Origin: Quercus robur
Lineage: Eukaryota > Streptophyta > Magnoliopsida > Fagales > Fagaceae
Direction: 5' to 3'
NCBI RefSeq assembly: GCF_932294415.1
Contig: NC_065535.1
Span: 95,806,862-95,870,861, forward strand
Length of the DNA: 64,000 bases
Under the pieces are notes generated by a model. It was given only the letters and a program-made list of their open reading frames with translations, made no database searches and was not told the origin of the DNA. How positions within the stretch are numbered: position 1 is the first letter of the stretch; each line of letters starts with the position of its first letter. Of this stretch, positions 1-64,000 are shown one piece after another. The translations under genes and the position numbers were made by a program.

Positions 1-549
1 GGTAAGTCCCCAGGTGTGAAAGGGGCAAAATTAAGGAAGAGAGAGAGAGGGTTTTATTTTTCTTTATCAAGGTAGGAGAGAGAGAGAGAGAGAGAGAGGT
101 TATTGCTCTTTATTACCTAGGTAGGAATGATAGAGAGTGAGACAGAAAGGAGAGAGTTTTGTTTCTCCATAATATCTAGGTAGGAATGAGAGAAAGAAGA
201 GGGGATAGTGGGGTAGCGTGGAATGTGGGGTCCTTCAAAAAGCAGAAGATGGCAATAATGGATTAGAGTCATTAGACTTATTAAAAGATATGAGTTATGA
301 GTTAGGCTCATGGCAACGAGGAATACAACTTTCAATTAAAAAAAAAAAAAAAAAGAACCAGCTTATTTTCACTACTATGGCATTTTAAAAACTCACTTAT
401 TCTAGTTGTAACTGTACTTTTATACACCTTATTTTTTAAACAAAATAACCCAATGAAATTTAGTTCAACCTAATAATAATTATAAGAAGAGTAACTATAT
501 GAGCTCAATCAACAAAAATTGATAGTATTAGAAGATAGCATCAGATAAA

Positions 550-1077
550 CCTCAAACATTGGTACTGACTGAAATCAACATGTATGGCAACCTTTCCTTT
601 GTCAGGTTGCAATGAACTCGGCTTTCCAAGTTCAGCCAGCATTTACAGAAATTAGTAGACAACATTACAAGTCTTCACAAAACACAGGAGGAAATGCTTA
701 ATGTAGATACGTGTGGAAGATCCAGCATCTTGAACCATTAAATATACCTTCACACTGCAAATAACATTTGTTTCCCCCAACCTGATTTTTGCTGAACCAT
801 TCACCTGCCATTAAGTCCATGATAACGTAAAAACCAGCAGAAAAAAGTTCACTTTATCTGGAAGAAAGCAGGCCAAAGCTGATGTAAAATAAAATTAACT
901 TCCTTGTTTACATGAGTTAAACTACTAAGCAACTCAAATTAGACTTAATTCTAACTAATTGGGTTTGGCTATATGAATCCTTTTCCAGCATTCAGACTAT
1001 ATCTTTCATCAGAACAAAGGTCTTGAGCAATGCCACACTGTATGAAAGTGCTCCTCTCCCAGAGATAATCCCACCAT
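550..1077 (-). pseudogene. RRP42: Exosome subunit RRP42 (EXOSC7-like) relic, first three coding exons
   Basis: Three exon-sized islands resemble the N-terminal part of the RNase PH-fold exosome ring subunit RRP42, which helps form the core of the RNA-degrading exosome. The first begins at an ATG whose A is at 1077 and reads MVGLSLGEEHF before an extra base shifts the frame of the following IQ.GIAQDL motif. The second (about 752-812) carries the NGSA.IRLG motif. The third (about 555-640) reads AELGKPSSLQPDKGKVAI and ends with a GAG|GT donor. Compared with the copy at 46750-47801, the end of the first exon (KRLTYSPIYVETG) is missing. Later exons would lie left of the window. Frame loss makes this a pseudogene fragment. 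The family call rests on motif recall. Confidence 0.6.
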
Positions 1078-1079
1078 TC

Positions 1080-2400
1080 CTGCACATACATAAAAACAAG
1101 GAGATCGAGATAATGGTTGCAATGTTACATATAATTAGAACTTGTAATTGTAAGTACTGGGAGAAAATATTCATTAAAAAAAAAAGTACCGGAAGAAAAC
1201 TAGAGGAACAACAAAAATGCTGACGGAAACCATTAGGTGTTAAGAAGACGTTGTCATTAACAATAGTTCCTCAAGTTAAAAAGAAATTCAAGTCTTTTAT
1301 AACCCCATTTTTTGTTAAGGAAAAGAAGACCCCTTATTGGCAGAAAAACAAAAGGCACACATTAATTAAGTCAATATTATTCAATAAACCCAATTTCTTT
1401 ATTAAAAGGGCATGCACAATGTCTTATATAACCCCTTATTGGCTTGTGTCGTAAGGCATGCAGAAGCAATTTCTGAAAATGAGAACTTCAATTTCAATTA
1501 GCTTAGCTTAGAAATGTCAAATGAGAGACAAGAGACAATTAAAAAGGCTAAGCATATTACTTAGGCCATTATTGATATGGTCCAACCTGGCCCAAGTAAC
1601 AAAAATAATTCCATTAGCCGAAAGGAATGGAAACTAAATTATTCTAATTAAGTTTTTTTTTTTTTTTATAACAAAAAAACTACTCTATTTTGATAATTCA
1701 ATTTCCATAAATAAATACTACTTATCTCAATATGGCACAACATTATTATTTTAAGGAGAAAAAAAAAATATAAAACCTTAGAGTTTAGGCTCAAAAGCTA
1801 AATGATCATGAGGAATTTGAGAAGGGCATAGCAGTCTCCATACACACAAAAAATGATGAAATTTGAATAGGGGATAGCAGTCCCTAATAACATTGGCAAA
1901 AATTAGTTTATTCAAAGAAGTACTCATCTTTTTTCTTAATCAATAAATAAATATACTTACAATTCAATAATAGGTTTAATTATTCTTGAAATATAAATTT
2001 CTTCTGGTAAATCATTGATCCTATTCGACGATCCAGTAATCTTTTTTGAGATTATATTGATGTTTGATTATTCAAAGAAGTACCTAATTTATTTAGCATT
2101 TTTATGTTGTGGGCAAGCATAGTCATTGTTTTATGTATTTAATAAAATCTAGATAAGTTGGAGTATATTTAATTGAGCCTGTTTTGATATTTGGATCTTC
2201 TTTAGTTGAAGTTTTTCAACAGAATATATATATATATATATATATATCCAACTTTAATTTTGAATTTAAGAAAAAACAAATTCCTTATTTCATTCTGTTT
2301 ATCTAAGTTTTCCATAAAGCTTGGTCATCATTTATGCCAAAAGGAAATAGAACAATTCCATAATAAAATAAGATGTACCTCACTGGAGGAAGTTATACAG
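1080..2400. other. Intergenic part of duplication arm 1, no gene seen
   Basis: AT-rich sequence with poly-T runs and a TA microsatellite at about 2222-2246. It matches 60720-62000 closely. The short open frames here do not resemble proteins and are not conserved as frames between the two arms. Confidence 0.6.
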
Positions 2401-2416
2401 CATACTACGGGACTAC

Positions 2417-2710
2417 GAGTCCGTTTAAAATCCGCTTATTTTGCTGAAACTGAAAACTTTTTGATGAAAATACTGTAAATAAAAGTAAAAGTTAGGTGAA
2501 ATAGTACAATGAGACCCATAAATAGTACCAAATAGTGCTGAAACTGAAAACTTTTTACTGAAAGTACTATAAATAAAGGTAAAGTTAACTGAAATAGTAT
2601 AATAGGACCCATAAATAGTACTAAATGGTGCAGTAAGACCCATGAATATTAACAAAAAATAAGTTGAATAATAAAATAAGTTAGCAAAAATAATCTTTGC
2701 CAAATAGACA
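2417..2710. mobile_element. hAT-type MITE with imperfect TIRs
   Basis: The left end (AGTCCGTTT...GCTTATTTTGC) and the reverse complement of the right end (TGTCTATTTGG...TTATTTTTGC) match as imperfect inverted repeats. The short motif ACTAC flanks both sides. Duplication arm 2 has the uninterrupted site (about 62020-62035), so this insertion is absent there. The interior has two degenerate direct copies of a block starting GCTGAAACTGAAAAC. A relative lies at 42284-42483. Confidence 0.6.
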
Positions 2711-4040
2711 CTACACATCCAACTCTAGGTTTACACCATGCCAGAATATTAGTACCAATCTCCAATGATGCAAAATCAACCCAGTGCTCTATGTGTACCA
2801 GAAAATTCAAGCATACAAAACAATAAGCATCATAACACACGTGCATGCAGAAAGAGAGAGCACCATCAGCAGTGCCCAACATCTGTCTCACAATACCTAG
2901 GTCATTATCAAAAAAAGATGACAAAAGAAGCCTTTAATGGCAACCTCACTGAAGTTGGTCTTGGTATTTGAGTACAGCCTCTTCCACTCATCCAGATTCC
3001 AGTATCATCTTACTTGGGGGCAGTAGATCAAGAGGATTCTTAGGTTTCGATTTTGGAGCCTCCTCTTCCTCACCAGGTTCTGATTTCGGCTTTGCTGGTT
3101 CCTCCTTTTTGGGTTCATCCTTAGGTTTTGGTTTAGCAGATTCTTTTGGCTGAGATGCTTCTTCGTAACAGGAAGGACAGACTGCTTCTTGAAATTTGGT
3201 TGATTCACCATGGTCCAGAAGTATCTTTCCACATAAGGGAACTTAGAAATAAAGCTATTTGTCATGAGTTGGATGAAGCCCATGTATAAGTTGCACATTG
3301 TAACAATGTCAACCAAGATTACAGAATTCCCAACAAGTGAAGTGTTTGAAGCAAGATGAGTGTCTAGAGCATCCAGCACTCTCTTCAATGAAGAAATTGC
3401 AGCTTCCTCGGCCTTCACGCAAAAACACATTCACTTCAAATAAGGGCAGTGCATAGTTATGAGGGTATTATGAACATTTAGATTTTCCATGTAGAATATG
3501 TTAGCATGTTTATGATATGGGCAAGCATGGCCATTGTTTTATGTATTTAATAAAAGTTAAATAAGTATTGGAGTGTATTTCATTGAGCCTCTTTTGATAT
3601 TTGGATCTTCATTGGTGGAATTTTTTCAATAGAATATATATAGCCCACATTAGGCCATGAGCTTTAGCTCAAATGACACCTCCCCATATCAGTTTTAGGT
3701 GGAGGGTGAAGTCGTGAATTCAAGACTCATCAGTTGTGTGTAACTTAACTATATATATATATATATATATTTGTCCCACTTTAATTTTGAATTTGCATAA
3801 AAAAAAAAATCCTTATTTCATTCATTTTATCTAAGTTTTCCGTAAAACTTGTTCATCATTTAGATGCCTAAGGAAGTAGAACAATTTCATAATAAAATCA
3901 AATGTAGCTCACCAGAGGAAGGTATATTGCACATTCAATTCTAGGTTTACACCATGCCAGAATATTTAGTATCTATCTCCAATGATGGAAAATCAATCCA
4001 GTGCCCTATGTGGAACAGAAAATTCAAGCGTACAAAACAA
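2700..4040 (-). pseudogene. eEF1B-gamma (elongation factor 1-gamma) relic in arm 1
   Basis: Minus-strand islands resemble translation elongation factor 1B gamma, the GST-like structural subunit of the eEF1B nucleotide-exchange complex. From high to low coordinate: an exon-4 relic near 3930-4035, then 3430-2940 with the GST C-terminal part (EEAAISSLKRVLDALDTHLA, FPYVERYFWTMVNQPNFKK), the Lys/Pro/Glu linker and the start of the EF1G domain (DEWKRLYSNTKTNF). A second exon-4 relic (HIEHWVDFASLEI) follows at about 2705-2830, out of natural order. The frame shifts after the GST part, and a 7-base duplication precedes the DEWKRLYS segment. The EF1G C-terminal exon is absent. It is a broken, partly duplicated copy. 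Confidence 0.7.
3650..3752 (+). mobile_element. Possible short SINE-like insertion
   Basis: About 100 bp with a box-A-like GAGCTTTAGCTCAAATG and a box-B-like GTGAATTCAAGACTC. It interrupts a TA-rich stretch that is continuous in the related sequence at 2217-2260. A copy with the same left flank sits at 62955-63050, so it predates the arm duplication. A clear poly-A tail is not visible, so this is a tentative call. Confidence 0.35.
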
Positions 4041-4062
4041 TAAGTATCATAACACATCCATA

Positions 4063-4330
4063 CCCGTGCAAAACCTTCTACACATCCATTTTCTTCTACG
4101 TATACCTTTGTATTTCCATAACTGGTTGATGTTTGTTATTGTGTTGACGATTCTCTAGAGAAGATGTAAAGTCGTAGGTTTACTCTTTCAAGGTCAATCC
4201 TCCCAGACCAGAGAGCTCTACCTAGTCTGGATGGTGAGCTTACTACACAATAGGTGGTTTCCAAGGTGTTGCTGATAACTATGGTTTTGGTGTAGTTGCC
4301 ACTTTGTGACGTGGGAAACTCTTCGGAGGC

Positions 4331-4362
<32 letters not shown>

Positions 4363-4851
4363 GTCCAAGAAATAATATTTTTATAGAAAATTTTATTAAG
4401 GTAATCATATACTCCAAAACTCCAAATTTGATTATCTTAATAAATTTTCCATTTTATTTTATTTTTATAAGAACCAAATAGTGGTTTTAGATGCACATAA
4501 TGATTTTTTAAGGCAAAATTGTAAACTACACCCCTAAAATTTGGAGTGTTTGGATTTCACACTCTAAAGTTTCACAATTTGAATTTTATCCCTCGTAGTT
4601 CTATTCTATTTGTATCAGCAATCACTTTATCCATATTTTTCATTAAGTGCTACATAAACTTGTCACGTGTGTTTAGTTCATCCATATTATGTCATATCGT
4701 TTTTTTAAGTTACAAAAATGATATGGCATTATTTTATTGAATAAACTAATTAAACACGTGTAAAATGCGTAAAATGTTTGTGTGACACTTAACGAAAAAT
4801 ATAGATAGAGTGACTGCTAAACAAAATAGAATTATCATCTTATACTTGTTT
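4063..4851. other. Intergenic, no gene recognised
   Basis: Contains a poly-T run (about 4329-4362) and an AT-rich repeat-like stretch (4510-4840) typical of decayed plant DNA elements. I could not identify the 4063-4328 portion. Its right edge is the 9-bp target duplication of the Mutator-like element. Confidence 0.4.
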
Positions 4852-5077
4852 AGGAAAAATGCTTATACACTCCTTAAACTTTGGACTAATGGCCAAAATA
4901 CCCCCTAAATTTTTTTATTGACTAATTTACTCCCTAAACTATACACACCTACTAAATTAATACCTCAATTAATTTCACGTTAAAACAATAAAGGAATAAG
5001 AGCATGTGAGAAACATGTGAACTTTAAAATTAAACTAACTAAATCATAGAAAGAAGAGACTAACCGCAGAGAGGAGA

Positions 5078-5108
<31 letters not shown>

Positions 5109-5592
5109 GCAGTAGAACTATAAGAGAATATCCTTTTTCTTCCTTAAGTGGGATTGAATGGAGAAAGACAAGGATAAGCTTGTCATCATCTTTAGTTTCT
5201 ATGTGGTATTCGGCAGGGTCTTTTGGAGGAAAGCTCTATAATGGAATGGGCCAGCACAGAGGAAAGCTGTGGAGAGGTTTTGGCTGGATTATCCTTCACA
5301 AATTTGTTTTGTTTAATTGATTAGTTTCTCTCACTAACTCATTTGTTCATGAACATAGAAGAATTTAGCAATTTACAAGATAATATATATGGATTTCATT
5401 TATACATTCTTAGCTAGATCTAACAACTTCTTTTAAAGAGTACTGAAATTAATGCTCTCTCTTTCTTATGGTATGTATTGTTTGGATCATTAATACAAGA
5501 ATGTATTTTTTTTGTTATGATTTTGGTGTACAAGAATTCTCTCTCAAATTCAAATTGTTATTTTCATCCATATTTTTTTAATGTATGTTAAA

Positions 5593-5623
<31 letters not shown>

Positions 5624-5637
5624 AAAGATAGAAGTAC

Positions 5638-6135
5638 TGAAGACGGTTAGAAATGCCGAGTACATGACGGGCCCACCTGGACGGACATGACGGCCCTGCT
5701 TGACGGGCCCACCTGAACGGGCCTGACGGGTTGGGACTGTTGGGCCTGTGCAATGGCTATCCCACGCGCTTTGAAGGCCCATCGCTGACTGGCCCAATAA
5801 GGGCCCATGATCCGGAAACGGGAATCCTTGCTCACCACGCTTAGAAGAATTGGGACTAGAGTCCCACATTGAAAAGATGTGAAAACCAAAAAGGAAAAGT
5901 CAACCCTCTATCACTATAAAAGGTCTAATACCCACAGTAATCGAGGCACGCTTTAACTGACCCTCTCTAACGCTCTAAGTAAAACAGAACAATTCTAACT
6001 TGACCGTCGGAGAACCTTTGGCCGGCACCACACCGGTGCTCTTTGAAGGACGTCCGTCAATTGTTCTTGTCGTGCAGGTTCGATTCGAGACGCGAGTACG
6101 GTGTGACCCATTGGTGACAATTTTCGACGTCATCA
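5638..6135 (+). repeat. 5' LTR of the Tat element
   Basis: 498 bp, starting TGAAGACGG and ending GACGTCATCA. A TATA box (TATAAAAG, about 5915-5922) marks the likely sense promoter. The LTR is rich in GACGG and its complement. Confidence 0.95.
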
Positions 6136-6136
6136 G

Positions 6137-6154
6137 TTGGCGCCGTCTGTGGGA
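6137..6154 (+). promoter_or_regulatory. Primer-binding site
   Basis: TTGGCGCCGTCTGTGGGA starts two bases after the 5' LTR. The TGGCGCCG core is of the kind used by plant Tat and Athila elements, probably complementary to a tRNA 3' end (Asp type by family precedent). Confidence 0.8.
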
Positions 6155-6196
6155 AAGCGACCGGGTACGGTAACATTTCCTAGATAAAGGAGTTAC

Positions 6197-9100
6197 ATGG
6201 TACTCACGCGCTCGATGGCAACCACAAATGACGTCCAAGAAGAAGCCCCTACGACTGCCCTTGAGAGACAGGTCAAGACGCTCGCCGCAGCCGTGGAGCG
6301 CCTCACCAAACAAAACCACGACCTGACAGAGCAGCTGAACCAAAAGAGTGCAGCGGTGAATAGCCAAGGAGAAGATCAAGAAGGGAACAGTGAGGAAAGG
6401 AGAAATGATGACGGACCACAGGAGAGTAACGCCCCGAGCAAACAAGTGCGACGGGACGCTAGCATCCCCTTAGTGACGGACACAGCTCCACAACCCATCA
6501 TCGCGGAGATGCAGGCGATGAAGGAACAGATGGAAGTCCTGATGAACGCTCTCAAGGGGCGAGTGTCCAGCGATCTTGACGACCTTGTCAACCGGACTGA
6601 CTCGCCATTTACGGCGTCCGTCAACTCCTTCCCCCTGCCGAGTAAGTTCCGCATGCCGAGCATGAACAGTTATGACGGAATCAAGGATCCCCTCGATCAC
6701 CTAGAGACCTTCAAGACCCTGATGCACCTTCAGGGAGTTGCAGACGCAATTATGTGTAGGGCATTCCCTACAACCCTGAAGGGCGCGGCAAGGATTTGGT
6801 TCAGCCGGCTGACACCAAACTCCATCGGCACCTTCAGGGAGCTGAGCGCTCAGTTCACTACGCACTTCATCGGAGGACATCGGTATAAGAAGTCCACAGC
6901 TTGTTTAATGAATATCAAGCAGAGAGAGGAGGAGACGTTACGGGCCTACATATCACGCTTCAATAAAGAAGCGCTCACGATCGACGAAGCCGACGACAAG
7001 ATATTGGTGGCAGCGTTCACGAACGGGCTGAAGGGGGGTAAGTTTTTGTTCTCCCTATACAAAAACGACCCAAAGACCATGTCAGAGGTGCTTTACAGGG
7101 CCACCAAGTACATGAACGCTGAAGACGCATTGTTAGCCCGAGAAGACAGACCCAAGAAAAGAGACAGACAAGAGGACCCCCGACAGGACCAGGGGCGGAA
7201 GAGAGGACGGATGGGAGATCGAAGGGAGGAGAGACGCCCAAAACCAATGGGCGGAAGGTTCACAAGTTTCACTCCGTTGACCGCCCCGATAGACCAAGTC
7301 CTAATGCAGATTAAGGACGAAGGATCCCTGACGTTTCCGGGAAAGCTGAAGAGTGATCCCAACAAAAGGTCCAGAGACAAATATTGCCGCTTCCACCGTG
7401 ACCATGGTCACGACACGGCCGACTGTTATGATTTGAAGCAACAAATCGAAACCCTTATCCGACAAGGGAAATTGAAGAAGTTCGTCAGTAAGGAGAGAAC
7501 GGATCAACCCCCACAAGAACAACACCCCCGCCGAGAGAACGAGCGACCAAAGCCCCCATTGGGGGACATAAGGATGATAATTGGAGGAACAGGTGCGGCC
7601 GGATCGTCGAAAAAGGCTCGCAAAACATATCTTCGGATGGTACAGAACGTCCAATTAGCAGGCACAGTGCCAAAGATGGCAAGAAGGGAAGGCCCTATTA
7701 TCGGGTTCTCGGAAGAGGATGCAAGGCGCCTACACCATCCACACGACGATGCCCTTGTCGTCACCTTGCGGGCAGGCGACTACAACATCCACCGAGTGTT
7801 GGTCGACAACGGCAGTTCGGCCGACATCTTGTATTATCCGGCGTTCCAACAAATGAGGATTGATAGGGAGCTGCTGATACCAACAAACGCCCCGCTCGTT
7901 GGTTTCGGAGGGAGTAGAATATTCCCTTTGGGCGCAGTCACGTTATCGGTGACGGTAGGAGATTACCCACAACAAATCACCAAGGACGTAACATTCTTGG
8001 TGGTCGACTGCTCGTCAGCCTACAATGCTATTATTGGGCGACCCACGCTCAACTCGTGGAAGGCGGCAACATCAACTTACCACCTGATGATCAAGTTCCC
8101 AACAGAGTATGGGGTAGGAGAGCTACGCGGAAGTCAAATTGCCGCACGAGAATGCTACGTAGCTATGATGGAGGTGGAAGACCAGATCCAGGCCTTGAAC
8201 ATAGAAGAACACCGAACGACGACAGAACCTACAGAGAAGCTAGAGGAGATAACTCTCGACGGTTCCAATCCAGACCGAACCACCAGGATCGGAACGCTTG
8301 CAAAACCCGCAATCCGTCAAGAGCTCGTGGCTTTCTTGAGAAGCAATAAGGATGTGTTCGCCTGGAGCCATGACGATATGCCAGGAATCGATCCCTCGGT
8401 CATGGTACATAAGTTGAACGTGTTGCCCTCGTTTCCACCCGTCCGACAAAAGAAGAGAGTATTCGCCCCGGAACGAGACCAAGCAATAGCGGAAGAGGTC
8501 CGCAAACTCCAAGATGCAAGCTTCATCAGGGAAGTCTACTACCCCGATTGGCTGGCGAATGTGGTAATGGTGAAGAAAACGAGTGGCAAATGGCGGATGT
8601 GCGTGGACTTCACCGATCTTAACAAAGCATGCCCCAAAGATAGCTATCCCCTTCCAAGGGTCGACATCCTAGTGGACTCGACGGCTCAACACCAATTGCT
8701 AAGCTTCATGGATGCTTTCTCGGGTTATAACCAGATCCGCATGCACGAGGACGACCAGGAGAAGACTTCGTTTGTAACCAGTCAAGGTCTCTTCTGTTAC
8801 AAAGTAATGCCATTCGGTCTGAAGAATGCAGGGGCAACATACCAGAGACTAATGAACAAGATGTTCGCACAGCAAATCGGGAGGAATGTCCAAGTTTATG
8901 TCGACGACATGCTGGTGAAGAGCCGGAAGGAGGAAGACCACTTGGAAGATCTCAAGGAAACATTCGGCACACTTCGATCCTACAACATGAAGCTCAATCC
9001 AGGAAAGTGCGCGTTTGGTGTAACGGCAGGAAAATTCCTAGGATTCATGGTAACTCAAAGGGGGATTGAAGCTAACCCGGACAAAATCCGAGCCATAATG

Positions 9101-11428
9101 GAGATGGCCCCCCCGAGAAACGTGAAGGAAGTACAGAGCCTTAACGGCAAGGTAGCGGCATTGAATAGATTCGTGTCAAGAGCGACAGACAAATGTTTAC
9201 CTTTCTTCCGAACATTGAAAAAGTCATTCGAGTGGACGGACGAGTGTCAACGAGCATTCGAGGAGTTAAAAACCTATCTATCTTCACCACCTCTACTGAG
9301 CCCCTCGCAACCAGGTGAAGAGCTCTTTCTCTATTTGGCCGTCTCCACTGTGGCCGTCAGCGCGGCCTTAATCAGAGAGGAGGACAGGGCACAGAAGCCC
9401 GTGTACTACGCCAGCCGGGCGCTCCACGGTGCCGAGGAAAGATACCAACCTATGGAGAAACTCGCTTTTGCGTTGGTCACGGCGGCTCGCAAGCTCAAGC
9501 CCTACTTTCAAGCCCATACCGTGAACGTAATGACCGACAAGCCCTTGCGAAGGGCACTAAGTAATCCTGAGGCCGCAGGTCGACTGACGCTGTGGGCAAT
9601 AGAATTGAGTGAGTTTGACATCAAATACCGTCCACGTGTGGCCATTAAAGGACAAGCTGTAGCCGACTTCATAGCAGAGTTTACGCATGACGCGGACAAG
9701 GGGGCAGAAGAACCCCCCCAGTGGAACATCTACACCGACGGATCATCCAATAAGCGAGTTGGAGGAGCCGGCATAGTATTGCTGTCACCTGAAGGAGACG
9801 AGATTGAATCTATGGTCCGTCTCGACTTCCCCATTACCAACAATGAATCAGAATACGAAGCGGTAGCAGCAGGACTCGACCTAGCCAACGCCGCCGGAGC
9901 TGAAAGTGTGGTCGTGCATTGCGACTCCCAAGTCGTGACCAATCAAGTAAACGGAGGTTATGAATGCAAAGGGGAAAGGTTGAAGAGATATCTTGATCAA
10001 GTGAGGGCTAGAGTCGACGGGCTAAAAGCAATATTCGTCCAGATCCCCAGGGGAGACAATGAGCCCGCTGATCGGCTAGCCAAAGCCGCTTCAGCAGAAC
10101 ATATGATAACACCGGGTAATGTGCTTTCCTTTGTTCAAATCTTTCCGCTAATAGACCTCGACAACATGCAGGAGATACGCTCCGAAAGAAACTGGACTAC
10201 GCAGATAACTTCATACCTAAAGGACGGGGTATTGCCTGAAGAGAAGGAGGCAGCGAGAAAGTTAAAAGTCCGAGCGGCAAGGTTCGTCTTGATAAAAGAC
10301 ATTCTTTACAAGAGAGGTTTCTCCCGTCCTTACCTGAGATGTCTCGGGGTTGAAGAGGCAGACTACGTGATGAGGGAAGTACACGAAGGAATATGTGGGA
10401 ATCATTCTGGATCGCGGTCGTTGGTGCACAAACTGTTACGAGCTGGGTATTACTGGCCGACCATGCAAAAGGATGCTGAGTCCTACGTTAAAAGATGCGA
10501 CAAATGCCAGAGGTTCAGCAATTTTATCGGACAGCCAGCTGAAGAGCTAACCCCCATAACGGCTCCATGGCCGTTCGCTCAGTGGGGACTGGACATCATG
10601 GGACCTTTCCCAACGGCGATAAGGCAGCTAAAGTTCTTGGTAGTGGGCATTGACTACTTCACGAAATGGGTAGAAGCGGAAGCCTTGGCCACCATTACAG
10701 AAAAGAACATTAGAAGTTTTGTCTGGCGGAACATAGTATGCAGGTTTGGTATTCCTAGAGTCCTTGTCTCAGATAACGGGAGGCAGTTCGATAACGGCCC
10801 CTTCCGTGATTTCTGCTCACAGCTAGGAATAAAAAACCACTACTCGTCCCCCGCCCATCCTCAGGCTAACGGTCAGGTTGAGGTCACAAACCGATCCCTG
10901 CTAAAGATTATCAAGACTCGGCTCGAGGGGGCAAAGGGCATATGGCCAGAAGAACTGCCAAGCATACTATGGGCATATAGGACAACGGCGAGGACTCCGA
11001 CAGGAGAGACACCGTTTCGACTGACATACGGGAGCGAGGCAGTCATCCCAGCGGAAGTTGGGCTCACAAGCTACAGGGTTCACAACCACGACGAGGGAAG
11101 GAATGACAAATCCATGAGGCTACAGCTGGACCTTATAGATGAAGTCAGGTTGGCAGCAGAACAGAGGATCGCTAGATACTAGGATCGCATGTCCAGACAT
11201 TTCAATTCCCGGGTCCGACAAAGAAGCTTCCAAGCAGGAGACCTCGTACTCAGGAGGGTCATGGGTACAACTAGAGACCCTACACAGGGAAAACTAGGCT
11301 CCAACTGGGAAGGACCCTACAGAGTTACGTCGTGGAAAAGGAAAGGGACATACCACCTGGAGACAATAGACGGAGAAAAGCTACCACATCCGTGGAATGC
11401 CGAGCACTTGAGGAAATACTACCAGTGA
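6197..11428 (+). CDS. gag-pol coding region of the Tat element (about one break)
   Basis: Begins at an ATG about 60 bases after the primer-binding site. Visible parts in order: a coiled and then conserved Gag region (nt about 6640-7000); a CCHC-like knuckle (CRFHRDHGHDTADC, near 7385); an aspartic protease (VDNGSSADI, near 7803); a reverse transcriptase with YVDD near 8897; an RT-linked RNase H (about 9330-9700); a second, archaeal-type RNase H beginning WNIYTDGSS near 9722 and ending near PADRLAKAAS; and an integrase with an HHCC zinc region (10380-10520) and a D,D,E core (WGLDIMGPFP, VSDNGRQF, VEVTNRS). A chromatin-facing C-terminal part follows. The products would form particles, copy the RNA and insert the DNA. 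It appears nearly whole, with about one interruption. Confidence 0.9.
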
Positions 11429-11639
11429 TAGCGACACGACAACCAGTTTTTCTTTTAAGACTTTTTGGCACTATTAGCTTTTCTTTCAACTGTTTAACTA
11501 TATTTTTGCTACAATATTGTCGTGCCTTTTTTAAGCCCAAGGGGGCAGGCACTTTTCCTTTACGCATTTCTATAGTCAGATGCAATTTTGATCTTCTACT
11601 TGAATGTATGTCATTGCAATTGTCCACAAAGTTAACGGA

Positions 11640-12500
11640 AACAAAATGAAGTCCACAAGGTGGACGGATCATCCTACAGGGGGTGACGACCTTAAGTCCA
11701 CAAGATGGACAAGCAGAAAATAAAGTCCACAAGATGGACGGATGCAATATGAAGTCCACAAGATGGACGGATCGTCCTACATGGACGATCACCCCAAGTC
11801 CACAAGGTGGACGGATCATCCAATAGGTGGACGATCACCCTAAGTCCACAAGATGGACGGATACAATATGAAGTCCACAAGATGGACGGATCGTCCTACA
11901 AGAACGATCACCCTAAGTCCACAAGGTGGACGGATCATCCAACAGGGATGATAACCTTAAGTCCACAAAATGGACGGATAAACTATGAAGTCCACAAGAT
12001 GGACGGATCGTCCTACGTGGACGATCACCTTAAGTCCGCAAGGTGGACGGATCATCCTACAGGAATGATAACCTTAAGTCCACAAGATGGACGGATATTC
12101 CTACAGGGACGATCACCCTAAGTCCACAAGATGGACGGATCGTCCTATAGGGACGATAGCCCTAAGTCCACAATATGGACGGACAACATATAAGTCCACA
12201 AGATGGACGGACCGTCCTGCAAGGACGATCGCTTTATGTCCACAAGATGGACAGATCATCCTGCATGGACGACCACTTCAAGTCCACATTAAGTCCACAA
12301 GATGGACGGGTCATCCTACAAGGACGATCACCACAAGGTGGACGGACTATACTAAATGAGGATAACTTAGTCCACAAAATGACCACTTAAAGTTCACAGG
12401 TTGGACGGATCGTCCGCAACGTGGACGGAAATAAGATGAAGCAAAGAAGACGGACTAATTATCGTAGATAACAAAGTAGTACCAACAAGGTGGACGGAGT
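11640..12500. repeat. Satellite-like tandem array in the 3' region of the Tat element
   Basis: About twenty copies of the core AAGTCCACAAGATGGACGGA alternate with spacers of two kinds, giving subunits of about 44 and 29 bp. Three subunits form a higher-order unit of about 117-119 bp (unit starts at 11752, 11871 and 11988). Most long subunits hold two short dyads: GTCCAC/GTGGAC and ATCGTCC/GGACGAT, or ATCATCC/GGATGAT. Tandem repeats in the 3' untranslated region are known in Tat elements and can seed satellite DNA. Any role of the hairpins is inference. Confidence 0.85.
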
Positions 12501-12732
12501 ATTCCACAGGTTTTGCAAAGAATAAGTTTCTAAGATCAAAAAACGTACTTAAAACGCGAGCGGATGTAAACAGGTCAAGCAACGACAAAATTCAAAACAT
12601 ATAAAATAAAGTGCACGGATTCATTTAACAAAATGGGCCATTAAACGGCAATGTTTACACATCATCAACAACGGATGAGAATTGTTCCAAAATGAAAAAT
12701 AATAAAATAAAATAAAAATAAAAATCCTTCTA

Positions 12733-14074
12733 CTAAGCCTTGTCCGCACTGTCGACGGGCTGTGGAACCGTCTCCGTGTCAGGCTCAACTTGGTCAACTT
12801 TTGCTGGGGCAGATGCCCCGTCAACAACTGCGTCGTCGACATCAAAGAGGTCGTCTGTATCCTCGGAAGCAACAGGCACGACGGATGACTGGACCGGGTC
12901 TTCAACTTTGAACTTGGAAGGGTCCACGTCTGGATAAGCTTGCCTGACTTGACGGAGGGCATCCATGAAGCCCTGATGGAAAGAGTCGCCCAGCTCAGTG
13001 ATTAGGGCGTCGGAGTCACGGTATTCACGGACCGCCGCGTCCTTAGCTTGACGGACTTCGTTTTTCAGCTCGGCTATCTCTTTGTCCTTGCTCTCTAGAG
13101 CCTTCTTTGCCTCCTCCGTCGTCTGTTCAAGGCTCTTCCTTGCCTTCTCCGACAGCTCAAGCTTTTTCTCTATTTTGGGTCTCCAGTTTCGCATTTGGAG
13201 GAGTTCTTCCTCCGTCTTCTCCGCCTTGGCCCGTACACGATCCAAGGCCGTCTCTTGGCTGAGGCACCGTCCCATCAGCCCCTTCATCATGACCATTGCC
13301 TGGAAAATAGCAACACAGTTGTAAAACAAACTTTCGACAGATGATTTAAGTTGTATTTGGGTAGTAGACGGACTATCTTACCTGTGTAATGGCAAACAGG
13401 CCCGACTCCCCCATGGCCTCCGTCGAGTGGTTGCCTAAGTCTTCATAATCCTCCGCCGAGATGATGGAGGAAATCTGTTCTAAGGCATGCTTAGAATCCT
13501 CTCGAAGAAGGACGGGCGGCTTCTCGTCAACCTTCGACGGGCCTTTCATCAAACCCTTGCCAACCCCGTGTTTGGTTGGAGTGACCGTCTTCGGAGGCTC
13601 CGCCATGAGTCCCACGACGGGTTCTAAAGACACTTTGGCCTTCTTGGCCTGACGGTCCGCTTTGGGCTGAGTCTTCCGCTTAGCAGACGGATTGCTTGGG
13701 CCCGTCGCAGGGGGAGTGTCGTCAGCAGTCTTCTTTGCAGCCTTTGACCGAATCAAGGCTCTTCTCTTAGCATCGTCCATCTCTGAAACGTGGACGGGGG
13801 AGTTAATTAACAAAAAATAAGATGCACAATTTCTTTAACTAAAGGGTGACGAACTTACGTCTCCTTATCTGTGTTTCGTACTTGACGGCAGCCGCTGTAG
13901 GTTCCGGTCCGTCGCAATACCAGTGAATGGTATTTAGTGTTACCAGCTTCGCCCAAGTCCTTTCCTCCGGCTTGGTCCTTTTAAGGATCTTCTCAATGAA
14001 AGCAAACTCCTCAAGGTCAATTTGGGGCCGTCGTCTAACTGCAAAAGAAGAAAGAGGACGGTTAGATTATATTC

Positions 14075-14105
<31 letters not shown>

Positions 14106-14939
14106 AGGAAACTTAGTAATGTTAGAGTTTGGAGAATAGTCCATACTAGACGGATCCAATATGCCCCAAGTAGTGTCGACGGGCATGAAATCTGTCTCCC
14201 CAGGACGACCCATCCAACCGTCGCCTTCTAGGAAGAAGAACCGACTCTTCCAATCCCTATTTGAGTCCGGCGTATCATAGATGACTTTCAGCAACGGACT
14301 CCTAGGGACGAAGCTATAAATCCCCCTGGATTTGTCAATCTCGTCCGGACGGTAGTAGTGAAAAAACTCCCTAACCGTCAGCCTCCTTTCTCCGTTGGAC
14401 ATGGCACCGTACAGTACCTCCATCGCTATAAAAACTCTCCAAGCGTTAGGGGAAATCTGGTTCACAGATAACCCCAGCTGACGGAGGAGCAAACGGTGAA
14501 GCGAACTCAATGGAAATCTAAGTCCGGCCTTCAACATTTGCTCATACACCCCGACTCCCTCTACCCCGTCATAGTAACACCTCTCTGATTTGTAGGGTAG
14601 ACGGATCGTAACATTCTCTGGAATTTGGTAATTATCTCTAAATGTCTTAAAATGCTTTTCCTTGATAACGGACGTGAAGAAATTCACCGTCCACTCTGGT
14701 AGCATGACGAACTTCCTAAGCCCATCAGCACCAATGACGGATCTGACAACTTGATCCTCACCAACACCAGGTCCCTCGTCTGGATCAACCACCTCCAGAT
14801 CCTCATATGTTGAGGACGAGGAAGATGTGGACGGACTACTATCATCTGGACTACCTTGTTCTCGTTGACTGGACGGATATACTTCCTCGTAATCCACCCC
14901 GTCACGAATAACTGACTGATTACTCGACGCACTAGACAT
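12733..14939 (-). CDS. Antisense gene of the Tat element (putative gypsy-type transposon domain plus coiled coil)
   Basis: Three minus-strand coding blocks (about 14.9-14.1, 13.8-13.4 and 13.3-12.7 kb) look like exons of one spliced gene, transcribed against gag-pol. The first starts with ATG at 14939, has a Ser/Asp/Glu-rich head, and then a globular part with GLRFPLSSLHRLLLRQLG and NAWRVFIAMEVLYG. These resemble the plant family Pfam calls 'Putative gypsy type transposon' (recalled as Transposase_28). The second block is Lys/Arg-rich, like a nuclear-localising linker. The third is a long coiled coil (EKTEEELLQM, KARKSLEQTTEEAKK) with an acidic tail. Extra antisense ORFs are known in Tat elements; their function is unknown. 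It may be a DNA- or chromatin-associated accessory protein (inference). Confidence 0.65.
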
Positions 14940-15203
14940 TTCCTACACGAAATGACAAGAGCCTAAGACTCTGACGGTCTATGTGTCTATAACGGATGTG
15001 GATTGTAAGGAAAATTAAAACAAGTATGAGTTTTAAGAAGAGCACTTACCAGTTTTGCCAACAAAGTGACGAAGGACGGCGTTGACGACTAAGGTAAATG
15101 AACGGATCAGCAAATTACGACGGGTGCGCTCTGACAAGGGTGACGGTGAGCTCTGACAGCTTGATTTCTACTGAATCTGAAGAAATGAGAGGAATCTCTC
15201 CAT

Positions 15204-15211
15204 TATTTATA
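15204..15211 (-). promoter_or_regulatory. TATA box of the antisense gene
   Basis: TATAAATA on the minus strand lies about 265 bases upstream of the antisense ATG at 14939. A consensus donor (CTG|GTAAGT) follows near 15050, which suggests a 5'-leader intron. It is therefore probably a promoter separate from the LTRs. Confidence 0.5.
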
Positions 15212-15500
15212 AGAGAGATGCACGGAAGTCGAAGCGTCGCTTCGATCCGAGACAAGGTCCAATCAGCTTGCAACACGTGTCATCGGCATTAATTATCTTC
15301 GTACAGCCTGTTTGTAATTGGTGTAATCGACGGACTCCTCATTTGAACCGTCATCCTATCTTGTGTTGATCCGTCACACCCGTTATGACAACTTTAAACT
15401 CCCCGTCACATGAGTCTCCTTCCGTCGTAAAAATACCCGTCATACCATCACTTTCGGATCGTCACCCCATTGATCCTATATCCTAAAAACTGACGGACCA

Positions 15501-15519
15501 TTGGGGTGAAGGGGGCAAC
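15501..15519 (+). promoter_or_regulatory. Polypurine tract
   Basis: A purine-rich run (GGGGTGAAGGGGGCAAC) directly abuts the 3' LTR, the expected site of plus-strand priming. Confidence 0.75.
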
Positions 15520-16017
15520 TGAAGACGGTTAGAAATGCCGAGTACATGACGGGCCCACCTGGACGGACATGACGGCCCTGCTTGACGGGCCCACCTGAAC
15601 GGGCCTGACGGGTTGGGACTGTTGGGCCTGTGCAAGGGCTATCCCACGCGCTTTGAAGGCCCATCGCTGACTGGCCCAATAAGGGCCCATGATCCGGAAA
15701 CGGGAATCCTTGCTCACCACGCTTAGAAGAATTGGGACTAGAGTCCCACATTGAAAAGATGTGAAAACCAAAAAGGAAAAGTCAACCCTCTATCACTATA
15801 AAAGGTCTAATACCCACAGTAATCGAGGCACGCTTTAACTGACCCTCTCTAACGCTCTAAGTAAAACAGAACAATTCTAACTTGACCGTCGGAGAACCTT
15901 TGGCCGGCACCACACCGGTGCTCTTTGAAGGACGTCCGTCGATTGTTCTTGTCGTGCAGGTTCGATTCGAGACGCGAGTACGGTGTGACCCATTGGTGAC
16001 AATTTTCGACGTCATCA
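15520..16017 (+). repeat. 3' LTR of the Tat element
   Basis: 498 bp, differing from the 5' LTR at two positions and followed by the AGTAC target duplication (16018-16022). It carries the same TATA box near 15797. Confidence 0.95.
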
Positions 16018-16502
16018 AGTACTATTAAAAGAGAAAAAAGAGTTTACAGAGAGAAAAAAGTTTACAAAGAGAGGCCTAGCTGCGAAGCAACACAACTCGC
16101 CTAGAAAAATCCCCATGCTAGCAATCCGAAAAAAGAAACTGCAAAAAACCCGGTGGGTCTTTCTTGCTAGCATTTTTTCTGGGTATGAGTTGTCCGATCT
16201 ATGTTAGAACTAAGATCCAAGCTTTTCCTCTGATGGATCTACTGCCTCTCTCTCTCTCTGCCAGTCTGACTCTCCTCTCTCCTCTTTCTATCGTGTTAAC
16301 AGTAATTTAATTAATTTTTAAAGGTGACATGCTTCTCACATGCTATTATTCCATTAGTATTTTAATGTGAAATTAACTGAGGTATTACTTTGGCATGTAT
16401 GAATAGTTTAGAGGGTAAATTAGCTAATAAAAAAATTGAGAATGTGTTTTGGCCACTAGTTCAAAGTTCATGAGGTGTATGGGCATTTTTCCTTACTTAT
16501 TT

Positions 16503-17593
16503 ACATCCACTATTTTATATCAATATTCATAATTAATGCGAAAATGTTCATATTTTAAAAAATGAAAATAAATGTAAAAAAAGAGTGTCATTGCCCTTTC
16601 TATAATACAATGTCTTATCAAGAGACATAAAGTACACCAAAGTGATTCAGACCGTGCAATAGAATTTTTAATAGTTGAGATTGAGTGTTAAAAAATTCAA
16701 TTTTAATCTATTAACTCTTGGATGAAAATTCTTTTTTAAAAGACTCATGTATGAATTCTTAAATTAGTTTTAAAAGAAATCTTAACCCTAAGATCAATTT
16801 TTTTTTTTTTTTACTTTAATTATTTTTTTATCATGTGTGGTAATTACACGTTACAATACATTGGATTAAAAACCCAATAGAACTATCCCAGCATGTCAAA
16901 AAACAAACATGAACTATGAGGTGGTCCCGAGCTGAGAAAAAAAATAAAATCAAACAGATAAGTGATTGGTAAGAATTTCTTCACTGAGAAAATTAAGATA
17001 TATTCAATGAATTGAACTCACCAGAGTCATGTCTTTACTGAAAGAAAAACGTCTCTCTCGGTCTCACATACCAAAAGTCAAATCTGCCTTTGAAAAAGAA
17101 AAAGAAAAACACAAAAACGAAGCCTTAAAAGTAATTTTCAGAAAATTCGAATAGTTGTATAATCAAATATTGAAAGAAAGAGATGAGAGAACCAAACAAT
17201 ATATGAGTTTTGTACGGAGCCAATATGCATGGTGCTTACTGCTTACTATACACAAAAGGGGGTACCCATGGCCATGGCCATACGAGGATAGGGTGATGTG
17301 GGCTTATGGGTTACCACTTTGAAATGTGGTAAACTGTCTGTTTCGCGATTGTCTAGATTTATTTATTTTGCAGTACTGAACCTAGATTTTCAGTATTGTG
17401 ACCATCGTCTTCCAGTTCTAAAACAAGATTCTATCATATAGAATATTAAAATTTTGAAACAGCAGAAACAAACTTATAAATTATACTAGACCTCCACTCA
17501 AACACAAAGACTAAACTTAGTCTCTGTTTAGAAGTTAGAACAGCGTCAATAAAAACTCTAGCAGCAAAAGCACACAAAAATACAACTTTTAAT
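16503..17593. repeat. Intergenic, includes a duplicated block shared with 35.38-36.32 kb
   Basis: About 16640-17245 matches 35380-35830 and then 36260-36310, sharing TTTTAAAAGAAATCTTAACC, TCATGTGTGGTAATTACACG and GAGCCAATATGCAT. The second copy carries extra sequence between about 35830 and 36260. No coding frame is conserved between the copies. The last part is the 3' flank of the eEF1B-gamma relic. Confidence 0.6.
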
Positions 17594-20500
17594 CCAAGGA
17601 CTAATTGGGGTCATTCGCTTGAAGCACTTGGCGTCCAAAAGATGCTGGCCCTCAAAAGGTTCGTAATCTTCAATCATCTGACTCACACGTTCCTTTTGCT
17701 CTTCATCTGTGATATCAACCTTCTTCCACTCATATAGCTCCATGTCATAGCACTCATCAAACACAAATTTTGGTATCTCTTGCCCACGGAGAAGCCACAC
17801 CAACTTCACCTTGAATGGTGGCTCTGAACCGATCACAAGCATCTTTCCAAAAGCATATTTGCGTGCTAGATCCATCCTTTGAAGAAATCCACCCACCTGG
17901 TTTAGTGTTACAAAGGAAACAGTATTCTCATCATTGTACCCAGAGATAGCAGCAAGTGACATATAACGCAGAGAACGGGCTCATATGGAGAAAAGGCATG
18001 ACAAATGGTATACTCAGGTTTTAAAACAAAGGGAATGGGCCACGGCCAGGTGGTTGAACTGAAAACAAATCTGCTAGCATATAAGCCAGTCACTTTCTTC
18101 AACTAATTAATGTACATAAACATTTAATATATAAGCCTCCTCCTCTTCTGCACCAGCTTCTGGCTTGGGCTTCGCAGGCTCCTCCTTTTTTGGCTTCTTT
18201 TTTTGATTCATCCTTAGGCTTTGGTTTAGCAGATTCTTTTGGCTGAGATGGCTTCTTTGTAAAAGCCTAAAAGACAGGACAGACTCAGTCTGATTCACCA
18301 TGCTTCCAGTTGCATCGACACATGAGGGAACTCAGAGGTAAAGCTCTTAATCACCAGTTGAGTGAAGCCCACATACTTTGCATGGTGTAACAATGTCAGC
18401 CAGAAGCACGGAATGCCCAACCATGAAAGTGTTTGAGGCAAGACGAGTGTTTACAGCACCCAGCTCTCTCTTCAATAATGAAGTTGCAGCTTCCTAGGTT
18501 TTCACGCAAAAATTATACACATCAGATATGGCCCATATAGGCAGTGCATAGTTATGATGGGATTATGAGAATTTAGATTTTTTATGTAGGATATATATAG
18601 CCTGCATTAATTTTGATTTTACATTATCATTTAGATGCCAAAAAGAATTAAAACAATTCCATAATAAAATAAGATGCAACTCACCAGAGGAAGGTATACT
18701 GCACATCCAATTTTAGGTCTATAAAATGCTAGAATATTAGCATCAATCTCAAATGATGCAAAATCAATCCACTGCTGTATGTGGACCTGAAAATTTATGC
18801 ATATGTAACGATAAGCATCATAACACATGCAAATGCAGAAAGAGAGAGAACCATCAGTAGTTAATTATAAACATCTCAATCATCAATATGAAAAGAACCA
18901 TATAAAGATTGTCAGCCTTCAGGGCTTCAGGCGAGTAACTGCAGCAACAGATAAAAAGCCCATAAGTCCCAAAATAACAATCTTTAGAGGTTCACCAAAA
19001 TTAATGGTTGGGGGATGAAAGTCTATAGTCTTACCATAACGTGCTATAGCATTGCTCTCAAATACTGGACCATCAGGTATTTCCACCACGGGAACCTACA
19101 AGAGTAACAGATTTATTAGGAAAGCCTTTCATAAAACTAACATGCAATTAGTGGAGTATAGATTGCCACAAATTTTACAATATAGAACTATACCTTCCCA
19201 GTAGGTTTCATCTTGATAAACTCAGGAGGTTTATTAGAGACACCCATCTCAAAATTTGGATCTAGTTCAACTTTCACAGAGTGGTATTCCGCAATGATGA
19301 GTGTCTTGTATGAAATTTTCTTTGTCTTCACTGCATGCAAGATCTGCATTATAGATCATACAGCCTTATTAGCAAAGGAAAAGCAACAAATTACAAATGC
19401 ATTCCATCCAGAAACAAACAAGATTAATCAATTGTGAAGGGTTAATGGATTCAACGGCTGTTTCCTGTACCTAAACTCAATCAAATTACATACTAGGGAT
19501 TTTCACAATTATAAGCAATCAAATGCAGCCTTTAATTGGGGAAAAAAGAGAGTAATACAATTCTATCGAAACTAAAATAAAAAACACTGACTATAGTAAA
19601 TGTGCCACGGTTCAACCATTCTCCCTCTGCCCTTAACACCCAGAACCAGAGGAATTGGTGTGGTAGCAAACTCAGATAAAGCAAAATTCTTTCTATTTAT
19701 TATTATTGTTTTTAATTGGTAAGATACCCCAGCACCCACGACATTCATATGGGACAAGGAACTGCCACTTGAGCCAGACCTCATTGGCATGTTAGAACAT
19801 CTCCAATGGTCTATGTAAACTCAAAATTCTTTCTATAATAGAGAGTGAAATCCAAAAAAAGCTCTCCAATAGACTCTCTATTCCTAGATTTTTTTTTTTT
19901 TTGGCTCATGAACAGTAACTCATCAGACCTGTTCACTCTTCAAATACTTTTTTTCTATTATAATAATTAGGTATTGAATAAAAAAATATTAGAAGATATG
20001 TAGTTGTTAAAAAAAGAATAAATAATGAATGAAGAAATAATATTTAAATGAGATAAAGAATCTGTTGAAAGTGTATTTGAAAAAGTGAGTAGCTAAAAGG
20101 TAAAAGTCACTGCTCATTCTCCAAATAGTACAAAAATTTGGAAATTCTGCCGGAGATACTCTTAGAACCATAAAATTCAGAATTCTTAGTCCTAAATTGG
20201 GTCAGAATACTAAACGATTTCAAACCAAGACATTTAAAAAAGAAATAAATAAAGAATTTTTCATTGTATCTTCAAAAAAAATAACGAGGAAAATCTTCTG
20301 ATCTGAAATGCAAAAGTTTAAGAACTTCAAATATTGAAATTCACATCAAACAAGCAGCAATATATGCAAAGCAATCATATTTGTGACCAATTTTATAGTA
20401 ATTGCTAACTAACAAGGCTAACGAAATGAGGTCATAATTAGTCAGATTCAATAAAATTAAAAAACAAAACTTTTCTTTTCCTGAACAGTTTTCTGGGCAA

Positions 20501-21330
20501 CCAAACACATCTTTACCATGAAGATGTGCTGCAGTAGAGCCAGTCTCCTGCTGCCCTCAACATGCAGAACCAGAGGATTTGGCGTGCTAGCACACCCAAG
20601 TAGAAGCAATAAAATTTTAATAATGAATAGGTTGAATTGGCTGTCAGACACTAACGAAGGAAAAAAAATATATTAAGATCGTGAAGTATGCACATGGATC
20701 AAGAACAAATAGTAAGTCAAGACAAAATCAACATGATGTAAAAGATGATAGAAATTCGAAAGACTAATGAAAACAGAAAATATGAAGAGAACATATAAAC
20801 AGGAAACAAAAAGAGGATTGACGACGAAGACTTAGGGAACAAAGTGAAAGATAAATAAGAAGAGGACTGATATGAAAACGGAAACACAACAGAGACAGGG
20901 AAACAATCTGAAACTCAAATAATCCAAAGAATAGCAAGCCCAGAGAAGACAAACAGGGCAACATCGAATAACAGAGGGATGAATTGACAATGAATTCACT
21001 ATCAATCCTTACTTGCCAGAGGCAATGAAGCCTCTAGAAAGAATTTAATTGAAAAACAAAAATGAAACCGTTAAAAAGAATTTAATTGAAATAACTCATC
21101 TGATTCATAGGAGAACATTTTTGGAAAATCAAAGATTTTCTATGGAATAATTTTCTGTAGAAACAAACAGATTTTGTGTGTGTGTATCCCAATACCACAA
21201 AGAACCCCCCCCAAATAAGCAAACATAGAATACTAAACAAATCTCAGCAATAAGTGAAATCCAGAGATCTTACAACTTCTCTATGAAACTTGAGCTAGAA
21301 GATGGTGGTGGTGTTGAGAGAGACAGATTT
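17594..21330 (-). pseudogene. eEF1B-gamma pseudogene, unit 1 (most complete copy)
   Basis: Minus-strand order: a 5'-leader exon with donor GTAAGATCTC (about 21275-21330); exon 2 (19200-19345; HAVKTKKISYKTLIIAEYHS, a GST N-terminal fold); exon 3 (about 19020-19096; VPVVEIPDGPVFESNAIARY); exon 4 (about 18690-18800; WIDFASFEIDANIL); the GST C-terminal part (18300-18500); the linker (18130-18300); and the EF1G C-terminal exon (17594-17960; GGFLQRMDLARKYAFGKMLV, MELYEWKKVDITDEEQKERV). Lesions include an in-frame TAG before EAATSLLKRE, a frameshift in the GST C part, loss of the linker end with the exon encoding DEWKRLYS, and loss of the native stop after LLDAKCFK (TGA to CGA), so the frame runs on. 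No start-codon exon was found. Not functional as annotated. The C-terminal exon itself is well preserved. Confidence 0.75.
19795..20161. mobile_element. Harbinger-like MITE in intron 1 of unit 1
   Basis: A 367-bp insertion flanked by TTA on both sides (19792-19794 and 20162-20164). The ends GAACATCTCCAATGG and, reversed, GAGTATCTCCGG are imperfect TIRs. The paralogous position in unit 2 (about 25260) is uninterrupted, so it is an empty site. A longer relative seems to lie at 39272-40487. Confidence 0.75.
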
Positions 21331-21599
21331 TCCGGGAAAAAGATTAATTTTCTGGGATTGGAGAGACATGCCCGCAAATTTGAATTCCATGATCTAGTTT
21401 TATAACTTGAATCTAGATTCAAATTACAAAAAATGGAAAGTGATTTTGAACTCCCACATTGATTTTTATTTTACATCAAGAGAAAAAATTCCTCACTTCG
21501 ATCCTTTTATACTTCATCTAAGTTTTCCATAAAGCTTGGTCATCATTTAATGGAAAAAAGGAAATAGAACAATTCCATAATAAATTAAGATGTAACTCA

Positions 21600-22772
21600 C
21601 TGGAGGAAGGTACAGTGCATGTCCAATTCTAGGTATAAACCATGTTAGAATATTAGCATGCAAAATCAACCCACTGCTCTATGTGGACCAGAAAATTCAA
21701 GCATACATAATACTAGGCATCATCACACACGCATTGAGAGAGAGAGAGAGAGTAGCATCAGTGGTAATAACAGTCTCACATAATCAATATGAGAAGAGCC
21801 ATATCATATAGAGGATTGTCAGCTTTCAAGCGAGTGCCTGCAGCAACAGATAAAAGGCCCATAGGTTCCAACATAATCATCTTCAGAGGATCGCCAAAAT
21901 TAATGGGTTAGGGAAAGAAAGTCTATAGTCTTTACCATAACGTGCTATAGCATTGCTCTCAAATCCTGAATCATGAGGTGTTTCCAACACAGGAACCTAC
22001 AATAATAACAGATTTATTAGAAAAGCATTTTATAAAACGAACTCGCGATCAGTAATACAGATAACCACAAACGCTACATATAGATTAGTAGTATGCAATT
22101 TTAGTAATACAATTCTATAGAAACCAAAATAAAGGACACTGATTATAGAAAATGTGCAACGGTTGAGCCATTCTCCCTCTGCCGTTAACACAGAACCAGA
22201 AGATTTGGTGTGGTAGCATACCCAATTAAAAGCAAAATTCTTTCTCTGTATTTAGTTTTAATTAATAAGTTACACAGCCACCCACAACATGATCCACACA
22301 TTTATGCAGGACCCCGCTTGAGCCAGATCTAAATTGGCCTGTCAGAACCATCTCATACAGTATTCTTAGTCCTAAATTGGGTCAGAATACTAGTCAATTT
22401 CAAATCAAAATATATTTCTATTGCAAGTGCAAAAAAGAAAACTACTCATTTGAAATGTATAACTTTAGAAACTTCAGAGATTTAAATTGACATCAAGCAA
22501 GCAGCATACTATGCAAAGCAATCAAATTTGTGACCGATTATATAGTAATTGCTAAGTGCTAACTAGTAAGGCTAACGAAATGATATCATAATTAGTCAGA
22601 TTCAATAAAAGTCTAGTGCTTTCAGATTCAAAAAAAAAAAAAAAAAAATTCTTTTACCAGACGGTTTTCTGGGCAACCAAACACATCTTTACCACACAAA
22701 AATTTTCCGAAAGAGAAAAAAAAAATCCATAACAGATTACATACATAGAATCGAGACACACCACAGCCATGG
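21600..22772 (-). pseudogene. Truncated eEF1B-gamma copy, unit 1 (exons 1, 3, 4 only)
   Basis: Exon 1 is visible as ATG GCT GTG followed at once by a GTGTGT donor (22772 down to 22764), coding M-A-V, which fits the MA(L/V) start of plant eEF1B-gamma. Exon-3-like (about 21915-22000) and exon-4-like (about 21615-21720) sequences follow. Exon 2 is deleted relative to the neighbouring copy, and everything after exon 4 is missing. The copy is followed directly by the leader of the more complete copy downstream. Confidence 0.6.
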
Positions 22773-22924
22773 CTTCAAGGAAAAATGCTTCGCTCCGATC
22801 TCAGATCTGAACACCAAAAAAATCAAAAACAATAATAAAAATGAAACCTTTAAAAAGAATTGAATTGAATTGAAAAGTAATGCGTTTGATTCAAAAGCGA
22901 AACATTTTTGGAGTCATTCACTTG

Positions 22925-25900
22925 AATCACTTGGCGTCCAAAAGAGGCTGGCCCTCGAAAGGTTCGTAATCTTCAATCATCTGACTCACACGTTCCTTTT
23001 GCTCTTCATCTGTGATATCAACCTTCTTCAACTCATATAGCTCCATATCATAACACTCATCAAGCACAAATTGCAGTATCTCTTGCCCACGGAAAAGCCA
23101 CAGCCCCTTCACCTTGAATGGTGGCTCTGAACCGATAACAAGCATCTTCCCAAGAGCATATTTGCGTGCTAGATCCATTCTCTGAAGAAATCCACCGACC
23201 TTGATTAGTGTTACGAATTAAGGAAACAGTATTCTCATCATTGTACCCAGAGATAGCAGCAAGTGACATATAAATATAATGTAGAGAACGGGCTCATATG
23301 GAGAAAAGGCATGACAATTGGTAGACTCAGGTTTTAAAACAAAAGGAATGGGCCAGGTGGTTGAACTGAACAAATCTGCTAGTATATAAGCCAGTCACTT
23401 TCTTCAACTAATTAATGTACATAAACATTTAATATATATAAGCCCCCCTTCTTTTAACTGATCATACAAACATTTAAAAGATAGCAACCTCATCGTATGA
23501 ATGATTATTTCAAGAGGACTTCTTGAGAGAATTAACACATAGGAACTACCAATGCAAATTATACTACCAATGCCTATATGTCAAAGGAAGATGACTAAAG
23601 CAGAGGTTAATAGCAACCTCTCGGAAGCTGGTCTTTGTGTTTGAGTATAGCCTCTTCCAGCCATCCAGTATCATCTTCCTTGGGGGCAGTCAATCGAGAG
23701 GATTCTTAGGTTTGGGCTTTGGAGCCTCCTCCTCTTCTGCACCAGTTTCTGGCTTGGGCTTCGCAGGCTCCTCCTTTTTTGGCTTCTATTTTTTATTCAA
23801 CCTTAGGCTTTGGTTTAGCAGATTCGTTTGGCTGACATGGCCTCTTTGTAAAAGCCTAAATGACAGGACAGACTGTCTGATTCACCATGCTTCCAGAAGC
23901 CTCGTTACACATGAGGGAACTCAGAGGTAAAGCTCTTAATCATCAGTTGAGCGAAGCCCACATAATTTGCATGGTGTAACAATGTCAGCCAGAAGCATGG
24001 AATGCCTAGCCATGAAAGTGTTTAAGTCAAGACGAGTGTTTACAGCACTAATGAAGTTGCAGCTTCCTCGGTTTTCACGCAAAAATTATACACATCAGAT
24101 ATGGCCCATATAGGCAGTGCATAGTTATGATGGGATTATGAGAATTTAGATTTTTTATGTAGGATATATATAGCCTGCATTAAATTTGATTTTACATTAT
24201 CATTTAGATGCCAAAAAAGAATTAAAACAATTCCATAAATCTCAAATGGTGCAAAATCAATCCACTACTGTATGTGGACCTGAAAATTTATGCATATGTA
24301 AAAAATAAGCATCATAACACACGAAAATGCAGAAAGAGAGAGCACCATCAGTAATTATAAACATCTCAATCATCAGTTTGAAAAGAACCATATAAAGGAT
24401 TGTCAGCCTTCAGGGCTTCAGGCAAGTAACTGCAGCAACAGATAAAAAACCCATATGTCCCAAAATAACAATCTTTAGAGGATCATCAAAATTAATGGGT
24501 GGGGGATGAGAGTCTAGTCTTACCATAACGTGCTATAGCATTGCTCTCAAATACTGGACCATCAGGTGTTTCCACCACAGGAACCTACAAGAGTAACAGA
24601 TTTATTAGGAAAGCCTTCATTAAAACTAACATGCAAATTTTTATCCCAATAGGTTTCATCTTGATAAACTATACCTTCCCGGTAGGTTTCATCTTGATAA
24701 ACTCAGGAGGTTTATTAGAGACACCCATCTCAAAATTTGGGGCTAGTTCAACTTTCACAGAGGTGTATTCCGCAGTGATGGGTGTCTTGTATGAATTTTT
24801 CTTTGTATTCACGGCATGCAAGATCTGCAATATAGATCATACAGCCTTATTAGCAAAGGAAGAGCAACAAATTACAAATGCATTCAATCCAGAAACAAAC
24901 AAGATTAATCAATTGTCATGGGTTAATGGATTCAACGGTGGTTTCCTGTAGTTGCATATGCACACTAGGGATTTTCACAATTATTAGCATCAAAATGCAG
25001 CCTTTAATGGGGAAAAAAGAGAGTAATACAATTCTATCAAAACCAAAATAAAGAAGACTGACTATAGTAAATGTGCCACGGTTCAACCATTCTCCCTCCG
25101 CCCTTAACATCCAGAACCAGAGGATTTGGTGTGGCAGCACACCCAGATAAAGCAATATTATCTCTCTTTATTATTACTTTTTTTTTAATTGGTAAGATAC
25201 ACAAGCACCCATGACATTCATATGGGACAAGGAACTGCCACTTGAGCCAGATCTCATTGGCATGTTAGCACCATCAAATTCAGAATTCTTAGTCCTAAAT
25301 TGTGTCAGAATGCTAAATAATTTCAAACCAAGACATTTAAAAAAGAGATAAATAAAGAATTTTTCATTGCATCTTCAAAAAAAAAAGGGGAAAATCTTTT
25401 GATCTGAAATGCAAAACTTTAAGAACTTCAAAAATTGAAATTCACATCAAACAAGCAGCAATATATGCAAAGCAATCAGATTTGTGACCTATTTTATAGT
25501 AATTGCTAACTAACAAGGCTAACAAAATGAGGTCATAATTAGTCAGATTCAATAAAATTCAAAAACAGAACTTTTCTTTTCCCAAACAGTTTTCTGGGCA
25601 ACCAAACACATCTTTACCACAAAGATGTGCTGCAGTTGAGCCAGTCTCCTGCTACCCTTAACATGCAGAACCAGAGGATTTGGCGTGCTAGCACACCCAA
25701 GTAGAAGCAATAAAATTTAATAATGAATAGGTTGAAAGTGGCTGTCAGACACTAACCAAGGAAAAAAAATATTAAGATAATAAAGTACGCACATGGATCA
25801 AGAAAAAATGGTAAGTCAAGACAAAATCAACATGATGTAAAAGATGATAGAAATTCGAAAGACTAACGAAAACAAAAAATATGAAGAGAACATATAAACA

Positions 25901-26430
25901 GGTAACAAACAGAGGATTGACGAAGAAGACTAAGGGAACAAAGTGAAAGATAAATAAGAAGAGGACTGATATGAAAATGGAAACACAACAGAGACAGGGA
26001 AACAATCTGAAACTCAAATAATCCAAAGAAAAACAAGCCCAGAGAAGACAAACAGGGCAAAAGCGAATAACAGAGGGATGAATTGACAATGAATTCACTG
26101 TCAATCCTTACTTGCCAGAGGCATTGAAGTGTCTAGAAAGAATTTAATTGAAAAACAAAAATGAAACCATTTAAAAGAATTTAATTGAAATAACGCATCT
26201 GATTCAAAGGAGAGCATTTTTGGAAAATCGAAGACTTTCCATGGAATAATTTTCTGTAGAAACAAACAGATTTTGTGCGTGTATCCCAATACCACAAAGA
26301 ACTCCCCCTCCCCCCAAAAACAAAATAAGCAAACATAAAATACTAAACAAATCTCAGCAATAAGTGAAATCCAGAGATCTTACAACTTCTAAATGAAACT
26401 TGAGCTAGAAGATGGAGGTGGGGTTGAGAG
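22925..26430 (-). pseudogene. eEF1B-gamma pseudogene, unit 2 (more complete copy)
   Basis: Tandem paralog of 17594-21330, offset about 5.3 kb. Parts: leader exon (about 26375-26430), exon 2 (24665-24830; HAVNTKKNSYKTPITAEYTS), exon 3 (about 24500-24585), a short exon 4 remnant (about 24240-24300), the GST C part (23890-24090), the linker and the DEWKRLYS-like segment (23620-23890), and the EF1G C-terminal exon (22925-23265). Lesions include a TGA in the NPLDLLPP motif and a TGA replacing Cys three codons before the normal end (DAK-stop instead of DAKCFK). It kept the segment that unit 1 lost. It is broken. Confidence 0.75.
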
Positions 26431-26719
26431 AGACAGATTTTCCGGGAAAAAGGTTAATTTCCTGGCATTGGAGAGACATGCCTGCAAATTTGAACTCCAT
26501 GATCTAGTTTTATTACCTGAGTCTAGATTTGAATTACAAAAAGTGGAAAGTGATTTTGAACTCCCACATTGATTTTTATTTTACATCAAGAGAAAAAACT
26601 CCTCACTTCATTCCTTTTATACTTCATCTAAGTTTTCCATAAAGCTTGGTCATCATTTAATGGAAAAAAGGAAATAGAACAATTCCATCATAAATTAAGA
26701 TGTAACTCACTGGAGCAAG

Positions 26720-28260
26720 GTACACTGCATGTCCAATTCTAGGTATAAACCATGTTAGAATATTAGCATGCAAAATCAATCCACTACCAGAAAATTCAAG
26801 CACACATAATACTAATCGTCATAACACACACATTCAGAGAGAGATAGAGAGTAGCATCAGTAGTAATAACAGTCTCACATGATCAATATGAGAAGAGCCA
26901 TATAGAGGATTGTCAGCTTTCAAGCGAGTGCCTGCAGCAACAGATAAAAAGTTCATAAGTTCCAACATAACCATATTTAGAGGATCGCCAAAATTAATGG
27001 GTTAGGGAAAGAAAGTCTATAATCTTTACCATAACGTGCTATAGCATTGCTCTCAATCTCAAATCCAGAATCATGAGGTGTTTCCAACACAGGAACCTAC
27101 AATAATAACAGATTTATTAAAAAAGCATTTTACAAAACGAACATGCAATCAGTAGTACAGATAACCACAAACTCTACATATAGATTAGTAGTATGCGATT
27201 TTAGTAATACAATTCTATAGAAACCAAAATAAAGGACACTGATTACAGAAAATGTGCAACGGTTGAGCCATTCTCCCTCTGCCGTTAACACAGAACCAGA
27301 AGATTTGGTGTGGTAGCATAACCAATTAAAAGCAAAATTCTTTCTCTGTATTTAGTTTTAATTTATAAGTTACACAGCCACGCACAACATGATCCACACA
27401 TTTACGTGGGACGCCGCTTCAGCCAGATCTAAATTGGCCTGTCAGAATCATCACATTCAGTATTCTTAGTCCTAAATTGGGTCAGAATACTAGTCAATTT
27501 CAAATCAAAATATTTTTTTATTACAAGGGCAAAAAAGAAAACTATTCATTTGAATTGACATCAAGCAAGCAGCAAACTATTCAAAGCAATTAAATTTGTG
27601 ACCGATTGAATAGTAATTGCAAAGTGCTAACTAATAAGGCTAACGAAATGATATCATAATTAGTCAGATTCAATAAAAATCTAGCGCTTTCAGATTCAAA
27701 AACAAAAATTTTCTTTTACCAGACGGTTTTCTGGGCAACCAAACACATCTTTACCACACAAAAAATTTCCGAACGAGAAAAAAAAATCCATAACAGATTA
27801 CATACATAGGATCGAAACACGCCACAGCCATGGCTTCACGGAAAAACGCTTCGCTCCGATCCCAGATCTGAACACCAAAAAAACAAAAACGATAATAAAA
27901 ATGAAACCTTTAAAGAGAATTGAATTGAAAAGTGACGCGTTTGATTCAAAAGCAAAACATTTTCGAAAAAGTCAACCTTTCAAATTAGCAAATGTAATCT
28001 AATTTCACCTCAACACCAATTCCACGCACATAACTACCGAAAAGAAATTCATAGTTTCCAATCAAAATCGCATAACTTCATGGTTACAAAAACGAAATAA
28101 ACCCAAAACCAAAAAGATGCCACTGAAATAATCAAACATAGAATACTAAACAAATTCCAGCAATAAATTCAGTAAAATGATGATCTCTTACAGATTCTCT
28201 ATGTCGTGCGATAATATTGGAATTCCGAGCTGACTCCGTGGAAATCGGTATGACTGAGAT
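26720..28260 (-). pseudogene. Truncated eEF1B-gamma copy, unit 2, with its 5' leader
   Basis: Contains a leader exon ending AGAATCT|GTAAGAGATC (donor near 28197), exon 1 (ATG GCT GTG at 27831-27823, here followed by GC instead of a GT donor), exon 3 (about 27020-27105) and exon 4 (about 26730-26810). Exon 2 and everything after exon 4 are missing, as in the unit 1 copy. It is the most upstream copy on the minus strand, and its own upstream region (28200-28430) is not seen elsewhere in the array. Confidence 0.55.
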
Positions 28261-28762
28261 TTTGAGAGTCTTTAACAGACACAGAGAGATTCATAATTTC
28301 ATATGGTTGTGGGGACCATAACTTTGACTTTCCAAAAGTTTTGGGAAGCGCCGTTTTAGACAGAAGTACTTGGAAAACGTTTAGCACTTTCCAAAAATAT
28401 GATGTCATTTTAAGATGAGACATTTCATTAATATTTAAATTACTGCAACTCGGATCGGATAAAAGTAAAACCTGTTTTAATTAAATACTATGCAGAAGTG
28501 GAATTTGGGATAATGAATTGGTCAATCAGGTCAGCCCATAGCATAGTGAAATTATTGCATCTGTCCAATAACAATTACCCATTCAGACGAAGAATTACAA
28601 AAACTATGCATAAATTACAGAGAATTCTTACACGTAACACGGTACATGGGAAAAAATGGCAAAACCTCACACACCTTATTTAACTAAAATAAACAGCGCC
28701 AAACCACCAAACACCTCACTAGACCTTTTTTTTTTTTTTTTTTTAATTTTAAAACTTTACTG

Positions 28763-29416
28763 TTAATTAAATTCAAAAGGCATAGTGGCAGCAAGTGAAG
28801 TTGGACCCATAGCAATTTCGCCGTTAATGGAACCGCCGTCATCATCACCCGCAACATCGAAACGGACTTCCCCAGCGTATTGACCTCCCGTTGTATCACG
28901 GACTTCACCAACGGCAACATTGGCACGGACTCTCCTAGCAATTTCGCCGTTAATGGTACCGCCGTCATCATCACCGGCAACATCGAAACGGACTTCCCCA
29001 GCGTATTGACCGCCCGTTGTAACACCGACTTCACCACTGGCAACATTGGCACGGACTCTCCTAACAATTTGACCCCTGACGGTTTCGCCTCCATTATCAC
29101 CACGAACGACGTTGACACGGTTGGTAGTTTGGACATGGCGACCACCTCTGCGATTACGTTTGCACTTTCGTAAATACAAAAGTAGCAAAACAATGAGTGT
29201 CAGTAGGTATAACACTTTCCCAGCAAGATCAAGCTGCAACAGCATTTTTTCTTCACTGTTACCAAGGAAAAAAGAAATTGTATCAAAAGGGGGCCAAAAC
29301 AAAGCAAAAACAAAAACAAAAAAAAAAAAAAAAAAGATTAACCAAAGCTATTGTTCTGTTTGTTACCCGCTATAAGGTGGAGAGAAGGATGAAAACTTGG
29401 GTATAGATCGTCCCAT
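28763..29416 (-). CDS. SMP1: small single-pass membrane protein, two exons, unrecognised family
   Basis: Proposed exons 29416-29367 and 29255-28763 (180 aa). The start ATG at 29416 reads MGRSIPKFSSFSPPYSG; the donor is GCGG|GTAAC and the acceptor GGTAACAG|TGAAG, a phase-2 intron. Residues 31-45 (VLYLLTLIVLLLLYL) form one membrane span followed by RKCKR, so the C-terminal part probably faces the cytosol and the Cys may be lipidated (inference). Residues 82-123 and 124-165 are a 42-aa tandem repeat rich in Gly, Asp, Val and Arg (VRFDVAGDDDGG.INGEIA); a third, degenerate unit precedes them. Exon structure and the MG.S...EE..L...GK..YLL.L...R(K)CKRN pattern are shared with SMP2 (52844-53213) and the relic near 38.3-39.2 kb. 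No known family recognised. Two independent open copies with one intron position support a real gene. Confidence 0.6.
28821..29072 (-). repeat. 126-bp in-frame tandem duplication inside SMP1
   Basis: Two copies of a 126-bp unit start with CCGTTAATGG at 28821 and 28947. The unit is exactly 42 codons, so the frame is kept, and the copies differ at few positions, which implies recent expansion. SMP2 carries only one equivalent segment. Confidence 0.85.
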
Positions 29417-29581
29417 TCCAATTTGTTGATGAATTTAAAAGAAGTTTAGCTTAGCTTAGCTAATTCTCTTCTTAACAAAATGCTATTCTTTAGGTCTCCG
29501 CGCCGAGCAGAGCTCAATCTATCTGTGAAAGAGAGAGATATTTGATAATCTAATAAAACTTGAAAGCGAACGAAAAGGCTT

Positions 29582-29589
29582 CTTAAATA
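29582..29589 (-). promoter_or_regulatory. TATA-like box of SMP1
   Basis: TATTTAAG on the minus strand, about 165 bases upstream of the SMP1 start codon. It would give a leader of about 130-140 nt. The 483-bp tandem duplication begins right beside it. Confidence 0.45.
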
Positions 29590-30534
29590 GACGATGGTGA
29601 CTCAATTTGTCTTGTCATCCAAGCCGTTCATTTCTAGCGTCCACGCTAAATTTGACACATCTCAGCCGTTCATTTACGCATTCCCCACCACTGCTCCGTA
29701 CTTCCTTTTTTTTTTTTTGAGAAGTCCGTACTTCCATTTTTGGAAGTATCCTTTTCCACATTTAAATCAAATCACCATTAGTCAATAGTCATTATCATGT
29801 GCAATACATAATAACAAAAGAATAACGCATTTTGTTTTTGTTTTTTTGTTTTTTTTTTTTTTTTTTTTGCCTTTTTAAACGCGCACAAGAAAGAAGGGGG
29901 AAAATTTCGCATAAGAGTAACTTTGATTGCGTAAGGAGCAGGAAATTAATCTTAGAAAGTAAAATAATTTTCTTTTTTTCTTTTTTTTATTACCTTTTAA
30001 TTCTTTTAAATTTAAAAAGCCTTTAGATATTATTAATGGGATGGCCTAAGCCACGTATAAGGGTTTTCAAGAGACGATGGTGACTCAATTTGTCTTGTCA
30101 TCCAAGCCGTTCATTTCTAGCGTCCACGCTAAATTTGACACATCTCAGCCGTTCATTTACGCGTTCCCCACCACTGCTCCGTACTTCCATTTTTGGAAGT
30201 ATCCTTTTCCACATTTAAATCAAATCACCATTAGTCAATAGTCATTATCATGTGCAATACATAATAACAAAAGAATAACGCATTTTGTTTTTGTTTTTTT
30301 GTTTTTTTGTTTTTTTTTTTTTTTTTTTGCCTTTTTAAACGCGCACAAGAAAGAAGGGGGAAAATTTCGCATAAGAGTAACTTTGATTGCGTAAGGAGCA
30401 GGAAATTAATCTTAGAAAGTAAAATAATTTTCTTTTTTTCTTTTTTTTATTACCTTTTAATTCTTTTAAATTTAAAAAGCCTTTAGATATTATTAATGGG
30501 ATGGCCTAAGCGACGTATAAGGGTTTTCAAGAGA
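29590..30534. repeat. 483-bp tandem duplication upstream of SMP1
   Basis: 29590-30072 and 30073-30534 are almost identical, including poly-T runs. Differences are a roughly 28-bp extra piece in the first copy, poly-T length and very few substitutions, so this is a recent event. Both copies lie immediately 5' of SMP1 and could duplicate its upstream control region. Confidence 0.9.
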
Positions 30535-30585
30535 AAAAGACGCGTATAAATTTTTTTAAGGGTGCTGGTAGTTCATCTCAGCCGT

Positions 30586-31492
30586 TCATTGATAACGAAT
30601 AATTTTATAAAATAAAACAACACTCACTGATTCACATAGTAATACTTCATTAGTTAAGTTGTCAGATCCTTACATATTTCATTAGCTTAAACTTGTTAAT
30701 AAGTTATGATGGTGTCTAAAAAAATACCAACTCCTTATTCGTCCATTCAGGTCGTCCATGTAAAAGGTAAGAGTGAACTCTCGTCCTTAGTCCACAAAGC
30801 ATAAACCACCCGTATGTCGTCCACAGAAACCTCTGGACAACGTCTACTGACTGATGGACAAATCTCTCGTCCAACAGCACTTAGGACGATCCCAACAGGA
30901 GTTTTGACATAAAAAGATAACTGCCGTAGCGGTTATCAAGTTATACGCTCCGGGCTCCGTGAAAAAGGAGGGAAGTTATCCAGGGGATAACCGTTTCCTA
31001 AACCTATAAAAGGGAATAAATCTCCGACAAGAAAATGGGAGGTATTTTCTTTCTTTTCAGACACTATATTTCTCAAAAAGGAGAATTCTTTCTTTCACAA
31101 GGCTAACTTCATCATCGGAGGATTTGTGACCGGCCAACCCTGGTCTTCTCTGATTTCTTATTTCTTACATTTCAGGCCCTTAACACCAATGTGATCCGTG
31201 CTGTTCAACTATCTGATCGTTATCAAGTTACTTCATTAACTTATTATTTTCCTAAATATAATAAAATCATGAGGTGCTAATCAATTAAACTACGAAACTC
31301 CTAGCACACACTTAAATAAGATTTAGCAAGTCATGTGCAATGCACATGTTAATGACCTAGTTGTAGCCTTTTTTTTCTTTTCTTTTTTTGAGAAAAAAGA
31401 TAAACAAATTTTATCGATAAACTAAATCATTTTAAAATACATCATCCAAATCTAGTGAAAGATCTTATATCCACACATTAAGATCTGCAAAT
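30586..31492. repeat. Repeat copy interrupted by a solo LTR (paralogous to 34972-35382)
   Basis: 30586-30706 plus 31226-31492 align to one continuous stretch at 34972-35382 (ACTTGTTAAT, CTTCATTAAC, TAAAATCATGAGGTGCTAAT, ATCATCCAAATCTAGTG). The second copy lacks the LTR. Confidence 0.8.
30707..31225 (+). mobile_element. Solo LTR of a gypsy-type retrotransposon
   Basis: 519 bp, TGATGGTGTC...CGTTATCA, flanked by the 5-bp target duplication AGTTA (30702-30706 and 31226-31230). It has a TATA-like box (CCTATAAAAGGG, near 31001-31012). Its 3' third has the layout seen in the Tat LTRs at 5638 and 15520 (TCGGAG, then CCGGCCAAC, then a CTTCTCTGA segment) but otherwise a different sequence, so it is a related but distinct family. 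No internal coding remains. It fits loss of the interior by LTR-LTR recombination. The paralogous empty site is near 35105. Confidence 0.85.
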
Positions 31493-31775
31493 TAAACTGA
31501 TCTTCTAGCAAATGAATGAGCTAGCTGATTACCCGCTTTTAATAGGCCTAAAACTCTAGTTTTGTAGAGCACTTGACAAATGACAGGTCTTTTGTATAAC
31601 ATGACCAAACCTGGTCTAAAAAGGTCTCTGATGATTGATAGCGTTAATAACGCTCCAGCTTTATCCTTCATATTCCACTTGATACATAACTTTTTTTACA
31701 AAGCTTATTGCTTGCTTCCACTAATTCCACATATTGTGGTAGCTGAATCTTCTAGCTAAGGTGCTGCGATGACAC
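31330..31775 (-). mobile_element. Decayed 3' end of a LINE (RNase H part)
   Basis: On the minus strand one frame reads KAGNQLAHSFARRSV and is followed by degraded VWI.DLSLDLDDVF-like sequence, as at the C-terminal RNase H of plant L1-type elements. The upstream frame is interrupted. The rest of the element is missing. Confidence 0.4.
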
Positions 31776-31779
31776 AACT

Positions 31780-32404
31780 AAAAAACACGCTAGTCACGAA
31801 CCACCACACCAATGCCAGTTAATGACAAATTAGAGAAAAATTTACTCTCACGTTTTATTTTATTTATTTTTTGCAATTTCCTTCTTCTTTATTTTGAATT
31901 AAAAAAATTAAAAAAAAAAAAAAAAAAAAAAAACACTCCTACTATAACTTCTCATCCATAGATTTAGGTACTACCATATATCTTTATTTTTTTCTAAACT
32001 GCAATCCAATTGCCAACCAAAAAAAACAAAAAAAAAAAATCAATAAATGTCGTCTCTTCTCTTCCTTTATTTCACTTTGAGGCATAAGTAGAGGTAATTT
32101 TCTTAATACTCAATCTTTTCTATATTTTCTTCCTTACATGTTTGTATGTTTGTCTTTAGTTGTTCAAAATTGAAATACTCTTTTATACTAAAGTTTGTGT
32201 ATATTTCAAATAGTCATTTTGTATATAGAAATACAAAGAAAGATAACTCTTTTCCACATAATTTGTATGGTGTATGTTGCAAGTGGCAACTGCATGACTT
32301 TCAAAATGATCTGTTTTACAATTGTTGAAAGTTATATATTATATTATATATTATATTAGATATGTGTTGTACCAAACCTGGATCATAGATTCTCGTTATA
32401 TCCA
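31780..32404. other. Intergenic, no gene seen
   Basis: AT-rich with poly-A runs (about 31908-31933) and a TATAT repeat near 32332-32355. No coding or repeat structure that I can name. Confidence 0.5.
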
Positions 32405-32660
32405 ACGGTGATAAATTACTGGTTAACGAAATGTGTGGTCATAATTAGTCAGATTCAATAAAAGCCTAGTGCTTTGAGATTCAAGCACAAAACTTTTCTT
32501 TTCCCAAACAGTTTTATGGGCAGTCAAACAAATCTTTATCACAAAGAAAATTCAAGGAAAAAAAAAACTATAACAGATGACATACATAGAATCGATACAC
32601 GCCACAGACCCACACCATGGCATCACGAAGCAAAAAGTAACTTTTAACCTCACCACAACT
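32405..32660 (-). pseudogene. eEF1B-gamma 5' fragment (intron 1 and degraded exon 1)
   Basis: Matches 22570-22790 and 27650-27840: the TAATTAGTCAGATTCAATAA stretch, then a GGCAACCAAACACATC-like stretch, then the sequence around the first ATG. Here the start-codon region reads ATG GTG TGG and has lost the usual donor. Confidence 0.5.
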
Positions 32661-32939
32661 AAACCAAACGCATGCTCTTAAAACTAAGGCAATCACGTTT
32701 GTAGTATCCATGGCACCACACAGGTAAAAATGTTGGACCCAGACCGCACCACAAATTAAATGTAAAAACTGTTGGACCAAACCAACCTAATCACGCGATC
32801 CCTTTCAGAACTGGAAGACAATTCACAATGGTCAATAGACTCAATACTAAAAAATATAAATTCCGTACCACAAAAAAAAAAAAGAGAATATGTATATAAC
32901 TTAAGACAATTGCAAAACAGAGTTTTATCAGCCATGCCG

Positions 32940-33110
32940 TAATGCTAGTGACAAACTTTTTTTCATAACAAATTTCACAATTATTAAAGTGATTGACTAT
33001 GAGTGATGGACACAATTGACTCTCATAAATCACCACTCACAATTAACCACTTTAACGATTGTAATTTTTTGTGAAAAAAAGTGTCCGTATTCCATAGCAT
33101 TATTGAGTTT
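32940..33110. mobile_element. Hairpin MITE with TAATGCTA ends
   Basis: The left half (TAATGCTAGTGACAAACTTT) and the reverse complement of the right half (TAATGCTATGGAATACGGAC) pair over much of the element, giving one long imperfect hairpin. A similar element lies at 42549-42733. Confidence 0.6.
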
Positions 33111-33399
33111 TACCTTTAGTGTAACTTCAAAATGCAATCCATTTGGTATCCCGTAATTTCAGTAGCTTATTTGCTAAACTTGTGACAAAAAAGATTTTTA
33201 AAAAAAGCTTCTTTTCAAAAAAGTGAATTTTTGCTATTATTTAGGTTCATTTTTATTATTGTTATTTGGGTTTATTTTTTGAATTTTTTATTCTTTTTTT
33301 TTTGGCAGTTATTTAGACTAATTTTTATTATTGGTGTTTGAGTTTTATTTTTTATTTTTGTTTAAAGTGTTAAAGGATCATGTTTGGGGGAACAAGATA

Positions 33400-33570
33400 A
33401 TTTTTGTAAGAAATGTTATTTCTATAACAATTTCATAATAAATCTCAAGTGACAAGTTGTTATCAATGGATAAAAAAAGTGATGTCAATAGTAAGTCTAA
33501 TTAAAAACCAATAATAGCTTACAATTTAAGATTTTCTTGGAAGATTGTTGTAAATATGTTATGGACATAA
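33400..33570. mobile_element. Probable hairpin MITE (ACAACA.TTT...AAATTTGTTGT type)
   Basis: Imperfect inverted halves around a central TTAAAAACC segment. Related stretches occur at 40095-40285 and 41025-41185. Ends are not clear enough to define target duplications. Confidence 0.4.
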
Positions 33571-34021
33571 GATTATTATATTCTTGTTGAATCTAAATTT
33601 TTGTGATTCTATTTGAGAAAGAGAGAGATATTTGATAATCTAATAAAACTTAAAAGCGAAATAATGGGCATGCCCCTAACCGCCTTAAAAAAAAAAAAAA
33701 CTGTTGGTGAGGAAACAGCTTCTTTATTCGTGTCATGAAAAACAAATTATTTTTGTATAGTTGATTATAGGCTATGAAGGTAACCAAAGTCAAACATTCA
33801 AATCCAATATCACAAACCATGACCTTTTCATAATTTCGTTTACGCTAATAACTATGTCTGTAGAAAGAAAATGTGATTATAGAAATAAAACTTCGACCTC
33901 TTCGCTTACTTTGGCTTTTTGATTCATCACAGCCATTCAATTAATTTGATCTAATGGCTCAGAAATTACACCTGATCAATTGCGAGAAAAAAACCAAAAA
34001 CACGTTTGAATGTAGAAAGGA
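33571..34021. other. Intergenic; includes a short SMP upstream remnant
   Basis: 33600-33665 matches 29520-29580 (GAGAGATATTTGATAATCTA), the leader region of SMP1, without any following SMP exon. The remainder shows no gene. Confidence 0.45.
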
Positions 34022-34030
34022 CACTTTCAC

Positions 34031-34807
34031 GAGTCCAAATCTTCTGTCTCACTTTCTCTACTCCACTCTATACTACACAAATAAAAACTTGCCAAATGTC
34101 TATCTACTTAATTAAATCCTAATTTTGGGGCTTCTTTATTTCGGTTACCTAAATTAAATAAATAAAGAAAATAAGAAAAACTCAACATTCAACACATCTC
34201 ACCACTAGTAGCACCACCTTCATTCACCGGAGCCACCAACTACTCTAGTCACAGCCATCCAGGTAAGGTACCATCTTGGAACTCTAAACAAAGCCAAGCC
34301 AAATCTAGGACCTTCAAACTCCAACAAAGTCCAATATTCTGTCATTCCTTTTCTCAGCTTTCTCAAGAATATGGTTGATTCAATCAGTTAAAAGTGGGTG
34401 GGTGGGTGATGTAAAATCTATAATAGTTTTCAAATAAAACTACTCTTATTTTTATTTTTTCTTTCTAATTGTACTACATTATATCTTTTCGACCTTTGGT
34501 TCCTGAGAAATAAAAACTTGTCATATCAAACCCTATATTTTGAGGTGCTCTTTGTGATGAGGAAAATCATGACCAAAATTTTCCGGTTCCGATGGATGGC
34601 TATGACTGAAGGTGTTGATGGCTCCAGCGAACAATGGTGGATGTGTCGACTTTTGGGTTTTTTTTATTTTCTTTATTTATTTAATTTAGGTAACTGAAAT
34701 AATAAAGCCACAAAATTAGGATTTAATTAAGTAGATAGACATGTGGCAAGTTTCTATTTGTGGAGTATAGAATGAAGTAGATAAAGTGAGACAGAAGATT
34801 TGGACTC
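34031..34807. mobile_element. Small Mutator-like element with long TIRs
   Basis: 777 bp. GAGTCCAAATCTTCTG at the left pairs with CAGAAGATTTGGACTC at the right, and the inverted match continues inward for about 220-235 bp per arm. The 9-bp target duplication is CACTTTCAC (34022-34030) and CACTTCCAC (34808-34816), with one mismatch. The inner ends contain Ser/Pro-like coding-looking DNA around 34205-34265 with a CAG|GTAAGG donor-like site. A captured gene piece is possible but unproven. Confidence 0.75.
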
Positions 34808-34971
34808 CACTTCCACCACAACAGGAATGGATCTTTTTTTTGGGTAACGAATCATTCACATCGAATCAGAAAACTAAAGGGAAATGACACAAGTGGAAGG
34901 GGGCAGGAAAGGAGCATATTAAATATGCGATCATTAATAATGTAAACAAACAACTATACCAATAAAAAAAT

Positions 34972-35382
34972 AATTTGATAGTGAATAATTTTATAAAATA
35001 AAAAAATAAACAAAACAATACCCACTGACTCACATAGTAATACTTCATTAGTTATGTTGTCAAACCCTTACACATCTCATCTTATTAGCTTAAACTTGTT
35101 AATGAGTTTCTTCATTAACTTTTTATTTTTCTATATATAATAAAATCATGAGGTGCTAATAAATTAAATTACAAGACTCCTAACACACACATAAGTAATA
35201 TTTAGCAAGTTATATATAATGCACATGTTAATAACATATGTTAGTCGTCCTAGTTGTAGCCTTTTTTTTCTTTTTCTTTTATTTTTTTGATAAAAAAGAT
35301 AAGTAAATTTTATTGATAAACTAAATCATTTTAGAATACATCATCCAAATCTAGTGGAAGATCTTATATCCACATATTAAGA
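34972..35382. repeat. Uninterrupted paralog of the solo-LTR target
   Basis: Aligns with 30586-30706 and 31226-31492. The insertion point (ACTTGTTAATGAGTTTC) has no LTR, so it serves as an internal empty site. Confidence 0.8.
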
Positions 35383-36177
35383 TCAATTCTTAAATTTTTT
35401 AATCTTTTAATTATTTAAATGAATTCTTAAATTAGTTTTAAAAGAAATCTTAACCCTTAGATCAATTTTTTTTAACTTTAATTTTTTTTTTTTTTTATCA
35501 TGTGTGGTAATTACACGTTACACTGCACAGGATTAAAAACCCAATAGAACTATCCCAGCAGGTCAAAAGACAAAGATGAACTATGTCTATGAGAGTATGA
35601 GGTCCCGAGCTGAGAAAAAAAAAAAAATTAAAAACAGGTAAAAGTGATTGGTAAGAAATACATGCAAACTAAAGTGATTGGTTACATTCAAACAGGTAAC
35701 AGTCATGTCTTCGCTTAAAGAAAGACGTCTTTCTCGGTCTCACCTACCAAAAGTCGTATCCGCCTCAAAGTAATTTTCAGAAAATTCGAATAGTTGTATA
35801 AATAAATATGAAAAGTGACTAGGGAATGGTGGTCCAAGCGCTGCAAGAGCTAACACAGGTTTATCTACTTATGAACAGCTGGCAAAAGATGAATGTTTAT
35901 TTTCTGGTTTCTTCTCAAAATTGCAATAATACTCTAGTAATATTGTTTGTATTTTTTTTAAAATACGTGTGAATAAAAAAATATGTAAAAATAGGTGTAA
36001 TGTTATTTAAAAATTGAAAACATGTGTTTAAGATGCTCTATCAAACGGGGCTTAATTTTTCAGATTGTAATGTGAATTGGAGGATGTTTCACCACCTATT
36101 TTTTATGTACTTCAAGCCAATAAGGCAATCTTGGTTTAACTATTTATGAAAGTCTTGTTTTTCAAAAAAAAAAAATA

Positions 36178-36220
<43 letters not shown>

Positions 36221-36560
36221 AACCTATGAGTATGAGCTTTTGGGAGAGCAATGAGATTGACAGATGAGAGAACCAAACAATGAGTTTTCTACGGAGCCAA
36301 TATGCATAGGTGGAGAAAAAATAGGGGGTTTATGTGAAAGTGGCAAATAGTCAATCACAATTTAACACGTAAGATAATTATGGCAATTTGTGTGTAGTAT
36401 AACTTACCCCACCATTTCTTAAAAGTTACTATGACTTTTGAGTGAAAGTGTGGTGTAACTTTATGTTAGAACCTTTTTCTCTCTCCCTTATGTGTGTGTT
36501 TGTTTCTCAAAAAAAAAAAAAAAAAAGACTAGGAAAACTAGTGGCAGCATCCCTCAGAAA
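35383..36560. other. Intergenic; second copy of the 16.6-17.2 kb block
   Basis: 35383-35830 and 36260-36310 match 16755-17245. Between them lies AT-rich DNA with an (AT)n(GA)n microsatellite (about 36177-36220). No gene seen. Confidence 0.55.
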
Positions 36561-36599
36561 AAAATAATGAGAGAGAGAAAGAGAGAGAGGGAGGGAGAG

Positions 36600-37435
36600 A
36601 GGCAATAGTATCAAATTATCAAATAATGGGGTAGCGTAGGATAATTGGGATCCTTCAAAAATGGCTGCGATTGGGTTCAACGAGCCGACTTTTTATTATT
36701 ATTATTTTTTTATAAGAATGAGCCAAGATATGAGTTCCATATTAATTAGAAGACTTTAATAGCACTTGATTTCTTCTGAATTTATGATTTCGTTTGGTAC
36801 TAATTAATTGGTTAAACTTATCAAAAAAAAAATTAATTGGTTAATGAAGTTTGGTTATATGGATCTTGTTGCAAGGGTTATGGTCCCATGGAACATATTT
36901 TTCTTTTTTCTTTTTTGATGAATATGGAACATATATAGTTTCTTGGAATCCAAACATTATACTAATAAAACTTGGAATGCCCAAGTTCCTCATATACACA
37001 AATTCTTCAGAGCTATTTGTTACACAAATTTCTTCTTTCTTTCTTTTTTTACCTCTTTTTTTTTTTTTTTTTAATTTATTGAGAGGACACAAATTCCTCT
37101 TTATATAGCAATGGCATGATAACAGCTGAATAATACCAACACAAATTTGTCATCATAATATAACAATAATAGCCCAAAAGGCTCGTGAGTTTCAACTTCT
37201 CTAATATTTTGTGTAACTTGATGTACAGGTGGAATTTCCAACTTCTTATCATATGCATAGCCAAATTACAATAATTTAGAACATGGTGGTCTTCTCCTCA
37301 GCAATTTCTCCAATAGTATTTTAAGCAAAGTAAATAATAAAGCACTTTAACATAATTACTCGTGAACAGTGACTTTAATTGTATGTTTACAATTGAGTTT
37401 AGTATAACCGCAAACACATTATTATCTAGATCCTG
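36600..37435 (-). repeat. Block Z, copy 1: four-copy unidentified block
   Basis: Shared with 48500-49140, 53830-54600 and 57360-58700. On the minus strand, a TTAATAAACAG acceptor in two copies is followed by a short frame reading NTIGEIA(E/R)EK.TMF-stop, and then AT-rich sequence with a conserved TTGTGTTGGTATT segment. That could be a last exon plus 3' untranslated region. I do not recognise the protein end, and the longer hydrophobic frames across it are not conserved. Confidence 0.4.
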
Positions 37436-37650
37436 AACAAGTCCCTAGGTGTGAAAGGGGCAAACTTAAGGAGAGAGAGAGAGAGAGAGAAGAAAATAGG
37501 GGATAGTGGGGTAACGTGGAATGTGGAGTCCTTCAAAAAGCAGTAGGTGACAATGATGGATTAGAATCATTAGACTTACAAGAGATATGAGTTATGGGTT
37601 AGACTTATGGCCACAAGATATACAACTTTCATAAAATAAAAATAAAATAA
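37436..37650. repeat. GA-rich piece (copy of 1-350 and 58705-59080)
   Basis: Begins AAGTCCCTAGGTGTGAAAGG and runs through (GA)n to a GGGTAACGTGGAATGTGGAG segment. The same piece precedes block Z or the RRP42 relics at three or more other places. Confidence 0.65.
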
Positions 37651-37980
37651 ATTTAAAATAAAAATAAAAATTTTAAATAGGAATATTACTTATGAATTAT
37701 GATATTTACATAATTTTTGTCACGAATCCCCCACATACTGGATTGTGAGTAGTAAAGAAAAAGTGATAAGTATATATAGGTCTATATCTCTACCACTAGG
37801 ATCAGAGTCAGGAATTTAACTTTGAGGGGCCAACTCAAAACTATCATACTAGCTTTTACTTGTTCTCTTTTAGCCTCATGCCCACTACTGACAAAATTAA
37901 GAAAAAAAAAATTGAATTGCAAATTAATCAATATATGTGGAGAGAAACTAGCTTAATGGCAGCACCAAGGGCATCAAGCA
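37651..37980. other. Intergenic, no gene seen
   Basis: AT-rich DNA between the GA piece and the RRP42 relic. Nothing recognised. Confidence 0.5.
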
Positions 37981-38310
37981 TATTCCCGTCTAAACAAACA
38001 ACAAGACAATCAATATAAAAATCCCAAAATATTTCCCTCAAACAACTATTAGAAATAAGAGATCAATTCCAGCTCCTGGGAAAGATAAAGAAGACCTATT
38101 TATTCACTTCAAGCCAAGCAAGAGCCTATAATAAAAATACAAATTAGCGGACGACCTGCAAAATGATAGAAAGCATATGTAGGGCAATAAATTGGTTGTA
38201 ACTTCTCTTGTTCTGATTAGATTCATACCAGCTCCACTTTTAGTAACCAAGAGACGATTCTTAAGAGAAACTGAGAGTTCTGCGGAGTACGGACAACTCC
38301 TTACCCGCCA
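37981..38310 (-). pseudogene. RRP42: RRP42 fourth-exon relic
   Basis: Aligns with 46560-46880. On the minus strand it shows a degraded KSGAGMNL motif with EL(S)...S upstream, corresponding to the EELS.ELS..L..CLLG.KSGAG region of RRP42. Frames are interrupted. It directly follows the SMP3 relic. Confidence 0.45.
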
Positions 38311-39173
38311 CTGGTATCACCGTCAGCATCACCGGAGGCATTGACATGGACAGTAGTTTGAACACGGCCACCATTTCGTTTACACTTGCGTAGTGCAAAA
38401 CAGAGGAGAACAATGAGGGGCGGAGCAACATGTTAAGGTGGGGGGCCCAAAATTTTTGATTTTTTTTTTTTTTTTCACTATATAGAAATATTTAATATTT
38501 TAATAATTAGCCCTCAAAAATGGGACTTGGCCCCTCCAACTATTTGAGTTGGTCCAATAATGTTCTTAAAAAAAATTATCCAATTTGTCTAGTAGTTATA
38601 GAGAATGTATTGTTTCTCAAATTCATTTTTTATGGTAAAATGTGTTCTCGTATTTTTTAAAGTTTTAGATCATTTATGTCTTTGAACACTTTATTAATTT
38701 AATTGAATTTTTTTTACTCACAACGGTAGACAATTTAGTAACTTATATTGAAAATGAAAATTGTAAGGATTTCACTATGAAAGATGGTGAGAGATTAATT
38801 TAATTCTATGAAACATTTAGTTTAAGGATTCATTATGAAATATACTAATTTTTTGTGTGTGTATTGATACATGTGTTTGTGTATGTGTATAAAAGTTTGT
38901 ATAGACTAATAAATTAGCAACACAAATCGCTCTCAAACAAAAATTTCTGGCTCCGCCCTGAGTCAATGAGGATGAGGAGGTATACTATTTGCCCAGCAAT
39001 TTTTCTTCCCTATGTAAACACACAGAAATTGTATCAAAACCGGGGGAAAAAAAAACACAAACGAAGAGGATTAATTGACCATATAGACATAGGATATAGC
39101 TATTGTTAGTTGTTACCCGTTGTTGAGAGAAGAAGGGAAGTATGAAAATAGCTTGGACATGGAACGTCCCATT
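38311..39173 (-). pseudogene. SMP3: membrane-protein relic split by a hAT-like element
   Basis: Exon 1 (ATG at about 39173) reads MGRSMSKLFSYFPSSLNNG and keeps the GG|GTAAC donor. Exon 2 has GEEKLLG then IVYLLILI; it lost about 15 bases in the L.YLD.GG segment, and is interrupted between the membrane-span halves by the element at 38416-38960. It resumes with LCFALRKCKRNGG and VQTTVHVNASGDADGDTSGG, then a stop. Same two-exon layout as SMP1 and SMP2. Confidence 0.6.
38416..38960. mobile_element. hAT-like non-autonomous element inside SMP3
   Basis: Ends AGGGGCGGAGC and GGCTCCGCCCTG form imperfect TIRs of the CAGGG.CGGAGC kind. Flanks share CAATG(AG) on both sides, consistent with an 8-bp duplication that has diverged. 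SMP2 gives the uninterrupted arrangement. Confidence 0.65.
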
Positions 39174-39271
39174 TTATTTGAATCTGATATATGAGTTGAG
39201 ATATGACCATTCATGTGTACATATATATATATACACAATGTGACTTGTGAGACGCTGAGAGACTCGTTTAT

Positions 39272-40487
39272 TTGGCCATCTCCAAATTTTGGAGAGAAAA
39301 GTCACTGTTCACACAAAAACAGCCCTCCAACAGCCTCTCTATCTCCAAAAAATTTTTTAGATTTGCTACAGTGACTCTCCAAGCCTGGAGAGCACTGTAG
39401 CAATCACTGTAGTTTATGCAAACATTATTTCTCCTTAAACTAATCCCGGTTGAATTAAAAAAATATTTTTTTCTCTTTCCTTACTTTCTCTTTCTTCTTC
39501 ACTCTCTTTCTCTCTTCTATATCTCAACGGCTACAAAACGCAGAATACAATCCAAACACGAAAACAATTTTTCTCATAAACCAAATGAAATCAGAAAAAA
39601 AGAAAAAGAAAAAAAGAGACCTGTTCATGAGCAAAAGAATTAATTCAATCTCAATAATCACAACCGATTAAAATTTTTAATTTTCACTCAATAATCACAA
39701 CGGTAACAACAGAACTATTCTTGATCTTTTCTCTCAAACATCTCTAAACTCAGTCTCAATCAAAATACAAACTCAAATCACAATTTTAAAACTAATCAAG
39801 TTAGAACCAAAAAAAAAAAAAAAAAAGCAAAGCTGACCCATCTGAGCCTTGGTGGGGAGGAGGATATGCGGTGGTGGGAAAAGGACAAGCGAACGATCTT
39901 CATGTGTGAGAGAGAGCTCCAGCCGAAGTGCTGCTAGAGAAGAAAAGAACAAAAAAATAAAAGTGCTCCAGAGAAAGTGCTAGAGAAGATAGAGATAAGG
40001 GAAAGGTGTGGAGGAGAAAAAAAGATGAAAAAAGAAAAGAAAAGAAACGTGTGGAGGAAAAAAAGGAGATAAGGGAAAAATAAAAAATCCTAATTGAAAA
40101 ATATTATCACAATATTTTTACAATATTTTCACAATAAATTTTAAGTAACAGATTGTTATTAGTTAATATTGGCGAGTAAAAAAATAATTTCAGTGGTGGG
40201 TTCAAATTAAAACTAGTAATAACTTTCCACATAAATTTTGTTGTGAAAGTATTGCGTAAAATGTTGTGAACATAGCACTTCTCATTGAAAAATATAGTTG
40301 TTAAAAAAAGAATAAATGATGATTAAAAAAGAATAAACAATAAATGAAAAAATAATATTTAAATGAGATAGAGAATGGGATAGAGAATCTATTGGAAAGT
40401 GTATTTGAAAAAGTGGGTAGCTAAAAGCTAAATGTCACTGTTTATTCTCCAAACAGGTAAAAATTAGGCAAAAATTTTTACCTCAAC
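39272..40487. mobile_element. Longer relative of the 19795 MITE, with a nested MITE
   Basis: The left part has CTCCAA-rich ends with ACTGTTCAC and GCTACAGTGACTCTCC. The right part (40290-40470) aligns well with 19990-20130 (TAATATTTAAATGAGATA, GTGTATTTGAAAAAGTG). About 40095-40285 is a hairpin MITE inserted in it. Exact ends are unclear and no coding frame is recognised. Confidence 0.4.
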
Positions 40488-40521
40488 AACTACTTGAGAG
40501 ACCAGTATATGTGTTTCTTGT

Positions 40522-41073
40522 TAGTGGCCGTTTTAGGAATTTTTTTTAGGGTGGTCATCAAGAAATTTAAATTATATAAAATCTAATAAAGCAATAATTT
40601 AAATATTTGTTACAATTGCGAGTCAAGTCACTAAGGAGAGCAAAATTGTTGCGATTGCAAAACCAAAAAGAGTATAACTATCGTCTCCATAAAAAAGAAC
40701 TCACAACCACAATATTTTTCTTGGTACTATTTAAAAAAAAATGAAATTATAGATTATTTTATTGAATAGGTTGAACGATCTACAAATTTAAATAATTAGC
40801 TATTTTATATCTTTTTGTTTTATAATAGGCTTTTTGTTTAACAATTTGTTCACTTGTTGTTTGGTCTTATTTTATTTTTGTTTGGTTTATGTTTGTTATT
40901 ATTTGGAATAATATTTATTGTTGTTATTTAAGATTTTTTTTTTTAATTTATAAAAGGGATTAAGGATTATGTTTTGTTGGGGGGGGGGGGGATGGGGAAT
41001 AATTTTGGAGCAACTTAATACTATGTCCACAACATTTTTACAATAAATCTTATGCAAAAAACTGTTATTAGTA

Positions 41074-41105
<32 letters not shown>

Positions 41106-41377
41106 CGGAATTTGGGTCAAATTAGAATTAGTAACAGTTTACTACATTAAATTTGTTGTAAAAATATTGTGAATGTAACGTTACTCTTATTTTTGTTGAA
41201 CCCGAATTTTTGTAATTCCCAAGTCAGGATGTTCAAAATTTTTATTACAGTGGTCACAATAGCTTAGTTTAGCATATAATATTTTTTTAGCAAGTGTATA
41301 TATACATTTTTTTGCAAGTCAAGTGCAAGTCAGGGTGGTTCTATGACCACCCCGTCTTGCACATGGAGCCGCCGGTG
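40522..41377. mobile_element. hAT-like element with 8-bp target duplication
   Basis: 856 bp. TTTCTTGT occurs at both flanks (40514-40521 and 41378-41385). Ends TAGTGGCCGTTTTAGG and, reversed, CACCGGCGGCTCCATG are the kind of TIR seen in plant hAT elements. The interior has a hairpin MITE-like piece (about 41025-41185), a G12 run and a poly-A run. No transposase frame. Confidence 0.75.
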
Positions 41378-41485
41378 TTTCTTGTAATGTTCTATAAGTT
41401 TTTGTGTTGCTTGGCAGATTGAAATAATTACATGATTGGAAAGTAGAATTAATTGTTAAAAGGGAATGATTACTAACACACTATA

Positions 41486-41740
41486 AGGGTGTTTAGTTTG
41501 CAGTAATGTATTCTTAATGTGATGCACATTACGATGATATGACATTAAATTTTTTTTGTTTATTTTATTTTTTCAAACATTAGCAAAATTTAAAATTACA
41601 AAATATATTACATTATCTTAATTTTATCACATTCCTAAACAATGTAATATTGTATTCTTGTATTGAGATTACATTAATGTAAAATTACAATAATGTAATA
41701 TTACCGTATAATGTAACATTACAACAAACCAAACGCCCCT
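41486..41740. mobile_element. Harbinger-like MITE (hairpin)
   Basis: Left end AAGGGTGTTTAGTTTGCAGT pairs with the reverse complement of the right end (AAGGGGCGTTTGGTTTG). The inner part has repeated TAATGTAA words and is nearly palindromic. The target duplication is unclear. Confidence 0.55.
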
Positions 41741-42168
41741 TACCAAACTAATTCCTATTACAATTGCTGATGAATATGATGATTTACAATTTTTTTTTTT
41801 TTCATTTCTTTTTGAAATGCAAAATTCATGCCTTGCCTCTACAGCATTTTTCTCCACAGCATCAAATCTTTTTCCTCTCTATGGAAAGCTCCATTTTAAA
41901 ATTTGCGTTGTTATCTTTCTCAACTTCAACTACTGAAGCAGTATGCAATTTTGGCAGCTGTAGGAGTGGCGGCAAAGAGCGGAAAGTGAACTAAATTTTT
42001 TTCGATCTACTGTGAGAGCCTTTAGTCTACTGTGAGCTCTCAGCTCTTTGCACAATTTCTTTCTTGTATATTTTCCTTCTCATTACAGTAAAAACAATAA
42101 ACAAATTGATTAACCTTACTGTGCATATGAGGAAAATAAAGAATAATATGTGCATAATGTATACATAC

Positions 42169-42205
<37 letters not shown>

Positions 42206-42283
42206 GTCCTACGTAGGATTGGGCTCAAAGGCCTTGCTCAAGTTATATTTTCAGCTCACAGGCTTAGACTTCTAATCCTTTTG
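41741..42283. other. Intergenic, no gene recognised
   Basis: Contains a CATA/TA microsatellite (about 42163-42205). The short open frame at 41764-41994 has no recognisable domain. Confidence 0.4.
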
Positions 42284-42483
42284 GTGTCTATTTAGCAAGA
42301 TTATTTTTGCCAACTTATTTTACTATTTAGTTTATTTTTACTATTATTTATGGGTCTCATTGCACTTTTTGATACTATTTATAAGTCTTACTGTACTATT
42401 TCAGTTAACTTTTACCTTTATTTATACTGCTTTCAACAAAAAATTTTTAATTTCAACAAAATAAGCGGATTTCAAATAGAGCC
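42284..42483. mobile_element. hAT-type MITE (relative of 2417-2710)
   Basis: Ends GTGTCTATTTAGCAAGATTA and, reversed, GGCTCTATTTGAAATCCGCT form imperfect TIRs. It is inverted relative to the element at 2417. Confidence 0.55.
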
Positions 42484-42548
42484 TTAATGGTGAATAAATG
42501 CAAGCAGGGATTTCTAAATAAAATTCAAGTCTCGTTGGGCAATTTTTG

Positions 42549-42733
42549 GAGTAATAATGCTAGTGCCACATTCTTTCACACACATTTTGACATAGCTATT
42601 TTATGTGGCAGATTGTAATTGACTGTTTGTCATTATCATATGGACCTACAATTTTTTTTCCACCACTCACAGTCTCCCACGTAGAACATTTGTGACAAGT
42701 GTGGGTAAGAGCGTGTAGTATTAGCATTATTCT
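42549..42733. mobile_element. Hairpin MITE with ATAATGCTA ends
   Basis: ATAATGCTAGTGCCACA at the left pairs with the reverse complement of the right end (ATAATGCTAATACTACACG). Same family type as 32940-33110. Confidence 0.6.
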
Positions 42734-43335
42734 TTTTGAAAATACCCCTTCATTCTTACGCTGTGTGGAGGGATTGTGTGTCCAATTTGAATCCTTGGAA
42801 AAATTTTCAATTGATAAATGTTATGTTTCTCTTAAAATTTCCTAAGCTGTTCTTGAGTCGTGTTTATTGTGCAATTCCTCCCCAGTTTGAATGTCTAGTA
42901 CTCGCATTATTCTTTCTGAAAATACCCCTTCATTCTGACGCTGTGTGGAGGGATTGTGTGTCCAATTTGAATCAGGTCTAGTACTCGCATTATTCTTTCT
43001 GAAAATACCCCTTCATTCTGACGCTGTGTGGAGGGATTGTGTGTCCAATTTGAATCCTTGGAAAGCTTCTCAATTGATAAATGTTATGTTCCTCTTAAAA
43101 TTTTCTGAGGTGTTCTTAAGTCGTGTTTATCGTGCAGCTCCTCCCCAATTTGAATGTTTAGTACTAGCATTATTCTTTCTGAAAATACCCCTTCATTCTT
43201 ACGCTGTGTGGAGGGATTACGTGTCCAATTTGAATCCTTAAAAAATTTCTCAATTGATAAATGTTGTGTTCCTCTTAAAATTTCTTGAGCTGTTCTTGAG
43301 TCATGTTTATCATGCAGTTTCTCCCCAATAATGGT
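42726..43335. repeat. Tandem repeat of about 180 bp with one short unit
   Basis: Units start near 42726, 42897, 42978 and 43160, each with CATTATTCTTTCTGAAAATA and GCTGTGTGGAGGGATT. The third start is only about 80 bp after the second, so one unit is truncated. An open frame on the plus strand runs through most of the array (..KIPLHS.AVWRDCVSNLN..) but resembles no known protein. Confidence 0.8.
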
Positions 43336-44023
43336 CAACATTCAACATTTGAAGCAAGTCCAGCAGATTATGTATCATTAGAAGTTTCTTTAACATAATT
43401 CATAAGAGACAAATGTTACATTGAAGAGAGAGAGAGAGAGAGTCGATTCAAAAATAAAATTATCTACAGAGCATGAATCCATTATCCATGGAGTGATTAA
43501 TACAAAAGAATCTCCAACGTAGGCGTGACAAATTTTTGGCCTTGGCTGATTAGGAGATAAATCTTCCACCTAAGTTTGAGGCTTACAGGAATCATTTCAT
43601 TTCCCACAAATAATGGCCTTACATTAGTTAGATGAATACAAGGACTTCTCTCTATCAAACACTTGAATTTCTGACAGTGGCTAAGTAGTTCTTAACGTGG
43701 CTGTAGGCCTAAGGCAAATAAAATGTTTTTGATCCCTTCTCTGCCAGATTTTCCAATTATACCACACTTGTAGGCCATAGTTTCATACATTTCATCCCTC
43801 CTTCCATGGGATTTCCAGGCTTATGGCGTCTTTAAAAGCTTTAGCCTTAGACATCTTGATCCCTTCTCCCATGAATTTCTGGGTTTATCATGCCTGGCTA
43901 TACCTCTACACTGTGTAACTCATATTGTGCTCTAGATGAAAGCGTTGGACTTATCAATGCTGAGAGTGAAAGGATGAGAGGAAAGAAATTTTAGTAAATT
44001 TTCATATTGCCATATGTAGTGAA
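43336..44023. other. Intergenic, no gene seen
   Basis: One short GA tract (about 43422-43442). No conserved frame or repeat recognised. Confidence 0.5.
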
Positions 44024-44545
44024 ATTGAAATCAATGTGTCTGATTTGATGGAAACAAGCGAAATACTTTTACCACTAATTGAAGTGTTCACAAGTTGTGG
44101 ATCCTATCTAAAAAATGATGCAATATTTATTTTGTTCTCGGATCAACAGTCTAAATATGACATACAGAGACAAAGAATGATAAAGAAATTTCTAAACACA
44201 ATTTTGTGCTTAGGTTGATGTTTTCATTTTTTACCCTCAAGAATTTATCAAATATAAGTATATAACCAAAAATATAAAAGTTTTGATCTGTAGTGGAATT
44301 GAAATCAATGCGTCTGATTTGATGGAAACAAGCTATATACCTTTACCACTAATTTGAAGTGTTCACATGATGTGGATCCTATCTAAAAAATGATGCAATA
44401 TTAATTTTGTTCTTAAATCAACAGTTTAAAAATAACATACAGAAATAGAGAATGATAAAGAAAATTCTAAACACAATTTTGTGCTTAGTTTTGACGTTTT
44501 CACTTTTTACCCTCAAGAATTTATCAAATATAACCCAAAATATAA
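44024..44545. repeat. Direct duplication of about 245 bp
   Basis: 44024-44260 and 44292-44535 align in the same orientation (GAAATTGAAATCAATG, GATTTGATGGAAACAAGC, CCTCAAGAATTTATCAAATA). Divergence is moderate, so this is not recent. Confidence 0.8.
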
Positions 44546-44947
44546 TGTTATGTTTAGATGTTGGGGGAAGGAGGGGGAGTAGAGTAAAGGGAGAGAGAGT
44601 AATTTAATTACCTTGTTTGGATGTTTTTTAAGGAAGGGGGGGGGGGGGGGGGATTTGGAGGGGTTTGAACTACTTTCAACCCCTCATTTTTAATTCCCCA
44701 AATTGGAGAGATTTGGAGGAAGAGTAGAGCATAAAAATGCTTGACCAAATGAATTATCAAATTTACCCTTACTATTTTAACAAAATTACAAATGAAAAAA
44801 CTAAATATTCCCTTCCCCCTTACCTAATTTTAAAAACATCCAAATAAGGTGAAGGATAGCCATTCCCCTCTACTCTCCTCTCCACTACTCTCCTTCCCTC
44901 TATTCTCCTCTACTCTCCTCTCTCTCTCAAAACTTCCAAACATAGCA
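44546..44947. mobile_element. Harbinger-like MITE, 402 bp
   Basis: Flanked by TAA (44543-44545 and 44948-44950). Ends TGTTATGTTTAGATG and, reversed, TGCTATGTTTGGAAG are TIRs, and GGAG/CTCC-rich subterminal regions also pair. A G-run lies near 44636-44652. The nearby paralog at about 44275 shows the same flank without an insertion. Confidence 0.7.
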
Positions 44948-44950
44948 TAA

Positions 44951-46180
44951 ACGTTTTGATCATTAGGACCAAGAAACTAATAAATGCAAAACAAATAGGT
45001 TCACCTTAAAATGAGAAGCAAAATAAGAAATACTAGGAATAATCAATGTTACCACCATGCACCCTCGGCGTGATAGCTACTCTACAAATACAAAGTTCTT
45101 AAGGGATGGGAGGGGACAAAGGTCAGGGTTCAAGTTTTTAGGAGAGAGCTTTACACATATAAACACTTAGATTAAATTAGAGTAAAATTTCTTTGTATAA
45201 ATACATAAAAAGGGAGAAGAATAATCAACGTTCTGATTAATAGATTATCTTAAGACCTACCATCTCAAAACCAAGCATATGATACTAAGAATGTTCATGA
45301 ATAGAAATAATTAAATCAAAGACATATAATGGCTGTAACAGCAAGATAATAGTTACATTTTTTAGTCAATGAAGAATCATGGCAATGCCTATCACAAGAC
45401 TGAATGTCCAAACTTATCAAAAGATAAAAAAATATTGCACTTCAAAGTCTTTGCTATATTGCTATTACTAGACTACTGACTTCAAGTCTACAACAGAGAC
45501 TTTACTGTTCAAAAAGATTGCAACTTAAAAAGGTTCAAATTAATATGCACGCACTCATGATCTCCTCAAAGACAAAAACAAAATAATTAAAAGCCTTGTA
45601 TCTTGGGGCCACCCTTAAGGAATTCCTCTCTATACCTGGTGTGTGTGGGTCGGGATAATTACATAAACCAGAGAGTTGAGATACTAAAAAATATCTGCAT
45701 ATCCTCGTTTGTCCAAAAAAAAAAAAAAAACTCTATTGGACCAACCCCTGCATTGATGATTATATGTTTGTAAAAACTCCATATTGTTTTAGTAATGGAA
45801 ATAATCACATATAAATAGAAAACAAGCGGAAAACATGTGACAGAGAATTGATACGCAGAACTAATACATTATAGCTAACATTAATAAGAGGACTATGAAG
45901 CAGGACATACCACCCCAAGTGACATCATCTGCTGAAAGAATGTGCATTTCTACAAAGACATCTGCTTATCTTCGTCTGATTACTGCAAATACAAATTATA
46001 CACCAGTTTTTTGGATAAATAATTCAGAATTATCACAGAAAATATTTTAAGTGAAAACTTGTGTTGACTTGCAAGTTACAGCAGGTCCTCTTAAGAGTTT
46101 TTGAGAAAGAAGAAGATAGGGGGTTAAAAAAATACACAAAAGATGCATAAAATGGTCACTTTTTAAATTAGAATTTAGAA
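44951..46180. other. Intergenic, no gene seen
   Basis: Low-complexity AT-rich DNA. No exon, repeat pair or element ends recognised. Confidence 0.5.
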
Positions 46181-46189
46181 ATAATACTT

Positions 46190-48130
46190 CATCTCCCATT
46201 AGCTTGTGTCGTATGGCATTGCCGATGCAATTTCTGAAAATGAGAACTGCAATTTCAATTAGCTTAGCCTAGAAATGAGACACAAGAGACGATTAAAAAG
46301 GCTGAGAATATTACTTAGGCCATTATTGATATGGTCCAACCCAGCCCAAGTAACAAAAATAATTCCATTAGCCAAAAGGAATGGAAACTAAAATTATTCT
46401 AATTATGGTTTTTTTTTTTTTTTGAGCTTAGAGTTTAAGCTCAAAAACTAAATGATCATGAGGAATTTGAGCAGGGCATAGCAGTCTCCATGCACCCAAA
46501 AAAAAAAAAAAAAAAAAATGAAGGTAAAAATTTGAGCGGGGCATAGCAGTCCCTAATAACGTTAGCAAAAATTTGTTTATAAAGACAATCAATATAAAGA
46601 TCCCAGCAAATTTTTCCAATACAACTATTAAAGACGAGAGATCAATTCCAGCTCCTGGGAAAAATTAAATAAGATATTCAATTCAAGCAAAGCAAGAATC
46701 TATAATCAAAAAACAAATCAGAGGACGAACTGCCAAAAGATAGAAAACATATATTGGGCAATAAATTGGTGGTAACTTCTCTAGCTCCCATTAAATTCAT
46801 ACCAGCTCCACTTTTAGCACCCAAGAGACAACACAGAAGAGCAATGGAGAGTTCTGTGGACAACTCCTCACCCTCCTCTACCCTAAGTAAGGTATAAATC
46901 CAAATTAGAAATATATATAAAATATATGAACTATGAAGAAAATTGGCAATAAGACTAACTCTTCCCCATTGTGCCATGATTGAATTCCAACAGCTATTTC
47001 ACATAATGAAATGTTTTTTTTTCTTTTTTATATTAAAAAAGGGGTCAGTTTTTTTAGCCTAAAATGCCAGCTTATTTTCACCACTACATCTTTTTTTTAA
47101 ACTCACTTTTTCTAGGAACAACTGTACTTTTATACACCTTATTGTTTAAAACAAAATAAGCTCAGCCAAACAAAATAAAAATAATACAATCTCAAACATT
47201 GGTGCTGCAGTTGGACTGCAATCAACAAGTATGGCGACCTTTCCTTTGTCAGGTTGCAACAAACTCAGCCTTCCAAGTTCAGCCTGCATTTACAAAAATT
47301 AGTAGACAACATTACAAGTATTCACAAAACACAGGAGGAAACTGCTTAGTGTAGATATGTGTTGAAGATCCAGCATCTCGAACCATTATATACCTTCACA
47401 CTGGAAATAACATCTGTTTTCCCCAAACTGATTCTTGCTGAACCATTTGCCTGCAATTAACTCCATGAAAAACATAAAAACCAGCAGAAAAGTTCAGTTT
47501 TCACAAAGAAAGCAGGTCAACGCTGATGTAAAAGAAATTAATTTCCACGTTTACATGAGGTAAACTACTAAGCAAATCAAATTAGACTTAATTCTAATTA
47601 ATTGGTTTTGGCTATACGAATCCTTTTCCTGCATCAGACTATGTTTCAATAAAGTATATGAAACGAACGTTATACCAGGGGTATAACTCCAGTTTCGACA
47701 TAAATAGGACTGTAAGTTAATCTTTTTCAACCATCAGAATGAAGGCCTTGAGCAATGCCACCCTGTATGAAGTGCTCTTCTCCTAGAGAGAGTCCCACCA
47801 TTCCTGCACATACATAAATCAAAAAGAAATAATGGTTGCAATGTTATATATAATTAGAACTTGTAAATAATGGGAGAAGATATTGAAAAGAAAAAGAAAA
47901 AAGGAAGGTACTGGGAGAAACTAGAGGAACAGCAATATTGCTGAAGGAAACCATTAGGTGTTAAAAAGGATGCTACCCTTAACAATAGTTCCTAAAGTCA
48001 AAAAGAAATTCAAGTCTTTTATACCCATGTTTTGTTAAGGAGAAAGAAGACCCCTTATTGGCAGTGGAAAAAAAAAAAACCAACAACAACAACAGACACA
48101 TAAGTCAATAAAACCAATTTCTTTATTAAA
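46190..48130. repeat. Third copy of the RRP42-bearing duplicated region
   Basis: 46190-46600 aligns with 1430-1920 and 61020-61500 (GCTTGTGTCGTA, GGCCATTATTGATATGG); 47170-48130 aligns with 540-1400 and 60050-61000. The internal order differs from the two arms, since the 46190-46600 piece lies on the other side of the exons. Confidence 0.7.
46750..47801 (-). pseudogene. RRP42: RRP42 relic, best-preserved copy (four exons)
   Basis: Exon a 47801-47676 starts MVGLSLGEEHFIQGGIAQ and ends KRLTYSPIYVETGVIPL with donor CTG|GTATAA; exon b 47450-47394 reads ANGSARISLGKTDVISSVK; exon c from 47283 reads AELGRLSLLQPDKGKVAI, then LVDCSPTAAPMFE; exon d from 46882 holds GRGG, then EELSTELSIALLCCLLGAKS and GAGMNL. 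Exon borders follow GT-AG and exons a and b are in phase 0, so this came from a genomic copy and not a retrocopy. Lesions: a TGA where family members have Arg in DGRKRL (exon a) and an extra base after GRGG (exon d). Later exons (the second half of the RNase PH fold) are not found. RRP42 is a ring subunit of the RNA exosome; this copy is unlikely to make it. Confidence 0.75.
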
Positions 48131-48499
48131 AGGGCATGAACAATGTGCTCCTTACAAAGATCATTTCTACAACCAGAACTGTAGTAAACTTGTGTCTATA
48201 AATATTTGCAATATTTCCTTTTATTTGGCCAGAGCATATATGTATCAAGTAATACTTTGGTAGATCTCCCATAAAAAGCCTCAAAACAAGGACATAAGTG
48301 AAGGGAAAATGGAAAGAAAAACTAAAGAGGGAATGGGAACAATATGGTATGCCAGAGGGATTCAGATGCTTCATTAGCAATATCCATAACAGTCTATTGC
48401 TTTGCTAAGTTTGTAACAGTTAACTGGAGTAATTGATTTTCTAAGGAAAAGAACATCATATGTAAGGGGGTTGAGTGCAAAGGTTGGAATAAAGAACCA

Positions 48500-49140
48500 C
48501 TTGATTTCTTCTAGGTTTATGATTTCGTTTGGTATTAATTGATTGGTTAATTATGTTTGGTGATATGGATCGCATTGCATGGTATATGGAACTTATATTT
48601 CAGTTTCTTGGAATCCAAACAGTATACTAATAAAACTCAAAACCTTTATAAAAAAACACATTCTTCAGTTACTTGAAATCCAAACAGTATAATAATAAAC
48701 CTATAATATACAAGTTCCTCATATGCACAATTCTTCAGAGCCATTTGATCCATGAATTCCTCTTTATCTGGCATGATAACAGCTGAGTAATACCAATACA
48801 AAATTATCATCATAATGTAACTAGAACAGCCCACAAAGCTTGTGAGTTTCAACTTCTCTAATATTTTGAGTAACTTGATGAAAGGGGAGAATTGCCAACT
48901 TCTTAGCATATGCATAACCAAATTACAATAGCATAGAATATGTTGGCCTTCTCCCCAGAAATTTCTCCAATAGTATTTCCTGTTTATTAAGGCATCCAAC
49001 AATGGAAATGATAAAGAACTAACACATATTAGAGCTAATTACTCTTGACACAGTGGTTTTAATCATATGTTTACAATTGATTTTAGAACAACCACAAAGC
49101 CTAACACAAACAAATTATTATCTAGATTCTGCGTAAGCAT
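48500..49140 (-). repeat. Block Z, copy 2
   Basis: Matches 36780-37430, 54100-54560 and 57540-58690. Here the candidate terminal-exon segment is altered (no NTIGEIA frame). An open frame of about 118 codons lies here, but it is not conserved in the other copies. Confidence 0.5.
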
Positions 49141-49149
49141 CTACAGGAC

Positions 49150-50680
49150 TTTTAAAAATAATAATAATAATTTTAAAACAAGTTTTGTTATTACTATGCC
49201 ATTATTCAAGTTCATCAGCCTCTAAGGGCTTACAAATGGACATTCTAGCTAGTGTAGTCCCACCAAAATTTGACAGTTCACGAATGTATACAGGGTTTTG
49301 AAAAAAATGCCATTGAAAGAAAACTAAAATAAAAACTTATAGATGGACAGAGCAACCATCAAAATTAGCGTGTATTTGGATGAGTAAATTTTTTTTTTTT
49401 TTTTTTTTTGGCTTTTTTTTTTTATATATAGGTATTTTTATTGGCTTATTTGCTTAAAAATTTAGCCAGGAAAACATAGAGCTGTACCAAGAAAAAGTTT
49501 ATATTTAAAAAGATGTACATAAGCTGCTGGTGAAAATAAGCTTGATTTTATGCTAAAATAAGTGGGCCCTTAAACACATAAGCAAACTTATTATACAAAA
49601 ATTTCTCAACAAACAAAATCAAGACTAAAAAAGAAAAATAAAAACCGTGATATGGCGGCAAAAAATCCGTGATATGAATATGTATTAAAAGTATTCATTA
49701 TTCTAGCAATCAATCTGGTTTCAAGTTCAACAGTTCAAACAGCCTAAGCAAAGCCAATCGCCAACTAAAACCACCTATTCTTACGTTGTTCAGGGATCTG
49801 CTACTCAACTTAACTCCAAAAAGGTTTATTGCAGCAGGGTTCACAAGTCTGTTTCCACTTGACCACTATCTAGCCATGCACTACATCCTTAAATTTGATT
49901 TTGACATCAATATAATTCCCCCAAAAAAAAAAAAAAATCAATAGAACCCCCAAAATAATATAGCTAGTGCTCAGCAGCACAACTACTTTTGGTTTGCTGG
50001 AACTGCACCGAACCAAGTGCATTAATAAGACTGGTGATATCCCATGCCAACAATCTTTATTTGTTTATGTTATACCCTTATACCACCCTGCCACTTTGAA
50101 TCATCTCACTAGATTTACTCTACAATTTTTCTTTAATCCACAACCCAAAATCAAAAATGGCAGCTGTGAGAGTTTTAGAATGGCAATGAGATTTGAGGAG
50201 CCAAAAATCAGGACAAAGTTTTTCTCTAAACTGGGTTCAAGGAATGTCCTGAATTTCACTCACATAACTCCACTAAATAGGTTCTGATAGGGTAATGAAT
50301 TTACATACAACAACCACAACAACCAAACCTTAGTCCCAAAATTTTGAGGTCAGGCATGGATCCTCAACAGACTAGTCAGGTCGGCCGCATGTAAAATATT
50401 CCCACAAGTCTATTCTATCCAAAGCCATACTCTCTCTTACTTCCTTGATTTACATATACTTTTTTCGCGCTCTCGACTTAAATCAACTCACTCTTTGTCA
50501 CTGAAATTGACTTAATTGAATGATCCCATGAATCTGTGCAGAGTATACAACCATTTTATGCAAATTTGTAGTTTTTACTACTGTATACAAGAATTTGCAT
50601 AAGTAAATATTTAATTTTTAAGCAATTAACATCTCCAATAATTTACAGAACACCATCTACAAAGCTAAAATTTTAAGGAA
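49150..50680. other. Intergenic; part matches eEF1B-gamma flank at 63.78 kb
   Basis: 49235-49400 aligns with 63775-63925 (GGGTTTTGAAA, CATTGAAAGAAAACTAAAAT), next to exon 2 in the other place, but no exon is present here. A poly-T run and TTGGCTTATTT hairpin-like stretch follow. No gene seen. Confidence 0.45.
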
Positions 50681-50689
50681 AAATCATAG

Positions 50690-50950
50690 CACATCATATA
50701 ATATTAACAAACCAAGGTGTCTGAAAAACAAAACTTGCCGTGATATAGACTGTGTTGGTCGCCGGTGAATTGATGCCGGAATTTTTGTATTTCCGTTGGA
50801 GACGCAGACGAACGCTGACGCTGCCGGTGCTTCCGTGAGAGAAAGTAGAGAAGGAATTGGCGGGGAGGGGTTAGCAATGAATGACGTCAAGAGAGCAAAA
50901 ATCGTGGTCCGAAATCGCGTTTTCTGTGTGACTCGAGAGAGTTTATAAGT
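50690..50950 (-). promoter_or_regulatory. Candidate promoter and 5'-leader exon
   Basis: Less AT-rich than its surroundings, with TATAAA on the minus strand at 50942-50947 and about 230 bases of leader-like sequence (CCGGCGACC, CTCTCTCACGG). The open frame across it has no ATG near its 5' end. It lies upstream, on the same strand, of the RRP42 relic at 47801, whose first coding exon has its own 3' splice acceptor before the ATG. It may be that gene's old 5' end (inference). Confidence 0.35.
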
Positions 50951-51366
50951 ATAGGCCGTGGAATCATGGTCTCAAATCTCCATTTTTAAAAGCAAATAGT
51001 AAATTTGGCACATCTCGGTGCCTTCAACAGACATTTCCTCTATGGTTGAAGTTGAGGGAACGGAAGAGAAAGGAAAATGGGGTTGTTTCGACATACGAAA
51101 AGGAAAGGAAGTAAGGAATGATGAATATTTTTGTTTGGTATATAAAAGGATGGAAAAAAGAAAATGTGTATTTTTACATTTATGCCCCTTAAAAAAAAAA
51201 AGTAAATGGTAACATATTTTTAACCTATTAGGGGTATTTTAGTAATTTTATAATATAAAAATCCAAACTCATGTCATATCTTTCTCGAGGTATTGTGCAA
51301 ATCAGCTTCCTTCAACCATTCAAATTAGTTAGTTAGGCACGTTTTCAAACAATTTAGAAAACTAAC

Positions 51367-51670
51367 ATCTCGAGTTTTTGAAACTCGAGATCCATATTAG
51401 AACTCGAGTCTGAAAGACTCGCTTTATATCTCAAGTCTTTAAAACTTGAGTTTCATGCAAAAAAAATTTAACCTATAGTGGCGTTTTTAAGACTTACAGT
51501 GACGTTTTAAAACCCTATAGCGACGTTTTCCTGTAAAAAATTTTTTTATAAGTACAGGCTTAAGGAGTCCTATAGTGGCGTTTTTAAGCCCTATAGTGAC
51601 GTTTTATAGACCTATAGCGGCGTTTTTTGCAATTTATGAAAATCGAGTCTCTAAAACTCGATTTTCAGCG
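51367..51670. repeat. Cluster of hairpins and TATAG.G(A/G)CGTTTT repeats
   Basis: An 11-bp-arm palindrome (ATCTCGAGTTT / AAACTCGAGAT, 51367-51391) is followed by GAGTC/GACTC and CTCAAGT/ACTTGAG hairpins, then six degenerate copies of CTATAG.GGCGTTTT or CTATAG.GACGTTTT (about 51474-51625), then an AATCGAGT/ACTCGATT hairpin. The hairpin arms are variants of one theme with matching changes on both sides. Element type unknown. Confidence 0.7.
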
Positions 51671-51699
51671 CAATTTTTTTTCTCCAAATCGAGACTTAA

Positions 51700-52415
51700 A
51701 AAAAAAATATGACAATTAACTAAATTGTTTAATATTTATTGTTATTTTAAAAAAAAATTCTATCTTTCTCCCTTTCCCCCTTTTTCCCTCTCTTTCCGCC
51801 CAATAGCAAAATAGCTACTCTTCCTTTCTCCTCTTTTCTCTTCCTTCACCTCCACCTATCTATCAAATTATAATATGTGATAATTATTACTTTTTTATGA
51901 TTTATTTGGAAAGTCACACTTTTTGACAAAATACCCTATTTAAAGTCCCTTAAAAAATAAAAATAAAAATAAGGAAAAATGAACCCCAGGAAAAAATTAT
52001 AAACACAAACTTGAATTATATACTTGGGATAATCCTAAGATTAGCTCTGGGGCCCTACCATCGGAAAAGACATAATATTCTTTTTTTTTTTTTTTTTTTT
52101 TGGCAGGAAAAAAAATCTGTCTTCATATAGAAAGAAAAGCATGCAAAACCTGACACAACTCAAATACTAACCTTCGAACCTTTTACCAACCTTCGAACTT
52201 GGACAACTATACTTGCTACCCAACCACCAAGGATTCAAGGCAACAAAGAAGGCTGATATTTTATGATGCCATATTTTTAACAAACCAACAAAAATCAAAA
52301 ATGAAATTCTCAATAATAATTAAAAGCCTTAACATGAACGCTAAATTCCTCCGAAGGTAAAAAAGCTCCACGACCACTTAGATAGTAGTATGTTGGTAAT
52401 TAGTAGTTAGCAAGC
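51700..52415. other. Intergenic, no gene seen
   Basis: CT-rich and poly-T stretches (about 52081-52100). Nothing recognised. Confidence 0.5.
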
Positions 52416-52419
52416 CATG

Positions 52420-52500
52420 GTGGTATTGAGAGCTAGGGAATAGTTGAACCCATGAAGATTTGGCCGCCGCTGGTATCACTGTTATGTGCACCGGTTAGAC
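52420..52500 (-). pseudogene. SMP 3'-end fragment
   Basis: Matches the last coding part of SMP2 (52860-52930), including GGCCGCCGCTGGTATCAC, with several changes and no upstream exon. A leftover of a further SMP copy. Confidence 0.5.
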
Positions 52501-52843
52501 TCAGATAAACAAAAGTAGTCTTAATAAAAAATAAAAAAATAAAACAAGTAGAATTTGGATAATGAGTTGAACAATTTAGATCAGCCAATAAAACTGATTC
52601 AATCAAACAGAAAGTTTAACACAATACAGAAAGAAAAAGCTGCAAACCCTCAGTCTCACACACCTCAAACGCTAGTTCATAACACACCATTACATTTTTA
52701 TTTTTTACAAACCGACAAAGACCAAACATAGAAATCAAAATAATGACAACTATATTTTTATTTTCAAGGCATGAAAGCAGATTTCCTCCTCCAAAGGTGG
52801 AAGCTTCACGACCACTTAGACAGTACGTATATGTCTGTAATTA

Positions 52844-53213
52844 CTAAGGCATCGGGGTAGTCACAGTTAGGGAAGTTGGAATCACAGCGATTTCGCCGCT
52901 GCTGGTATCACCGTCATCGTCACTGGCGGCGCCATTGACACGGACAGTAGTTTGGCGACGGCCACCATTACGTTTACACTTGCGCAGTGCAAAAAAGAGC
53001 ATAGCAATGAGTATCAGAAGGTATATTATTTTCCCCCCAACGTCAAGGTACAACAGCAACTCTTCTTCTCTGTCACAAAAGAAAACTGTATCAACACCCA
53101 AAAATAAAAACAAACAAACAGAAATGACCGTACAATATATATAGCCATTGTTACCCGTTGAGAGGAAGATGAGGGGAGTAGGGAAATGGCTTTGGCATGG
53201 CAGAACCTCCCAT
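52844..53213 (-). CDS. SMP2: small single-pass membrane protein, two exons
   Basis: Proposed exons 53213-53155 and 53069-52844 (94 aa). The start reads MGGSAMPKPFPYSPHLPLNG. The donor is CAACGG|GTAAC and the acceptor GTGACAG|AGAAG, a phase-2 intron at the same place as in SMP1. Residues 34-48 (IIYLLILIAMLFFAL) are a single membrane span preceded by an acidic EEE stretch and followed by RKCKRN, predicting an outside N-terminus and cytosolic tail. The tail (TVRVNGAASDDDGDTSSGEIAV) equals one repeat of SMP1. No signal peptide or known domain. It sits next to block Z and a GA minisatellite, as other module copies do. Function unknown. Open frame, splice sites and TATA box all remain. Confidence 0.6.
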
Positions 53214-53295
53214 TGGAATTGAATCTGAAACAAGCCTAATGAAGCTATTCTTTATGGACGCAAAGGCAATGGGGGATATGACTTATGCCATGGCA

Positions 53296-53303
53296 TATAT
53301 ATA
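53296..53303 (-). promoter_or_regulatory. TATA box of SMP2
   Basis: TATATATA on the minus strand about 85 bases upstream of the SMP2 ATG, followed by a CT-rich stretch. A related upstream region without the gene lies at 56660-56780. Confidence 0.5.
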
Positions 53304-53369
53304 GAGAGAGAGCCACGTTCTCGGAAGATAAACGTGTGGGTTCCACCCATAGATTTAAGTCTTGGGTAA

Positions 53370-53830
53370 TTTAGCTTTGTAGCCACGAGAGAGAGAGAGA
53401 GGGAGAAATGTGGTGTAAATTAGTTTTGTAGGAGAGAGAAAAAAAATATTGGTCTTATGTAAAATAGTTTTGTAGGTAGAACTGTAGAAGTGGGAGAAAG
53501 AAAAATATATTAGTAAGCTTTCTAGCTAGAATGGGGAGAGAGAGAGAGAGATTTTGGTTAGCTTTGAGGCTAGAAGGAGAGAGAGAGAGAGAGAGAGATT
53601 AAAGAGGAGAGAGAGAAAACTATGTTTTTTGTCTAGAAAGTAGAAAGAGATTAGAAAAGAGAGAGAGGGAAAGAACCATGATTTTTGTCTAGTGGAAGAC
53701 AATGTGTCAGCTCCATCCTTAGACTTTAGTCTCATATTTTTCTATAAACTTTAGAAGTGGTTAGAAAGAAGCGGTCGTGTAGAGAGAAAAATAGAGCTCT
53801 TTTTCTTAGAGAGAGAAAGAGAATAGTATC
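53370..53830. repeat. GA-rich minisatellite, copy 1
   Basis: Repeated units combine (GA)n with TTTTGT(A/C)T(A)G and TTAG(C)TTTGTAG words. Units are irregular, about 40-60 bp. Adjacent to the SMP2 promoter. Confidence 0.65.
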
Positions 53831-54600
53831 GTATTATCAATAATAAGGTAGCGTGGGATGTGGGGTCCTTAAAAAAAGACGGTAACGTAGAGCTATGCGA
53901 TTGGATTATAGCCGATTTATGAGTTCAATATTAGAAAGAAAAATGCTTGGATTACCAAAAAAAAATTAAAAAAAAAAGTTCATAGTTTTTGTTACAATTC
54001 GTCGTCACACAGTGATTTGTGAGTTGTGGAAGTAAAGTTGTGAATTTACACTTCCTCCACTCATAACTCTTCACGTTACAAGTTATAACAAAAATTATGA
54101 ACTAATAAATATTATTTTTCTTGGTTTCCAAATATTATACTAATAAAACTTATCATGTACAAATTCTTCAAAGCTATTTGATCCACAAATTCCTCTGTAT
54201 ATGGTAACAGCCTAAAAATACCAACACAAAATTGTCGTCGTAATGACATAATGTAACAATAATAGCCCACAAAGCTCATGGGTTTCAACTTCTCTAATAT
54301 TTTGTGTAACTTAATGAAAAGGAAGAATTTCCAACTTCTTATCATATGCATAACCAAATTACAATAATTTAGAACATGGTGACCTTCTCCCTTGCTATTT
54401 CTCCAATACTATTACCTGTTTATTAAGGCATCCAGCAAAGGAAATAATAAAGAACTTCAACATGTTAGAACTAATTATTACTCTTGACACAGTGGTTTTA
54501 ATTGTGTGTTTACAATTGATTTTAGAACAACCACAAAGCGTACCCCAAACACATTATTACTTAGAAGCTTACCACAAACACGATATTTATCTAGATTTTG
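53831..54600 (-). repeat. Block Z, copy 3
   Basis: Matches 36640-37440 and 57380-58700. The minus-strand acceptor-like TTAATAAACAG is followed after a few bases by a short frame GEIAREKVTMF and stop. It ends against a GA-rich piece (54600-54720). Confidence 0.5.
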
Positions 54601-54648
54601 AAAAGGTAAGTCTAGAGAGAGAGTTTTATTTTTCTTATCTAGCTAGGA

Positions 54649-54689
<41 letters not shown>

Positions 54690-55062
54690 GGGTAACGTGG
54701 GATGTGGGGCCTTGAAAAAGCAAAAGGTTGCAATGAGGGATTTGGATGATTGGATCCAAGTCTTTGAATTGATCTAATGCTTTGAAAACAGATATTGCTT
54801 ACTGATGAGTAAAAACATTGGAGAATGTTATTGATGACTTAAAATTTTTTTATGTTAGCTCCTTTTCCAATCCACTAATGAAGGATCATGGAGCTCTACT
54901 GATAAATTGCATCACGTTATTGATTTGAGTAACCTTGTTGTAGAATGCGATTTCATTTGCTATTATACAATAAATTAATTGCGTTATCATTTATATCTTC
55001 AGCTCACACCCTTCAAAAATAGCTGATGATTCCATTAAGGACATTCAAGTAGTCCATTTATT

Positions 55063-55233
55063 GTGGGTTCCAGTCAGCTCATCTGGTAAAATTCTGATGG
55101 TCATATAAGAGATCTAGGATTCAATCTCTGTCTACACCAAAAACTGATTAGTGTCTTGGTCTGATGATAAAAGAGCTATCATCAGGAACGGACACCATAG
55201 GTTAAAACTCTCTTTAAAAAAAAAAAAAAAAAA
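55063..55233 (+). mobile_element. tRNA-derived SINE
   Basis: A box-A-like CAGCTCATCTGGTAAA and a box-B-like GGATTCAATCTC lie about 30 bases apart. The element ends in an A-run (about 55216-55233) and is flanked by a 12-bp target duplication, AGTCCATTTATT (55051-55062) and AGTTCATTTATT (55234-55245), with one mismatch. Confidence 0.75.
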
Positions 55234-55245
55234 AGTTCATTTATT

Positions 55246-56655
55246 TGAGTTATAGTATCATGCTTTGGATGCCAAATCTAAACAAAACTTTCACTTTTCA
55301 GCTTCTTTTTATTGCATTTTAATTTGAGGCATAATTTAGATATGGTCACACAATAAAACGAAAGGCATTAATAGTATCAAACTCCGTATGTCAAATTTTC
55401 ACAAAACTTTTTTGTATGATTTGACTAATCCGTAATATTGAACTTGCAATAAAATGAGATGAATTTTATTTATTAGAAGCTACTTTGAAGTTGTTTTTTA
55501 ATGAAAGTGTCATTATGGGTGTTAGTTTACTTAAATTGTTGGCCAAATATCTTAATTTTTTCTCACTCACTGGATCTTAATCCTAATGATCTTGAAGCAT
55601 GAAAGTCCTTTTTTTCTCCCTTTAATTTATGTGGGAATTCTGCATTATTATGGTTGGAAAAAATTTTAATTTGTCATAAAGAGTATATTTCAATAGAACA
55701 CAAATTCTTTTCTTGTATACCTTTCTCTTGGATCAAACTACCATTATCGCTAGCTGGAGCTTGAACATAAATCACAAAGTGGTCCATCTTAAGATTGCAA
55801 ACGAAAATTACTACAAATCCTTCTTTAGTTTTTTCAAGGGTGAGCACAAAAAGACCAGGAATGGTGAAACAATATTCAGTAGGTGTTGAACGTGGGTGGA
55901 ACCTGGCATGAGATACTATAGAAAACGTGGTGCCTAATAATGAGAGAGATGACACTAATCATGTAAAATAGCTTTCTAGCGAAGAGTAAAGTTGAGATCA
56001 CGTGGACATTTTAATATTATTCGTGTTTTTAAGTCATTCTAATTAATGTTAGTTTTTACTACAAGCAGGGCGAAGTATAAACAACAACAACAACAACAAC
56101 AAAATATAAAAATACAAATAAGCATCCATTTAAAATTAATAAACTATTAGCAAATAAAAAGACACAAAATAATAATTTCTTAATACATTAAAATTCAATT
56201 ATTTTAACATATTTAAATCTTGAAAATCATTAATAATTAAATTCATATTAAATGTCAGAGTAATTTCCCTGTCATTATTATTAGTATTATTTTTTGAGGA
56301 ATCCCTTTCATTATATAAAATCAAAGAGTCTGTGAAAATCTCATTTTTCAAATGCTAAAGCTAAATGACAAATAAACAAATAATTGAACTAATAAAAAGT
56401 GGCATATACACACAAGACACGTGCACACAACACAACAACATTGTTCTACAATTCACACAACATATGATATGATCAACTAATTAATCAAGATTCAAATCAA
56501 CTCATCTTGAAAAGGCACCAAGCAGTTTTATCGTAAACAATAAAATAAGACAAGCTACTGAATTAAGTTACTAACAGACAACTATTTTTCACATATAAAA
56601 AAATAATAATAAAATGACTACTGTTTGTCTATTTCTATTATTCTATATATATCGA
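55246..56655. other. Intergenic; one weak minus-strand open frame
   Basis: 55674-55955 (minus) is open for about 93 codons (..HFVIYVQAPASDNGSLIQEK..), slightly more protein-like than neighbouring frames, but it has no known domain, no exon partners and no copy elsewhere in the window. The rest is AT-rich. Confidence 0.3.
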
Positions 56656-56659
56656 ATAC

Positions 56660-56785
56660 GAGACAAAGCCTTAATTAAGCTATTCTTTATGCACACAATG
56701 GCAATGGGGTTATAACTTATAACATGGCATATAGAGGGAGATCCATGCTCTCGCAAGACAAACGTGAGGGTTCCACCCTTTGATT
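56660..56785 (-). pseudogene. SMP upstream region without the gene
   Basis: Aligns with 53230-53350 (AAGCTATTCTTTATG, ACATGGCATATA, ACAAACGTG.GGGTTCCACC). No SMP exon lies below it, so the gene body was lost or left out when the block was copied. Confidence 0.5.
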
Positions 56786-56814
56786 TTGGTCTCGTGGAAC
56801 TTGCTCTGTAGCCA

Positions 56815-57230
56815 CAAGAAAGAGAGAGAGAGAGAGAGATTTGATCTTGTGTGAATTAGCTTTGTTGGAGAGAGAGAGAGAGAGAGAGAGAACATTTTGG
56901 TTTTGTGTAAATTAGCTTTATAGGAGAGAGATAGAAAGTCTTGTATGAATTAGCTTGGTGGGAGAGACAGAAAGATTCTGGCCGTGTAAATTAGATTTGG
57001 AGGAGAGAGAATAAAACTTTGGTCTCGTGTGAATTAGCTTTGTAGGAGAGAGAGACAGTGGAGGGAGAAATTTTGGTCTTGTAGGAGAGAAAGAGACAGT
57101 GGAGAGAGAAATTTTTGTCTTGTAGGAGAGAGAGAGAGACATATTTTAGTCAACTTCGTAGCCAGATCTAGAGAGATATTTTGGTCAGCTTTGCAGGCTA
57201 GAGAAAGAGAGAGAGAGAGAGTGGAAGACA
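56815..57230. repeat. GA-rich minisatellite, copy 2
   Basis: At least seven irregular units of (GA)n plus TTTTGGTCTTGTGTGAATTA and GCTTTGTAGGA. More regular than the copy beside SMP2. Confidence 0.75.
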
Positions 57231-57359
57231 AATGTGTGGGTTCCACCTTACATTTTGGTCTCATGTTTTTCTTATCCTTAACTAGGAGAACTCATCTCTC
57301 AAATTATGTTTTTCTTATCCGTAGGAGAACTCATCTCTCAAATTATAGTATCAAATTAT

Positions 57360-58700
57360 AAAATAAAGGGGTAGCGTAGGATATGGGATAATTGGGATCC
57401 TTCAAAAAAGGCAGCGACGTAGAGCCACGTGATTGGGTTCTCTAAGAAATTTAGAATGAGCCGACTTTTTTTTTTTTAATGAATGAGCCGATTTATGAGT
57501 TCCATTATGGGACTTATAATATGGAACTTCCATATTAGAAGTCTCTAATAGCACTTGATTTCTTCTTCTGAGTTTATGATTTCGTTTAGTATTAATTAAT
57601 TGGTTAATCTTATTAATTGTTTCTAATAGGTTAATTAAGTTTGGAAATATGGATCTTGTTGCAAGGGTTATGGAACATATTTTTCTTTTTTCTTTTTTGA
57701 TGAATATGGAACATATTTTTCAATTTCTCGGAATCCAAACGTTATACTAATAAAACTTAGGGTATGTTTGGTACACTAAATGTGAATTACAATAGGAATG
57801 GTAATCTTTATTACCGGGAATAAAATGTGTTGTAATGGAATAACTAAACCTATTCATTAGTTTGGTTGTGAGTTGTAACATTAAAATAAAACTTATAATC
57901 TATTTTAGGAAATATCTTATTCATACAATTATATTTCCTAGAAAATAATATATTTTAAATTTTAGAGAGATGAGTTATTTTTTGATGATTTTTTATTTCC
58001 ATAATTGTTAGGTGGATAAGGAAAATTTATTTATTTGGAAATATATTAATGTTAGAAATTATTACATTTACTAAGGAATAACTATTACAACTCTTTTAGA
58101 GAGGAATAACTATTCCTCATTTTAAAGAATAGCTATTCATAAGAAATGACTATTCCATGTAATAAAAACATAACCAAACTATTGAATAGCTAAATCATAG
58201 GAATAACTGTTACATTACAGTACTTATTACAGTCTATCAAACGTGCCCTTAGAATGCACAAGTTTCTCCTATACAAAAATTCTTCAGAGCTATTTGTTAC
58301 ACAAATTTCTTCTTTCTTTCTTTTTTTTTTTCTTTTTTTTATTTTTTGAGAAGACACAAATTCCTCTTTATATGGCCGCATGATAATAGCTGAATAATAC
58401 CAACACAAATTTGTCATCATAATGTAACAATAATAGCCCACAAAGCTCGTGAGTTACAACTTCTATGATATTTTGTGTAACTTTATGTAAAGGGAGAATT
58501 TCCAACTTTTTTATCATATGCATAACCAAATTACAATAATTTAGATCATGATGATCTTCTCTCCAGCAATTTCACCAATATATAGTATTTCCAGCAAAGG
58601 AAATAATAAAGCACTTTAACTTAATTACTCTTGAGGAGTGGTTTTAATTGTATGCTTACAATTGATTTTAGTACAACCACAAACACATTATTATCTAGAT
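57360..58700 (-). repeat. Block Z, copy 4 (with a MITE inside)
   Basis: Matches 36600-37440, interrupted by the MITE at 57760-58248. It is followed by the GA-rich start of duplication arm 2. Confidence 0.55.
57760..58248. mobile_element. Harbinger-like MITE, 489 bp
   Basis: Flanked by TTA (57757-57759 and 58249-58251). Ends GGGTATGTTTGGTACACT and, reversed, GGGCACGTTTGATAGACT are TIRs. Block Z copy 1 (near 36975) has the uninterrupted site. Confidence 0.8.
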
Positions 58701-60051
58701 TCTGAACAAGTAAGTCCCCAGGCGTGAAAGGGGAAAAATTAAGGAAGGAGAGAGAGAGAGGGTTTTATTTTTCTTTATCAGAATAGAAATGAGAGAGAGT
58801 GAGACAGGAAGGAGAGAGAGAGCGAGAGAGATTTTATTGTTCTTTATTACCTAGGTAGGAATGATAGAGAGTGAGACAGGAAGGAGAGAGTTTTGTTTCT
58901 CTATAATATCTAGGTAGGAATGAGAGAAAAAAGAAGGGATAGTGGGGTAGCATGGAATGTGGGGTCCTTAAAAAAGTAGAATGTAGCAATGACGGATTAG
59001 AGTCATTAGACTTATGATAAATATGAGTTAGACTTATGGCAATGAAGAATACGACTTTCATCAGAAAAAAAAAAAAAAAAAAAAAAAAAAGAAGAAGATT
59101 GTCCTTAACTTGATTTTAAGAAACAATAGATCAAGGCAAGCGTTATAATTAATTTGGGTAATTGTGAAATCATAATAATTTGAGATCCTAGAATTTATAT
59201 GATAGTTTTTTATAATCTAACGACATAAAGAAAATATTTACAATCCACACTTAATATGAAATATGTTCTTAGATTGTCTTTTAGATAATAATTCAAGATC
59301 TTAGAGCCAAGCTACATAATCTTGCATTCCCTTTAAGATTGTCTTTTTCTATTTTACATAAACCCACTATTGTTTGGTGTAAGAAATCCATGATGTAGTT
59401 CTGGATTCTCTTAGCAAATAGGAAACCAATGAAATTTTTGTAGTTTAAAATATAATCTGTCCAACAAACCTCCATAATTAATGTAATTTTATTTGAGCCC
59501 CAAATCTCTCTCTCTCTCATATAATTAATTTGTGTAGGAATACGACTTTCATAAAAAAGGAAAAAAAAGAAAGAAAAAAAAAAAGAAAAAGGAATATTAC
59601 TAATGAGAGAGAGTGAGAGAGCAAACAGAGAGAGACTCTATTGTTCTTTACCTAGAGAGAGAGAAAGAGAGAGAGAGGAGAGGGATAGTGGGGTAGCGTG
59701 CAATGTCCTTCAAAAAGCAGAGGGTGGCAATGATGAATTAGACTTATTAAGATATACCAGTTATGAGTTAGAATTATGACAACAAGAAATACAACTTTCA
59801 TTATAAAAAAATAATAAAATATAATAAAAAATAAATAAAATATAAAAAACCTAAACTTCCGGCTTATTTTCACTACTATAGCATTTTAAAAACTCACTTA
59901 TTCTACTTGTAACTATACTTTTATACACCTTATTTTTTAAACAAAATAAGCCAATGAAAATAAGTTCAACCTAATAATAATTTTAAGAAGAGTAACTATA
60001 TGAGCTCAATCAACAAAAAATGATAGTATTAGAAGATAGCATCAGATATAC

Positions 60052-60713
60052 AATCTCAAACATTGGCGCTGACTGCAATCAACATGTATGGCAACTTTTC
60101 CTTTGTCAGGTTGCAATTAATGAACTTGGCTTTCCAAGTTCTGCCAGCATTTACAGAAATTAGTAGACAACATTACTAGTCCGTTTGGATTGAGGAAGAT
60201 GGAGGAAGAGTAGATTAGAGTAGATTTAGTATAAAATTAGCTTATTTTTAGTCAATTCTACTCTACTCCTCCTTCTCCCCTCCATGCAAACAGGCCATAC
60301 AAGTCTTCACAAAACACAGGAGGAAATGCTTAATGTAGATACGTGTGGAAGATCCAGCATCTGGAACCATTAAATACCTTCACACTGCAAATAACATCTA
60401 TTTCCCTCAACCTGATTCTTGCTGAACCATTTACCTGCCATTAAGTCCATGATAACGTAAAAACCAGCAGAAAAAAGTTCACTTTATCTGGAAGAAAGCA
60501 GGCCAATGCTGATGTAAAATAAAATTAATTTCCTTGTTTACATGAGTTAAACTACTAAGCAACTCAAATTAGACCTAATTCTAATTAATTGGGTTTGGCT
60601 ATATGAATCCTTTTCCAGCATTCAGACCATATCTTTCATCAGAACGAAGGCCTTGAGCAATGCCACACTGTATGAACTATGAAGTGCTCTTCTCCCAGAG
60701 ATAGTCCCACCAT
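60052..60713 (-). pseudogene. RRP42: RRP42 relic in arm 2 (exons a-c)
   Basis: ATG at 60713 starts MVGLSLGEEHFI, but an 8-base insertion then breaks the frame. Exon b (about 60380-60440) reads VNGSARIRLREIDVICSVK. Exon c (about 60052-60150) keeps DKGKVAIH-like sequence with small insertions. Orthologous in place to the arm 1 relic, with partly different lesions. Confidence 0.6.
60177..60297. mobile_element. 121-bp Harbinger-like MITE
   Basis: Flanked by TAC (60174-60176 and 60298-60300). Ends TAGTCCGTTTGGAT and, reversed, TGGCCTGTTTGCAT are TIRs. Arm 1 (near 672) has the empty site CATTACAAGTC. Confidence 0.75.
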
Positions 60714-60719
60714 TCCTGC

Positions 60720-62020
60720 ACATACATAAAAACAAGGAGAGATAATGGTTGCAATGTTACACATAATTAGAACTTGTAAGTACTGGGAGAAAATATTCAT
60801 TGAAAAAAAAAATATACTGGAAGAAAACTAGAGGAACAACAGAAATGCTGAAGGAAACCATTAGGTGTTAAGAAGACGTTGTCATTAGCAATAGTTCCTG
60901 AAGTCAAAAAGATATTCAAGTCTTTTATAACCCCATTATTGGCAGAAAAACAAAAGGCACACATTAATTAAGTCAATATTTAATAAACCCAATTTCTTTA
61001 TTAAAAGGGCATGCACAATGTCTTATATAACTCCTTATTGGCTTGTGTCGTAAGGCATGCAGAAGCAATTTCTGAAAATGAGAACTGCGATTTCAATTAG
61101 CTTAGCCTAGAAATGTCAAATGAGAGACAAGAGACAATTAGAAAGGCTGAGCATATTTCTTAGGCCATTATTGATATGGTCCAACCAGGCCCAAGTAACA
61201 AAAATAATTCCATTAGCCGAAAGGAATGGAAACTAAATTATTCTAATTAGGGTTTTTTTTTTTTTTTTTTATAACAAAAAAACTACTCTATTTTGATAAT
61301 TCAATTTCCATAAATAAATACTACTTATCTCAATATGGCACAACATTATTATTTTAAGGAGAAAAAAAATATAAAACCTTAGAGTTTAGGCTCAAAAGCT
61401 AAATGATCATGAGGAAGTTGAGCAGGGCATAGCAGTCTCCATACACACAAAAAAAGGTGAAAATTTGAGCAGGGGATAGCAGTCCCTAATAACATTGGCA
61501 AAAAAAAAAAAAAATATTCAGAGAAGTACACATTTGTTTTCTTAATCAATAAATAAATATACTTACAATTCAATAATAGGTTTAATTATTCTCGAAATAT
61601 AAATTTCTTCTAGTAAATCATTAACCATTTATTTCTTCTGGTAAATCATTGACCCTTTTCGACGATTTAGATGTCTTTTTTGAGATTATATTGATGTTTG
61701 ATTATTCAGAGAAGTACCCGATTTATTTAGCATTTTTATGTTGTGGGCAAGCATAGTCATTGTTTTACGTATTTAATAAAATCTAGATAAGTTGGAGTAT
61801 ATTTCATTGAACCTCTTTTGATATTTGGATCTTCTTTAGTTGAAGTTTTTCAACAGAAAATATATATATCCAACTTTAATTTTGAATTTAAGAAAAAACA
61901 AATTCCTTATTTCATTCACTTTATCTAAGTTTTCCATAAAGCTTGGTCATCATTTAGATGCCAAAAGGAAATAGAACAATACCATAATAAAATAAGATGT
62001 ACCTCAACAGAGGAAGGTAT
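60720..62020. other. Intergenic part of duplication arm 2, no gene seen
   Basis: Counterpart of 1080-2400. It lacks the hAT-type MITE found in arm 1, and a roughly 20-bp direct repeat (TTTCTTCTGGTAAATCATT) is doubled near 61610-61650. Confidence 0.55.
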
Positions 62021-62029
62021 ACAGTATAT

Positions 62030-63770
62030 TACACATCCAATTCTAGGTTTACACCATGCCAGATGTACCTCACCAGTGCTCTATATGGACCAGAAAATTC
62101 AAGCATACAAAAAAATAAGCATCATAACACACATGCATGCAGAAAGAGAGAGCACCATCAGCAGCACCAAACATCTCACAATACCTAGGTCACTATCAAA
62201 AGAAGATGACAAAAGAAGCCTTTTATAGCAACCTCACTGAAGTTTGTCTTGGAATTTGAGTACAGCCTCTTCCACTCATCCAGATTCCAGTATCATCTTA
62301 CTTGGGGGCAGTAGATCAAGAGTATTCTTAGGTTTGGACTTTGGAGCCTCCTCTTCCTCACCAGGTTCTGATTTGGGCTTTGCTGGTTCCTCTTTTTTAG
62401 GTTCATCCTTAGGATTTGGTTTAGCAGATTCTTTTGGCTGAGATGCTTCTTTGTAACAGGAAACAGACTTATCTGTTTAACCTCTACCAGAACCTTCTTG
62501 AAATTTGGTTGATTCACCATGGTCCAGAAGTATCTTTCCACATAAGGGAACTCAGAAATAAAGCTCTTAGTCATGAGTTGGGTGAAGCCTATGTATAAGT
62601 TGCACATTGTAACAATGCCAGCCAGGGTTACAGAATTCCCAACCAGTAAGTGTTTGAAGCAAGATGAGTGTCTAGAGCATCCAGCACTCTCTTCAATGAA
62701 GAAATTGCAGCTTCCTCAGCCTTCACGCAAAAACACATTCGCTTCAAATAAGGGCAGTCCATAGTTATGAGAGGATTATGAACATTTAGATTTTCCATGT
62801 AGAATATGTTAGCATGTTTATGATGTGGGCAAGCATAGTCATTTTTTTATGTATTTAATAAAAGTTGGATAAGTTGGAGTGTATTTCATTGAGCCTCTTT
62901 TGATATTTGGATCTTCATTGGTTGAATTTTTTCAATAGAATATATATAGCCCACATTAGGCTATGAGCTTTAGCTCAAATGACACCTCCTCCCCATATAA
63001 GTTTTAGGTGGAGGGTGAGGTCGTAAATTCAAGACTTATTAGGTGTGTAACTTACCATAAAACTTGTTCATCATTTAGATGCCTTAAAAGGAAGTAGAAC
63101 AATTTTATAATGAAATAAGATGTAGCTCACAAGAGGAAGGTATATTGCACATTCAATTCTAGGTTTACACCATGCCAGAATATTAGGATCAATCTCCAAT
63201 GATGGAAAATCAATCCAGTACTCTATGTGGAACAGAAAATTCAAGCGTACAAAACAATAAAGTATCATAACACACATACATGCAGAGAGAGAGAGCACAA
63301 TCAGTAGTACCAAACATCTCGCACAAACAATATGAGAAGAAGCATAAAGAGGATTGCTACCCTTCAGGCAAGTAATTACAGCAACAGATAAAAAGCCCAT
63401 AAGTTCCAACATAACAATCTTCGAGGGATGACCAAAATTAACAGGTGAGGGAGGAAAATTTATAGTCTTACCATAACATGCTATAGAATTTCTCTCAAAT
63501 ATTGGACCAACAGGTGTTTCCAACACAGGAACCTACAAGAAAAATAGATTTAATAGTAAAGCCTTTAATCAACCTAACATACAATTAGTAGTATAGATTA
63601 CCAAAAATTCCACAATATAGAAATATACCTTCCCAATAGGTTGAGAAACTCACAAGTTTTATTACAGATACCCATCTCAAAATCTGGGGACAGTTTGACT
63701 TTCACACCAGTGTTCTCTGCAGAGATGAGTGTCTTGAAAGAACTTTTATTGTCTTCCCAGCATGCAGATC
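62030..63770 (-). pseudogene. eEF1B-gamma relic in arm 2
   Basis: Minus-strand order: exon 2 (63770-63610; KVKLSPDFEMG), exon 3 (about 63455-63535; LETPVGPIFERNSIACY), exon 4 (about 63150-63250; HIEYWIDFPSLEIDPNILAW), then the GST C part and linker (62740-62220; SEFPYVERYFWTMVNQPNFK), then a second, shortened exon-4 relic (62030-62110). Frameshifts occur in exon 2 and the linker, and the EF1G C-terminal exon is absent. It reaches further upstream than the arm 1 copy because arm 1 homology stops after exon 4. Confidence 0.7.
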
Positions 63771-63774
63771 AACA

Positions 63775-64000
63775 TTCTTGCTAGTGTTATCCCAGGAAAA
63801 TGTGACAGTTTACTGATGCAGACACAGGGTTTTGAAACCAAATTTCCATTGAAAGAAAACTAAAATAAAATCTTTTAGACAAACAGAGAAACCACCAGAA
63901 TTAGTGTGCATTTGGATAACTTATTTTTATTGGCTTGAAAAATAAGTTTGCCTAAAAAATAAGCTCAAAAATAGTATAGTTGTACTTAAAAAAAGTGCGG
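63775..64000. other. Flank of eEF1B-gamma exon 2, window edge
   Basis: Aligns in part with 49235-49400. It ends in a TTGGCTTGAAAAATAAG-type hairpin stretch resembling a MITE cut by the window edge. Confidence 0.4.

Follow-up and report, generated by a model that had tools for sequence, protein, structure and literature searches.

Small membrane-protein genes and their relics in the window

The window, i.e. the whole stretch of 64,000 nucleotides that was analysed, carries on its minus strand two genes predicted to encode small membrane proteins, SMP1 and SMP2. SMP1 (28763..29416) would encode 180 aa from two exons (exon 1 29416-29367, intron 29366-29256 of 111 nt, exon 2 29255-28763) and SMP2 (52844..53213) 94 aa, also from two exons (exon 1 53213-53155, intron 53154-53070 of 85 nt, exon 2 53069-52844). 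Both models are based on an open frame and a phase-2 GT-AG intron common to paralogues. The original prediction of these two-exon models was borne out in its coordinates and in every feature shared by the two genes: the donor CGG|GTAACA, the phase-2 intron, the MG.S start, an EE..LL segment, a single hydrophobic span and RKCKRN. SMP2 retrieves SMP1 by tblastn with an E-value of 4e-17, and the two are evidently homologous genes.

The 34-codon core of SMP1 (29153..29254, minus strand) comprises EEKMLLQLDLAGK, the membrane span and RKCKRN. In the AlphaFold model, residues 2-36 of exon 2 form the only confident helix and the tail is at low confidence. This tail includes tandem 126-bp repeats (28810..29061, minus strand; 2 x 42 codons, each made of 2 x 21 codons), which amount to five in-frame 21-codon units when the unit preceding them is counted. 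The repeats are in frame and 94% identical, with two synonymous and five nonsynonymous differences; they look neutral, no constraint being detectable between them (omega 0.85 for the 42-codon repeat). Another minus-strand frame of 144 codons and a plus-strand frame of 124 codons are also open within 28763-29199. Open frames alone are thus weak evidence, since other frames of SMP1 are open and its tail is a tandem repeat. The open frame is nonetheless unusual against dinucleotide shuffles for both genes, as stop-free frames were found in only 1/500 (SMP1) and 8/500 (SMP2) of them.

A third locus, SMP3 (38300..39172, minus strand), had been described as a relic, and it is one. Its exon 1 (39172-39117) has the same donor and phase as SMP1 and SMP2 and is followed by an intron (39116-39010), while exon 2 carries a 19-nt deletion causing a frameshift and a 553-bp insertion, and the tail is broken. 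The inserted element (38418..38963) has inverted GGGCGGAGC ends and is flanked by CAATGAG at 38411 and 38964, a 7-bp target duplication; it looks non-autonomous. The 3' fragment of a further copy, previously noticed at 52420, is also real: 52412..52494 (minus strand) aligns with bases 288-368 of SMP2 (71% identity, E 2e-8) and lies inside a tandem duplicate of the SMP2 3' region (52272-52485 vs 52699-52917). Two previously unnoticed scars, both on the minus strand and neither with a recognisable gene, are a copy of the SMP2 upstream flank (56651..56875, 78% to 53218-53439) and one of the SMP3 downstream flank (46582..46879, 80% to 38003-38312).

The neighbouring housekeeping gene is eEF1B-gamma (Pfam EF1G, 6.8e-18; PDB 1pbu). 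Its copies were said to have all decayed; those compared do contain stops or frame changes, but one retains an open 140-aa C-terminal stretch (17980-17558). No fixed link between SMP genes and eEF1B-gamma is seen, as two eEF1B-gamma peptides from the window had no match (E 0.1) in C2:95.54-95.74 Mb, a region with ten SMP stretches. In Arabidopsis, eEF1B-gamma genes may adjoin the small transmembrane genes AT1G09645 and AT1G57765; our literature searches returned no paper on AT1G09645 or on eEF1B-gamma tandem pseudogenes. Scans of the window for Rfam families (gathering scores) and tRNAs gave no match.

A tandem cluster and dispersed homologues

In the 786-Mb plant assembly, the window is part of a tandem cluster on contig C2 (95.56-95.91 Mb, about 355 kb) where nine open copies (SMP1, SMP2, E, F, I, J, K, L and M) and at least seven broken ones stand side by side, as in tandem birth-and-death clusters. 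All nine open copies have the intron directly before EE. Phase 2 was required by the script that modelled these nine copies and the loci on C4, C6 and C39, and likewise for L038 and L039 on C40; when it was not required, E, F, I, J, SMP1 and SMP2 were still phase 2. The motif details first seen in SMP1 and SMP2 hold for these two genes but are not general: the start is MR.S rather than MG.S in two of the nine copies and RKCKRN is exact in five (SMP1, SMP2, I, K and L). Tails consist of one (SMP2), three (copy M) or five (SMP1) units of about 21 residues. A DNA copy of SMP2, 95% identical, lies outside the window (C2:95798819-95799188). L is the copy closest to SMP2, with 95% identity in the gene, 94% in the best flank (over 2.8 kb) and 79-86% in the other flank pieces. 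Since gene and best flank are about equally similar, recent constraint on this pair is not clear.

Weaker relatives are found on C3 (6.30 Mb), C4 (17471120), C5 (1.61 and 1.83 Mb), C6 (35428374), C39 (45344681 and 45359600) and C40 (42.69-42.83 Mb and 55.85 Mb). The EE...span core is present in the nine open C2 copies and in weaker homologues on six contigs, which supports the claim that these small single-pass membrane proteins form a family. The match of SMP1 and SMP2 to dispersed members is weak (best E 0.049 and 2.7e-4, respectively, with composition correction off), and the first 34 residues of exon 2 align without gaps across 19 sequences. Like SMP1 and SMP2, the dispersed proteins have this 34-residue core with E, LL, A, the span and often (K/R)xC, and an I/V/L-Q/E-L stretch in the tail, judged by eye. 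Five of them (C4, C6, C39, L038 and L039) were modelled by script with two exons and the intron just before EE, and the donor GG|GTAAC recurs in C4 and C6. Homologous open frames thus have intron position and phase in common, phase 2 being preset in the main scripts. Where modelled, the dispersed proteins differ by a longer, Pro-rich N-terminus, by shorter tails in C4, C6 and C39, and by the lack of a basic inner patch in C4 and C6. Exon 1 modelling found no join for L037, no model for L033 (C5) under the rule used and nothing plausible for L040, L042, L043 and L044. L040, on C40, was also considered as an intronless retrocopy, an idea dropped because the bases before EE resemble an intron end.

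Membrane anatomy and codon constraint

All 12 open models have a strong span, with a 19-residue Kyte-Doolittle maximum of 2.4-3.4. The flanking charge is -1 to -4 before the span and +3 to +7 after it in 10/12, the exceptions being C4 and C6, whose C-terminal flank has a charge of -1, so that the topology rule is not universal. This charge pattern predicts an extracytosolic N-terminus and a cytosolic C-terminus (N-out/C-in). The predicted protein would start with a short Pro/Ser-rich N-terminus and an acidic EE cap leading into a single membrane helix. After the helix, a basic patch that in most cases contains a cysteine would precede a C-terminal tail rich in Gly, Asp and Ser, whose length varies.

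Selection on the reading frame had been suggested, and it is supported, although at a weaker level than implied. Substitutions in the 34-residue core fall less often on codon position 2, also when the cluster copies are taken by themselves: the steps at positions 1, 2 and 3 are 36/16/38 among the nine cluster copies (P 0.002) and 97/52/90 among 21 sequences (P 0.002), position 3 alone not being clearly enriched (P 0.05 in the cluster, 0.28 in dispersed members, 0.11 together). Under a codon model, with omega taken as the best of the grid points by IQ-TREE likelihood, the best values are 0.7 for the cluster and 0.5 for the core, and omega 1 fits worse (2 delta lnL of 9.1 for the cluster and 12.4 for the 12-sequence core). 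Pairwise, omega reaches 0.97-1.24 when E or I is compared with F or J, and falls to 0.32 for C4-C39. For SMP1-SMP2 (dS about 0.6, frame and splice sites kept), it is 0.63 over the whole alignment and 0.33-0.34 in hand-picked blocks, which were chosen on the protein alignment and thus favour low values. The codon evidence favours a protein under weak constraint, with omega at 0.5-0.7 and about 1 in some pairs; no constraint is detectable on the SMP1 tail repeats.

Interpretation and comparison with known systems

Our preferred reading, to which we give somewhat better than even odds (roughly 0.55), is that SMP1 and SMP2 are two among nine or more open members of a tandem birth-and-death family in one plant genome, itself part of an older dispersed family, which would encode membrane proteins of accessory type. 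That the SMPs form a real protein family is highly probable taken by itself. Their function we infer from anatomy, and the most likely role would be that of an accessory subunit in the membrane whose cytosolic tail is flexible. The protein would be inserted N-out/C-in, and its helix could pair with a larger membrane protein. The tail might dock or tune a partner, making the SMP an accessory subunit or adaptor, while tail length could shift by in-frame gain of 21-residue units. We put this mechanism forward tentatively. With similar reserve, one may imagine fast-turnover N-out/C-in plant microproteins absent from Pfam, in which stepwise tail growth by about 21 residues would turn the tandem copies into a natural series of adaptors, alike in their anchor and different in their tails.

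A clearly less probable alternative is that function resides in the dispersed genes (C4, C6, C39, C40) and that the tandem array on C2, to which SMP1 and SMP2 belong, is decaying and open only through recent duplication. The broken loci beside the open ones, the omega values near 1 in several pairs, the about equal similarity of gene and best flank between SMP2 and L and the stronger constraint in some older comparisons such as C4-C39 would fit this scenario. It is opposed by the sparing of position 2 within the nine cluster copies and by the poorer fit of omega 1 to the cluster; moreover, SMP1 and SMP2 are old and have retained frame and splice sites, and SMP2 and L resemble each other more in the gene than in the remaining flank pieces.

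We consider improbable a fast-evolving defence or recognition family, in which an arms race would drive tandem turnover and omega of about 1, and tail repeats would alter partner binding. The mixture of open and broken copies in tandem, some pairwise omega values close to 1 or a little over it (E-J 1.15, I-J 1.24) and the stepped tail lengths are compatible with it, but relaxed constraint accounts for the same ratios and Pfam scans revealed no known recognition domain. A last alternative, in which composition and repeats gave rise to the open frames as a side effect and no protein is made, agrees with the further frames that are open across this part of SMP1 but is very improbable given the same exon-intron form at cluster and dispersed loci, the codon-position asymmetry and the rarity of such frames in shuffles.

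If expressed, the SMP genes are of a kind easily missed by standard annotation, the open models being 74-180 aa long with a first exon of 50-101 bases and no Pfam domain. Birth, decay and tail growth would then be traceable in one genome from the open, broken and dispersed copies, and the loci would make a concrete list for expression and topology testing. The term unrecognised, as applied to the family, is valid with respect to Pfam-A and PDB sequences only: no Pfam-A family reached its gathering score with 10 distinct SMP proteins or exon 2 peptides, all hits being sub-threshold, and a PDB sequence profile search with the core gave no match up to E 1. Literature searches found no paper on RKCKRN and, for the oak genome combined with small transmembrane proteins, none relevant as judged by title and start of abstract.

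Among known families, FXYD/PLM (PF02038) and SMIM43 (PF21976), both animal families, resemble the SMPs in their one span, short ends and small size. Their matches to the C4 protein are sub-threshold (FXYD/PLM, E 0.27, 11.1 vs a cut-off of 26.9 bits; SMIM43, E 0.014, 15.8 vs 27 bits). Tandem birth-and-death gene clusters are a known kind in plants. The SMP cluster differs from them in that no known domain, NB-LRR and kinase included, came up in the Pfam scans, and it is like them in its tandem copies, relics, segment duplication and low constraint.

SMP genes and relics in a duplicated neighbourhood

The rebuilt gene models agree with the original prediction of two open two-exon genes on the minus strand, SMP1 (29416-28763, 180 aa) and SMP2 (53213-52844, 94 aa). 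SMP1 has a first exon of 50 bases and an intron of 111 nt, and SMP2 a first exon of 59 bases and an intron of 85 nt; both first exons end in GG, the donor is GTAAC and the acceptor lies 1 base ahead of GAAGAA. The two genes are homologous (tblastn with SMP2 as query, E 4e-17). SMP3 is indeed a relic, with a first exon of the same kind, the same donor and, in exon 2, both a 19-nt deletion and a 546 bp element inserted between 7-bp duplications (CAATGAG); its tail terminates in a stop followed by unrelated sequence. The fragment at 52420 was rightly taken for the 3' end of another SMP copy, and two scars are copies of the SMP2 upstream flank (56651-56875) and the SMP3 downstream flank (46582-46879).

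The window is pieced together from duplicated segments. About 7 kb with SMP2 (48528-55325) has a duplicate roughly 61 kb leftward (C2:95795001-95803000), the main pieces being 79-94% identical. An unidentified block belonging to this duplicated region occurs in four copies (36968-37384, 48646-49126, 54121-54565 and 58337-58711), one of which has an open 130-aa frame without a Pfam match. A tandem duplication of about 485 bp (29575-30534, 91-97% identical) adjoins SMP1 upstream. The decayed neighbour genes are copies of eEF1B-gamma, as identified by Pfam (EF1G, GST_C) and PDB (1pbu), and lie at about 2000-4060, 17558-28000 and 61700-63900. The original statement that the neighbouring housekeeping copies decayed holds for those compared, which show stops and frame changes. 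One eEF1B-gamma copy keeps a 140-aa C-terminal stretch open (17980-17558). A young LTR retrotransposon (5636-16017) has 500-bp repeats (5636-6135 and 15518-16017, 99.6% identical), a gag-pol frame (6188-11182; gag, RT, RNase H, integrase) and an antisense frame (14942-14073) with a weak, sub-cut-off match to Transposase_28. The inverted repeat at 34031-34807 (arms of 168 nt, 91% complementary, spacing 441 nt) is perhaps a MITE-like element.

The C2 cluster and its dispersed relatives

The 786-Mb assembly (42 contigs), in which the window occupies C2:95806862-95870861, was searched for further copies. Among its best-scoring candidates, the SMP2 DNA query found at least 10 places including SMP2, all at C2 95.558-95.860 Mb. 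At E up to 1 the exon 2 protein of SMP2 matched 18 times; one of these matches, at 95.913 Mb, was new, and those on contigs C4, C5, C6, C39 and C40 were weak. A profile scan of C2:95.54-95.74 Mb placed ten stretches over the inclusion threshold. The cluster comprises the open copies E, F, I, J, K, L, M, SMP1 and SMP2 and the broken loci A, B, C, D, G, H and SMP3; these counts are lower bounds, and 95.740-95.775, 95.785-95.795 and 95.879-95.912 Mb lie outside them. Copy M ends early relative to SMP1, the span of A is disrupted (by eye, a 2-base loss relative to F), and D and H are short stretches with weak scores in the profile scan (E 1e-5 and 2e-4).

A gene-model script requiring phase 2 and an NGAAGAA or NCCAGAA acceptor was run on 14 loci and gave models for 13, 12 of them open, the C5 locus (L033) having none; phase 2 was also obtained for E, F, I, J and A when not required. 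The predicted MG.S start is found in most open copies, but K and M begin MR.S, and the GTAAC donor and RKCKRN inner edge of SMP1 and SMP2 do not extend to M (GTAAT, EEWKRN).

With exon 2 of the C4 relative as query, 23 matches were obtained at E up to 1, seven in the cluster and 16 elsewhere; 12 of the latter were examined, the weak C5:2295104, C2:35992284, C6:50916146 and C37:22239512 being left out. Two-exon models with EE right after the intron were built for C4, C6, C39, L038 and L039 (the last two on C40), two longer, less plausible models outranking that of L039. GG|GTAAC is visible by eye in L041, and a search for exon 1 established none in L033, L037, L040, L042, L043 and L044. The 34-residue start of exon 2 aligns without gaps across 19 sequences. 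BLASTP of cluster against dispersed sequences, with composition correction off and the database size set nominally to 260 million residues, gave best E values of 9.6e-7 (C6-I), 3.5e-6 (C5a-I) and 4.2e-6 (C40c-E); SMP1 and SMP2 reached only 0.049 and 2.7e-4 at best against dispersed members. Hydrophobic spans inflate BLASTP scores; the common intron place is the stronger argument for homology between the two groups. Tail ends look alike by eye, unscored: QIAMGPTSL (cluster), LELQPTSEYMN (C4) and IQLPTLNTDD (C40).

Coding constraint

Within the core, the first 34 residues of exon 2, parsimony steps were counted for each codon position. At positions 1, 2 and 3 they were 36, 16 and 38 for the nine open cluster copies (P 0.002 for the excess of position 3 over position 2, 0.05 for that of position 3 by itself), 57, 34 and 51 for 12 dispersed sequences (P 0.04 and 0.28), and 97, 52 and 90 for all 21 sequences, represented by the corresponding 102 bases from EE onward (P 0.002 and 0.11). 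A hydrophobic span calls for such sparing of position 2. In a codon model with omega taken from a grid (0.2, 0.35, 0.5, 0.7, 1, 1.5), the optimum lay at 0.7 in the cluster alignment of nine sequences and 91 columns and at 0.5 in the core; runs with omega 1, in which kappa was fixed at 2, fitted worse by 4.6 log units (cluster) and 6.2 (12-sequence core). Pairwise omega ranged from 0.24-0.58 against C39 and C4 (two values undefined by saturation) up to 0.97-1.24 for E or I versus F or J. Between SMP2 and its closest copy, L, 5 substitutions are synonymous and 8 nonsynonymous (omega 0.51); their flanks are 94% identical over 2.8 kb and 79-86% in other pieces. Taken together, codon positions, codon model and pairwise values indicate that the SMP family has been under weak selection as protein and that constraint may since have loosened in some members. 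The selection originally proposed for the open frames stands at the family level, but it is weak and omega is near 1 in some pairs.

The SMP1 tail consists of five 21-codon units, the last four forming two 42-codon repeats that are 94% alike; as we read the alignment, three units, one of them shortened, are present in M and one each in SMP2, K and L. Of the changes between the two 42-codon repeats, 2 are synonymous and 5 nonsynonymous, which corresponds to omega 0.85, and their comparison therefore gives no sign that the repeat sequence itself matters.

Predicted membrane topology and family status

A 19-residue Kyte-Doolittle window exceeds 2.3 in all 12 open models. Net charge over the 15 residues ahead of the span is -1 to -4; the 15 past it carry -1 in C4 and C6 and +3 to +7 in the other 10 models. 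Under the well-established positive-inside rule, this positive flank predicts a cytosolic C-terminus. AlphaFold, given SMP1 exon 2 alone (single-sequence model), produced a helix spanning residues 2-36, whose block means across residues 11-30 were 95 and 93, and a tail with pLDDT under 50 from residue 37. We infer that the SMP protein is a putative accessory subunit or adaptor.

The scanned SMP proteins matched no Pfam family at its cut-off, and the core matched none of the PDB sequences; the description of the family as unrecognised is accurate for these databases and limited to them. Proteins annotated elsewhere as uncharacterised may well include homologues, and we regard SMP as an unnamed family whose members are small, have a single span and turn over in tandem.
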